From the NCBI GenBank assembly GCA_020543525.1, contig JAHYIO010000009.1, forward strand, positions 310,001 to 374,000: a stretch of 64,000 bases of DNA. The letters are read 5' to 3'. Positions 1-64,000 of this stretch are shown here, piece after piece. The stretch is from Coriolopsis trogii (Eukaryota; Basidiomycota; Agaricomycetes; Polyporales; Polyporaceae). The number at the start of each line of letters is the position of its first letter. The first letter of the stretch is position 1. The notes under the pieces were generated by a model. The model saw nothing but the letters and a program-made list of their open reading frames with translations. It searched no databases and was not told the DNA's origin. The position numbers and the translations under genes are program-made.

Positions 1-590
1 ATCGGCGTCATAGGTGCCTGCGCGGGTCGCTCCACGATGTCATTGCACTCAACCTGAGCGTGCGTGCCCGTCTCTGACAGCGAGGCGGAGACGGAGACAG
101 CCAAGTGAGGTGGGACATGAGGTGAGGCAATCGCATCTTCGAAGGAGGGTGGAGGGTAGTCTGGAATCGACTGATCTGTGCAGCAATGTAGCGAGGGAAA
201 TGGAAAAGTGTAGAGTGAACACATACCATCGACTACGGAATCGTACCGTCGGGACGTCGAAGGAGACGGGGACGGAGACGGTTGCGTGGGGGTCGAGAGG
301 GCGTGTTTGCGCGTGCGTACCTGGGCCGGGGCTGGATGTAGTTTACGCGAAGACGAGAGGGGGACGGCGGTGGTAAAGCGAGGCTCTTCGTCGTCTAGCA
401 ACCTGTCCCTGTCTCGGTTGCTGGCCTTCTTCTTCTTGGTTGGCTTTCTGATCCTGCCAGCATTCTGGGGCGGGATGAGGGTGAGCTGACCGTGGTGGGC
501 GACGACGTGAGTGAGGTAGGGGGCTACGTCTGGTCGCTGCTGCCTGTTTCTGCTAGCGGAGGAGGACTCTGCTGGCTGTGACGAGGACAT
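1..590 (-). CDS. Unknown protein, N-terminal part (runs off left edge)
   Basis: The reading frame starts with ATG at 590-588 and stays open to the window edge. It reads through a 51 nt intron at 176-226 with clean GT and AG borders; removing it keeps the frame. The first ~120 residues are Ser/Gln-rich, then hold a basic Lys cluster (KPTKKKK) that could be a nuclear signal, then a Ser-Pro-Thr stretch. The second exon has a proline motif (IPDYPPPSFEDAI), which resembles short WW- or adaptor-binding motifs. No folded domain is visible in this part, so I do not name a family. It is divergent from condensin subunit 3, with 221 bp between the two start codons. Confidence 0.6.
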   Translation of the reverse strand, partial: MSSSQPAESSSASRNRQQRPDVAPYLTHVVAHHGQLTLIPPQNAGRIRKPTKKKKASNRDRDRLLDDEEPRFTTAVPLSSSRKLHPAPAQVRTRKHALSTPTQPSPSPSPSTSRRYDSVVDGMCSLYTFPFPSLHCCTDQSIPDYPPPSFEDAIASPHVPPHLAVSVSASLSETGTHAQVECNDIVERPAQAPMTP

Positions 591-811
591 GGGAGAGAGG
601 GGCTAACGTGGACGAAGGCAAGATCGCCCGTCATCGTGTTTTCTGCCCTGCTCGTGGCTCCTGACTTGGCCGAGAACGCTCACCGCGGCGTGCCATACAC
701 GCTCCTACACGCGCACGTGACCAGCGCGTCACGAGTCACGCCGCGACCGCGAACGCGCCGTGGTTCGTCCTCCCGCGTTCGTCCCGGCCACCACCGTCGA
801 GTCTGGCTGCC
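591..811. promoter_or_regulatory. Divergent promoter region
   Basis: These 221 bp separate the start codons of two genes on opposite strands and must hold both promoters and 5' leaders. I see no clear TATA box. The lower part is rich in CG and ACG runs. Confidence 0.45.
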
Positions 812-3800
812 ATGCCTGCTCGCACTCCCGCACCCTTCGACCTCGAGTCGTTAAAGACTGCTCTACCGAAAATATTCGATCAGGCTCAGAACACGGCTGC
901 CAACCACCAGAAGAACTTCGTCGCTCTCCACAAGCTTCAGTCGGATGCCGCCGCGGTCAACCAGGTCGTCCAGAACGGCAAGAGCAACAAGCTCACAGGG
1001 GAGAAGGAGTTTCAGTTTGCGTTTGACGATATGCTCCTACGGATACTCCCTCTGAAGAAGGGGACCATCGTTGCGGACAGGAGCATCAGGTTCATCGCTG
1101 GGTATGCGAGGTTCATCACGGAAAAGAGTACGTGATTTTCCCATGTCTGTAGGTGGCAATGACGCGACGCACGGTGTAGATATGGAAGATAGACAAAAGA
1201 ACGGGCTGGACGAGGACGAGGACACCACCACCGACCGCTTTTTATCCCACCTCCTCAGCTTCCTACTCGACGGGTGCACCGCCAAAGACAAGGTCGTCCG
1301 TTTCCGTGTATGCCAGTGCATCGCCGATACCGTTGTGTATTTTGGCTCTATCGAGTATGTTTCAACGTCTGAGAACACGAATTTCCGCTCACAATGGCAG
1401 TGAGGATCTGTATGGACGATTACGCGCCACTCTGGTGGAGAGACTGCGCGACAAGGAGGCAGGCATTCGCGCTCAGGCCGGCGCCGCGCTCGCGAAGCTG
1501 GCATTCTCGGAAGAGGGTGACGAGTTGGGTGAGGATGAACCTTCGATTCTCCAGCTAGTATTGGATGCAATGGCGTTTGACCCGTCCCCCGACGTCCGCA
1601 AGGCGGTGCTGCAAAACCTCCCCCTGGGTCCGCCCACCCTCCCTGCACTATTGGAGCGTTCTCGCGATGTTGACCCTGGAATCCGCAAACTGGTCTATAC
1701 CAATGTTCTCGACAAGTACTGTACACCCCCAGATCACCACTCCGTCGGCTTCACGCATCCAAAGGCGCTGTCGATCGCCCAGCGCGAGTTGATTGTGCGC
1801 AATGGCCTTGGTGATCGTGAAGACTCGGTCAAGCTCGCAGCTGCACAGCTTCTGGGACGCTGGGTTGATGTTGTGCGCTCGGACGTGGCGAAGAAAGAAG
1901 AGTCGGGCGACGACGTCAAGAAGGAGATGGGCGAAGAGGTCATTGAGGATCTGGTCGCCTTTCTCAAGCTTTTTGACCTCATCGAGGGCACTGCCGGGCA
2001 GGATGCGCTGAGCAGCGTCTTGGAGACCCGTGTGGATATCTTTGAACACCTTGAGTTTCCAGGCATGTCTGTGCTTATTGTGGGCCATCATCTACTGACA
2101 TCTGAGCAGAGGAATACTGGTCGACCCTGACGCCTGAACGCGCCTACCTGGCGCGCGTCTTCATCGACAAGTGTGTGGCCAAGAACGATCGCAATAGGGT
2201 CGACTCGACGCTTCCTGTGACAACGGCGATGGCTTTCCGGATTCAAGATGCATACAATGCGCTCGTTCAACAAATTCAAGACGAGGAAGCCCTATTATTC
2301 GACCCTGAGGCCGAGGATGAAGAAGCACGGGCCCGACGAGAGGATGCGCGCCTCGATTGCGAGCTCACTATTGGGGAGCTCTTACGCTTGGCGGTCAATC
2401 TGGACTACGGCGATGAGATCGGAAGGCGGAAGATGTTCCAACTCGTACGCGGGATGCTGGCTCAAGATGTCCTTCCAGAGCCATTGCTCGCATACGCTCT
2501 TGATGTTCTTCGAGTGCTGTCTCCCGATGAGAAGGACCTAATTCGCGTCGTGGTCGAAGTGGTACACGAACTTCGGGACCCCACGGAGGACGATGTTGAG
2601 GGCAAGACCGATGCGAGTGTTGATGTCGACGAGAGCATGACTGAGTTCGGGTCACCGAGGAAGCGCGCACCGCAGCTTCCCAAGCCTATCTCAGAGATGA
2701 CTCCCGAGGAGAAAGCACGGATGGATGCGGTTGACCTCAGATGCCTGACGCTTTGTATAGGAATGCTTGAGCGTGTCAATGGGGTGGGTGTGACGGATAT
2801 CTGCAATGAAGATATTTGACTGACTATTCTATAGACGTTCGAAGAGAATTTCACGTTGGAAGGTATCCTCGGTGAACTGATCATCCCTGCCGTGAAGCGG
2901 CGAGAGATGGCCCTCAGGGAGAAGGGTTTGATCAGTCTGGGTCTTTGCTGCCTTATCGCTCGCGTACGTTCTTTTTGAACCTAGGATCGCGGTCATTGCT
3001 GAATTTTAAACAGCGTATGGCCCTCAGCTCGTTCCAGCTATTCCTCAGCCAAGTATCCTCCGCTCCCGAAGTGATCAAGATTCGCGTTTTGCAGATTATA
3101 TTCGACATCCTTATGGTGCACGAAGGTGCATTCCTTGGCCCTGGAAGCCCGAACGGCGAGAAGATCATCGAGTTCCTGCTGCAATTGCTCGAGAGCGACG
3201 AGAGCGAGCGCGTGCAGGCATTGCTCGTCATGGGCATAGCCAAACTCATGCTTGCAGGGATGGTCGACGACGAGCGAGTGCTGCAGACGCTTGTGCTCGT
3301 CTACATCTCGCCAGACACGGCAGGAAATCAGGAGCTGAGGCAGTGCCTGTCGTACTTCTTGCCCGTCTACGCGTACTCTTCTCCAGCCAATCAACAGCGG
3401 ATGCGGCACATCTTCATCCCGCTGTATGAGAAGCTGACGAAGGCCCACCGCGAGTGGGACGGCGACGAGGAAATGGTGACACCACAACAAGTCGCTCTCA
3501 TGTTTGTCGACTGGACGGACCCCATTCGAGCTTCGTACGTCCACGTCGCTATTCCTCGTGACCCCTCCTCTGACTTTCGCGATATATAGCAACGCCGTCA
3601 AGGGTATTCGCAAGGGTGCTGATAAGGATCCCATCCATGTCGACCTAGCCACGGACATTGTCAAGGCGCTTTTCAGTGTCGATTACGAGAGTGAGTTCAG
3701 GATATAAGCTTCATTTGCTATTTGCTGACTGTGCTCCAGAGGAAGACAGGAAGTCACTGATCCAGATGCTTGGCAAGCTTTACCTGCCGGATGAGATTGA

Positions 3801-4928
3801 TGAGGACAAGATACGCATCCTCAAGCTCCTAGTCCAGAATCTACAAAGCGTGCGTGCGATCTACTTTGTCCGTGAATTTCTACATTGAACGGCCACCTCC
3901 GCTATAGCGCCGTCCTCCTCGAGACACTGCTACGAAGAACGCTCTGAATAAGTTCGAGGCAGCGATCTCGAAGAAGTACGAGAAACAGCTTGAGAACTTC
4001 AGCGAGGAAGAGCTTCGCAAGCTTGAGGAGCTCCGAGAAATGTTTGAGTTCCTAGACGACATCATCCCTCTTGAAGAAGACGACGACGAGCCTCCGAAGA
4101 AGGGCCGGAAACGGTATGACCCAGAATCTGATATCACCAAATCGTGCAAATAACTGACAGATACGAATCAGGCGGTCGATGAGCGTCATGACCGAGACGA
4201 CAACGACGAGCGCGACATCTAGCGAACGTACTCCGCCGCCTTCACCCCGCCCCAAGAGCAAAGCGAAGTACGCCATCTCCCTGAGCTATTCGGGCATGTG
4301 TGGCTGACTCGCTTGTGGTCTTTACCTTTGCAGGCGGCGACGTGTGTCCCAGTCGGACGATGACTCTGACGACGATGCTCGCACTGAAACGTCAAGAGCG
4401 TCCCCAGCGGCGACACCTGCTCCTACTCGGGCCATGCCGAGACGCGGCGCGTAAGTCGATCCATTCTGTACGACGCCCTGTTCGCTGCAGAGTCACTAAC
4501 TGAACCGTTCTTCGGTCGATGTATGTAGTGCGGAGAGATCCAAGAAAGCTGTGACTAAGGCACTCCAGCCCGTCGAGATCAGCTCCGACGACGACGACGA
4601 AGATGAGGACGATGATGACGATGAGGACGACGAAGACGAAAGAGAGGCAACCCCAGTTGCGAAGCGCAAAGTAAAGACTGGTGGTGCTAGAAGGTTCGTC
4701 CATGATCATCACCCGGTGCCCGTTTTCTGATGGTCTCATTTCTGTTGATTTTACAGACCGGCTCCTGCTGCGAGGAAACCTTCGAAGTCCAAATCGCGAC
4801 AGGAAGCAGAGATAGACGATGACATTGACGACATGCTCGAAGAGGACGCCGGGAACGTCACTAAGGACAGCATCATGGACTCTTCTTCCGAAGACGAAGA
4901 GGAGGACGAAGTCGCCAACATCCTCTGA
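812..4928 (+). CDS. cnd3: Condensin complex subunit 3 (CAP-G / Cnd3, HEAT repeats)
   Basis: Non-SMC HEAT-repeat subunit of nuclear condensin, which compacts mitotic chromosomes with Smc2/Smc4, the kleisin and CAP-D2. The ATG at 812 opens a typical Cnd3 start with FDLESLKTALPKIFDQAQ. The exon after the first intron carries FLSHLLSFLLDGC and the charged KDKVVRFRVCQCIAD stretch characteristic of CAP-G HEAT repeats. Further helical repeats follow to about 3.7 kb, and the C-terminal Cnd3 domain lies around 2.9-4.1 kb. The tail (4.1-4.9 kb) is disordered, with alternating acidic runs and Ser/Lys-rich exons, ending in EDEVANIL. About a dozen short introns are needed; individual borders in the acidic tail are less certain. 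I see no frame breaks. The family call rests on conserved stretches across the whole length. Confidence 0.88.
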
Positions 4929-5194
4929 TCTCCATGTTCCGCAATGCTTCTGGTGGCAATTGAGTCGAAGTCACGCATGGTGCCAGACGTCGTCAGATCT
5001 AACACTATATTACCCCTGCTAGTATGTTGTACGTTGTATCCTATACGTCGTTTTGTATACCATTCCTAGGGCTGCTGTTTCTCTACATCTCTCATGAACT
5101 AGTGCGTCAGATGGCGTCAACCCATTGGAATCCGATAGTATTGCTGCCCCGAAAACATAGTATCTGTGGAACACTGAACTTTTGGAAATGCCGA

Positions 5195-6832
5195 TCACTC
5201 TTGTAACGGCTCTATCACGACACCCTTGCTGAACACCTTCCCCGGGTCGTACTTTGCCTTTACTCTACGCAGGCGCGTCAAGTTATCCCCAAATACGTCC
5301 TCCGGTCTCTCAACCCCCTGACACATGTTCAGAAACCAGCCCAAGTCGTGGCCTGAAATCTCAGTATTCTTCTCCCGCACGAATTCAGCGATCTCCGCGG
5401 TGAACCGCCTGCATTTTTCCACGGACGAGTCTGTCGAAGACCTATCGACCCAGGGCCGGCATCAGCAGAGTTGAATCAACCTCCTGCAACTACAACAAGG
5501 TATGAGTGAGGTTCAACGCACCTGCCCTGTACGGCCATCCAGTAATGAGGAACACGCTTGCTCAGTGCGCTCTCGTTTGGCTGGACGTCTGCAATCCTAT
5601 CGGGCAGCGTCATGTCCCATAGCACCGCCGACGCGCGTACGTCTTCTTGCTCGGTGAATGCGCGCCACTTCTCCCAGACAGGAAGTATAAGCTCGGGATA
5701 GAAATCGGTGAACAGAGTGCCTCGGATGACGAGCTTGCGTGGGGCGTTCGCGAGCACTGCGTCTGCCGCGTGCGAGAGCGTAAAGAGATCTGGATAGATC
5801 ACCGATTTGATGGGCGTTGTAGCGAAGGGCGCGAAGGAAGTTTGGAGACTTGTGCCGCTGTCGTCGTGTAGGACGAGAGGCATGATGACCACCATTGGCT
5901 AGATGTTCCGGAATGTGGTCACACAGCCTGCCATCACATAACGTATGATATGAGCTTACCTCGTAGTGAGGGCCTGGTCCACGGGCGAAGCTCATGGTGA
6001 AACGCTCAGCAGCGCCTTGAGTGTTCTTCCATTCCTGCGCGCATGATGGCGATGATCAGCGATCCGCAAGCAAATATGGAGGCGTGGAGGATCATCACCC
6101 GTATGACCTTGAGGAGATGAGGGATCTTCGCCTCAGTATAGGTCAATCTTGTGGAGGAGAAGGGACCTGCGGATGGGTATGTTCTGAAGGTGAATTCGAC
6201 GACGATTCCAAACTGTCCACCTCCACCTATCCTTACCCGCATAAGCTAAGACCGAAGAAGCAACGCTTATCAGTGGACGTACCACGCAGTGCCCAGAAGA
6301 GGTCGGGCTCTTGCTCTCTGCTGGTTTTCACGATGCGTCCATCAGCAAGGACTACCGTTGCAGAGAGCAGATTGTCGATGGCCAGGCCGTACTCCCCACT
6401 AAGGGGGCCGTAACCGCCCCCTAGGGTGAATCCGCCGACTCCAACGAACCAGAGCGATGCGCCGACGACGTCCACTTTGGCTTCGGATGTAACTTTGTAT
6501 ACGTCGTCCCAGAGGGCACCGCCCTGGACGGAGACGGACATATTGTCTTCAGCGAGGATGACCTTGTTCAGTTTGCTCAGATCAACGACAATGCCTCCAT
6601 CCGAGCTTGCCCATGTGGACGTATGCGCACCACCGCCCTTGATTGCGATTTCGACACGTGGCGTTTGGGAAGTCGCGTATTGAAGGACGGGTGGGATGTC
6701 GGTGAAGGTTGTTGGTTGGAATACATATGCAGCAGGGAGAGTAGACAGTTCGGAGTTCCGTCTGAGAGCATCAGCGTAGGCTTGACCAGAGTCTGGGGTG
6801 AGTATTGCGCCTTGCACATGAAGTCGCTCCAT
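5195..6832 (-). CDS. FAD-linked oxidoreductase, BBE/VAO type
   Basis: Berberine-bridge-enzyme-like flavoprotein of the vanillyl-alcohol-oxidase fold; such enzymes oxidise alcohols, amines or sugars with O2. The N-terminal FAD-binding half shows KGGGAHTSTWASSDGG (the pyrophosphate loop with a candidate His for flavin attachment), FTLGGGYGPLSGEYGLAIDN and VLADGRIV, then GGGGQFGIVVEFTF across an intron. The C-terminal BBE motif is present as FGDNLTRLRRVKAKYDPGKVF. The ATG at 6832 gives MERLHVQGAILTPDSG, matching the usual start of the family. About five short introns fit. The last-but-one junction (about 5433-5521) needs a longer intron ending in CGACAG to keep frame and omits a segment found in relatives, so that border is uncertain. 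No secretion signal is seen. It lies beside the ICMT/epoxide hydrolase block, which may indicate a shared role. Confidence 0.8.
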
Positions 6833-7546
6833 CTCGCTGCCGTGTTAATGTGCCGAGGGGTGTCGGCTCCATCATGAGAGGTCCATCTTATATCCTGCGC
6901 CCCTACTCGCAAATTAGCACAGACCATCAAGGCCGCCGAGAAAGAACTGACAGAACTTCGAAGCACTCGGAGACCGCCCATGCAAGAAGTCCGCACAATC
7001 GCGTGGGCGACTCTCTGGGGTCACGGGGCTGTAGCAAAGATGACTGTGTCCATCGCCTTCGGCTCATTGGTCGAGGCAGCCCGCTATTTGGTGAGTGTCT
7101 GTATCTTGCAACAACTATACCTGATCTATATTCGAGAGTCGCGGTATGGAACGAAGGAGTGTTTTTGCAGGCGCCCTTCGATGTGCGGCGGTCCACAAAT
7201 GGTAACCTAGACGCCGAACATACACGCGGCTCCAACGAGACTTGAATGCAACCTTTCAACGTTCAACTGAACATGTAGCCCTCTCCATGTGAGTACAGCT
7301 AGCTCAGCGCATTATCTCAACACTGGATTGGTGTTGGCATTGCGATGGTCTTCAGAGAGAACTCCTGCCATCCATGTTGTTCAGGCGGCGCGGTCCTCTC
7401 AGCCTCTCAGGCTTGCGCTTCAAAGTCGCGGCGCATTGGTACCCCCGGGCTCGGCATGCATGTCTCAAACTTTGAGTTAGATATTCATAGGAGCCAATAT
7501 ACACAAATGGGCCAAATGTGCGAGGTGAATGGGTTTCATACTAGTA
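6833..7546. other. Intergenic, no gene recognised
   Basis: Upstream of the FAD oxidase and downstream of ICMT1. Only short overlapping frames without family features occur. It should contain the oxidase promoter; I see no clear TATA box. Confidence 0.4.
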
Positions 7547-8318
7547 CTAGTAGACGAATGGAATGAGCCGGTAACGTGTCTTCTTCGCCCACTCCTCCCA
7601 CTCAGCTCCAAAGCGCTCCTGTAACAATTGGTCCTCCATCACCACCCTGTGGGGTGCGACTACGACGCACAACCAGCCCATGTACCCAATCAGGTAACAG
7701 GCGACGACTTTGCCAACAATGGTGTCCGTCAAGCCTGACTCTCTGAAGAACGAACCGCGGCTCAAGAGCAGCATCACGTTCCCGGCGGCCAATGGGTACC
7801 ACGACGTGTAACTCGGGTGCCGTACAATGCTGTATGGTCCTGTCTTGACGAGCTTGTGACCGTCGCGTATGGCAATCTCCCAGGTGAAGAACTGCCCGAG
7901 CGTACGGTGGCACCACATCCGGCCCAGTCCTCCCAATGTCCCCAACACGCAACTCAGCGCCGTCACCGGAGTTAGCCGTAGAGGAGCGTCTGTAGCGAAG
8001 GCTGAGTGGAAGACGGGAGGGATCCTAACGAGTAGCGCAGACATGGGCGTGAGGAGTTGTATCAAGAGAACGATGGCCTCTGCGAGAGCAAATCCACAGA
8101 ACAGATACTGAAGTAGCGTGAGCATAGGCAGTGGTACCAGGCACGAGGCTCACCTTCGCAATACCAACCGCGGAGTTCTGTACGCCTGGCGCATCCGGAG
8201 CTGAGACCCGCTTGATCTCATCTGAGCGCGCAGGCTTGGTAGGAGGAGACATGCCGTGGTAGGTGTACTTTGCCAGGCAAAGCAGGAGCGGTATTTTCAA
8301 CCAGGTCTCAGTGAACAT
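7547..8318 (-). CDS. ICMT1: isoprenylcysteine carboxyl methyltransferase-like membrane protein
   Basis: Integral-membrane SAM-dependent methyltransferase of the ICMT (Ste14-like) family, about 241 residues. One 46 nt intron (8108-8153) follows VGIAK and precedes YLFCG, a position shared by all six copies in this window. Exon 1 holds the copy-specific signature LLLCLAKYTYHGMSPP. Exon 2 has hydrophobic segments, then RMWCHRTLGQFFTWEIAI, the family motif TGPYSIVRHPSYTSWYP, and the C-terminal EDQLLQERFGAEWEEWAKK with RLIPFVY before the stop. The start at 8318 was chosen by alignment with the other copies; an in-frame ATG lies 33 bp upstream at 8351. A TATA box sits about 60 bp upstream. The substrate is unknown: Ste14 methylates prenylated proteins, but a small tandem family suggests other acceptors. 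Confidence 0.85.
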
Positions 8319-8375
8319 GTCTAATGAGGGAGGAAATGGGGATCGGGCCACGTACCAACCCCGCCTCGTCGTGAA

Positions 8376-8382
8376 TTATATA
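8376..8382 (-). promoter_or_regulatory. TATA box of ICMT1
   Basis: TATATAA on the minus strand, about 60 bp upstream of the ICMT1 start. The same spacing class (40-70 bp) recurs before the other ICMT-like and GST genes. Confidence 0.6.
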
Positions 8383-9202
8383 TGCTGGATGATGCTATAC
8401 CGGGCGAGATGCATGGAGGCTTCGTGAGACACTGCGATCGCATATAGCAAATTCAAACGCGCCCAAGTGCACAATGATGAACGTGTCAGGGGATGGTAGT
8501 ATAGGATGGGCTCAGATAAGCTCTCGAGGGCGCGATCGCGAGCCGTACAGGCCCCAATTCTGACAACGAACATGGGACGTCACCGAATCAGGGTAAATTC
8601 CAATGCTTTTCTGGTTGGATCAGGAGGCTCGTGGGTACACTGACGCGCTGAGCTGTACGGGAGTGATGAGCAGGTGGGGGTAAATGCAAGTCACGTCGCG
8701 TGTGAGTGCACTACTTACCGATACACGCGTGCACAAAGGCAGGAGTGTGTTCCCATGGACGAGCGGTAGAACTGCGAGTGACGAGATCAAGCAACATAAG
8801 GTTCTACCACAATTAGCGCGAACAACGGCACTGTTTGAACCTACACTCGGGGAGTATCGTTGTTCCGCCGCCACTCGAGCAGCTATGATTGGCCTTCGGC
8901 GTGGTTGTCGCCTGGTCCAGAGAACGAACGGAGGACTAGTATGCCTGTATGGACTGAACTGTTGACTGGGAGAAGGACGAGAGGGGCGTTAAGTCGGTCG
9001 CGAACTATGGAATAGAACATGCGTCAAGACCCCGCCTTGCGCGCGCGGGAGCCGGTTTACGCGCTTGCCCGAAACTTTGCAATTTGTTGCTCGCTCGACA
9101 ATGTTGAGGTCACCGGGTTCGCGTCTGAGCTTCCGCATTCCAAGTTGCTACTGATACAAGTGTCGCCTTCCTCCGCTACGAGAGTCACTGGAATCGACTG
9201 AG
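8383..9202. other. Intergenic, no gene recognised
   Basis: Between the ICMT1 promoter and the 3' end of the dead epoxide hydrolase. No coherent coding exon was found on either strand. Confidence 0.4.
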
Positions 9203-9760
9203 CTAGTTCAGCATGGCTTCAATTGTCTCCTGCGTCCGTTCTAGGTGCACCCAATGGCCGGAGCTGAGGTACTCGACGTCCTTGCCGTGTTGGTCCACTA
9301 GCGTCGAGGTCAAAGGGTGCGTTGTTAGGCGCCATGAACCCCGCCGCCATGCAGGTGACACCGAGGAAGATCTCGGGGTAGAGCATCACCAAACGCGACA
9401 CGAGCACTGAGCCCTGTAAACATCCATCAGAGCGTGAACTTGTGGATGATCACACAACGTAAAGGCTCACTAGTCATATCCAACGCCAACTACCTTCTCG
9501 ATGCCCTCCGTCTTTCACTATATCGAGAACGTCCTCGTAGTCGAGGGGTTTAGCAATGTCACCGACGCCGAGCAAATCGGGCGCGATGATCCATAGCTGA
9601 GCGGCTTGAAGAATCCGATTTGCCTATGTCATTCGTACAATGAGAAAGGGAAGCCATGGAAGAATAGCAGAGTAGGTTTACCAGCAGCTAGGGGAGAGCA
9701 GAAATAACGGTAGTTGTACCCACGCTGGACCGTTGTTGTCTTGTAGAGCGAACTATCTAT
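9203..9760 (-). pseudogene. Epoxide hydrolase pseudogene (internally deleted)
   Basis: Degenerate paralogue of the intact epoxide hydrolase at 12130-13342. The first exon aligns from residue 2 (DSSLYKTTTVQRGYNYRY) to LLFFHGFP, but the start codon is ATA instead of ATG. The nucleophile region reads G-Y-D with the following codon damaged, where the intact copy has GHDWGS. The next exon keeps VSRLVMLYPEIFLG and FMAPNNAPFDLDA, then jumps directly to the C-terminal SSGHWVHLERTQETIEAM. This removes most of the cap region and the last core strands. It ends at a premature TAG where the intact copy reads Arg. Start loss, active-site damage and the large deletion together make it non-functional. Confidence 0.85.
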
Positions 9761-10682
9761 GGGAGCTTGAAGGCTGAGCCGATACTATCTCTGCACTATA
9801 CCAATGAATATTCTCCGAGTTCCCGGAGCTGGAATCTCACGCGGAAGACTGTCCATACGTCTGCAGACCCGTGGAACTTTCCAAAGAGTGTCGGTATCGG
9901 AAGAAGCAGTGCGACTGACCTGATGTATGGGGTCACCTTTCGCCTCGTGCATTGATTGAAAGCTATCTGCTAATTTTTTTCAGAGTTCAATGCGGACACT
10001 AATGGTCAGCTGGCAGTGACATTAACGTACAATCTCAGCATTCGGATTCCTAGAGCTTGGTGCTGAATGGTATGGGAGGTTGTTTCGCACGAGTCGTAGT
10101 AAACACTTGCCGGTTCGTGCATCGCCTTCTGAATCGACGGACGCGACTTATGAGCCGCAGAATAATCACATTACTTCCTGTATGATATCTGGAGCGCATG
10201 GCTGTACCAGTGCAGCCTGGATACAGATCACAACTGGTGGTCGTGGTGGATGTTCAAGGGGAGAGGCGCTGGAGCTCAATGCGGTCCGGTCTCCGTCGGA
10301 TAGACGCGCCGAGATCAGACAACGCCGCGCTCAATGCATATGCCGCCGACGTCGACTTGCCTTTCCCCATCATGTCGGTTGAGAACGTTCAAAGGGTAAG
10401 TCAGCCGTGGCATGACTCGCCGCTCTGTCTATGCCCATATGAAATGAAACTTACTCAGATCGTCAAGGTCGTTGTACACCTGCCGGATGCCAGCACGACC
10501 ACCACGATGCAGCTCAACGTCATCCTAGGACAGCGATACTCGCATCTCCCACGTTTTCCCTTGCAAGCAGGACCCACGGGCCTCATGTCTGCGCTTTGCG
10601 ATACACTGGGTGTTGCCTCCATCTGCATGAGCGTGTCGCTCGTACCCCTGCGTTCGCCCACAACCATCCACTGTTGTTGCCT
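9761..10682 (+). other. Unassigned, partly coding-like stretch
   Basis: From about 10198 the plus strand reads as two possible exons (to 10395, and 10459-10686) joined across a 63 nt GT-AG intron (about 10396-10458). Pieces include ALNAYAADVDLPFPIMSVE and IVKVVVHLPDAS. I do not recognise the family and cannot place a start. It may be a small unknown gene, an upstream part of the helical-domain gene that follows, or decayed sequence. Confidence 0.3.
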
Positions 10683-11554
10683 ATGAGCCGACTATTGCGC
10701 AAACGTGAACGTGCTTCATCGTATTCTGCAGCCTTGTCAGGGGTGAAGCTCTCTCTTGAGCTATTTGGAAAGGCTGCATGTCCTCTTCCGTTTGTTCAAG
10801 TCGCCGTTGAAACGGTTCTGCAAGTCGTTGAGTACGCCGAGGTAATCGGCCGCCAGTTTGATCTTCTCATATTGTGGCCATTGATGGTAATACCAATATT
10901 CAGGATGTGAAGCAGAACGGACGAGAATCCATGGAGTTGGCATGCGCTGCAGCCAACATCGTTCAAGCAATCGTTGATGTTACCGCCGACGCAGAAGTGA
11001 ATGACCTGGATGACAAGTTCATCGACGACGTCTTGCGATTCAATGAGTAAGACCTTCCACATCAATCTTACGTGTTCATATACTCATGCGGCTGCAGAGA
11101 ACTCCGGCGCATTGCAGAGACAATGCATGGCCTCACACAGACGGGAGTCTGGCGGCGTTTCCTCAATAAGGATATTCACTCGGAGGCCATCAAGAGACAC
11201 AGGAGAGCATTAGACCAAGCGATCGCGCTGTTTTGCGTAAGTTCTTCAATCTGGATTCATCGGTCTCTCTCACACATCGTGTTCTTCCAGATCAGGGATG
11301 GAATCAGTCGACGAATCCTCATGACTCGACAGCATCAGTTGGTCATGGGAAGCCTGCATGTCATAACGTCCATGCTCTCCGACTCCCAGCCAGCACATGA
11401 CAAGCCGTCTACGGTCAATTGCGCGAGGGCAGATCCTCGTCCTGCTTTGCGCCTGACTCGTTCCAACACAACGCAGAAGCGAAAATTGACTCCTGGATAT
11501 CAAATGAGCTACTACTGCAACGCTGTAAGTGAAACTAGTCTTCGTATCTTCTAG
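10683..11554 (+). CDS. Small protein resembling fungal MLKL/HeLo-like helical domain
   Basis: Four exons (10683-10841, 10904-11046, 11098-11236, 11291-11554) join without a frame break into about 234 residues. The sequence looks like the N-terminal helical-bundle domain found in mushroom proteins related to the MLKL N-terminal and HeLo-like domains. It has an early amphipathic segment (ALSGVKLSLELFGKAA) followed by PLPFVQVAVETVLQVVEYAE. Later comes ELRRIAETMHGLTQTGVW and the conserved-looking RRFLNKDIHSEAIKRHRRAL. In known relatives this domain permeabilises membranes or precedes NACHT or kinase regulatory domains; none is present here, so this is a stand-alone version. Splicing a 30 nt segment (11525-11554) would extend the protein to a stop at 11620, but that is unusually short for an intron. 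The family assignment is from memory of sequence pattern only. Confidence 0.55.
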
Positions 11555-11620
11555 ATGGTGTATGGTACTGATCAATCGATCTTCTTCGGCGACAAGGCGT
11601 CAGCGCTTGTTTTTTTTTGA

Positions 11621-12129
11621 AAGTACGTTCCCCGATTTAGGCCTAAAAAGTGGGGCAGGCTGTGAGAGCCGCCTCAACAGATGTAAACAAGTCTAAGTCA
11701 TATGGATTGCCGTTGAGATGAAATAGAGCATTCATACCTCGAGTGCAGCGACAGACGATCAAAGCTTCATGAGAATCGAATCGTTCGCAATCCAATGAAC
11801 CCATATTGAGATTGCGACGATCATGGGTTGCAGAGGCCCATCGGACCGAACTCACATCTGTTGCTCGGTACACGAACGGTTCCAATTTGGTACCATGTCT
11901 TTGCAGCCCACCGCCTCATTGCACTCCGGAATCTTCCCAAAGCATTTCGCCTTCGAAATACTGATGTCCTGTCATCAGCCCCACTGTGACCTGCATCAGG
12001 TGCTCCGAGTCCGTCGTTCACAGTGAGTGAATGTTTTTACTCGTCACTCTGATAGTGTGCTGCTGATACTGCTCAGTTCAGCACACGGATGGTGGACAAG
12101 CTCGGCCCCATCGTCCTAGCTCGATATGA
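11621..12129. other. Intergenic, no gene recognised
   Basis: Between the helical-domain gene (+) and the epoxide hydrolase (-), whose 3' ends converge here. An 80-codon minus-strand frame (11643-11885) exists, but it has no family features and no convincing exons upstream. Confidence 0.35.
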
Positions 12130-13342
12130 CTACAGCCGGCTGAGCCATTTTCGCATGGCCTCATTCGTCTCCTGCGTGCACTCGAGGTGCACCCAATGAC
12201 CTGCATCGAGCTCGACATACTCGACTTCCGTCCCGTACTTCTCCATTGACTTCCTCATGATGGCAGGAAGGCAGACAGCGTCACGCGTGGCTAAGACCAC
12301 AAGCGACGGTACCGGAAGCTTCTTTCGTTCCTCTGGTATCTCTGAACGTCATCTCACAAGTTAGAGTCGGAGGACCCATAAGTCAACGCGAAGCTTACTC
12401 ATATTGTCTTCGAGGTCATTGTTGTTCACTTGTGAAACATACCACAGCAGCGAGGCCTTCACGCCATTCGTGATGTACTCCTGGCGGATGGTGAGGTACT
12501 CCTAACGGTATGTGCGATGTCAATACCAGTCAAGCGTGAAGCTGTAGGCGGTACTGACATCTTCCGACAGCCATGAAGGGCGACCCAGGAGCTTGTTGCC
12601 CTTGATACACTCTGCCGTCCCACCCTCTATGACAACATACTGCAACCATGAGTCTGAGTCGTTCGCGTAGAGCAACTGCGCGAAGCTATCCACCTATGAG
12701 TAGCCGTCATCGTAAGCATTACTCGTGTGCGATGCTGCTCTCACTTACGTTCTTCTGTATGATCTCGGGTGCGTCTGGTCTGCAGAAGAATCTCCAATAG
12801 GCGTATGTCTCCCTGCCGAATGCGCTCTTGCTGAACGCAATCGCAGCGTCGAGGTCGAAGTGGGCGGTGATTGGCTCCATGAATGCAACAGCGATCCACA
12901 CTAGTCCAAGGAAGATCTCAGGGTAAAGCATGACGATACGAGAAAGGAGTGCGGAGCCCCTATGCAAGTGCCGTACGTCAGAGAAACATTGGTATGTCCA
13001 TATTACAACAGATCGTGACGCTCACCAGTCATGCCCGACACCAACTACTTTCTCGATGCCCTCCGCCTTCAGGACATCCATGATGTCCGCCGCCATGGCA
13101 TTCATCCGGTACTCCTTATGGTCGAGGGGTTTTGCGGTGCCCCCGGCACCAAGGCAATCCGGCGCAACAACTCCATAGCCTAGCGACTTGAAGAAGTCGA
13201 TCTGCCTGTGCCAGTCGTATGATGTGGACGGGAAGCCGTGGATGAACAGCAAGACCGGCTTTGTGGCGGCTGGAGGGGAGTAGTAGTAGCGGTACGTGAA
13301 CCCACGACGGACTGCGGTTTTCTTGTAGAGCGTGCTGTCCAT
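12130..13342 (-). CDS. Epoxide hydrolase (alpha/beta hydrolase), intact
   Basis: Soluble epoxide-hydrolase-type alpha/beta hydrolase, which opens epoxides to diols through an aspartyl ester. Five exons join without a break. Exon 1 (MDSTLYKKTAVRRGF) contains the oxyanion motif LLFIHGFPSTSYDW and ends in GHD, completing the nucleophile motif GHDWGS across the intron. The cap-domain exons follow (FDLDAAIAFSKSAFG, RPSWLSED). The last exon gives VVLATRDAVCLP, with the candidate acid Asp, and GHWVHLE, with the catalytic His, then ends in KWLSRL. The start at 13342 fits the family; an upstream in-frame ATG is possible. A dead tandem copy lies 2.4 kb downstream on the same strand. The substrate is not predictable. 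Confidence 0.88.
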
Positions 13343-13710
13343 GGTTACTACAGGTCGGAGATCCAGGAGCAGTACGACTCTACCATATATGCGTATCGCG
13401 CCTGCGAAGCTCCCCGACCGTTCTCGTCTCACGCTTACGAGGTATCATGACCAAATCCCGCTGAGTACGAATTCCCTGGGAGTCATCCAAGGAGGGATTT
13501 GTCGGCGTGTTTAGAGACAGCCGGCAATAACCTCATATACTTTACAGTCGCTTGTCTGCACAATGGCCATAGCACCTGGTCGCCTACTGCATGAGGCCAC
13601 CTGGAGGACGGCCCACGCAATTTATCTGACAGCATGGTTGTACTACGCAGGGGTATGAGACTTTATGGAAGCAGTTTGCCCCACGCAACGGACATCAGTG
13701 GCCCGGTACA
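13343..13710. other. Intergenic, no gene recognised
   Basis: Contains the epoxide hydrolase promoter (an AT-rich CATATAT near 13384-13390) and the 3' flank of ICMT2. No coding exon seen. Confidence 0.4.
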
Positions 13711-14519
13711 TCAAAATACGAGCGGAAACAATCGGTACCGTGTGACCCTCGCCCATTCGTCCCACTGAGTCCCAAATTCCTTTCGCATGAGTTCATCCTC
13801 CGCCCATGACCTGTAAATTGCCGCACTGCCGCCTATAACGCATAGATTTACCACGAGGATGCAGGCGACGGCCTTCCCGATTGCTGATCCTGCCATCCCT
13901 GATTCCACGAAGAGCGACCCATTACCGAAGACGTACATCAGGTTCCCTGCCACCAAGACCAGGTATGCCGTATAGCTGGGATGCCGTACGATTGCGTACG
14001 GGCCGGACGTCACAAGCTTGTGTCCATCGCGTACAGCGACCTCCCATGTAAAGAGCCGTCCGAGTGTCCGATAGCACCAGAGTCGACCGAGCCCCCCGGC
14101 AGCTCCCAACACGCAGCCAATGACGGCAAGTGGAGTGATACGCAGGTTGGTGGTGGTACCTGCTGCGGGAATAGGGTGGAGAACGGAGGGGAGTATCACG
14201 CCGAAGCCGAGCACGTGAAGTGTATGTAGCGAGAGAATGAAGACTTCGGCTAGGGCAAGGCCGCAGCAGAAGTACTGTGGCAGATACAGCGGTGGAACAT
14301 GTTTGAAATAACGCGGAAGTGATGCTAGGACGAACTCGCCTTTACGAAGACAACCAAGGAGACGATTATCCTCATCAGCGTTGCGTGAAAGCCTGCGATC
14401 GAAGCACGTTTGATCTCATCTGGACGGGCTGGTGAAGTTGGAGGGGGAGTCAAGCCCTGGTAAGTGTACTTGGCGAGACATAGCAGCAGTGGAACCTTGA
14501 TGAAGATAGTGGCGGACAT
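13711..14519 (-). CDS. ICMT2: isoprenylcysteine carboxyl methyltransferase-like membrane protein
   Basis: Second member of the ICMT-like family, about 247 residues. Exon 1 reads MSATIFIKVPLLLCLAKYTYQ; exon 2 holds GRLWCYRTLGRLFTWEVAV, TSGPYAIVRHPSYTAY and EDELMRKEFGTQWDEWARV, ending RLFPLVF. The intron (14275-14339) sits at the family position before YFCCG but starts GCGAGT after AAAG. It is therefore either a GC-AG intron or spliced at a GTAAAG two codons earlier, which would lose the conserved Lys. All other coding features are intact. It is on the same strand as ICMT1 and shares a TATA box at similar spacing. Confidence 0.84.
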
Positions 14520-14558
14520 TGTTAAGAGACGGATGCTCCGGGAACGAGGAAGAAGAGC

Positions 14559-14566
14559 TAAATATA
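14559..14566 (-). promoter_or_regulatory. TATA box of ICMT2
   Basis: TATATTTA on the minus strand about 40 bp upstream of the ICMT2 start. Confidence 0.5.
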
Positions 14567-15116
14567 CCCAACATGTTCAGGATGACAGGAAACTCTGATT
14601 GACAACGAGAGCATACCTGCGGAATCTGATGATTGCGTCATAGATCTCCATATATACTTGCTATTCCCAACCATGAACCATTGACGACAAGACTACTGCG
14701 CATCGTGGCACGTGTTGGGATCTCGAGGACCAACCCTTTTCGGCTGCTGTAAGTTTTATCTCATAAAAGCCTCCTACTAGTATCCGGATCCTTTATAGAA
14801 ACAGCTGGGGTGTCCCTGCGCATGTAGTATCGAGAATGCTACTTCGTATTATGCATCGCGACACGGAATGCGATTTAGTATGAGTCAGCACTACAGAAGT
14901 CGGAAGGACATGACTCTATGGCAGACTCACCAGCTTACAGAAAACTGCGTTGTGCGCGAGACAGGGTTGTGCTCAACGAAGCCCTCGTCCGACGAAACGT
15001 CGGACGCAGCAAAAATCGGACACAAGGCGCTAAGCGTACAGGCTGGACTCGGGTCCAGATTTGGTATCGGAGACGCCTACACGCACCCAGCACGTTAGCG
15101 CCGAGACCGAAGAAGT
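14567..15116. other. Intergenic, left side of inversion breakpoint
   Basis: Upstream region of ICMT2. No coding exon recognised. Its right end at 15116/15117 is the point where GST homology stops abruptly, taken here as the left inversion breakpoint. Confidence 0.45.
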
Positions 15117-15117
15117 A
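15116..15117. other. Left breakpoint of the inferred 34 kb inversion
   Basis: Minus-strand GST homology ends at 15117, in the middle of the Leu codon of E-F-L. Sequence to the left is unrelated to GST. Confidence 0.8.
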
Positions 15118-15518
15118 GGAACTCGAGGATGACCAGCGACTCGTCGAGCTGGATTGTCGAAGGCTTGGGAGCCTCGTTTTGGCGCAGCTCGGGGCCGCCG
15201 TAAACGAGGTAAGGAACCCAGTACTCCATTTCTCTAGGTTAGCGCTGAGAAGACACGCAGCGTTGCAGGAGAGGTGCGGACCTTTCCGTTCCGCCTGTTG
15301 ACTTTCTGCTCGTACCAGTCGGGCTTGTTGACTATGAGATAAATCCAGATGATGTTGTACTCGACGGCAGCCGAACCCGGTGGGGGAATGGGGATTCCTG
15401 TGGTGGATCGTGTCAACCCGTCAGGAAGAGAAGATGGGACGACCTATGTCAAGAATGTCATAGGCATGGTGGCACGTACAATGGCCGCGTATAGGATGAT
15501 TCGTTCGGTGTGAGGCAT
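15117..15518 (-). pseudogene. GST gene, 5' half only (broken by inversion)
   Basis: Exon 1 starts at 15518 with MPHTERIILYAAI, matching [13 protein letters not shown] of GST4. After an intron the second exon keeps SPFPHRVRL, then lacks about 16 nt near 15366-15374 relative to paralogues, shifting frame, and continues VEYNIIWIYLIVNKPDWYEQ. The next exon gives [20 protein letters not shown] and DESLVILEF. Homology then ends exactly at the second base of the following Leu codon (15117); beyond it the sequence is unrelated and soon stops. The whole C-terminal helical domain is missing here and is found at 49182 onward on the opposite strand. A TATA box remains upstream at 15554-15561. Confidence 0.88.
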
Positions 15519-15553
15519 TTCGGACTGCACGTGGCAGTGGGGGCCGTCCACCG

Positions 15554-15561
15554 TCTATATA
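15554..15561 (-). promoter_or_regulatory. TATA box of the broken GST gene
   Basis: TATATAGA on the minus strand 36 bp upstream of the GST fragment's ATG, as in the promoters of the other GST copies. Confidence 0.5.
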
Positions 15562-16579
15562 CCAGGTCTATATCATGTCTATCAGTTGACTCACCGCGGG
15601 CGATCCGTCAGTAGCGGGAGGATGTGTTCGACTATTCAACATTGGCGCGCCCATGTGTCGAACAGGGTCTTCACCGAGGCTTTGACCGAGCTGAGTGGCG
15701 ACGCTGTGGGAGGTTGCGCAGCTTGTTGCGGATGACTTCGCCATCCGCCTGTACGTCCACCGGGACAACGTGCACCGGTCACGGACATCCGCAGCAATTA
15801 GTATAACATCTCATATCCGATTGACACCGTATCTTGCTGATATCCAGTCGAGCTGTGGCTGGCTGGCGATACGAACCACCATTCCAAGGGACATATGCGC
15901 CATGTATGCTCGATGGCGTCGCTGGTGAAGAGGGGAAATACCCACACTTGCGAGCGTTGGCTAAGAACGCTAAGAGGAACTGTCGCGCGAGATCCATAGG
16001 TGGCGACGATGAGGAGGTCGGGATCTCCTGAGCATGTCATGCCTGTGGATAGTCGTGCAAGAGCACCCGAGGCCTGACAGACTTGTGAGTGCGAGATCAA
16101 CGAGGGCCAATGATCCTGTCAGGCCGTGCATTTACCAACGAGGCTATGGACGCACCATATGTACTTTTGTAGCTTTCGCGATCGAGCGCCAGGGGGACTT
16201 GGTCGGTGGCTGTGACACGCCGATCGCTGCTCAAACCATCTCCCCGGGCCTTGGAACTCCGGCCCACCATATAGCCCGTCCCTGGGAGGCATGCGATCGG
16301 TGGTAGGTCGAAGGCCGAGCTCAGATCGTTGGGGACGTTGGGGATCTACAGTCGGGATCGCGACTCGTGCGCACCGGCACGAGAGACACTACGTCATTCC
16401 CCTGTTTGCGGTAAGCATACAGTGCTACTGACACACCCGACCTGACACCAGCGTGTCGCCAAGGCACGAGAGCGACCTAATTACCCTGTCAAGCTGTCAA
16501 GGTACACGGATCTCTCGCGAGACGAGCGCGCTAGGCAGAATCAGACATGGCAACGAACTCCTTTCGCCTCCGCGGGCCC
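15562..16579. other. Intergenic, no gene recognised
   Basis: Between the broken GST promoter and the 3' end of allantoinase. Short frames on both strands are interrupted by stops and have no recognisable motifs. Confidence 0.4.
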
Positions 16580-18687
16580 CTACAGCAGTTCCCCGGAAGG
16601 CTCTAGACCATCGAACCCTCCATCGAACGCAAGCCTGCCGCGCAGGAACACCTGCTCAACCTTCCCATCGAGAGTGAGGCCCTCGTACGGCGTGAGCTTA
16701 TTCTTGAAGTTCAGCCTCTCCTTCGTGACCTGCACGACCCAGAAGCGTATCGAGTCAACCACACGCACAGACGAGAAGAGACTGCCTGGGCCGTACCGTC
16801 ACCTGTGCCTCGGGGTCCCACACGACCAGATCGGCATCGTACCCGACACCCAGCTGCCCCTTCCTGTCCGCGAGCCCGGCGTGTTTTGCAGTCTGCACGC
16901 ACAGCCAGTTGACGACCTTGTCGATGCCGACTCCGCGCTTGCGCGCCTCGGTCCAGAGCAGACTGAGCCCAAGCCCGAGCGTGCTGATGCCACCCCAGGC
17001 GCTCATGATGTCCCCCTCGTCCATCTTCTTGAGCGAGGCGACGCACGGGCTGTGGTCGCTCACGACGCAGTCGATCGTCCCGTCCAGGAGCGCCTCCCAC
17101 AGCGCCTCGCGGTTCCCGTCCTCCCGGATCGGCGGGCAGCACTTGAACTCGGGCCGGCCGTGCGGGATGTGCTGGGCGGAGAGCGTGAGGTAATGGAAGC
17201 ACGTCTCGACGGTGAGTGGCAGCCCTGAGCCTTTGGCTGCACGGATGAGGGGGAGCGCGTCCGAGGCGGAGAGGTGGACGATGTGCAGCCGGAGAGAGGG
17301 GAACTCTTTGTGCAGGGCGTTGATGAGCGAGATCGCGGCGACCTCGAGCTGCTGCGGTCGGGAGGCGAGGAAGGTGGAATACAGGGTCGGATCCGCAGCT
17401 GCCACGGAGGGAGGGGAACTCGCTGGTGTTTCGAGCTCGGCATGGAAACAAAGAACCGTGCTCGAGTCCTAGTGTAAAGTGTCATACTCTCGAATCTATG
17501 TGCATCACTTCAGCTCTTACCTTCAGTTCATGCATCGCCGAGCGCAGATCGCTCTCGCCCACACATGGAAACTCCTAAGAGAATGATTAACCATCAGGCA
17601 ATAATTGCATGTTAGTTGACTCACGTCGACGCCGCTTTCAATGAGAAAACACTTGAACCCTTTGACCCCAGCGTTCACCAAGGGCTTCAGATGAGTCTAG
17701 ATACAATTGTCTCAGTCAGTCACCATTATGATGAGATCATAATGAGGAAGCACGGAGAACAAGTCCCATTGCTACAGTGATTAATCGGTACGCAGGTCGG
17801 TATCTATGACACACCTCGCTACTCGGGAGACAATATCCGCTACAATCTTACACCTGCCAGGTCTCCGTGCATGTGCACTCCATATATGCTCACCAGGCGG
17901 CACTCATCAAGATGGCCAACATGACCCATGCATGATAGTGGCATGTAGAGAACATCGCGATCTGTGACAAAAGATGGCTGAAAATAGCAATTAACTGCCA
18001 CCGTTCGCGATGTTCTCTGAATATCCCACAGTAGCTCGGCGATGATATCTGCGTTGCCGCGTTCGGGCTATTGAATTGAGACATACCTGGTTTCCTGGGA
18101 TTACGCCGCCCCAGAAGGCGACATGGGTCCAGCATTGCCCTCTGGCTGCGCCGCGCTTCTCTTCGAGGTTGGCGACGGTCGTCGTGGGCGGTATCGAATT
18201 GAGAGGCATGTCCACCAACGTGGTGACGCCACCGGATAGCGCCGCGCGTGTTCCAGTCCAGAAACCTTCCCAGTCTGTTCTCCCAGGCTCGTTCAGGTGA
18301 ACGTGTGCACTGGCGAATGTAACATTAGATCGGTGTGAGACGGCATGCATCAGCAGCATAGATCTTGAAGTTGTTTCCTCTCGATGCCATCCTGGGCGCC
18401 AGATGGCACAAGACAAGATGGCATCCATTCTTGTGTACCAACTATCGTGGCACGAGATATGCATAATGAGATGGAAACACGTACTCGACTATTCCGGGAA
18501 GGATGTACTTGCTTCCAGCGTCTGTCCACTGAGCATCGCCCACATTGGGGAAGTGGCTGCGGGCGGAGGCCTTGTCGAGGATGTCGATGATCTTTCCAGA
18601 GTTGACATCTACGATTACGGTGGCTGGACGAGGCTGTCCATCGCTCAAAATGACGTTTTGACCCGTAAATACATGTGTGGTGGACAT
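16580..18687 (-). CDS. Allantoinase
   Basis: Zinc-dependent cyclic amidohydrolase that opens allantoin to allantoate in purine/ureide nitrogen use. The ATG at 18687 gives [17 protein letters not shown]. Splicing exon 1 to the next exon creates [20 protein letters not shown], with the metal-binding HxH. The following parts give [24 protein letters not shown], where the Lys is the expected carbamylated metal bridge; VLCFHAE and IVHLSA with metal-binding His; and VVSDHSPC with the metal-binding Asp. The C-terminus has [17 protein letters not shown] and [11 protein letters not shown]. About five introns are needed. The one between IPGNQ and LKPLVNAG (about 17698-18089) is near 390 nt, much longer than the others, and contains an inverted repeat. 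GATA motifs cluster upstream of the start. Confidence 0.9.
17947..18018. repeat. 14-bp inverted repeat inside the long allantoinase intron
   Basis: AGAGAACATCGCGA at 17947-17960 is matched by its perfect reverse complement at 18005-18018, with a 44 nt loop. It lies in the unusually long intron of the allantoinase gene. It could form a hairpin in the pre-mRNA or be the remnant of a small inverted-repeat element. Confidence 0.6.
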
Positions 18688-18729
18688 GCTTGCGATGAGT
18701 ATAACCAGGAGAGGCAGGTCGAGGTCGAC

Positions 18730-18787
18730 GATAAGCGGTGTAAAACAAGGTTGAGTTATCTCGGAGGCATCGATAGGATAACCTATC
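18730..18787. promoter_or_regulatory. Cluster of GATA motifs upstream of allantoinase
   Basis: Five GATA cores on either strand fall within 58 bp, starting 43 bp upstream of the ATG. Four match HGATAR (18730, 18756 reverse, 18772, 18784 reverse). AreA/Nit2-type GATA factors switch on allantoin-use genes in fungi when good nitrogen is scarce, so a role in nitrogen control is plausible. Confidence 0.45.
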
Positions 18788-19317
18788 TCTGAGAATGGCC
18801 GATTCGGGAAGTCGTCGTACTTCGCATCTCCACACACGCGAAAGAGGTTCCAGAGGTTGTGGTGCGTTCGCCCATATGCCTGCCAACCCAGTGGGAGTTC
18901 GTGGCAGAAAGACAAGGAGGGCTGATGACCTCAAGGGTTCCCACAGCGAATTATTTTGGCCGATATGTCCGTAAAAGAGCCGGGAGCACAGCATTTAAGG
19001 CCTGTGCAGGGATCACGTCTGTTGATTGAGTTGTGCGGTGCGCAGGCTCTCGCCAGTGCCTCCCACCCACACCCGTAGCCTGTCACCGCCGTGCAGCGCT
19101 GACGACACCGCGCTGCCAATACTCGGAGGCTGCAGGGCACTTGCAGTGCATAATCCTTGTGAAAAATAATGATGAGTACCGCTCCTTTGGCTCACCCCGC
19201 CATCAAACCGCCGGAAATCCAGCCCACCCAGACCCGTCTGGCGTCACCGTCCCTGTTTTCTTTCTCAACCCCCACGTCCTCGACGCCCCCAGTCTCCCCT
19301 GGCCGACCCCACGAGCC
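18788..19317. other. Divergent intergenic region, allantoinase / yippee-like
   Basis: Shared upstream region of two genes on opposite strands. It includes a C-rich leader before the yippee-like ATG. No separate gene recognised. Confidence 0.4.
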
Positions 19318-20248
19318 ATGTCCAAGCTCCCTCTGTCCACAATAGACCACCCGGCGGCATACACCGGCCCACCACGCGTCCTCTTGTGCGCACAATGCTC
19401 GACCCGCATCGCACACACATCTCGTCTAGTTTCCACGGTGAGTGCTGATTCTTGAGAACGCATCGGCGCAGCAGCTGCTCTCTGGCCCGGACCGTATGTT
19501 GACGGATGGCACGCTGCGACTGCAGGCATACCGCGGACATGCAGGTCAAGCTGCCCTCTTTACGGAAACGTGCGTACCCCGCTCAGCTTCACCCGCATGC
19601 ACAATTGTACTCACCTGTTCATCCCGATCTCTCTTTCCAACTTGACCCCTCGTCCTCGTCGATCGGCGGCGTTCACGTACGTCCCACCGTTCCTTCATAT
19701 CCCTCTCGGTCCCTTTCTACGCCACACATACCACCCGCCTCCCTGCCCATGCAATCCCGTTCCGCGTTCCGTATCCTCATCGTCCGCGCAAACACAGACG
19801 AAATATCGCGCTCGACCCACCCTCGATCCTCCTCATGGATTCCGGCGCGTACACGATCCAAGAGTTCATCTGCCAGTCCTGCGAGGCCTACCTCGGCTGG
19901 AAGTTCGTCCGCGCGCACGACGGCCCGGAGCGCTGGAAAGAGGGCCACTACATCCTCGAGCTCGATCTCGTCCTCGAGCACGACGCGCCCCGCTCACCGT
20001 CCTCCGCCTACGCGCCAGACGAAGCGGATGCGAGCCCGGTGGAGACCGACGCGGCGCAGCAGGCGGCCGAGGCCGCGGGCCTGCACAAGCGCACGCTGTC
20101 CTCGGACCCGAGGCCACCGAAGGGCGTCGGCCAGGGGCACCGCAGTTTGCAGGTTGGGGCCGCGAAGCAGCAGAAGACGCCGACACCTGGGCAGCGGAAG
20201 CTCGAGGTGGACGACTATGATGGCGGGCCGTTTTGGAAGCCGAGATGA
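19318..20248 (+). CDS. Yippee-like zinc-binding protein
   Basis: Yippee/Mis18/cereblon-fold protein with two CxxC zinc motifs. Exon 1 starts MSKLPLSTIDHPAAY and has VLLCAQCSTRIAHTSRLVST. Exon 2 gives AYRGHAGQAALFTE. Exon 3 begins after an intron ending in CACAG and reads RNIALDPPSILLMDSGAYTI, then EFICQSCEAYLGWKFVRAHD and EGHYILEL, the classic yippee order. All three exons join in frame. The tail after about residue 110 is a charged, low-complexity extension (EADASPVETDAAQQAAEAAG), making the protein longer than the usual ~120 residues. Its molecular role is poorly defined; yippee proteins are nuclear or centrosomal in animals and effectors of substrate recognition in E3 ligases are related folds. 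Confidence 0.85.
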
Positions 20249-22588
20249 GGCTCGGGCGAGGGACGACGGGGAGGTGCTCTTCTTCTTGGACTTGTGGGTT
20301 TCGTTGCGGTGGGAGCCTGTGCTTCGTGTTCAGGGGCGGGGCGCGGGGGGGAAGGCGAGGAGGGATTCTGATTGCTTACGGTTCGTGCTGCCGCTGCTGC
20401 TATCTTACTGCTAACGACGTATTTGTGTGTATATCGTGTTAATCTGTTTGCCTCGCATTGTTTGTATTCCTTTGCTGTTCAAGTACGCTCACAGGAAGAT
20501 GCTAATTTATAGACGCGCTGCAGAGGACGTGTTTCGGAAGCAACATCGGGGCGAGGTTCTCTCTTCCGCGTGGTTCACACGACTAGGAATCTTCTTATAG
20601 CTTCGAGTGTGAAGCAAGTGTGCTTGCTGTACACTGCGTGGTTTCCTGTGCATGTGTTGCACGCTCTTCTATTGGTTTCATAGAGTACGCTGGTACGTAT
20701 TCCCCAAGGCTCGCCGCCCGCGCACTGTGACATGTTTGCCCAGGTAGTCAGTGGACGATCATGAAGACATACACATATAGAGAGTTGAACCAGCGCCACC
20801 ATTACGTGCATGGGCACGACAGCCCCGCCCGCCACATATCAGGGATGTGACGCGGAGACTCTCACGACCATCGGTGTCGGCGAGCTCGCTCGAGACAAGG
20901 ACACTGATGCAGGTGAACAGGTCCTGACCTGGTAGTGGCTTCCCGACAAGCTCACGAGGCCTGGCGAAGGTCAAAGGTCTCAGACTCGGGGGTTGGGCGG
21001 GGGCGAGCAGGTATGTCATCGGGAGATCACCTCCGCTCTCTCTCTCGCTCCCGCGCCCGGCCGCCGCATACGGTGGTCCGCGAGCTTCCGCGCGATATGG
21101 ATAATGAGCTCTTTGATATGGGCGCGTGGAGCGTGGAGGGCCGGGAGAACCAACATAATTTGCGCGGACGCGCAAGAGAGATTGCGCTCGCGAATCTCGT
21201 CGCGCAACGCCTCAGGGCCGACGCCGGCGACTTTAGGTATGTGGAGGCTTGGAGACTTGGGGACTTGGAGGAGCCCGCTGGAGGCTCGTCACGTTTGACG
21301 ACGCGTTTTTTCCGCTAATTCGCGAATCGGGACTGCGACATTGACGCCTCCACCGGTCGCTATACACATCATGCTGGCAAAGGCTTCCGTCACGTCACGA
21401 TCGGGAGGGTCGGTGTGCGCCTGAGAGAGCGCAGGGGACTCGGGGTACGTACAGTGACAGTACAGTACGCGATGCCAGCCAATGCAGCGCGACTTGCATA
21501 GCACAGCGCGAGGGTCCGAGTCTCACGAAACAAACAGAAAGAGGGCCTTAGCGACGTCACTGGTTGAACGGTGACGGATCGCCAATCGCATCATAGCGCT
21601 ACCGAGCGTGAACAATCTCGTTTGGATGTTGGGTGTTCGGGATGTTGCGGACGTGCTTTGTGTGCGCGCGGTGGGAGCGAGTGATAGCTAGGTACTACGC
21701 ACGTCTTCTAGCGGGGGACTTGGAGTCGGACGATGGCCGAGCGTGAGTGCGTCGACTATGATGTGACCAAGGTGCGACGACGCTACCGAGAGGGGCTTTG
21801 GGAGACTGACGACACGGAGAACCAGATCGGCAAAAGAGGAGCAGAAAAGAACTCGATGGCTTCATGGAGTCTGATGGCCGCGAGTACTTACAGGCCCTGA
21901 CTCCTGAGACAATTGTGAGGCTGGAGTCAAAGGCGGAGCACAGATGATGTCGGCAAAATATCCGGATATGCGTCTCGAACATTTGGATATTGCCAGAGCG
22001 GTCGCAAGAAAGGCCTTGCTGGAGCCAATTGATGCAGAAGGCATGCGCAGAAGTCCATTCATCGTGGCATCAAGCAGAACGCGTGAAACCCTTCGAAGTT
22101 CGCGTCAGTCTGTCCGACTGAATGGAGGACGAACCGGAAGAATAGTGAAAACCCAAAGGCCAATCAAATCTTATCGAGTTTTCCGCGTACGAGCGAACGA
22201 GCGAAGCGTCCATCAGCAGGCGTACTGTAGACGACAGGCGTTGGCATCCCGGTGCCACCTTGGAGTGCGGGATGACCGGAAGCTCAGGACGAACTTACGG
22301 CAGCCTGAGGACACGAACGTCAACGTATGAAGGAATGTTTACCGTTTTTCCTCGCCGAGCACGCTCAAACGAGCTTCAAGGAGGCGGTAGCACGAGGCCG
22401 AGGAACAAGGCAAAAGCGAGTGTATGGTTTAAAGGTTGTTCCCATCCGTGCTAACCCCATAAGAACATGTTATGTATGCTTTTCAAACAGGCCCATTGCC
22501 AAAAGGGTACCCGTGACGCTTACGTAATCGTTCCCGCCCCGACGCGTCGCGACGCGCTGGACGTACGGTTTCGTCCCGTACCTCCTCG
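20249..22588. other. 2.3 kb intergenic, no gene recognised
   Basis: GC-rich sequence with several overlapping short frames (for example around 20935-21318, plus strand), none with recognisable domains, plausible exons or codon pattern like the neighbours. A CT-rich run lies near 21037-21056. It contains the 3' flank of the yippee-like gene and the promoter of the roadblock gene. Confidence 0.4.
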
Positions 22589-23150
22589 ATGCTGGCGACC
22601 CAGACAATGGCAGACCCACATGCTTCGACGACGACCGCCGCGCAGACCTTTGTGACTCCTCCGGAGATCGAACAGACCCTCACGCTCCTCACATCGCACC
22701 GATCTGTCCTTGGCTATATGCTGCTCTCCAGAGGCCAGCCTGTGACCATCATCCGGCACTCCGGCGTCGTCTTCGAGGGCGAGCAGGGGAAGAAGTACGC
22801 GAGCGCGATTGCGCGGATAGTGCACAGCGTGCAGACGGGCCTGGAGGACGTCAGCGGCGGTCATAACGACGGGGTAAGCCGTCTCCCGTCCCATTTCCCA
22901 TTACCCATCCCCCCGAGACCCCCGTGCCGAGCCTGCTCATATCGTTCGATGTGCGCGTCCAGGATGATATCCGGTTCATGAGGATACGGACGAAGCGGCA
23001 CGAAATTATGATCTCCCCAGGTGCGTCAGCCTGTCCACGGGAAGCCCGGTGTATGGCGCTCCTCGGACGTGATTTTGACCGAGTGCGTGTCCTTTGGCAG
23101 ACGAACGCTATTTGCTCGCCGTCTTGCACGACCCGGACGTGAAGTCATGA
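22589..23150 (+). CDS. Roadblock/LC7 dynein light chain
   Basis: Homodimeric dynein light chain of the roadblock/LC7 fold, which binds dynein intermediate chain for cargo transport. Three exons fit: the first ends SVQTGLEDVSGGHNDG after TPPEIEQTLTLLTSHRSVLG and GVVFEGEQGKKYASAIA; the second is DDIRFMRIRTKRHEIMISP; the third is DERYLLAVLHDPDVKS. This is the full roadblock layout (helix, strands with a central LRIR-like motif, final strand). Two in-frame starts exist, at 22589 and 22607. The length (about 127 residues) is slightly above the animal ~96 because of the N-terminal extension. Confidence 0.88.
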
Positions 23151-24726
23151 ATCATTGCCTGTTTTCGCTAGATGCGATCGACGAGCTTTTAGGACCCGCC
23201 TCAGACAGCCTACAGGCTTCCGTGCGCCCCCTCTCGTTCTGACCAAATATGTTTCGATACGTCTGGTAACACCACTGTGTAGCATTCCATTCAGATCATG
23301 ATATATATCGCAAGCTTCAACGCCGTGAACGACAGCAAGGACGGACTCGGCTGTCCGCTGGATGGACATCGGGTTCGTAGGCATTGGGACGGAGCGCTGA
23401 TGGCCGTCGAGTGTAGAGAGAGCACGATGCAACCGGTCTACTGTGGACCCGGCTTGTTTGAGTCGGGGCGCATCAATCGACTTAGGAGCGCCACATGAAG
23501 CACTCGATGATAGAGGGCGAACGGTTCCTGAACGGCGAGAGAGCCCAAGAACGCTCTGCGGGTCGTCGGCAGCCATGATGGACTCTCGACGAGCCATTGC
23601 GGGGGCGGTCGATCGCAGGAGAGGGACGACTGCCGGCGGGGGCGCTGTTGCGCGTTCGGTATGTGCTCGGGCAGCGGCACGGGACCTGGAGGAGACGCAG
23701 ACGAGGAGCGCGACAGGAGATGGGCGAGACGAGGCGGGGGCGGGCGCCAGCCGAGGCCGGGTGCGGTGGCGTAAATTGGTGGCACACGTGAGGGGTTGAA
23801 CGGTAGTTGAGGACGTCTGAAGGAGGCCGATCGACCGAGTGCATCGAGCCAGAGACTGTGGAGGCATGACAGATGTCAGTGGCCTCGAGAGAGAGAGAGA
23901 AAGAGGGATCGGTACCGGTGCGCAGGAGGAGGGCGACCCCTGCGCGCCACCGCCACCTGAGCTGACCGCTGCGAGGGAAGATGGCGCAACGGCGGCCTGG
24001 AGAGCGTCGGGAGAAGAGTGAGATGGTGCGCGTTTGGACTAGGGCATGGCGGATGTTGTGGACGTGGATGGCATGATGTCTCTCGGCGCCTGTCTTGTTC
24101 TGCGGAACCTTTCTGGATGCGCGGGTGAGGTCAAGCCAAATTTTGCCGTGGGGTCTGTTCCCCCGGGCCTGCCCTGCCTTAGACCGTCATGGGCGCCCCC
24201 GCGGCCTCGGCTGTCGTCCTCGTTCGAGGGTCGGGCAGGGCGTGGGCAGGATGGGGGCCGCGTGCTTTGTTGTGCGCACGAGCAAGGCTTGGAATGGGCG
24301 AAAGAGGGGATAAAGGAGGACGAGGGCGTTGCGCGGCGGGCGATCTCGATGGCTGGGCCAGGGTGCGCCACAAAAGAGGTCTGTGATAGGTTCTGTTCAT
24401 CAAGGGTGAAGAACATTCCTTTCCCGATTGGATTGGTGGAGATGGGATCTGCTCGGCGCCTCGCTGCCCTCGCCTCGCCGTCTGACGCCAGGCCCAATGC
24501 GCTGCGAGAGCTGAGTGGTGCCCTTGCTCAGGCTCACACTCAGCTCGCACTCAGCCCAGCCTAGTCCCAGCCATGGCCTGCCTCCAATCGCGCTTTGAAC
24601 GCCAACCGATGCATCCTCATATAAGTCCTCCTCCTCCCGCCCTCCTCCTCCCGCCCTTCCCTTCGCATCCGTACCCGTCCCTCTCCACTCCTCCCCCTCC
24701 CCGCCACCGAACAGCCCGACGCCAGC
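23151..24726. other. 1.6 kb upstream region of the Zn2Cys6 gene
   Basis: Several long frames on both strands come from high GC content and have no domains. A CCTCC-rich pyrimidine tract at about 24624-24665 lies just before the transcription factor start and is probably its 5' leader. No gene recognised. Confidence 0.4.
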
Positions 24727-26197
24727 ATGCCGCATACTCCCTCCTCGTCCCAGGCCCTCACCATCATGTTCGAGCACTGCACCGACCAGCCCTACTACCC
24801 CGACACTTGCTCCCCCTCTGGCCGCTCGTCCCCAGCCAACTCCTCCTCCCCCTCTACCCCGGTCGACCTCTACCCCCACTCCCCGCTGGACCTCGCCGTC
24901 GCGTCCGAAGACAGCTGGAACCTCATTCCCTATGACGTCCCCTGGGGCCCCGAGTACTACCGCTACCGCGCAGGCACCCTCCCAGGTCCCGACGGCACCT
25001 GTATCTTCTTACGTTCTCCGACTCCTCTCAAGAACCGTCGCACCCAAAAGGCGTGTAACAAATGCCGTCAGCGGAAGGCCAAGGTGCGTTCGATCCCGTT
25101 CTTTTTCGTTTTCTCAGTCTGATAACCTCGTACGCATTCGTGTAGTGCAGCGGCACTCGTCCAGCCTGCACTCGCTGCCTCGCTCGCGGCTACATCTGCG
25201 AGTACGTCGAAGAAGACAAGCCCGAGAAGCGCGTCCCTGTCCAACCCTACGCCCGTCCCCGCTATCGTGAACGCCGTGAGCGTGAGGGGTCGACGTCTTC
25301 TTCGGACGGTGCCGATGCTTCCTGCTCCGTCTCCGACTGCGAATCCTACCAGTATTCGCAGGCCAAGTCGGAGGAACCCGAGCCTTCCACCCCCGGCCTT
25401 CTCTACGCCGACGTCGACTCGAATCCGTACGACTCGCCGGCAGACTATGCCTCCCACTGGGATGACTCCCAGTACTCTATGGCTGCCTCCTACGGCTACG
25501 AGCACCCGGCCGGATCGTACTGCGAAGGGGCGACCCTCGCCGACTACTACGAGCACCGCTCGTACCACGCGTCCGAAGACATGCACCCGTACCACCCGCA
25601 CGATCCCCCTCCGATCTACCACGAACTCGCGGACCACCGACCGGCATCTGGCTCCCTGCACGCGCCTCGCCCCGTGCGCTGCACAGGGTCGCCGAGCTTC
25701 CTATCGCCTGCGGAGCGGAGCGGCGCCTTCGCCGTCCCGCCGGAAGCGCAGGGAATGCAGAACATACACGGGATGCAGGAGAACGACATGCTCATCAATC
25801 TCGCTGCCGCCGCCGAGCCGACCCCGCAAATTGCGATCCCTCAGGTGCCGCCCATGGCACCCACAGAGCCTGCGCTCGAGCCCGGACAGGGCGCTGTTGC
25901 CGTCGAGTGAGTGTCCCTACCTCTTTCGTGCTTCGTGCTCCGTCCCTGCATGCTCGTGTGTGTGTGCGTGACGCCATCCGTCCGAAGGAGAGTACTGACG
26001 GGACTCGACTTCGACCGCTCAGGTACGCGCAAGGCCAGGAACTGTACTACTACTCGACCGCGGAGCCCGCGATGCAGTACCCCTACATGCACTACCAGTA
26101 CGCGGTGCCGGCATACCCTCAGGGCGGGATGGAGGAGAGCATCTCCCCTGCCATGCTGTATACCATACCCATGCTCTCCGCTGGGATGACCGCGTAA
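24727..26197 (+). CDS. Zn2Cys6 transcription factor
   Basis: Fungal binuclear-zinc-cluster DNA-binding protein. The ATG at 24727 starts MPHTPSSSQALTIMFEHC. The zinc cluster is split by an intron (25084-25146): exon 1 ends KACNKCRQRKAK and exon 2 begins CSGTRPACTRCLARGYICEY, giving all six cysteines in C-x2-C-x6-C-x6-C-x2-C-x6-C order. Basic residues follow (RPRYRERRERE). The rest is a long acidic, Tyr/Pro/Ser-rich activation-type region. A second intron (25907-26022) leads to a Tyr-rich C-terminus (YMHYQYAVPAYPQ). No middle homology domain is visible, so this is a short zinc-cluster protein. Its targets are unknown, and it is far from the ICMT/GST blocks. Confidence 0.9.
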
Positions 26198-29100
26198 CGG
26201 GTGTGCCCGTTACGTGTGCGGTACCACGCCGCCATCGATGAAAGGGGTCCTGACTCGTTCCCCACAGGGCTTCCATGCCTCCCCTCCCTCCCCCTTCCTC
26301 TTTCTCTTTCTCTTCCTGTTCTTCTTCCTCTTCTAGGACCCTTTCCCGCGCTCAATCTGCCTGTCTCCTCGGACCATCTCGTTGTTGACACCTGCTACTG
26401 TACACGTCTCTGCTTCCCCCGGGTATTGCGCTGCCTCCCTCCCTCCCGCCTGTCGCTCCGATCTGCCTCTGGACACATTGTACCGTAAGTTATACACTGT
26501 CGCACGCCTCGTTCTCCTCCCCCTCCCGCTCCCCAGCCCCGCCGTCCAACACTACACAGTCCCAACGCCCACCACCCCACATGCCGATCGAAACCGTATG
26601 TATATATCCGGATAAGTATCCAATACCTGTACACCCCCCACACCCTAACACCTCCCTCGACCGGCCCAGGTGCCGGCGGTGGATTGTAATCCGATCGCAC
26701 GGCTCGAGTCCGTACGCCGTCTGTCTGTATCGCGCCTTCTTTCCCTACATAGAACACGACGGAGACGACGACGACGACGACGGCGTTGGGCCTCGTCTCT
26801 AGATCCTTCTCCTTCTTCTGTCCAGACTCGCCCGCCAATCCGCCAATCACCCGATCCACCAGAAGCAGAACCGGGACCAGAACCGGCCTCCTCGGCGCAA
26901 GGCCGCGTCCCACAGCATACGCGTGTGCGATGGGGATTTGGGACCGAGATATCGATTGGCGTGGGGCGCCGTGGTTCGGATGAGGTTCGAAGAGCGACGG
27001 GCGAAGAGCGAAAAGTGAATTCGAAGGGGGGCCCATCGCGATTGGCGAGCTGGAGACGGTGCGCACTACGCCGCCGACGCCGCCGCCGCCGCCGGGTGCG
27101 TGTCGGTTCTCGAATTCAATTCGTCACTGGCAGCTCTAGCTGCGCCGCAGTGATGATACTGTATGCCATACGTCTCTCACCACCGGTGCCCAGATACAGT
27201 ACAGCACCTCGCTCTGGATTCGGATACGTACGACGCGCCGTACTGATTGGGGATAGTACTGGTAGTAGTGGCCCGTGTCGACGTCGCTGGCGATCGAGGA
27301 TGGCCCGCCGTGCGGCCGGGTTTTTGAATTCGAGAGGAGGCCCGCTTCTTCGCGTCTCACGGTACGCTGCGGTGCTTCGTTCACCGGTGGTGCTGGGGCA
27401 CAGTTGTTGTTGTTTTGGGATACGGACGACGGTGTCACACGATTATGATGATATGCTCACGCGCGTACTCGAGCTTGTGTTGCGCGCGCATGCCCAGGCT
27501 GGTCATGGTATGTACGCACCGGGCACCGGGCCGTGAGACAACTCATGGAAGCAGTTGACGACTCGCGAGATGGCGACGACGCAGGGTTCGCCGGTGTGCC
27601 AAATGCCGGAACCATGGCCAGAAGTCATCTGAGGGCTGGTCTGAATATAAAAGGGAGTATAAGAGAGGGCCCACGTGACCGACGCCGAAGGGACTGTGGG
27701 CGATGGCGGCGGCGTGGCAGCGAGAGGCAGCTGTCTGCGTGGGCAAAGTCGCGTGCTCGACGGCCTCTGACTGGTGTACATATGCAGTAGCTACTGTACT
27801 GACTTCACGGCGAATCGCGATCTGCAGAGGGGATCTTGGGCGGCCTGGGGCATGCCATACGTGCTGTACACCAATCCCTGATGGGCTGATCTTAGCCTGT
27901 TCAATAAGCTCAGGTTAACTCTCGACACCGCCCACGTTCTCGCTCTTCTCGCTCGGGGTGCCAGCACGCTCTCGCGGTCTGAACACGCTCGACGTCCCCT
28001 CACGAACGCACGCTCCCTTTAGTGCTCCTCGGCCCTGCATCGCTCACGTCATCGCACGAGCCCACTCCCCAATCGCCGATGGTGAACTTATCGCACAGAG
28101 CAAGCGCCGCCGCTTCGCCATCTTCTCCTCCGACGCACCTCCACCCGTGGCCACCACCACCATTCATCCGCCACTTGTGCCCCTCGCGGGTCCCCCCACC
28201 CAAGCTCGGGTCTCGGAGGAGAATCCACGCCAAGAGCACGCGCCGTGTGCACAACCCGGCCCCTCCACAGTCTCGTGCGTGCGGGCCCACCGCTGCAAAT
28301 GTGCGAGCTCTGGCAGGGAGGTCCGTGGCAGGTGACAAGCCCCATCGTCACCGTCAGACTCCAAACAGCTCCATGCCCCGCAAGGCTTAGACTGCTTGGC
28401 GTCTGTCGACTGAGGCTTATTACGCCTTAACCCTTAGGGTCGGTCGCCCATGCATGATGTATACCAGCGGCGAGCGAAGAGCGATTAACCTTCAAAGAGG
28501 GCCCGCGCGCCGGCGCCGCACCGGATCTACCGTGCGCACAGCTAAGAGTGGGCTAGACGATTGTGCACCCGTGTTTCCGATCCAGCTCTCTCTTGGGGAC
28601 CACGAACGCACCCAATCCACTCCAACTGGAGCTGGGTTTTGTCGGTACGTACAAACGCACAGAGCGGGGGAGGTACGCACGCCAAGCCAAGTATCCCGAA
28701 CCGGTAGACAGCGGGCTGCTGGGAGTTTACCGCATTGGGGCTTCAAAGTCGCACCGTCCGTAATCTCGAGGCCAACGAAGTGTGCGGGCGCCCTCCGAGT
28801 CGTGCCCATGCCGAACATGCATACCGCGCTGTCTGTCAACCCGGCCGCTTGGCGCACGGAGGTTCCAAGTTCGAACGCCGTGTCTGCGTGTCGGCAGGGG
28901 GTCTCTGCTGATGAATGTGAGACTAGGCTAGGTGACGAAAGGCGCAAACCACAAGAGCGGGGAGCGAAAGCTATTCAGGAGTATTCGCTTGGCAGGCAAA
29001 GGAGTGGGCAGGACCTTGTTCGATGATCTCAGTGATGGCGCGTCGGCCATGGCGACTGGCAGCCCGCCTACCTGCCCGCTCATATCGCGCAAGGCACGTC

Positions 29101-30369
29101 GTCCGGGCGAGCCCTCCTCCCGGCCATCCACGACGGCTGACTTGGGGATCGGTGCAGAGGTCGAATCGCGATGTGGCGGCCGACGAGAGAGCCGTGGTCG
29201 CCACTGAGGGCCCGAAGGGAGGGAGGCGGGCAATGATGTGAAGGAATAAAGGCACGCCGACACGCCGCGCCTGGCGGACCCACAAGCCTAGCCAGGGGGC
29301 GGTGACGCTCGGCTCTTGCCCTCCGCTGTTTACCGGTCGCCCGGGAGAAAAAAGATGCGCGAGCCGTGCCAATGTATTTTCATCCATCCACCCACCCACA
29401 TCGCAGTATGCGTGCTAGGGGCCGCTGGCTATGTAAACGGATGTGGTATCTGCGGACCATGCAGGCTGAAGAAGCATCCCGGCAGACACGTCGGGAGGAT
29501 CCTGGGCCTTGCGTGTGCGGGACGTAAGACAGGAAACGAGGTAGCATGCAGCTGTGAGGCAGCAGGAGGCCCGTATCGATCTCTCCGGGTTTCTGCGCGA
29601 AATCGTGCGTCCAGCTAGAGGGCATTAAACGCAGACGGGATCCATGATGCAGATATCACCTGGGAACATCGCCCTCGCTGGCTGCATCTTCTTTATTTTT
29701 TTTTTACGTTAGGCGGAGGAATTTCGCGAGCGACAATGACGGACCGTGAGAAGGCATGTTCTGCGCCATACCGGAAAGGGGGAGCTACCGGCCGTCCTGC
29801 CTGGTCTTGCTGCGAGTCTAATGCGGGCCACGGGCAGAACTGATGTCAAGGAAAATTCAAGAAACGGTCGGATATGAAAATACGCCACCGGACACGATGT
29901 GGCTAAGTCAGCGGACGCAGTCTAAGCTCTAAGAGTTATCCAGTCAGGCATTCTCACAAGATAAAGAACAATGTGAACATACATGAAGTCATCAATGGTC
30001 GACGGGGCTGTTTCGATGCGTCCATAATTCCATCGATTCGCCTTCATAGCGAGCTTGGGCACGGTAGCCGACAATGTGTTTTGATATATTAGGTCACTTC
30101 GAGACACGCTGATGGCTCGATCGGATAGCAAGGAAAGCATTGAATACAACGAAGAGGTTCGACATATTGATGAGCAGGGAGGATGCCGTTCATTACCGCT
30201 TGGTGCACCTTCAGCTAGGGCAAAGATGACGGCAAGCAACAGGACCTACGAGTCTAGAATACCAACGGGACAAGTGTGCATGCGCTAGCGGGTGTCGGGC
30301 ACATTACCGTCAGAGGAAAGCAGCGAAGCATAAAGTGCGGAGTCTCACGAACTGAATAGCGACCGCTTC
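26198..30369. other. 4.2 kb region without recognised genes
   Basis: Holds the likely 3' untranslated region of the Zn2Cys6 gene with a long pyrimidine tract (26278-26334), a GAC repeat (26764-26782), a GCC repeat (27069-27095) and a poly-T run (about 29695-29705). Long frames here are GC-driven and lack domains. A 105-codon minus-strand frame (29922-30239) starts with a weakly hydrophobic segment but has no further support. A TATA-like site at 27646 has no obvious gene behind it. Confidence 0.4.
27646..27653 (+). promoter_or_regulatory. TATA-like site without assigned gene
   Basis: TATAAAAG on the plus strand. The first ATG frame downstream (27703-27918) is 71 codons without family features. 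It may drive a non-coding RNA or be chance. Confidence 0.25.
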
Positions 30370-30726
30370 TCACCGTAGCTCGTCTGCGGGAGGTGGTTCA
30401 TTGAGCGGGTTCTCTGACCGTGCTTGACTTAACAATGCATCCAAGCCCTTGTCCTTCACGGCTTTCTGCGAACAGGCGGATTCACCACAGGGGTAGGCAA
30501 AGACGGCGAAGGCTGCACGCACCTGAACGCACTCCTTGTACTCCCGCCAAATCTGTCCGCAAAACCGATCAAACTCTGCGGCCTTCTCCTGGGAGAACTT
30601 CGTCCGTTGCTCGGGGGTCGCCGCTGCAGACACGGCAGGCTCGAGGTAGCCTTCGAACCACGCGTTGAAGCACGCGTCATACTTGCGCTTCAGAGGCGTG
30701 CATTCCTCTGAGAGACTGGCAGACAT
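30370..30726 (-). CDS. mdm35: Mdm35/TRIAP1-like twin CX9C protein
   Basis: Small mitochondrial intermembrane-space protein; Mdm35 partners Ups1/Ups2 to move phosphatidic acid and phosphatidylserine between mitochondrial membranes. The ATG at 30726 gives [20 protein letters not shown]. The first CX9C is [11 protein letters not shown], and the second is [11 protein letters not shown], followed by VQ. A 57 nt intron (30466-30522) joins to [19 protein letters not shown]. About 99 residues, in the family range. Import is expected through the Mia40 disulphide relay, so no cleavable signal is needed. Divergent from Vps29. Confidence 0.9.
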
Positions 30727-30950
30727 CTGAGCAGACCACAGACCAGCTTCCGCAGGGAGCAGAGCACGAGGAGATGGAGGCCCGAGTCTGGCGTACTGGT
30801 GGTTCGGCACGAAGAGCTGACCACTTTCCAAGTTACACAGGCGCCCATGACCGCATCGGCCACGTGCCAACTCAAGCGTCTATCCCTCTACAGCGCGCGC
30901 CGGCTGCTCTGTGCAGACTGTGCTCGGTGTTCAACTCGACACTCGCCACC
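30727..30950. promoter_or_regulatory. Divergent promoter of Mdm35-like and Vps29 genes
   Basis: 224 bp between two opposite start codons. No clear TATA box, as expected for housekeeping genes. Confidence 0.45.
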
Positions 30951-31766
30951 ATGGTTCTTGTCCTCGTCATCGGAGACCTCCACATCCCGCACAGAATCCA
31001 CGACCTTCCCGCAAAGTTTAAGAAACTGCTTGTGCCCGGCAAGATCCAACAAATCCTCTGTACGGGCAACGTCTGCGACCGGGAGACATACGAGTACCTG
31101 CGCACGGTATCACCGGACGTACATGTTGTGAGGGGAGACTATGACGAGGTGCGCGAGGTCGGACACTCAGTGGCTAGCCTGCCTATAACCCATACCTTTT
31201 GGTCAGAGCTCCTTCCCCTTGTCTGTCACCGTCGCGCATTCGCCTATCCGCATCGGCGTGATCCACGGACACCAATGCATCCCCACAGGGGACTTGGACT
31301 CGCTAAATGCAATCGCGAGGCAGCTGGACGTTGACGTACTCGTCTCTGGACACACACATACGTAAGTCTTCGTGCCGCTACCTCGCGAGGGCCCTCGTCT
31401 CGACGCGGCGCTTTTCCTGCAGATTCCAGGCGGTGGAATACGACAATCGCTTCTTCGTCAACCCCGGTTCTGCCACCGGCGCGTGGATAGGCAGTTTTAA
31501 CGGGTAAAGCGTCCTCGTACTGTGCTGATGGGGGCCAGGCTGAAGGTAGTCTTCGTAGGGACATCACCCCAAGTTTCGCGCTCATGGATATCCAAGGGCC
31601 CACGGTTGTCACCTACGTATACCAGCTGATCGAGGGCGAAGTGCGTGTTGAGAAGATCGAGTACAGGAAGGAGCCAGAACCAGTACGGGAAGCACCACGA
31701 CCGACCGTCATGCCCCAGAGCATTCCTTCGAGCCCTGGCCCTCAGCACGTCCAAAGCGTCTGGTGA
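30951..31766 (+). CDS. vps29: Vps29, retromer subunit
   Basis: Retromer component with a metallophosphoesterase fold, which binds Vps35 and recycles cargo from endosomes to the Golgi. Exon 1 gives [20 protein letters not shown], then [20 protein letters not shown] and VVRGDYDE. Later exons give [42 protein letters not shown] and [17 protein letters not shown], the full Vps29 order. Three short introns fit. The C-terminal tail ([17 protein letters not shown]) is a proline-rich extension of about 30 residues that is common in fungal orthologues. Confidence 0.93.
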
Positions 31767-34700
31767 ACGTTCTTGCTTTGCGATCAGGGTCCTCTGTATT
31801 ACTGGGTTGTATGATTACTCCGCATGTCCGCGGTATGCAGTTCGATGTTCTGATGCACAGAGTCCTAAATTGCCTCAAGCCCGGTGGCAAGCTCTAGACC
31901 TTCGCGCTGCGGTGCGTTAATGACGAGGAGAACAACTGCTTATCCAGCCGCCAGCTTTGCTTCCCGAACACTCCACGCGGGCGTTGCGATGCGTGTTGGA
32001 GCCTCGCCTTCTCAACCGTGTCATGAAGTTTTTACTCCTCTGGATGACGTGCACGTCTTCCGTACCTTGCAACTATCGGGCATGGTCTGTCGCGCAATAA
32101 TTAATTCTGGTTCCGTACACCACCGGATGCTATGGAAGGTGCGTATTATGTATCACCGGACGAATAAACAGGACGTTGCTGCTCAATATTGGCTGTAGAT
32201 TGGGTGCGGCTGGTCAGCTCGTCCACCATTGGACGCGACGCCCGTCCGGTTGTTCTGGGTGACTGTTGCACCGTGGCCTGGCGACAACGCTAGTGGCTGC
32301 CCCTGTCATTCAATTCAACGTCCGCTGCTCAGCGCCCCCTGCTGCGCGGACGGCGTGCAGTACGGTGCCGTAGGGTGGTAAATCGCATCGTTGTTCAGGG
32401 TACCCACAAGGCCCCGAGGTCTGAGACAGTGCCCTGAGACGTGGACGCACCAGTGCGCACTTCCACCCCAATACTGCTTGTTGTCCCTGAGATGCTGACC
32501 GCAACCGCCGTCCGGGTGTTGGACCGGGCGCGTAAAATAGGTGCCCGGACGACGATAGGCGGGATATGAGATCAGCACGAGCGAGCCTGAGCGATACGGA
32601 GAGCCCCAGGCAACGGAACCATTCTGGCAGCCTACGCCCGTGTGGCCGGGGTCGGGCGGGGAGACGCTGTGGGAGAAAGTGGACACGATCTCAGGGACGC
32701 GCTTCCTGCAACTTTTCTGGGGCCGATTCGAAGGCGCGCAAGGGCCGAGTCGACTCGTGGGCAAACGGCTGTGACTGCGAGTGCCTGCGTGCCAATCAGC
32801 CACCGTGGGCGGTGTGCGTGCAGGTTGCGTGGCCGAAGCGAGCGAAGCGAAGGGTGGACTTTGGGGGGAAGGCGCGGCCCGTGGGTAGTGTTTAGCCATA
32901 AACGTAATACGTGCAGGTTGTGTGTATACTGAACGCCGGCGTCTTTTCGAAGCAACGAGGGTCAGGGAAGGGCGGCCTTGATGGTATACCATCATCTTCG
33001 TTTCTCCGCCGGGCCTGGGGTCTTGGCCGCTTGCCTCTTCACTTGCGTTTGGGGCAGCGATGTGCATGTACTCACGTGCACTAGAGGCTTGTAGACCTCT
33101 CTGTCGTCGCTCTCGTGAGACGTTGGCCACTCGGCCGAGGTGGCAGTCGTTCTGCGGTCAGAAAGACGCGCGATGCTTGGCTTTGCACGTCTGATAGCAA
33201 TGGCGGACTATCTACGACGCTTTAGTTGCCATCAGAGAGGTTGATGAATGGTTTGTGCATGCGACGGGGCCCGACGCCACCAGACCTGTCTACGGCTCTA
33301 TGGATCGGAGAGCATACTAGCAAGACAACAGTCTTGCCCCCATGCCCCCCTCATCTGAGAGTCAATTGGTGAACGAGCCACCGTATGGCAAGTCAACCTA
33401 CTGGTCCCTCACTATTACAACTTCCGGATGCCGGCGGGTGTTGTATATTATCCAGGTTGTCTTTAGCAGGAGCAACGGCGTTTTCGAGCGAGTTACCATA
33501 TGCGTTCCCGCGAGCTTCGTAGATCTAGAGTTATGAAGGCATCTGCGAGGCGTCTTCAGGCTTCTATCTCGGGCTTGCAGGGTCGACAGATCAAGATAGT
33601 CTTCTGATAATTCCTGACGGCTAGTGCATTAGTAGACTATCGAGTTGCTATCAGTCGATTCACCCCGATTGGCAGGCTAGGAGGGAACAAGACTCCGTTT
33701 CTAGTATTGCCTCCGGGTCGACCAACGTTTTACTAGCGCAAGATCTTGTTTTGACATCGCGTGAGCGCTTGATGTACTGTATGTATGCGGTGATCAGAGC
33801 GAATCAGAGGACGCTGTGATCCCGCGGCGATATCGAACGCCATGGATTCAAAGAAGACAGCTGACGAATGCACGCATCGCGCTCTGTATGTGCCACCCTC
33901 GTTTCGTGATGGACAGTCTGGACCTCCTTTACGCGATCTCTCGTCGCGACCGCGACGATTCTTTTGACTCCATAGGCAGACGAAGTGCGAGGAAGGACAG
34001 TCCTACCCACTTGTACGGCATTGTGAGCGTATTCGAGCAGTGAACTGTATTGATGAATTTACTACTTGGAAAGACTGGAACGCTGAGCACGCGAAGATCG
34101 GACCGGTGGATACACGTCGACGATTCAGCGACGTCGACGGTTTGGTCATGTCCTGTCATCTCGGAGACTGGCAGTGAAACAGGGCACGAAACCAACATCC
34201 ATTCGCAGACGAGATGAGTGGTATGTCAGTATCAGAGCGTGGTCTAGCACGCGTCGTGCTGACTTCTCATGACCGGGAATTACACGCGCAGAGCCGCGTG
34301 GTGGTAGCAAGGGTGGTGATTGTGATCGGCAAGCCATTCGAACCCGACCACGACCACATTGACCACCTCAGCTAACGCGACGACGCGAGACTCCTCGTGT
34401 GTTCCACACGTCCTGCTCACCTCACACACTCGTCCTCTCAGTCGCTATAATGCCCGCCGTGTGTTGAGGCGCGGCGTAGGGGTCTGCCAAGCGTGCGGCA
34501 TCCGGCTCGGTAGTACCACGCTCTGCCCAGGACGCTCTTCAAGGGCGCGCAGGGTTGTACGAAAGGGCTGTGTGCCGTGGGTGGTTATCTCCAAGCTCTC
34601 TGCGGCCTGGGAGCGTGTCGGGATGACGGGACGAGGAGGACGTTGTTGGTCAAGAGGCTGACGGCGCTTGCCGGAGACGCGACCGCGCCAAGCTGTGCCG

Positions 34701-34796
34701 CGTCTGCTCCGAACTGAGCGCGCTGCAGCCTGAGCCTCGCGTCTGCCGTGAACCTTGTCTTCCTCACCCTCTCCCTCGTCGTCCACGGCATGCTCA
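31767..34796. other. 3 kb region without recognised genes
   Basis: No exon with family features on either strand. The longest frame (32315-33130, minus) is a GC-driven frame with no domain. The end nearest 34.7 kb should hold the promoter of the EH-domain-like gene. Confidence 0.4.
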
Positions 34797-37302
34797 ATGC
34801 CGCGCCCGCTCGCCCTCCACGTCTCCGCCCTCAACGATGCAGAGTACACGACCTACACCGCCTCCATCCGCGACATCGTCGAGCTCGACTCCAACCACTC
34901 CCCGGACTACGATAAGCTTTCCGTCGGAGTCCGCGAAGCCAGAGCGTGGCTCAAAGGCCGCTATCCTACCCTCGCGCCAGCCACGCTCGACTCGGTACGT
35001 GTCTGTCCAGCTCCCTCGATGCTTGTCTCATCTCAGCCCAGATCCTCCGGCTCTTCTCTCCTGACCTCGGCCCCGCAGACGCATTGACCGGCGCGCAGTT
35101 CTTTGCCGTTTTGCGGCTTGTCGCACACGTGTTGAGTGGAAGGGAGATGGACCCGAACCTCGTCTTCGTCCAAGGTATGTGTCGTTCTCGTACACCGTCT
35201 CTTCCGTTCCTAGCCCTTCTGGTGTCGTGAGCGCAACACGTTTCACGCGACGCCGCGAGGCACGTGCAATCTCCTCTCGCGCGCATCAGGAAGTTTTTCC
35301 AAACCAATGTGCATCCAGACTTGCGCAAGGTTCATGGAGACGTGCAAGAATGCTGAGGCGCGAGAGTTTACAATCGTCCAAACTGAGAGATCGATCGTTC
35401 CTCCTCGCGCCTCGCGTACAGGCACGAATCGCCGGTGTCGGAGGTTTGAGAAGCCAACCTGTGGTTGCATAGACGCGAAGGTCATGCAGGAACATGCCAC
35501 ATCCTTATGCTCTGTATGACACGGTATAGTCCGCACGTCACAGAATGCATCATGCAGACATCATAGAAACCTCCCGCGTCATGCGTAGATATTTTCTATA
35601 AGATCCTAGGGATGCTATGATAGTCTGCTGCACGGTGCATGGTTACATGAGTTCCCCTCAACGAGTGACTGACGGAAAGTACACGACAGCTCATCCGAAC
35701 GAGTTGGTTTCTCGCTCTCCGTCACCTGATCATAACCCTTTCTCCCCGAACGGAACACAACCCCCTGCTCCGTCCACAGCACCCGCGAAACCTAGTCCTC
35801 CTTCCCTTCCTCCGAAACCCACAAACCCGTTCCTCAACCGGAGAGGGTCACAGGATGTACAACCTCAGTCTGCGCCTGCCGGTACCGGCACGTTCTCGGG
35901 CGCGCGTTCGAATGCCTCTCAGGACGGCAAGATACCCCCATTACCCCCTCGCAAACCTCCGCTTCTCCCTCCCCCTCGCCATGCGTCCATGAGCGCGCAG
36001 CAGGCGCAGCCTCCTGCACGCGAGCCTCTTGTTCTACCCAGCTTTCCCCGGAGTGTATCATCGAACACTACGAACCCGTTAATCCAGCAATCGCTTCAGG
36101 CGACGCGCATTGCGCAGAGTTTGAAGAAGGCCGAACAGAAGCTCGAGCAAGAGCGCGTCATGGAGGTCCTCAAGAGTAGTGCAGGTCCGCAGAAGCGAGT
36201 GCGCAGTCAGAGTCCTCATAAGAATTCTAGCAGCTCGGTCTCGCCTGCGACATCGACGAGCTCCGCCGATCGTCCGCCGGTCCGCGCTCGCGTACCTACC
36301 GTTCCTACCCTGCCTCCAAGACGTAATCTCAGTCCACCTGCTTCGACCGTTGGAGGGTCGGTGCGATCATTCGAGCAGGTCGCGACTGCGTCTCTATCGC
36401 CCTTCAAGCGAGCTACGACATCAGGAAACCCAGCACCTCCCCCTCCACCAGAAAGACGCTTCGCGTCTCCTAGCAACTCACCTTCTCGCACGCCCCCTCG
36501 ACCGCTCTCCGACCTGCCCCCAGAACCACCCCCGACCCACCCAGACCGGAAACCAGCCACCTTGAGCTCTGACGGAGAGCGCTTCGCACCGTCGAACGCA
36601 ACGCCCCGCGTCGGCCGCTCCAAGTCCCTGCACCATCCAACCCCGCCTCCCGTCCCGCCTCCTCCGCGGCGGAAACGGCCAGAGAGCGCACAGCTCACGC
36701 CGACGTCTTCCCCGTTCGAGTCGCCGTTCGAGAAGACTTTCGGGGATGCGAACACCCAAGACAGTCCTGACCCATCGAACCTCATGCTCTCCCGACACCT
36801 CTCTCTCTCGTCCAACCGAGAGCGGGACCGAGAACGGGGCCGAGAGCGGGAGAAGGAGAAGGACCGCGGCCGGGACGCGTTCTCGGACTCGATGGGCAGC
36901 GTCCGGGGGGCGTTCGCGAGCCTGCAGCTCCGCGCGCAGCCCGCGCTGGACGTTGCGCGGTACAAGGCCGAGGGTGCGCTCTCGCGGCGCGGGTTCGTGC
37001 AGCACGGGACGCACGGGCCGCGGTGGATGCGCGAAGAGGGCGAGAAGCGGCTGATGGACGACGTGGACGACGCGGGGAGCCCTGGCCCGGACGTGGACGA
37101 TGGGGCGAGCAACTTGAGTCTGGAAGTGGATGGGACCGAGGAGAAGGAGCGGAGGGAGGTGGAGGAGAGAGCGAGGAGGTGGAGGAATGGGGGCGTTGAT
37201 GTTGCGGTTGTGGATAAGGGCGTGGGGAGGGGAGGCGCGAAGATGGTCCTTGAGAGGGACGACAGGAAGTGGCCGGCAGGTGAGGGGTGGGCGCCGCTCT
37301 GA
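34797..37302 (+). CDS. Proline-rich protein with EH-domain-like N-terminus
   Basis: Two N-terminal exons (34797-34994, 35042-35174) encode DAEYTTYTASIRDIVELDSN, then ILRLFSPDLGP and LTGAQFFAVLRLVAHVLSG, which look like an EH domain (an EF-hand pair binding NPF motifs in endocytosis). A 515 nt intron (35175-35689) joins in frame to a large exon starting AHPNELVSRSPSPDHNPFSP. This exon has two NPF motifs (HNPF, TNPF), many PPLPP-type SH3-binding stretches (KPPLLPPPRH, TPPPVPPPPRRKRP), a short charged coiled region (SLKKAEQKLEQERVME), and an Arg/Glu run near the C-terminus. About 648 residues. An endocytic or cytoskeletal scaffold role is inferred. An alternative start in the large exon (35647) is possible. 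Confidence 0.7.
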
Positions 37303-37838
37303 ACTGCTATCTACCATGATGGAGGTGGAGGAGGGCATCGACCTGGAGCTCACCATGGACGTAGTAATGGTGAGGAGCTCGCGAGGTACTGGCATGGTAT
37401 GTTGAGTGGGCTGGGTTTTTCGCTGTATTGATACATGCCGCTTTCGCGTTTCGTTCGACGTTCGTCCACTGTTTACTATCTGACCACTGGCTCCTTGTGG
37501 ACTATCTCGTATGCACCCCCACATCTAGCTAGCCTCCCGCATCCCTCACCGTCATCAAACAATCTACCAAGTATCGTATCGCACTTATGCTACATTCGGA
37601 CCAAGAGCGGACGCCCTTGGTTAGACCATGTATCATATTCATTCAATTCAGTCTAGCATGTTATCTCGGAAAAGAGGAAGTGAACTGTTGGTGGTGATCA
37701 ACCCAGGTTGTGTGGGGTTACCGCCTGTGCCTTCATAGTGGCGGCGGCGCATCACCTCAATTTCGACCATACATGTTCGACGTCATACATGGTTAGGCTC
37801 CTTTGGAGGTTAATACATGCTGTTTGCCTGATAGATTT
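37303..37838. other. Convergent intergenic region
   Basis: Between the 3' ends of the EH-domain-like gene (+) and GST1 (-). No gene recognised. Confidence 0.4.
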
Positions 37839-38851
37839 CTACTCCTTCTGGGGCGGTATGACGAGGCCCTGCGCGATCACTCCCGTTTCACGGACTCGCT
37901 GGAGCCTAGCCTTGAACTTCGTCACGTTCGCCTCCTGAGCACAAGACGAGAGCCATCAACACCTGTCTCCACGCAAAGAAAGGCAGTGCAAAATCGAAAG
38001 TTGACTGACCTCGTCCCAAGTCTTTGCCATGCTCGGCCGCTGCATGTTGTCCTCCAGATACTTCAAGATGCGGCCAAAGCGCTGCTCGTCGTGCAGTCCT
38101 GCGTATGCCTCCTTCTGGACCGCCTCGTCGTGCATGCCAAGGCGGTGCTTGAGGAGCGTGTCGAGCCTGAGGAGGAACGGCACGAAAGCGGCGTCCGCGA
38201 TCGACCACTCGTCCCCAAGAGCGTACTTGCCCTCGGGAGCGAGAAGCGCTTGCATGCCTTCCACGACAGCGAGGAGCGCGGCCGGGGGCATGCCCATGAA
38301 TAAGAAGCCGACGAAGGCGGGGATGAACTTGGTCTCGACGACATGCGCGAACAGGCGCGCTTTCACGCGCAGCACGGGGTCGGACGGAAGGAGGACGGAG
38401 TTGGGGAAGAGGTCCGCGAGGAACTGGAGGATGATGAGCGACTCTGGGAAGCCGGCTGCGTCGGGGGAGGGTGATTCGTCCTCGTGGAGCTCTGGGCCGC
38501 CGTATACCATGTAAGGGACCTGTTGACACGATACATAAGTCGGGGTGACAGTGGGTGGAGGGAATGTCGCACCGTGGCCTCAACGGGGTACACCTTCTTC
38601 TCAAACCACTCTTGTTTGTTGAGGAGATCGATCCATATGGTCTTGTAGGGGATCTTTGCCTCTTCGAGGGCGAGGGGGATCTGACAACATGTTAGCATGG
38701 AGATTCCGCTGCCGTAGGGAGCGAAGACACTCACGCGATGAGAGAAAGGCGAGTCCTTGCAGTGGGGGCTTCGTGTTAGTACAGCCTCACGAGTAGAGTT
38801 GAGAATACGCACCATTGCGGCGTAAAGGGTGATTCTCTTGATCTCGGACAT
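37839..38851 (-). CDS. GST1: glutathione S-transferase-like protein
   Basis: Cytosolic GST with a thioredoxin-like N-domain and a helical C-domain, which conjugates or transfers glutathione. Exons read [60 protein letters not shown] with ESLIILQFLADLFPNS; then the C-domain with [20 protein letters not shown] and RPSMAKTWDE. The last exon, EANVTKFKARLQRVRETGV, ends at 37839. The position that carries the catalytic Cys in omega-class GSTs (C-P-F) is Ser here (D-S-P-F), as in the other copies. The subclass is unresolved; it looks nearest to fungal omega/Ure2p-type forms. It is intact, with a TATA box upstream. Confidence 0.85.
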
Positions 38852-39667
38852 GGCTAAGCTTGAAGATTGTAACACGTAGAGTTGTGATGTGAAGCAGCTA
38901 TCGACCTCCTCATTGTGGTATGCTTATATACTTTTCGAGAGCTTGTTACACAGCTGAACGACGCTGTGACTACTTTCGGAGTCCTAGTAGCGGCGTTGCT
39001 GCACTGAGATGGATGCCAGAGGATGTCGTAGGCTCCCCGGCACCTCCAAAAGCTCGCAACTACATGAAACAGTCACACATGTGCCGCAGGTTCGGCAGGT
39101 AAGTTGAGACGTACATTGACGATTCACTCTGTGCCAAGGCCCTGGTAGGCGGCTTCGGGATCGCTGCGGATGTGTGAATTTGATTGCCCCTGCAGCAGTA
39201 AACAAGGCCGCTATGTGACGTACACTACGGCAAGCCCTGTCGAAGAGCACCTCGGGCGGGCTTTGTAAGTTCGCAGTTCTCTACTTTGATCTGGAGTTTC
39301 GGAACACCGCTCATGTGGCGGCAGCTTTGGGAGTCCAGGTCACCTGTTGAGAGTCTGAGCAGTTGCAAAAACTGTGCGCAGAAATTGGTACTACAAGTTC
39401 CGTCAAGAGAGACGACCCGAGGTCGATAAGTATCGCTCAGCGCATTGTGATGATGGTCAAGGACAGGATGGAACGAGCGCTGGTGACGCCCCACACATCT
39501 GCTAGATCTGGGATCTGGGATCGAGATTTGGTATGCAACTGCTGCGTAGTAGACGCGCACAGCCAGCAGATTTGCTATCTTAGTATCTATCTGCTGTCGC
39601 ATTCTGTTTTGCTCCTGCTGTCCCACACTCTCGAAGCCGTCTATCTCCCACCGCCGCATGCTACGTC
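38852..39667. other. Divergent intergenic region, GST1 / DNA glycosylase
   Basis: Contains TATATAAG on the minus strand at 38923-38930, 72 bp upstream of GST1. No additional gene recognised. Confidence 0.45.
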
Positions 39668-41268
39668 ATGTCTGACTCTGAGGAGAAGTATCGTCCCATT
39701 GCCACCGACGAGGCCTGTGCTTCTACATCTGTCCCTACCCCGACTCAGAAAATACGCGAGAAGATCCTTGCGTTCTCTTTTGATGAAAGTCTAACACCCA
39801 CACTTCGTCGTTCACCGAGGAAACCCAAACCCTACATCAAGTTCGAAGAGGTCGAATCCGTCTTACCCACTTTGCCCCATGACCGGCCCCCTCGCCCGAC
39901 GACCAAGAAGCGACCGTCATCACGCAACGACAACTTTATCTTGAAGAGAGAAGACTTGAAGAGAGAAGAAGACGAAGAAGAAGGAAGTCCTAAGAAGAAG
40001 GCTCGTTCAATCAAACAGGAGAGCCCCAAGAAGGCGCAGTTCGCCCCTCCCGAGAAGTACGCGCATCTGAAAGAGCTCCCTGACCACCTCGGCCAAGCTC
40101 CGGACATGCTTGACAGTGAGTACCGTTTAGATTTCTCCGAACTGTTACGTCTGTGGACACCTGTGGGTGGCATCGATCTTGATGGTCTTTCCGTATCATA
40201 CCGCAATGGCAGACGCTGACACGTAACCCAGTACTGTTCTGTGGGATCAAGTATGTAATGCGCCACACGTTCTGAACATCCCTAACGTTTTTTCGTAGTC
40301 CTGGTCAAGAGTCAGCGACCGTAGGACATCACTTTGCTCATCGCTCGAACCATTTCTGGCGCTGTTTGCACGGCTCGGGTAGGTACTCCCGCACCCACCC
40401 CCAGAGTCATTACCGAGATGTCTCCCTACCCCATAGGGCTCACAGACAGGCTCTTGAACGCGAGCGAAGACGGCACCATACCTGAGATGTACAACCTCGG
40501 ACTGGTGCGTTCCCACTCGCTTCTGCGCGTCATGCCTCTGAGACATACTACAGACAAACCTTGTCGATAGACCTAGCGCACAGGTATGTACACACACGTC
40601 CGCATATCTCCCAAAACTCAGAACCACGTCTCGATAGGCAGCCGAGCTCGATAGCTCTGAGTTCACAGCCGGCGTTCCCGCCCTGTTACGGAAGATCGTC
40701 TCAACCCGGCCCCGCATTGTATGCTTCGTCGGCAAGGAGATTTGGGAGAAGTTCATTCGCGCCACTGTTTCCAACCCAGACGCCACCCAATTGACGCCAA
40801 CCAAGATTGAAGTCAAAACGGAGGTCGTTCTTACGTCAGACGCCTCTGGGTCCACTCCCGCTGCCACCACGGGCGTGACGATCAAGGACATGACGAAACG
40901 GGCGACTACGACCAGAAGAAGACAGCCTAAGGTGAAGATTGTTGGCGGTCTCCAGCAGTTCAAGATCGTTCACGACGCTTGTACGTTCAAAGCGTTCATC
41001 ACCTTCTACGCGATGAATTGATCATCTATGCAGCTGACGTCATTGTCCGTGAAACGCTGTTTTTCGCAGCGACCAGCACCTCAGCCAGAGTCAGCCAATA
41101 CCAAGTATGCCACATCGCATTTTCAGGTGCATGCACAGCTAACCCGCGGTATTCCGGTAGCTGTCCGACAAAGTAGAGCAATTCTCGCAATTGAAGGAGC
41201 ATTTGGCTGAGCTCAAGGCCAGAACTCTTGATACATCTTCGATGATCGTCATTCCGAGCTCCATTTGA
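39668..41268 (+). CDS. Mismatch-specific uracil/thymine DNA glycosylase (TDG/Thp1/Mug)
   Basis: Nuclear base-excision repair enzyme that removes uracil or thymine from G:U and G:T mispairs. The first exon encodes a charged tail (LTPTLRRSPRKPKPYIKFEE, SPKKKARSIKQESPKKAQ) that resembles the DNA-scanning tail of TDG. The core follows: MLDILFCGINPGQESA, with the catalytic Asn completed across an intron; GHHFAHRSNHFWRCLHGSG; LNASEDGTIPEMYNLGLTNL; VDRPSAQ; and PRIVCFVGKEIWEKF. After a charged insert (SGSTPAATTGVTIKDMTKRA) the last motif is FFAATSTSARVSQYQ, where relatives have PSTS; the C-terminus ends SMIVIPSSI. Eight or so introns fit with no frame break. Confidence 0.88.
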
Positions 41269-42327
41269 GCCATCGCCCAATGGAGCAAGTAACATTTTCT
41301 TGGAACATCTTGGACAAAATGAAGCCCTCAGATGTGAACGAGGCTTAATCATTGCGACCTAGACTGCATCAGTCGGACATCTTGGTATTGAGACATCGAA
41401 CAGCCCAACGAACTGCGTACATTGAGGATGTCGGGCCAAATATCCTGGCCTCCGAGAGTCGCATATGCTGACTGTGAGAGTGATCTGGACTACTCTTCTG
41501 GCGGTCCTCTGACGCATCGTTCTAGGTGCTCATCGGCTCAAGCGTACGAAGGATATTGCTTGTTCATCCGAGATCCGGCCAACACGACAGGTTACATGGA
41601 CCCGGCTTGAAGTACCTTCTGTATGCTCCGTTGCATTTACTGCCGGTCGGAGAGTTGCACTCCCGTCTTGGGTCGACGACGTGTTACACACAATCTGCAT
41701 ATACGAATGTCGATCCGATCATCTTTCTTCGCATGCACTAAGCGGCTACCAGGCATTCCGTCTCAGACGAATTCCACTCGCTGTCTCTCCGCCAGTTCAG
41801 ATCGGCAACGACATCCGTCCTCTCGATCGGGTAACGACGAGTTCGGAACCGAAGTCGGGATTGCATATGCGCATGTCGGTCCTAAAGGTCAAGCTACGGG
41901 CCGGCGGTCGAGAGTCATATACTCTAGTCCTCATCGCAACGTGCAGAGCGGACCCGTCTTGATCATGTGCCTAAATTGGCAAGTATCGTCGCGGATTGGC
42001 CTTCTCTGAGTAAAGATTCCGAGCGAGGCTGGTCCGATTCATGACGGTGAATGTGCAAGTCCTGCATGCGCCTTTGCTCATCCGATTTCCTACTGGGGAA
42101 TGCTGGACTTTGCGAGATTCTGAAGGACGACAAGTAGGGGGTCGAAAGGTATATAAGGGTACCGTTCTGCTGCCATCTCTCCTCACCAAATCATCCTCTC
42201 ATCCATCTGTCGAGCTAGTCTCACAACCGCAGAACATCTCTTGCACACTCTTCTACTGCATCACAACCACCAACCACCAACCACCAACCACCAACCACCA
42301 ACCCACCAACCCACCCAATCAGCAACA
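41269..42327. other. Upstream region of the secreted protein gene
   Basis: No gene recognised at 41.3-42.1 kb. A TATA box (TATATAAG, 42150-42157) sits about 180 bp before the secreted protein start, and a CAACCAC-type repeat fills much of the 5' leader. Confidence 0.5.
42263..42312 (+). repeat. CAAC/ACC repeat in 5' leader
   Basis: Tandem units close to ACCACCA repeated about seven times just before the ATG of the secreted protein. The leader would be C/A-rich and unstructured, which often goes with high translation in fungi. Confidence 0.7.
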
Positions 42328-43799
42328 ATGATGTTCAACACCAAGTTCGTTACCCTTGCCGTCGTCGTCTACGCTGCGTGCGCTAGCGTCCACGCTCTTC
42401 CTTACAACGGGCACTCCAGCTGTGAGTAGTATACCATCCTTTCTGCCTCTTGCGTTACAGGGGTTGACATATCCCTCTAGCTGTGAGCTCTAGGTCGTAC
42501 AACCCCTACTCCGCATACTCGACCTACAAGGCATACTCGGGCATCCCTGTCGCTGCCCGCGATGTTGAACAACCCGCCTTGAGCACCCCAAGTGCACCGC
42601 TTCCCTCTGCGCCGTCGGCCCCGTCTGTGTCGGCCCCGTCCGCACCTTCGGTTCCGGCCCCATCTGCACCAGCAGTCGCGGCTCCGTCTGCGCCCGCACC
42701 GGATGCCCCGTCTGCACCCTCAACTGAGACTCCGTCGGTTCCGTCTGCGCCCTCGACCGAGGCACCTTCGGCCCCATCTGCACCATCTACCGAGGTCCCG
42801 TCTGCACCCTCCATCGTGGCCCCGTCCGCATCGGTCCCGGCAAGTCCCGCGCCTCTCGACGGCCCCCCTTCGTCGCTCCCCGTCCCCGTGAGCACCAACA
42901 CCAACGTCCAAGCTTCCTCCGTTGTCAAGCGCTTCGCCGAAGCACCGGTGCCTATCTCGCAGTCGGCATCGCTCCCAACCACCGAGCCTGTGTCGCTACC
43001 CACTACCCCGGCGGCGCCCGTCCCCACCGAGTCCGCGTCGCTCCCAATCAACCCTACGGAGTCCGGTGTGCCTAGCACTCCATCTGCCGAGCTCCCCATC
43101 TCGCAGTCGGCTTCGCTCCCTACTACACCTTCGGTCGCGAACCCCTCTGCACCGGCGGTGCCCTCCGCCCCGGTGTCGGCGCCCGAATTCTTGGCCTACG
43201 ATATGTCTACGCCTGAAGCACCCTCAACGCCTTCAACCCCGTCGATGTTGCCCTCGGCCCCCGCCGCGTCGCTCCCAACGCCTGCGGCTCCTTCGGCCCC
43301 GTCGGACGTCTCTGCACCCTCTGCGCCCTCCACTCCCTCGGTGCCTGCCTTCGCGCCTGCAGTCCCCTCTGCCGCGCCTTCAGCACCCGCGGTTGCGCCC
43401 TCTGTTCCCTCGGACTCGCTTCCCATCTCTTCAAGCTCGCTTCCGGTTCCCACCGACTCGTCGGTGATGCCGCCTGCTCCCTCGGCCCCGGTCGCGCCTC
43501 AGGCCAAGGCTGAGGTCCCCTCAAACACGCCCGCCGCGCCCTCAGCCCCCGTCGCGCCCTCGGTCCCTGTTGCGCCCTCGGTTCCCGCCGCTCCTTCCGC
43601 CCCGGTCTCGCCTTCCGCCCCGGTCTCGCCTGAAGTCCCCTCGAGCGCCCCCGTTGCGCTCCCCACTACAATCACCACGACCTTCACTGAGACCAAGACC
43701 GCGACCGTCACGACCATCGACACCCCGAGCGCCGGCGTCCCGACGATGCCCGCGCAGCTCAAGAGGGGCGACTACCACCCCCATGGTCTTCCTCAGTAG
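42328..43799 (+). CDS. Secreted Ala/Ser/Pro-rich low-complexity protein with Lys-Arg sites
   Basis: Exon 1 encodes a signal peptide (MMFNTKFVTLAVVVYAACAS followed by VHALP). After an intron (about 42421-42480) the protein reads VSSRSYNPYSAYSTYKAYSG, then a long stretch of PSAPSAPS-type repeats with interspersed ISQSASLPTT modules. Codons stay in frame to the stop at 43799. Two dibasic Lys-Arg sites occur, one in the middle (VVKRFAEAPVP) and one near the end (QLKRGDYHPHGLPQ), which a Kex2-type protease could cut; the second would release a 10-residue C-terminal peptide. No GPI signal is seen. It is likely O-mannosylated and extracellular, perhaps cell-wall related. No family recognised. The strong TATA box and repeat leader suggest high expression. 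Confidence 0.8.
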
Positions 43800-44229
43800 T
43801 TTGGAGACGACGATAGGAATCGGCGGAACACCATGCTTCGAAGATTGAAAAGATCCTGGCGATCACTGTTTGTAACGATATTGTAACATACCACTATAGA
43901 AAACCTACTCTGAAACAACGTCATGCAAAATTTACCAGACTGCTGCGTGCCATTATCAGTGATGTTAAGGAAGTTAAACTCGATGGCAGCTTGCCCTCCC
44001 AGTCGGAGTGAAGTGTGGCTGTGCCCCTCTGCTCGGGGATTTTCGGACGCGTGTGCTGCTGGCAGGATCTCCGTAACTTGTCCCACACCCTCTGCAAAGT
44101 CCGTCCGGAAAGCTGAATTCGGAAGTTAGAAAGCGATATCAAGCCTGCATACTCACATGTTAGCGTGAGCCTCAGCATATTGAAGGGACTCGGAGTTGTA
44201 CGGTACAACCACATCTCAACCTCTTGCAT
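43793..44229 (-). CDS. Possible small gene, unknown function
   Basis: A minus-strand frame starts at 44229, 26 bp after a TATA-like TATAAGG, and joins across a 46 nt GT-AG intron to VGQVTEILPAAHASENP and LGGQAAIEFNFLNITDNG, ending at 43793. About 130 residues. Its 3' end overlaps the stop region of the secreted protein gene by 7 bp. The spliced reading is smooth, but I recognise no family and cannot exclude chance. Confidence 0.3.
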
Positions 44230-44729
44230 TTGCGACCCACTGCAACGTTAACCTGCCCTTATAGAGACTCCGCAGAGTGCACGACCAAATCGGCGCTGAC
44301 TCTCTTGAACTTCACAGGTTGAATATATATGTAGGTAACCCACGGCCTAGAGTCGCTGTCTTATCGGACACGCTACCCGTGACCGGCTTCGAAGTTGTCG
44401 AAGCTAACCCTGCTAATTGCATTCAAGCTTCGCTGTCAGCCATCGCAGCATACCATGATGGAGAGTCTGACTTCCGACAACAGCTCGGGGGTACCCTCTG
44501 GAGTCGTTTGAGATACCAGGTGTTAGGATAGGTGCGTGTCGCCTGCGTCCGAGTCACACTGCCAGACACCCTTGATCATCCGGTGTCTGACTTTTGCCTG
44601 GCGGCGATTGAAACGTGACATAACCTACTTTCGCCATGAGGCTTTCGCTGTCATATCAAGATACCTGCGGTCTGGGATTATGGCACATAAAGGCCGTGCC
44701 CGCGGATGTGGGAAGACTCTCACACCACG
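44230..44729. other. Intergenic, promoter of ICMT3
   Basis: CATAAAGG at 44686-44693, about 40 bp before the ICMT3 start, is a weak TATA-like site. No gene recognised. Confidence 0.4.
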
Positions 44730-45549
44730 ATGCCCTTCCTCATCGCTCCCATACTGACGACCTCTGCCCTCAAGATCCCGCTCCTGCTGTCTTATACAGT
44801 ATGCGCCTACCATGGATTGACCCCTCCGACCAAGGCTGCACCACCCAAAGCCATCGAGAAGTTCAATAAGCCCGACGTACTGAGCAAAACAATGCATATC
44901 CAACTAGCTTCCATGGCTTCGGTCAAGGTATGCTCGCTGCTCTACTCCTCGTCCGCGTAGGATGCTCATACAGTCCTGAAATCTTGGTTCGATGTAGTAC
45001 TTGTTGTTAGGCACCGCCGTCGCCGAAACGGTTTTACTCCTCGCCCAGCAATTCCCGTCGACCAAGATCTCCGCCGAGATCTCTACATATCTCTTTCCCT
45101 CGCGATCTCCTGCCTCGCTCCGACTCACCACCCTGTCTCTAACCGGATGTCTGCTTGGCACCGTTGGTGGAGCCCTGCGCATATGGTGCCACCGCACTCT
45201 CGGCCGGCATTTCACGTGGCAGGTCGCTATCGTCGACGACCACCGACTCGTGACCGCGGGCCCGTACGCAACTGTGCGCCACCCGGGCTACACGGCCTGG
45301 ACGGCCCTAGTCGTGGGCACCTTCATGTACATCCTCAGCCCGGGGTCGTACTTTGTCGAGTCGGGGATGTGGGATCATGTTCTAGGGAAAGCGGCTGTGG
45401 CCACAGCCGTCACGTATATGTCTTGGGTGACGTGCGCTTTGCTTTCCAGAGTGCCGAAGGAAGATCAGGTGCTTCAGAGGGAATACGGGGCTCAGTGGGA
45501 GGAGTGGGCGAAGAAGACTCCTTATCGGCTTATTCCCTACGTGTACTGA
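44730..45549 (+). CDS. ICMT3: isoprenylcysteine carboxyl methyltransferase-like membrane protein
   Basis: Two exons (44730-44927, 44998-45549), about 249 residues. Exon 1 reads MPFLIAPILTTSALKIPLLL and YHGLTPP; exon 2 begins YLLLGTAVAE and holds RIWCHRTLGRHFTWQVAI, TAGPYATVRHPGYTAW and EDQVLQREYGAQWEEWAKK, ending RLIPYVY. It is the most divergent member of the array in its N-terminal half but keeps the methyltransferase motifs. First gene of a four-gene tandem array on this strand. Confidence 0.85.
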
Positions 45550-45809
45550 GGAGTTGGTCCTTGTCTTTGAAGGTACGTACACGTCCTTCGGGTTGTCCCA
45601 CAACTATTAATCCGATCGTTCGGGCAGATTGATGGGTTGCGACCTGTACTTGTAATTTAGGTTGCTTGATATACACAGAATATGCTCTCAAGCCAAGGCT
45701 TAGGCGACGTTACTTACGGCCGCCGATACGGTGTCTTCTGGCTTGTGCTGACTATTGTTCAGACATTGATCACACAGTGATGTACCCGTGGGTAAGACAT
45801 ACGCGCGAG

Positions 45810-45816
45810 TATAAAG
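45810..45816 (+). promoter_or_regulatory. TATA box of ICMT4
   Basis: TATAAAG, 58 bp before the chosen ICMT4 start at 45868. The in-frame ATGs at 45835 and 45841 lie too close to this box to be likely starts. Confidence 0.55.
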
Positions 45817-45867
45817 CCACAGCTGGAAGGGTAGATGGAGATGGAAAACCTTTCCTCGCCGTCACCA

Positions 45868-46677
45868 ATGCCTGCCAAAGTTCTGCTCAAGATCCCACTC
45901 CTGTTGTCGCTTATGAAGTACACGTATCACGGAATGACGCCTCCTATGCAACCTCCCCGCCAGAACGAGAAAGAGCGGGCTCCTGTCCCTGACTTCCTCG
46001 CAGGCATGCCGGGCGTGCAACGAGTTGTGATTGGCGTTATAAAGGTGAGTGCTGACTTGACACGCCATCGATACTCCTTACAAGTGAGTATTGTTTGTTT
46101 GTGGCAGTACATCTTCTGTGGACTCGCTCTCGCAGAAGCCCTTATTCTGTTGGTCGAGAAGCTCCTGCCCGCATCACTCTCTTCCCGCATACTCGACGCT
46201 CTTTTCCTCGTCTTGCAACCCGCCTCCGCTGCATCTGCTCCGGTACTGCAGCTCACTGCGGTCTCCGCGCTTGGCTGCGTGCTGGGCACGCTTGGAGGGC
46301 TGGGCCGAAGATGGTGTCATCGCACCCTTGGCCGGTTCTTCACTTGGGAGGTCGCCGTGCGCGACGGACACCAGCTCGTCACGTCCGGGCCTTACGCGAT
46401 CGTGCGCCACCCGAGCTATTCGGCCTGGTACCTCGTCATGGCAGGGAACTTCATGCTGATGTTCAGCCGCGGATCCCTCTTCGTCGAGTCGGGATGTGCG
46501 CAGAGCAGCCTCGGGCAGGCTATCGCGGCCTGCTCCGTAGTTTATATGGGGTATGTCAGCGGGGGTATGTTGTTCAGGACGGGCACGGAGGACAAACTGT
46601 TGAGAAAGGAATTCGGAGCGCAATGGGAGCATTGGGCGAAAAGGACTCGGTACCGACTGATCCCGTGGGTGTATTGA
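45868..46677 (+). CDS. ICMT4: isoprenylcysteine carboxyl methyltransferase-like membrane protein
   Basis: Two exons (45868-46044, 46108-46677), about 248 residues. The start MPAKVLLKIPLLL aligns with MPTLALLKVPLLL of ICMT5 and respects TATA spacing. The 63 nt intron is a multiple of three without stops, so reading through it would insert 21 residues. Motifs: YHGMTPP, GRRWCHRTLGRFFTWEVAV, TSGPYAIVRHPSYSAWY, EDKLLRKEFGAQWEHWAKR, RLIPWVY. The protein is intact and closest to ICMT5. Confidence 0.86.
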   Translation: MPAKVLLKIPLLLSLMKYTYHGMTPPMQPPRQNEKERAPVPDFLAGMPGVQRVVIGVIKVSADLTRHRYSLQVSIVCLWQYIFCGLALAEALILLVEKLLPASLSSRILDALFLVLQPASAASAPVLQLTAVSALGCVLGTLGGLGRRWCHRTLGRFFTWEVAVRDGHQLVTSGPYAIVRHPSYSAWYLVMAGNFMLMFSRGSLFVESGCAQSSLGQAIAACSVVYMGYVSGGMLFRTGTEDKLLRKEFGAQWEHWAKRTRYRLIPWVY

Positions 46678-46892
46678 GGGGTGGCGTATTAGCAGCTGAC
46701 TTGATCAGTTAGGGGTAGAGTGTAATGTGACTTGTATGGTGAACGGTTGGGAATATGTGATGCCTCTTAGGGCTATGACGTCGACAACTGGGAGCTTCCC
46801 TAGCCTTGGTAGAATTCACGTGAATCTTCAGTACATTCAACTTATCCTACATATAGGGCCGGCTGTACCTCCGAGTGCCTCTCCTGTTTGCC

Positions 46893-47691
46893 ATGCCCAC
46901 ATTAGCTCTGCTCAAAGTACCGCTCCTGCTATGTCTCGCGAAATACACGTACCATGGGATGACGTCTCCGACGCTACCGCCTCGTCCTGAGGAGAAGAAG
47001 CGCGTTACCGCGCCAGACTTCCTCGCGAGCATGCCGGTCGTGCACCAGTTCGCCGTCGTAATCGCAAAAGTGAGCGTTTGCGGCGACACTCCATCGATTC
47101 TGTGTACTCACGGACGTCAACAGTATATATTCTGCGGCCTCGCTGCCACAGAAGCTCTGACACTCGCCCTGCACCAACTCCCATCCTCTTTGCTCAGCTC
47201 TCGCGTGCTCGCGGCTCTTCCTCCCATCTTACAATCAACCTTCGCGGCAGGAGCATCTCTCCGCCTAACGCCCGTATCCGCACTCGGCTGCGTGCTGGGC
47301 ATACTTGGAGGACTCTCTCGGGTATGGTGCTACCGTACGCTGGGACGTTTCTTCACCTACGAGGTCGCCGTACGCGATGGGCACAAGCTCGTCACCTCTG
47401 GACCATACGCCATCGTGCGGCACCCCAGCTACACGGCGTCCTACGTCCTCATGGTGGGGATCTTCATGTTGTTGTTCAGCCGCGGGTCGCTCTTCGTCGA
47501 ATCGGGCTTGGCGCAGACCAAACTCGGGGCAAGCTGTCGCGGCCTCCTTGGTCTCGTACATGGGATGGATTCTCTGGGGCATGACGTATCGCACGAGGAC
47601 GGAGGATGAGCTCCTGAAGAAGGAGTTTGGAGCTCAGTGGGACGAGTGGGCGAAGAGAACGCCTTACCGATTGCTTCCATTTGTGTATTGA
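46893..47691 (+). pseudogene. ICMT5: ICMT-like gene with single-base frameshift
   Basis: Two exons (46893-47069, 47124-47691) align along their whole length with ICMT4: MPTLALLKVPLLLCLAKYTY; RVWCYRTLGRFFTYEVAV; TSGPYAIVRHPSYTASY. At 47526-47529 a run of four G replaces the three expected, shifting frame after SGLAQTKLG. The second frame then continues the family sequence (QAVAASLVSYMGW, then EDELLKKEFGAQWDEWAKR) to the usual RLLPFVY stop. As read, the protein loses the C-terminal substrate and cofactor-binding motif and is probably inactive. A sequencing error in the G run is the main alternative. CATATAG at 46850-46856 is a plausible TATA box. Confidence 0.82.
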
Positions 47692-48163
47692 TCGTCGGAC
47701 TCTCTCTCATATTTGTGCCGGCAGCGCTGGGCTTCGACTAATCGTGCACACGGTCTGTTGTGGACGTAACCAATGACAGTGAAAGTCCATTCCGCCCATC
47801 ATACAGACTGTCAACCGCTGTCAAGTTGACTTTGAATTGTCTTACATGTTCAGTGGTCGGTACGACGGCTTTCCTCCATGGGACGTGACTAAGTCGGCAA
47901 CTTTCACCGCCGACTTCATTTCCCTGATGATGAATTGCCAGTATGCCAGCCCTTCAGACGCCTCATGACCGCGTACCTGCCTCAGGCTGGGGCGTGTTTA
48001 ACTTGTCACCAGACCATGCTCACGCGAACACACACCGTATACCCGATGTATCGCCTCTCGGCGCACGAATGTAACACTCCGACCCAACTTCTGTACCTAT
48101 AAATCGGGATGAGTCCTAGGTCATAATACTTTGCGACACACCTGCCTGGATGTGCATTGCCCC
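47692..48163. other. Intergenic, promoter of ICMT6
   Basis: No gene recognised. TATAAAT at 48098-48104 lies 60 bp before the ICMT6 start. Confidence 0.5.
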
Positions 48164-48981
48164 ATGTTCCCTCTCTTCGCCGCCACTCCGCTACTCAAGG
48201 TCCCGATTCTGCTCGGCCATGCAATATGCACGTACCATGGCATGACTCCACCAAAGGTGGCTCCTCTCCCTAAGGATAGGTTGACCACGGGCCCGGACTT
48301 TCTCAGATGGATGCCTGCATTGCAGAAGGCGGGGACAAGGTTGGCGAAGGTACGCAAGAACCTTAAAGTTTAAGTCTCTTCTCGCGTTGATGGGACCCGT
48401 TTTGACCATGGTCACAGGTTGTCCTGATCAGTCTTTCTCTCTCCGAAATTGGTGTCCTCGTCGCCCAGCAATCACCTGCAAACTCTTTCCTGCGTCATCA
48501 CATATCAGCGGCACTCGCCGTCGCTCATCTCGATATCGACACTGTAGCTGTACGACTCACCTCCATGGCCCCCCTCGGCTGTGTCCTGGGCATCGCCGGC
48601 GGGCTAATACGTGTGTGGTGCCATCGCACGCTTGGGAAATTCTTCACATGGGAGATTGGCGTGCGGGATGACCACGCCCTCGTCACCATCGGACCGTACA
48701 GCATCGTGCGACACCCGAGCTACGCAGGGTGGCTAGCGCTCTTCGGCGGAAACCTTCTGCTCTTGTGGGGAAGTGGCTCGTTTGCACAGGAATCGGGGAT
48801 CTTGAAGTCTGCGTTGGGCAAAATCGTTGCAGGTGTGGTGACAGCGCACCTGACGTGGGTCACAGCAGGGCTGCTGTTTAGGACAAAGACGGAAGACGAG
48901 ATGCTGCGAAGAGAGTTTGGGACGCAATGGGAGCAGTGGGCTGCCCAGACGCGGTACAGGGTTGTACCATTTGTATATTGA
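48164..48981 (+). CDS. ICMT6: isoprenylcysteine carboxyl methyltransferase-like membrane protein
   Basis: Two exons (48164-48349, 48418-48981), about 249 residues. Exon 1 reads MFPLFAATPLLKVPILLGHA and YHGMTPPKVAP; exon 2 begins VVLISLSLSEIGVLVAQQSP and holds RVWCHRTLGKFFTWEIGV, TIGPYSIVRHPSYAGW and EDEMLRREFGTQWEQWAAQ, ending RVVPFVY. Intact. The start at 48164 aligns with the other copies; an in-frame ATG at 48131 is less likely. Last gene of the array before the inversion breakpoint. Confidence 0.85.
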
Positions 48982-49180
48982 TTATGAGCGGAGTGAGAGG
49001 GTTTCGATGTTGCCCCATATGCTCCGATTATCGTAGATCGCAGTAGACGTTGGGGCTGGAATGCTACACGAGGGGTGAGTATTGCTGTTGAGTAGGGTAT
49101 CAGTTCAGCCGCACATGAGCAGAACTCCAGGCTGCGTTCTTACAGTACTCGCTGAGCGGGGATGATAGACCGACAGGGAG

Positions 49181-49182
49181 AC
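49181..49182. other. Right breakpoint of the inferred 34 kb inversion
   Basis: Plus-strand GST homology begins at 49182 with the third base of the same Leu codon followed by A-D-V-L. Sequence to the left is unrelated to GST. Confidence 0.8.
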
Positions 49183-49224
49183 GCCGACGTCTTGCCCTCC
49201 GCATGGCTTATGCCCTCCTCTCCC

Positions 49225-49238
49225 GCCCTCCGCCCTCC
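49225..49238 (+). repeat. 7-bp tandem duplication causing frameshift
   Basis: GCCCTCC occurs twice in a row. Removing one copy restores PALRAKARGF, which matches the intact GST paralogues. It looks like a recent slippage event. Confidence 0.75.
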
Positions 49239-49744
49239 GCGCGAAGGCGCGCGGGTTCTATATAGCGGTCGAGACGCACTTCCTGCCCGAGTTCGTCCAA
49301 TTCCTCTTCCTTCGCGCCCCTCTCGGATCCATTCTCGGAGCGCTGGAGGAGATCCAGGGGATGCTGCCTGCCGAAGAGGACGAGCCGTATGCGATAGGGC
49401 GCGAATGGTCGATCGCGGACGCGGCGCTCGTGCCGTTGCTGGTGCTCCTAGAGGCCATAGTGAGGCTTCGGCCGAAGACGTTTGACCAGGGCGTCGCGGG
49501 GCAGGCGGAGGCGGTGCTTGGGACTGCACGGTTCGAGCGTATATGGAGATATGTGGATGAGAACAAGAAGCGACCGAGTTTCGTGAAGACGTGGGATGAG
49601 GTGGGTGCGGCACGTGTTGACAAATCCGGGGGGTTGGTGCTGACTGTAGGTTACTACTACTCTTGCCTGCTAGGCTGCGGTATCGGCGGTGCATAAGCAG
49701 CGTGTGAAGAGGATCCTCAAGACGGGCAAGGTCACCAGCGACAT

Positions 49745-50983
49745 CAGGAAAAATCTGAGTTCCTAATTGACCATAATTACCTCTAATTAGAGCCAATTAG
49801 AGCCATTAGACCAATTATTGTCATTCGCTAGGTCCCAACTAATTATGAGAGAATAGGACCGATTAGTATGCCATTAGAGCTCCCTCATCGATGCGGTTCA
49901 CGCCCGGTTTGCGGTCCAGTTATGCAGTGCAAAACAAATATATCGATGCATACGGAGGTACATATACTACACTACCAGGCTATTGTAGATACCGGAGCCA
50001 CTCGAGCGCGATACACAGTCCTCTTCGCGACGAAGCCATCCGCTGTTCGCTTACGCGCCCTATCTGAATGGACACCGCCTCGGTGTTGGTGCAACACGCT
50101 CATGTCATATGGCAAGGTGTTCAACGCGATTGGCGCCATGGGGGCTACACACTGCACACGAAGAGTCTTTGATGACCTATACATCATAGCCGTGAACCCA
50201 CATAAACATCAGTGTGTCGCACAATGACCATGGACGAGGTAGTACGTACCACAAAACCATTTCCAACACCTAGTGAACTATGCCTTCATCATTGAAATGG
50301 CAAGAGACTCACTGAAGTACGGCGGGTCAGTGACAACTATGATAGCAGCACTAGCAGGATACTGCCGGATGGGTAGCGGTGTGACGCACCATACATATTC
50401 TTCGCTTCCCCATATCCGCAATGTCCTTCAGTGCCGCGAGGTCCCTCCAGCACGGCTCTGGCCGATGTTAAGTACCAGTCGGCAACAAGCAATAGTCCTG
50501 ACTCCCGGCAGCCTAGCATTCTGAAGGCCCTAGCAGACAACAGAGGGTAGCCAAGCACCAGATAGTGAGCCCTAGCCTGATAGTCAGCCATAGATTATGC
50601 ACGAGTCGACATGCCAGCAGCGAGAGAGCAAACCCCAGTGTGGTGACGAGGGAAGTGCGAAGTTGAACATTGGAAGACGCGCAGTTGCACATCCTTCGGA
50701 GAATGCCGTCCCAGCTTAGGGCAGGGTGCGGCGCACTTGACGATCCTCCAGTCGACGGCGCTTACCTAGTTCAACTCTCGATTTTGGCGACGCACATCGA
50801 GGTTCATCTCTACGACACGTAGTCTCGTATGTGCTGTAACTTTACAACACTAGTCACGTCGAACAAGTCGTTTTGTACAATTCTACACTTCGATGTCAAA
50901 ATTAGTTACCATTATTTGGCATTATCGGCATTATAGGGAGGGCTCTCTAAATTAGATCTAATTAGGAACTCGGATTTTTCCTG
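49745..50983. mobile_element. Non-autonomous DNA transposon with terminal inverted repeats
   Basis: The left end CAGGAAAAATCTGAGTTCCT and the right end, read inward, CAGGAAAAATCCGAGTTCCT, match over about 24 bp with one difference (T/C). AT-rich ATTAG-type motifs follow inside both ends. The flanks are AT on each side (49743-49744 and 50984-50985), giving a 2-bp AT target duplication; equally, the element can be read as TCAGG to CCTGA inserted between A and T. Inside there is no transposase; the longest frame (119 codons) has no recognisable domain. It sits in the last exon of the GST 3' half, splitting an Asp-Met-Glu junction. The class is uncertain. Confidence 0.8.
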
Positions 50984-51013
50984 ATGGAGCTGACGGTCCG
51001 CGCGAAGAACTGA

Positions 51014-52347
51014 TCGTACCACACTCATTCAGTGAAGTTACGGTTTGAGAATGATAGATCTATGTTTGAGCTATATTCTTGTTTAGAGGAATCGCTAGCC
51101 ATAAGACAGTCTCGTGGTCGGCAACTGCTAAGCCATGATAACTGCTTGTTCGAGGTGCTGGCCAGACGATGTCGTAGACTTGGATATTTGGGTTTGGCTA
51201 CTTGACAAGGTGTCACGTAGGTTATCTCTTTATTCTGCAGGTGAACTGATGGTGTTTTACGACTCTCACCGTACATGGAACAGGAAGAAGTCGTGATACG
51301 TATAGTCGATGCGCAGTGTAGATCTGCGAACGTGACAATGCACACGTAGTCGCTGAGAACATGTATTGGTGACCATAAATCGACATGGCGTGGTGGCGAG
51401 AAGAAGGGATGCAATAGACGTTTAGATCAAAGTCGTGCTGCATTTCATGATCAGTACTATTGAGCCTGTAGCTGAACTCGAGCGGTACCATTCAACCAAT
51501 GCGACTGATTCACGGGCAGTTGCCTGTGTCTACCCAACTTTGGAGTGCCTGATCCCAACTGGGGAGTAAGAGAAGCAACGCAATGTGTACCGTGTTAGAG
51601 GTCGGAGGAGAACATCCAGTTTCCCGTTGCACTGAAGGCGCTCGTATCTGGCCTGGTAGATCTCATCGAGATTGGGATCCAATCGTGCCACTGTGAGCGT
51701 GACCGCCGTCTGTATGACTAAAACTTCATCGTTGTCGTCGGCTGCTTTTAACTCCTTCCCATCTCTTCGACATGTGGAGGAATATCTGCCCTAATGAAGT
51801 GCTATCGTACGCTGTGCTAGTGATGCATCTTTTTCTTGAATTCAAGCCAAATTCGATACTTCTAGTTTTCGGAGGCATGATAGCGCGGTAAGATGCATGT
51901 AGAATGTTGTGTGCGTTGAGAACAACAATGCGACTAGAATGCTTTAGGTTCTAACTTCAACACATCACAGACCGTGGCCATGCATACGTCCGCGCCCGGC
52001 AGACGGCCGCAGCTCCGACATTGACAAATGCTGTGGGTCGAACTCCGGCACGTCTTGGTTTCTCTGACTTTAACTTGAAGAACTCTAGCGATGTGTCAGT
52101 GACATTTGCATGGGAAACTACCATACTACTCTTACAAGTCAGGTGGTAACATGTGCACATCGACTCCTACGAGACCGTTGAGTGCCAGCATGAAGGCGAG
52201 CGTCACGGTGCCGTACGAGCTGCGGACACATGATGTGTCCTTCTCCTGCCGCACGGACGCGTCGTTCTTCTGAATGACAAGGCGCTGATACTGAAGTTAT
52301 AAGAGGTGACGGATCCATCTCTCTCAAACACCCCACCAACATCAACA
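51014..52347. other. 1.3 kb intergenic, no gene recognised
   Basis: AT-richer than most of the window. No exon with family features. TTATAAG at 52297-52303 is the probable TATA box of the next GST copy. Confidence 0.45.
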
Positions 52348-53339
52348 ATGCCTCAGACTCAAAGAATCACCCTATACGCCGCCGTCGTATGTCTTCATCG
52401 CACCTGTTGCTAGTACACCTATGAGATGACCTGTCATCGATCCTCACATGCCTTCTCGACAGGACTCGCCGTTCCCTCACCGGGTCTGACTTGCGCTAGA
52501 GGAGGCGGGTGTCAATTATGACACCATCTGGATTGATCTCATCGTCGACAAGCCCGAGTGGTACCAGGCGAACGTGAACCCGCGCGGTGTGGTCCGTGAC
52601 TCCCCTGGTGGATTTTGTAAGTGACCACTGACGTTATATGTGAACACAGGTCCCGTACCTTGTCTACGGAGGCCTCAAGCTGCATCCCGGTGACGCTCCC
52701 GACCCCTCGACAACTCAAGTGTCCGAGTCCCTTGTTATCCTCGAGTTCCTCGCGGATATCTTCCCCTCAGCTGGGCTCCTGCCCGCTTCGCCAGCCCTGC
52801 GTGCGAAGGCGCGTCTGTTCTACCTCGCGGTCGATACGCAGTTTTTGAAGGCCTTCTTCACCTTCATTTTCCTCCGTGCGCCTTTGGAGGCCCTTCTCGG
52901 AGCTCTAGAGCAAATGCAAAACCTGCTCCCCCCGGAGGGAGAAGGACTGTACGCTGTCGGGAAGGAATGGTCGATCGCAGATGCAGCCCTGGTGCCCCTA
53001 CTCATCCGCCTCGTGACCATGGTAAAGGTGCGCCCGCGGACGATCGCGCCTGACGTCGCGGAGGAGGCCGAGGAGGCTTTTGCGTCCCCAAGGTTTGCGC
53101 GTATCTTCAAATACCTGGAGGAGAACAAGAAGAGACCCAGCTTTGCCAAGACTTGGGACGAGGTGCGTGTTGTACTAATTATTTGCGGTGGCTTTGTAAT
53201 CTACTCACCTTGGATCGGTCTCTTCCCCTCCGTCTTGCAGGCCGATGTGATCAAGGTTTTTCAACAGCGCGTTGAGAGAATCTTCAAGACTGGGAAGGTC
53301 AACCATGAGGTCACGATTCCCGTACCCAATGCCAACTGA
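52348..53339 (+). pseudogene. GST2: GST-like gene with in-frame stop in exon 2
   Basis: Exon 1 reads MPQTQRITLYAAV. Exon 2 begins DSPFPHRV and then has TGA at 52487-52489 where paralogues have an Arg codon (CGA-type), before LALEEAGVNYDTIWIDLIVD. The rest looks intact: [65 protein letters not shown] and a last exon ending VTIPVPNAN. The exon 2/3 border is also altered (GTG in place of the usual AAG before the intron). Translation would stop at about residue 21. Sequencing error at one base is the main alternative, but the promoter and remaining exons are well kept, so loss may be recent. Confidence 0.82.
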
Positions 53340-54053
53340 ATGCCATATTTGGCTGCATGCATAAGTTGATATTGTTCGCGTGTCCGGTTGTGTAGTCTGT
53401 GTTGCATTCTTTGCTTATGCGCCTGTCTGTCCGGATTAGCAAAATATGCTCGCAGTCATTGCACGCACCTTTCGAAACGGATGAATGCTGTTAGATGAAC
53501 GTTGAGACCCCGTGCATGAAATCGTTGTCGAAAGAAAAGCTCGAAGCGTGTAAAAGGAATATGTACATTGATGGAACTCTGCGAAGACAAGCACGGTACC
53601 TGGACCAACATCGCAGAAGATGGCGCGCGCCAAGTGTTGACTTGGAGGATTCAGCAAGAGGATCCCAGTTTCACCGATGTGCCGGAGAACGCACCGCTAT
53701 GCTCTACAGCAGAACTCACTTGCGTGGTTTCCCAAAGTCGATGTCCCTGTTGACAGGACGGTGTCAAGGATGAGTCAGCGGCTGGTAACCCCAATATCAG
53801 GAGCAGTAGGCATCATATCCTGCTGTCGCCCGAGACGCACATACTGAACTTCAGCATAAGTCGCAGTTAGCTGGCGCCCACGTTTGCTGAATAATGAACC
53901 CGACCGGAGTCCATAGGGAGGAAGGACCACAACCACCATCTGTCCAACGGGCGTGAAACGTACTTCAGACAGAGGATGAAAGTATATAAAGGACTAAACT
54001 CACTTGGTCTCAACAGAACCTCGACAGCATCTTGACCTGTTGAATCACCAGCA
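53340..54053. other. Intergenic, promoter of GST3
   Basis: TATATAAA at 53983-53990, 64 bp before the GST3 start. A 61-codon plus-strand frame near 53568-53753 has no family features. Confidence 0.45.
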
Positions 54054-55031
54054 ATGTCTCAAATCAAGAGAATCACCCTCTACGCTTCCTACGTATGTAT
54101 CCAGTTGAGGCACGTTGACTGACACTCACGCCCACAATGCCGCACAGGACTCCCCGTTCCCTCACCGCGTCCGGCTTGCACTGGAGGAGGCGGGCCAGAA
54201 GTACGACACAATCTTCCTCGACCTCGTCGACAAGCCTGAGTGGTACTAGAAGAAAGTCAGCAAGCGTACTGGAAAGGTAGGCGTCACCCACCCTGCATCT
54301 CCCCTCGGATGGCAGCTAACATATTCGGATAGGTCCCGTACTTCGTCTACGGCGGCCCGGAGCTGCACCCGGACGAGGCCCCCCATCCTGAGACGCTCCA
54401 GCTCGACGAGTCGATTATCATGCTCGAGTTCCTCGCCGACGCATTCCCCGAGGCCAAGCTCCTGCCCGACTCGCCCGAACTCCGGGCGAGGGCCCGTGTG
54501 TTCTACAACAACGTCGACGATCACTTCAGCAAGGCATTCTTCCTCTTCACGTACCTTCGTGCTCCGCTCGAGACCCTTCTCGAATCCCTCGAGAAGATGC
54601 AGAACCTGCTCCCTTCAGAGGAGGAGGGGCCGTACGCGCTTGGGAAAGAGTGGTCCATCGCGGATGCCGCGTTCATGCCAACTCTGGTCCGTCTGGAGTT
54701 GATCTTGAAGGTGCACCCGAAGTCGGTTGCGGAGGATGTCGCTGTCGAGGCGAAGAAGGTGTGGGCGTCGCCCACATTTGCGCGCATCAGGAAGTATCTC
54801 GAGGAGACTAAGAGCGGACGAGCTTCGCTAAGACTTGGGAGGAGGTGAGTATCTTGCTAATCGAATCGTGACTTACCGCGGTGACGCTACTCTGGGGGTG
54901 ATATGTGCTGATCGTCAATTTCCCCCCTGTAGGAAGAGTGTGTCAAAGCGTTCAATAAGCGGCTTGATAGGATGTTCAAGACGGGAAAGATCAACAGCGA
55001 GGTCACAATTCCCGTGCCTGCAATATACTGA
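54054..55031 (+). pseudogene. GST3: GST-like gene with nonsense and frameshift mutations
   Basis: Exon 1 reads MSQIKRITLYASY; exon 2 [20 protein letters not shown] and DLVDKPEWY, then TAG at 54247-54249 where paralogues have Glu (GAG). The frame continues KKVSKRTGK to the intron. Exon 3 gives [36 protein letters not shown] and [19 protein letters not shown]. Near 54811 one A is missing from an AAGAAG pair, shifting frame in the stretch that should read KRTSFAKTWEE. The last exon (EECVKAFNKRLDRMFKTGK, ending VTIPVPAIY) is intact. Two independent lesions make a non-functional gene very likely. Confidence 0.86.
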
Positions 55032-55874
55032 GTAGCTGAGTACATGTGTTGTTCGCCTGCAGGCTGTTGAACAGAGTCATCGACGTATATGTCGCTTAAA
55101 TAGTCGCCGTGTACCACACTGGCACTTACCTCGTCGTTGATTGGATATCGTAACTACCGTGACTTCTGGTACCGGTAGAAATGGTTCAAATTACGAGTGT
55201 CGGGGATACGAATAGTCAGGAAGTGCCTCGACCGTGAAACCCCATGCCCTGATTACGAAGCAGGCGGTTATCCATGCACGTCGTGGCTTTTGCGAGGGTC
55301 AAGAACAGACCTTCACGAAAGTTTGGCTAGAAGCTCACGACATCGAGAGAGAGCTGCCTGCGGATGAGAATTCCATGTAAGGCTCCGGATTACTATTCAC
55401 CGATTTCTCGGGGGACGTACTACAACTGTGCAGGACTGAGGCCATGTTGTACCGAACGAATGTCACGTCTTGAACTTCTTCTCCAGGGTGCTATGGCATC
55501 GCGAGCGATCCTCTCGTTCACGACCACTGTGACAGCCATAGGTTAGGTCACAGCAGATACACCCTTTGGCATTGGTTTAGCTTGACATTGGTTTGGGACA
55601 AGCTTAGCAATCACCGGTTCGTCGGGTCTGAGTGCATGACTGACTTGGCCCCCCCTCTCGGAGGAGTGTGGATAAGTGTACTCGGTACCCACCCCACCAG
55701 TAACCCCGTGATGTGAAGCTCCATACCAGAGTACACAGGAAACGGCGTCACCCTCGGTCACTGGGCGCACTCCCAGGTTCAGCGCAGGAAACGTTAAATG
55801 ATCGAGAGTATATAGAGGGACGTGGAATCATGGCTCTTAGCAGTAGCCTCCTCCATTCCTACAACTCTTCAGCG
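55032..55874. other. Intergenic, promoter of GST4
   Basis: No gene recognised. TATATAG at 55809-55815 lies 60 bp before the GST4 start. Confidence 0.5.
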
Positions 55875-56897
55875 ATGTCGCAGACTGAGCGGGTCACCCT
55901 ATACAGTAATGTTGTACGTACCCGTTTGCCATGCTCCTGAAGGACACACCGATCGACACTCATGCTGAACCATGCCGGGTAGAACTCACCTTTTCCCCAC
56001 CGGGTCCGATTAGCCTGTGAGGAAGCGAAGATAAAGTACGCGGTCATTGAGATCGATATCTTTGACAAACCGGATTGGTACGAGAAGGTCAACCCGCGCG
56101 GCGGGAAGGTTAGCAGCATCCCCCCCCCCTTCAACTCTCCTGCATGTTTGATGACTGATTGCGGAATGTGCATAATGATATAACAGGTCCCGTACCTTGT
56201 CTATGGGGGCCCGGAACTGCACACGGGCGAAACTCCACATCCGTCTACGGTCCAAGTTAACGAGTCGCTTGCCATCCTTGAATTTCTGGCCGACGTCTTC
56301 CCTAACGCCGGACTTTTGCCCTCCTCACCCGCACTGCGGGCGAGGGCGCGTGCGTTCTACCTCGCCGTCGAGACACGGTTCCTCTTACCGTTCTTCATGT
56401 TTGTCTTCCTCCATGGCCCGGTCGAGAAGCTGGTCGCGGCGCTCGAAGAGATGCAGAACATGCTGCCCGCCGAAGAAGAGGGTCCGTATGCGGTCGGACA
56501 GCAGTGGTCGATCGCGGATGCGGCGTTCGTGCCAATCCTGGTGCGCCTAGAGAGGATTTTGAAGCTCCACCCGAGAAGCATTGCGAAACATGTTGCGGAG
56601 GAAGCGGAGGAGGCCTGTGCATCGCCAAAGCTTGCGCGAATCTGGAGATACCTGGAAGAGAACAAGAAGCGACCGAGTTTTGCGAAGACTTGGGACGAGG
56701 TGTGTATATATCTTCTTTCTGTGTTATGTCATGAGATTATGACAACAAAATGCTGACCGTGCTCTACTTGTGCTTCGAATGTCCCATTGTTCTCGCAGGC
56801 TGCGTGGGCCAGACAGTTCGAGAGGCAGGTCAATATGGCGTTAGAGACGGGGGTAGCCAGTAACGGATCTAAGATCCCTGTGTCTGCAGCAGACTGA
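55875..56897 (+). CDS. GST4: intact glutathione S-transferase-like protein
   Basis: Four exons join without a break: [33 protein letters not shown] to [33 protein letters not shown] through [57 protein letters not shown] and [10 protein letters not shown]; and [19 protein letters not shown] ending KIPVSAAD. The thioredoxin-fold N-domain and helical C-domain are complete. The N-terminal active-site position is Ser (S-P-F), as in the other copies. It is the only undamaged member of the right-hand array and so is probably the source of any expressed activity here. Close in sequence to GST2 and GST3, showing tandem duplication. Confidence 0.87.
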
Positions 56898-57310
56898 TGA
56901 TATCTCAGGGTTCTTGCGGATGCATCTGTAATAGCACGTTCAATGCACGATTGCACCGTCTTGTTCTGCTGCCCGTTTCTCCTTGGTGAGGACTGTACCG
57001 TCCGATGAAAGTGTGAACGATTTCGTAGGAATGCTGTAGTACGATTTCAAGTACACATACGTAGTAGTCCCGAGTCACGGTGGAGCATTGCATCGTGTTC
57101 AGTCAGAAGCGAAGAGATATGAGGGTAAGTAGAAGTCATATAACAAAATCTTACTCAAGGCCTGCCCTAAAGATTGGGACCGGTGGGCGCCAAGTGAGGA
57201 CTTCGTTACAAACGGAGTTACGAACGTGTAGCCACAACTCCTCCCTCCTCCCTCCTCCTCACGTTCCCGACGCGTCGAGGGCGTTTTCATCCACTTCTTC
57301 ACGAACCATC
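56898..57310. other. Intergenic, leader of Brr2
   Basis: 3' flank of GST4 and promoter plus 5' leader of the Brr2 gene. A CTCC-rich run (57239-57259) precedes the Brr2 ATG. No separate gene. Confidence 0.45.
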
Positions 57311-60300
57311 ATGTCGGGGAAAAGGGACTTGTCCGGTTACAACTATGCTGCCATCTCTTCACTTGTCTTGACGGCCGACCGCTCTGCCTTGCCTCGTCGG
57401 GACAAGGAACCGGATGGCGCCCCCACGTCTCTCGTCGGTCGCATCGACCCGCGCGAGATGGGCTCTCGTGTGCAGCGCGAGGTACCCAAGGACCTCGAAA
57501 AGAAGAAGAAGAAGGCCGCGGACAAGACGGAGGCGGCGGAGCGGCCAGCGAAGAGGAGAGCAGCTGAGGTCACCGGCTTTGGCTACACGGACATCATCGA
57601 GGCTACAGAGGATGTCGAGGGTCTCACCTACCGCCCGAGGACAGCCGAAACGCGAGAAGTCTATGAGCTCATTCTTGCCAACGTCCACCAAGCTCTCGGT
57701 GACCAGGCGCACGATGTAGTCCGTAGTGCGGCCGACACCGTGCTTGAGACTCTCAAGAACGAGAACATGAAGGACTTTGACAAGAAGAAGGAGGTGGAGG
57801 AGATTCTGGGTTCCATTCCAAACGAGACGTTCTCCCAGCTCGTGAACCTGTCGAAGAAGATCACCGACTATGGCGTCGAGGACGAGCAAATGGCGGATCC
57901 TGACCAGGAAAGGAAGGATGCGGAGATCGACGACGAAATGGGCGTTGCGGTGGTCTTTGACGAGGAGGAAGAAGAGGAGGAGGACGAAGAGGGTTTCGAG
58001 ATCCGGGACGAGTCTGATGAAGAGGCCGAGGAGGCGGAGGGTGCTGAGCCACCACCAGAGTCGCTCGAAGGGGATGACGAGCTAGTCATTGGAGGGTCTT
58101 CAGCAGCTCAGCAGGGGAAGGCGCAAGCCGACAAGGACATCGTCTCTCCACACTCCATTGACGGCTTCTGGGTCCAGCGGCAAATTTCAGAGGTGTACCC
58201 CGACCCTGTGACTGCCGCCGACAAGGCTGCATCCGTGCTTTCGATTCTCGGGTCGGAGTCTAGCGTCCGTGACTGCGAGAATCAGCTCATGGACCTCTTC
58301 GAATACCAGCACTTCCCCCTCATTCGCAAGTTCGTCAAGAATAGGGACGTCATCGTTTGGTGTACGAAGCTCATGCGTAGCGACGCGGACGAACGCGTCA
58401 ACGTGGAGGTGGCGATGCGCGAGAAGGGTGTAGGCTGGATCTTGAGGGAGTTGGCGGGCGATCGGAAGACCAAGGCGCGCTCTGACGCGATGGACGTTGA
58501 CGACAAGCCGAAGGTGGAAGCTGTTCCGAAGACCGCGACTCTTGCGCCCGGTTCGACAGTGCAGCCGAGAGCCACCGTCGACCTGGAAGGCATGGCTTTC
58601 AGCCAAGGTGGACACCTTATGTCGAACAAGAAGTGCAAACTCCCGGAGGGATCGTTCAAGCGCGCGAAGAAAGGGTACGAGGAGATTCACGTCCCTGCAC
58701 CCAAGTCTAAACCCACCCACGACTCAGAGTTCGTCCTTATCGAGGCTTTGCCCGAGTGGGCTCGTGAAGGGTTCAAGGGCTACAGGAACTTGAATCGGAT
58801 CCAGAGTAAGCTCTATCCCGTCGCGTTCGGTACAGATGAGCCCCTGCTGCTCTGTGCTCCTACAGGCGCCGGCAAGGTATGGCTCAAATATTGTTTTCAC
58901 TATTTTCCTTGCTCATGGAGTTGTCTGTAGACCAACGTAGCGATGCTCACCATCCTCAACGAGCTTGGCAAGTACCGTGACGAGGAGACGGGCACGTTCG
59001 ACCTCGATGCGTTCAAGATCGTGTACATCGCACCCATGAAAGCGCTCGTACAGGAGATGGTCGGCAACTTCAGCAATAGGCTTGGCGTATACGGTATCAA
59101 GGTCGGAGAACTCACGGGAGACTCGCAAATGACGAAGCAGCAGATCTCGGAGACGCAGATCATCGTGACGACGCCGGAGAAGTGGGACGTCATTACGCGG
59201 AAGAGCACGGACACGAGCTACACGAACCTCGTACGTCTCATCATCATCGACGAGATTCACTTGTTGCATGATGAACGCGGTCCAGTGCTCGAGTCGGTCA
59301 TTGCGCGCACGATCCGGCGAATGGAGCAGACGAGCGAATATGTGCGTCTCGTTGGTCTCTCCGCGACGTTGCCGAACTACCAGGATGTTGCGACGTTCCT
59401 CCGTGTTGATCCTGCCAAGGGTCTCTTCTATTTCGACGCGTCCTACCGTCCGTGCGCCCTCCAGCAGCAGTTCATTGGTGTCACCGAAAAGAAGGCTATC
59501 AAGCGGTACCAGGTCATGAACGAGGTATGCTACGAGAAGGTCCTCGACCAAGCCGGCAAAAACCAGACGCTTGTCTTCGTACACTCGCGAAAGGAAACCG
59601 CGAAGACCGCGAAGTTTATACGGGATATGGCTATCGAGAAGGAGACGATCACGCAGTTCGTGAAGCCCGAGGGTGCTACTCGCGAGATCTTGTTAGAGGA
59701 GACGAACAACGTGAAAGACCCGAACCTCAAGGACCTTTTGCAATTCGGCTTCGGTATCCATCACGCCGGCATGTCCAGGGAGGATCGTGGCCTTGTTGAG
59801 GAGTTGTTCGCTGACGGCCATCTGCAAGTCCTTGTCTGCACCGCGACGCTTGCGTGGGGTGTCAACCTTCCCGCACACACGGTCATCATCAAGGGCACCC
59901 AGATCTACAACCCTGAGAAGGGTCGCTGGGTCGAGCTCTCATCGCAGGATGTCCTCCAGATGCTCGGTCGTGCCGGGCGCCCTCAGTATGACACGTACGG
60001 AGAGGGCATTATCATCACGAACCACTCCGAGTTGCAGTACTACCTGAGTTTGATGAACCAGCAGCTCCCCATCGAGTCGCAATTCGTTGCGAAGCTCACA
60101 GACAACTTGAACGCCGAGATTGTACTCGGGACCATTAGGAACCGCGATGAAGCCGTGCAGTGGCTAGGCTACACTTATCTGTGAGTGCGAGTGTGCGACT
60201 ACGACTGTACTTAGGCTGACGTCTGGCCCATGAACAGGTATGTTCGTATGCTGAAGGATCCCGTCCTCTACAGCGTTGGCATCGACTATCTCGAAGACGA

Positions 60301-63300
60301 TCCTACGCTTGTCCAGAAGCGTGCCGATATAGTCCACACTGCTGCCGCACTCCTCGAGAAGTGTCATCTGATCAAGTACGAGCGGTCGTCCGGTCGCTTC
60401 CAGAGCACGGAGTTGGGACGTATCGCGTCGCACTACTACGTCACGTACAGCTCTATGGCCACGTACAACCAGCATCTGCGACCCACAATGTCACATCTCG
60501 AGCTCTTCCGTGTCTTTGCCCTCTCGAACGAGTTCAAGCTCATTCCCGTGCGCCAAGACGTGAGTATGCACAGTGCCTGTTACTCTTCATAATTCTGACG
60601 GCCGCGTGCGTAGGAAAAACTCGAGCTCGGCAAGTTGCTCGAACGCGTGCCGATACCGGTGAAGGAGTCCGTAGAGGAGCCAGCAGCGAAGATCAACGTC
60701 CTGCTCCAGGCGTACATCTCTCAGTTGAAGCTGGAAGGCTTCGCCCTTGTCGCCGATATGGTCTATGTTCAGCAATCTGCAGGCCGGTGAGTAAAGTCAC
60801 ATAGTTTCATCAATGTAACATACTGACTCGACCATGCGGTAGAATCATGCGTGCTATCTTTGAGATATGCTTGAAGCGTGGTTGGGCCGTCCCAGCGAAG
60901 GCTGCGTTGGATATGTGCAAGATGGTCGAGCGTCGCATGTACGTGCTATCTTCCCACAATAACTGCGTTCCTGGCTGACCGTATCATGCTAAGGTGGGGT
61001 TCCATGACACCTCTGCGCCAATTCAAGGGCGTGCCCGGAGAGATTATCAGGAAGGCGGAAGGAAAGCAATTCGTGCGTAGCTGTACAAACCTAATGCAGC
61101 GTGAATCAAAGTGTGCTAATGATTTCTTCAGCCATGGTACCGCTACTTCGATCTCGTAAGTTGGATCGCCCGATATATGCCAGAGATGCATCTGACATCA
61201 CTCCATTAGAACCCGCCAGAGATCGGCGAACTCATTGGTATCCAAAACGCTGGAAGACTGGTACACCGACTCGTTCATAGTTTCCCTAAACTCCAGTGAG
61301 TGCCTCCACCTGGAAAATGCTGAGTGCGTCTGACTCCTTCGCCATAGGTTGCAAGCCCAAGTCCAGCCTATCACCCGCACACTCCTACGTATCGATCTGA
61401 CCATCATCCCGGACTTCCGCTGGGATGAGAAGATCCACGGCGCGGCTGAGTCTTTCTGGATCCTCGTCGAGGATGTTGATGGCGAGATCATTCTCTTCCA
61501 TGACACCTTCATCCTTCGTCAGCGCTATGCAGAGGACGAACACTACGTCACGCTCACGGTTCCCATGTTTGAGCCCGTTCCTCCCAACTACTACATCTCC
61601 ATCGTCTCCGACCGCTGGCTGCAGGCGGAGACTCGCCTCCCCATCTCTTTCAAGCACCTCATCCTCCCCGAGAAGTTCCCTGCTCCCACGCCTCTCCTCG
61701 ACCTCCAGCCCCTGCCGCTTTCGGCTCTGCACAACAAGGAGTTTGAGAGTATCTACTCTTCTACCATCCAGACGTTCAACAAGATCCAGACACAGGTTTT
61801 CCAAGCGCTTTATACAACGGACGACAACGTCTTCATCGGCGCGCCGACCGGTAGCGGCAAGACTATCTGTGCCGAGTTTGCTCTGTTGAGGTTATGGAGC
61901 AAGCGAGAGCAGAAACGCGCTGTATGCATCGAGCCTTACCAGGAAATGGTCGACCAACGCGTCGAGGAGTGGCAGAAGAAGTTTGGTGACCTGCAAGGCG
62001 GCAAGGAGATTGTCAGTCTGACGGGTGAGACCAGTGCGGACTTGCGCTTGCTCGAGAAGGGCGATCTCATCGTCTGCACTCCGACACAAGTACGTCCTTC
62101 GTTCTTTTTCTATGCGTCATATGCATAATTCAACTCGAATAGTGGGATGTGCTCTCCAGGAGATGGCGGCAGCGCAAGAATGTCCAGACCGTTGGGCTAC
62201 TCATTGCAGACGAAGTCCAGCTTGTTGGAGGTGAGGTCGGTCCCACGTACGAAGTCGTCATCTCGCGCACACGATATGTCTCGGCGCAAACGGAGATGAA
62301 GACGCGTATTGTCGCGTGTGGTGTATCGCTTGCGAACGCGCGAGATCTGGGCGAGTGGATGGGCGCGCCTTCGCACGCTATCTTCAACTTCCCGCCAAGG
62401 TGGGATTGGCGTCAATATATGTCCGCTGTCATTAACTCACATTCTCTTCTCAGCGCACGACCACTGGACATGGACATTCATATCCAGAGCTTCCAAATTC
62501 CACACTTCCCCTCTCTCATGATCGCTATGTCAAAGCCCGCCTATCTCGCCATCCTCGAGTACTCTCCCAACAAACCTGTCATCGTCTTCGTTCCCTCGCG
62601 GCGCCAATGTCGACTGACCGCCGACGACATCATCACACACTGTGGTGCCGATGATGAAGCATCGCGATTCCTCCACGTCGAAGAGGCCGACCTGGCACCT
62701 CACCTGGAGCACGTGACCGACGCTGGTCTGAAGGAGACTCTCAAGTACGGTATCGGGTACTACCACGAGGCTCTCAACAAGCAGGACAAGCGGATTGTGG
62801 AGCGTTTGTTCCAGCATGGTGCGATACAGGTCCTCATCGCGTCAAAGGTATGTTGTGTTAAACTTGGCTACTATGGTTCGCTCACAATCGTTGGTCAGGA
62901 TACTGCTTGGAGCTTACCCGTGTCTAGCTACATGGTGATCATCATGGGTGTCCAGTCGTACGAGGGCAAGGAGCACCGTTACGTTGACTACCCTGTTATG
63001 GATGTGCTGCAGATGATGGGGCGTGCCTGTCGACCATTGGAGGACGACAAGAGCCGTGCAGTGCTCATGTGCCAGCAAACGCGCAAAGACTTCTACAAGA
63101 AGTTCCTGGCGGAAGGTCTTCCTATAGAGTCGCACCTGCCGACGCATATGCTCCACGACTACTTCCTCGCAGAGATCGCAGTCAAGACGATCGAAAACAA
63201 GCAGGACGCTATGGTAAGTTCTCGTGGTGGGTGGCTTGTTGCTATCACGCTGACATGACCTCACAGGACATCTTGACGTGGACATACTTCTACCGGAGGA

Positions 63301-64000
63301 TGACACAAAATCCCAACTACTATAACCTGCACAACGTTAGCCATCAACACCTGTCGGATCACTTATCCGAGCTGGTAGAGAACACGCTTAACGACCTGGT
63401 CAACTCGAAGTGTATCACTATCGGTCAGTCATGCGTCCTTCTCTAGCTGCGATTGGTCATACTCACATCTTAACAGAGGACGAGATGGACGTGTCGCCGC
63501 TCAACCTCGGCATGATTGCTGCCTACTACAACATCTCTTGTATGTTGAGCCATTGCAATATCGCCTCGTATCGGATACTGACTCTCTCCCAGACGTGACC
63601 GTAGAGGTGTACACGCTTTCGCTTAAGGAGCGCACAAAACTCAAGGGTCTCCTCGAAGTTGTCTCGTCTTCAGCGGAGTTCGAGTCTATCCCCATCCGAA
63701 GACACGAGGATGTACTTCTCCGCCGCATCTACGACCGTGTCCCCGTCAAGCTCGAGAAAGCCGACTTCGAAGCGCCACACTTCAAGACCTTCCTCTTGCT
63801 CCAAGCTCACTTCTCGCGTCTCACGCTCCCTCCCGACCTTGCTGCCGATCAGGTCCTCGTACTTGAGAAGGTTCTCAACCTCCTGTCGGCGTGTGTCGAT
63901 GTCATGTCGTCAAACGCATGGTTAAACGCCCTCGGTGCGATGGACTTGTCGCAAATGTGCGTACAGGCGTGCTGGGAGACCGACTCGCCATTGAAGCAGA
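57311..64000 (+). CDS. brr2: Brr2 (U5 snRNP 200 kDa helicase), incomplete at the right edge
   Basis: DExD/H (Ski2-like) helicase that unwinds U4/U6 to activate the spliceosome. The ATG at 57311 gives [20 protein letters not shown]. The N-terminal region carries [20 protein letters not shown], an acidic run, and [19 protein letters not shown]. Cassette 1: [12 protein letters not shown] (Walker A, split by an intron at 58877-58930), [13 protein letters not shown] (motif II), GLSATLPNY (motif III), QMLGRAGRP (motif VI), then Sec63-like domains. Cassette 2: [20 protein letters not shown] and QMMGRACRP, but with ADEVQLVGG at motif II. More than ten short introns fit with no frame break. The gene continues past 64000 in the second Sec63-like domain. 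Confidence 0.93.

Follow-up and report, generated by a model that had tools for sequence, protein, structure and literature searches.

How did the two halves of one omega-class GST gene come to lie on opposite strands, at the two ends of a stretch of some 34 kb? The gene, here called GSTx, lies in a window of 64,000 nucleotides (C9:310001-374000), the whole stretch of DNA analysed, on a 489-kb contig of a 38.8-Mb assembly of 39 contigs. A preliminary description of this DNA had proposed that positions 15117-49181 were inverted, breaking the GST gene with no base missing or repeated at the rejoined codons and dividing two gene arrays. Two features point to this segment as inverted, without assigning it a strand: the exact abutment of the GST halves taken from both of its ends, and an ICMT clade split across it.

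The 5′ half of GSTx (15117-15518, minus strand) begins with an ATG at 15518, ends at 15117, and comprises exons 1 and 2 and the first 101 nt of exon 3. The 3′ half (49182-51013, plus strand, its end inferred by eye) comprises the rest of exon 3 and the last exon. In whole-genome DNA searches, each half recovered itself and, from the neighboring array, two GSTs. These searches placed base 15117, the last of the 5′ half, at window position 54433 in GST3 and 52750 in GST2, while the first aligned base of the 3′ half fell at 52751 in GST2 (from 49182) and 56289 in GST4 (from 49183); pairwise alignment matched 49182 with 54434 of GST3. The halves abut at 52750|52751 in GST2 and at 54433|54434 in GST3, bearing out the proposed coordinates and the exact junction. 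By our estimate, such an exact abutment would arise by chance about once in 500 cases, if each end could fall anywhere in the 513-nt exon with equal chance, regardless of the other.

Similarity falls at once on both sides of the junction. In ungapped comparisons of 60 nt on each side against four paralogues, the 5′ half matched at 37-49 of 60 positions before the break and at 11-16 of 60 beyond it; on the right side, matches rose from 14-18 of 60 ahead of the break to 32-41 of 60 past it. When gaps were penalized stiffly, only GST4 gave a local alignment of the 3′ half starting at 49183; those for GST1-3 started at 49232-49402, and a 7-nt duplication near 49220 disturbs these alignments. Loose gap costs let the alignment of the 5′ half to GST1 and GST4 cross the break by a few bases, with a gap in between. 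Neither junction region was found a second time in the assembly, where only one arrangement was seen, and the left flank had a single genome match, itself.

Phylogenetic analysis, with the GSTx reading frames corrected by eye before the halves were entered, used 53 rows (48 of 77 GST matches, the four window GSTs, and GSTx). Treed separately, each half grouped exclusively with GST2, GST3, and GST4 (5′ half, 100/100; 3′ half, 98/95), as did the joined sequence (100/99), and the two halves are therefore parts of one gene. The clade remained exclusive (100/99) when eleven further GST matches of the same genome, leaving out those on C33 and C39, were added; the array member nearest to GSTx differed between trees. 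Among the 77 matches, joined GSTx was up to 54% identical to Polyporaceae GSTs, best to those of Lentinus and Cerioporus. Judged from these sequences, GSTx, GST2, GST3, and GST4 make up a tandem array peculiar to this lineage, and GSTx, at its head, has been cut. GST4 matched PDB entry 6f70 over residues 1-234 (E = 9.1e-67), placing it with omega-class enzymes. Fungal omega-class GSTs of solved structure include 6f70, 6f43, and 6gib, from Trametes versicolor; GSTx, to which GST4 is sister, differs from them in being a broken gene within a tandem array confined to its lineage.

GST1 (37839-38851, minus strand), which has an open reading frame, belongs to a different omega-GST lineage; it was sister to an Earliella protein (100/100; 100/98 in the enlarged tree). 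Because it lies outside the array clade, its strand is uninformative about the array. The preliminary description had counted the turning of GST1 to the plus strand, like GST2-4, as a sign of inversion; this sign falls away, as GST1 is of another lineage and GST strands on the contig are mixed. Besides the two GSTx halves, the contig carries ten GST matches (6 plus and 4 minus), six of which belong to another subfamily. Elsewhere in the genome, a protein-identical GST exon occurs at C17:6079-6591, on a 19.7-kb contig, and at C20:1064564-1065076, possibly as an uncollapsed haplotig or a recent duplication.

The ICMT genes provide a marker independent of the GST junction. All six in the window scored above the Pfam PF04140 cut-off, and four were confirmed by a second Pfam scan. 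ICMT1 (7550-8333) and ICMT2 (13714-14528), the latter adjoining the left breakpoint, are on the minus strand; ICMT3 (44736-45546), ICMT4 (45868-46674), ICMT5 (46866-47690), and ICMT6 (48161-48978), the last adjoining the right breakpoint, are on the plus strand. In a tree of 47 of the best 120 of 277 matches, ICMT1, ICMT2, ICMT4, and ICMT5 formed an exclusive clade (100/97), which stayed exclusive (98/95) after twelve other ICMT loci of the same genome were added; its nearest relatives among the matches treed were genes of Earliella, Daedaleopsis, Polyporus arcularius, and Lentinus. Two members of the clade, ICMT1 and ICMT2, are now outside the segment, on its left, and the other two, ICMT4 and ICMT5, are within its right end, on the opposite strand and some 31-39 kb away. 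Flipping the segment reunites this clade.

The places and strands of the ICMT genes had thus been read correctly, and the clade split across the break is a stronger sign than the common strand originally invoked, but ICMT3 and ICMT6 come from other lineages. ICMT6 grouped with Lentinus and Polyporus genes (99/94; 95/93 in the enlarged tree), ICMT3 fell outside the ICMT1/2/4/5 clade, and both are interspersed with its members. Uniformity of ICMT strand was rejected as a rule, and the clade test used instead, in view of a second cluster at C36:2077358-2114569, where four genes of another subfamily are on mixed strands (2 plus, 2 minus); the genome holds about 18 ICMT loci. Two related genes sit between ICMT1 and ICMT2 (9191-9760 and 12133-13342, minus), the right one with an alpha/beta-hydrolase domain, so that the ICMT array is interrupted in its left part. 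A scan of viral_contigs returned no relatives of ICMT4.

The window is bounded on the left by a condensin (Cnd3) subunit gene (1180-3586, plus) and on the right by a BRR2-like spliceosomal helicase gene (57068-63999, plus) that runs to the window end. The first recognized gene inside the left breakpoint, past the GSTx half, is an allantoinase (16580-18690, minus, ends approximate), up to 83% identical to proteins of Trametes, Cubamyces, Pilatotrama, and Lentinus among the best 120 of 7998 matches; by protein similarity, this DNA is placed in Polyporaceae. An apparent intron of about 390 nt (17697-18086, minus) separates two conserved allantoinase exons, as read by eye. Of the other genes that had been assigned to the segment, a Mdm35-type UPF0203 protein was recovered, together with a calcineurin-like phosphoesterase consistent with Vps29. 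As to the DNA glycosylase, none of the five genome matches to the HhH-GPD family, the one glycosylase family searched, lies in the window. When 58 ORFs and two conceptual proteins were scanned against Pfam, many of the ORFs showed no domain.

The array that was cut shows decay. GST2 (52348-53339, plus) has a TGA in exon 2, and GST3 (54054-55031, plus) has a TAG in exon 2 and a 1-nt frameshift near 54812. The paralogues had been described as intact, which is true of GST1 and GST4 (55875-56897, plus), both open, but not of GST2 and GST3; from the premature stops of the latter two it follows that the cut gene was a member of a decaying array. Both GSTx halves are frameshifted. Exon 2 has about 16 nt fewer than in GST3, the 7 nt extra near 49220 form a tandem duplication, and intron 2 lacks an AG at the expected acceptor, with another AG 6 nt upstream. 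The last exon is interrupted by a young 1.24-kb DNA element with terminal inverted repeats (TIR; 49742-50986, strand not assigned), of which a 98% identical copy lies at C5:509742-510983. Scans of two plus-strand ORFs of the element found no Pfam domain; partial older relatives (71-86%) occur on C3, C28, and C36, and weaker ones elsewhere.

The 216 codons of GSTx outside the frameshifts contain no stop, which limits neutral change since the gene lost constraint to less than about 0.115 substitutions per site, at 95% and with every substitution taken as equally likely. Because of this lack of stops, the break should be no older than that bound, unless one half retained function. This detoxification gene, one member of the array, was already, or soon became, dispensable.

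Collectively, these observations make it very probable that the last large change at this locus was an inversion of 15117-49181 through two clean breaks, with bases neither lost nor gained within the gene. The halves are exactly complementary, of opposite orientation, and from the same gene, and the ICMT1/2/4/5 clade is rejoined by the same flip. Of three signs originally held to agree, the codon-exact junction and the ICMT genes, now as a clade, stand, and the strand of GST1 does not. One break would have fallen between ICMT2 and ICMT6 and the other inside exon 3 of GSTx, where the ends would have been rejoined without loss or gain of a base. The route was probably plain end-joining, and the event was most likely recent.

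Clean end-joining is the likeliest route because no strong repeat links the two ends and no simple repeats lie near the breaks. Inversion by ectopic recombination between repeats was considered and rejected. The only inverted matches between the breakpoint regions were those of ICMT2 with ICMT5 and ICMT6 (66-70% over 73-415 nt) and of GSTx exons with GST2 (80-85% over 27-46 nt). Across the whole window, inverted matches at E = 1e-10 or better were gene paralogues, at 68-74% except for one at 85% over 61 nt. Only matches of 14-22 nt linked the sequence upstream of GSTx, the left flank, or the stretch below ICMT6 with the other side, and no simple repeats (at least 5 units of 1-3 bases, at least 10 nt) occurred within 500 bp of either break.

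Which order is older is a separate matter, on which the preliminary description had called the present order necessarily derived. This holds for the last step: GSTx should have been whole just before that event, and hence the order uninverted. Beyond that step, the linkage in relatives resembles the present order at the right junction, and the uninverted order may itself be derived. Gene order in relatives was judged only from locus tags and listed contig sizes among the protein matches listed, and among these no uninverted order was seen. Two P. arcularius genes, GST P0008 from the group sister to the array and ICMT P0199 from that sister to ICMT1/2/4/5, are both listed on a contig of 41359. 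A separate pair of such sister genes, GST P0062 and ICMT P0225, shares a listed contig size of 10911. The uninverted order would, by arithmetic, put such an ICMT and GST about 29-31 kb apart with the allantoinase between them, but the allantoinases of P. arcularius (on a contig listed as 39851) and Cerioporus (77417) are on contigs other than those of these GSTs. In Daedaleopsis nitida, the allantoinase and ICMT P0201 are on a same-sized contig and GST P0007 on another, and in Lentinus tigrinus, ICMT, GST, and allantoinase are all on a contig of 441719 bases, their order not given. In Ganoderma sinense, allantoinase GSI_09654 stands between GSTs GSI_09640 and 09641 to one side and GSTs 09662 and 09667 to the other, an arrangement that, taken by itself, suits the uninverted order; in Ganoderma adspersum, the tags (ICMT 004578, allantoinase 004583, GSTs 004595 and 004598) fit neither order simply and the uninverted one poorly. 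The Ganoderma gene orders are weak evidence because most of these GSTs form a separate clade.

The apparent ICMT-GST linkage in relatives, which points the other way at one junction, and the interspersed ICMT3 and ICMT6 both tell against a single inversion. The linkage leaves room for a longer history, possible though rather doubtful, in which an earlier inversion brought the ICMT end to the condensin side, where the ICMTs underwent duplication before a second, recent inversion restored the older orientation. The ends of the second inversion would have differed slightly from those of the first, leaving ICMT1, ICMT2, and the 5′ half of GSTx as footprints and cutting GSTx. Such a history would account for ICMT1-2 at the far end and suits an ICMT beside a gene of the GST2-4 type on the 41359 contig of P. 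arcularius and on the 10911 contig, the allantoinases of P. arcularius and Cerioporus lying on contigs other than those of these GSTs. Against it, this linkage is deduced from equal listed contig sizes rather than read directly, and the Ganoderma tags count against it, those of G. adspersum fitting neither order simply and those of G. sinense, by themselves, suiting the uninverted one. Since this history contains the inversion of 15117-49181 as its last step, our confidence in the two overlaps.

The present order would also result if only the 5′ piece of GSTx had moved, inverted, from the ICMT6 side to the ICMT2 side, the 34 kb never having turned. This keeps an ICMT beside a GST, as apparently in relatives, but three breaks would be required, and the division of the ICMT1/2/4/5 clade at that very junction would go without explanation; we consider it unlikely. 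Least probable is an assembly artefact. The protein-identical GST exon on C17 and C20 suggests that the assembly may hold leftover duplicates, but no strong repeat between the breakpoint regions could have misled the assembler, both GSTx halves carry further damage, and the ICMT duplicates agree with an inversion. An inversion of 15117-49181 as the last step thus remains our preferred reading.

Intrachromosomal inversions in fungi are familiar from mesosynteny, described for filamentous ascomycetes (Hane 2011, PMC3219968); that 2011 survey reports no mesosynteny in basidiomycetes, and a paper on 18 Dothideomycetes (PMC3516569) reports simple repeats near breakpoints. As in the systems outlined there (PMC3219968, PMC3516569), an inversion within one chromosome has probably reshuffled local gene order here. 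In contrast to those ascomycetes, the present case concerns a basidiomycete, a cut gene pins one breakpoint to a single base, and simple repeats of at least 5 units and 10 nt are absent within 500 bp of either break. A literature search found no papers naming this locus, which is not a claim of its absence from print.

Events of this kind are ordinary, and the one at this locus is well resolved. A cut member of a tandem array yields, from a single genome, the position of a breakpoint, the direction of the most recent change, and an upper limit on its age. If the segment has indeed flipped at least twice, a basidiomycete would here carry a local segment prone to repeated inversion, and breakpoint reuse in polypores would be directly testable by gene order in a few relatives.
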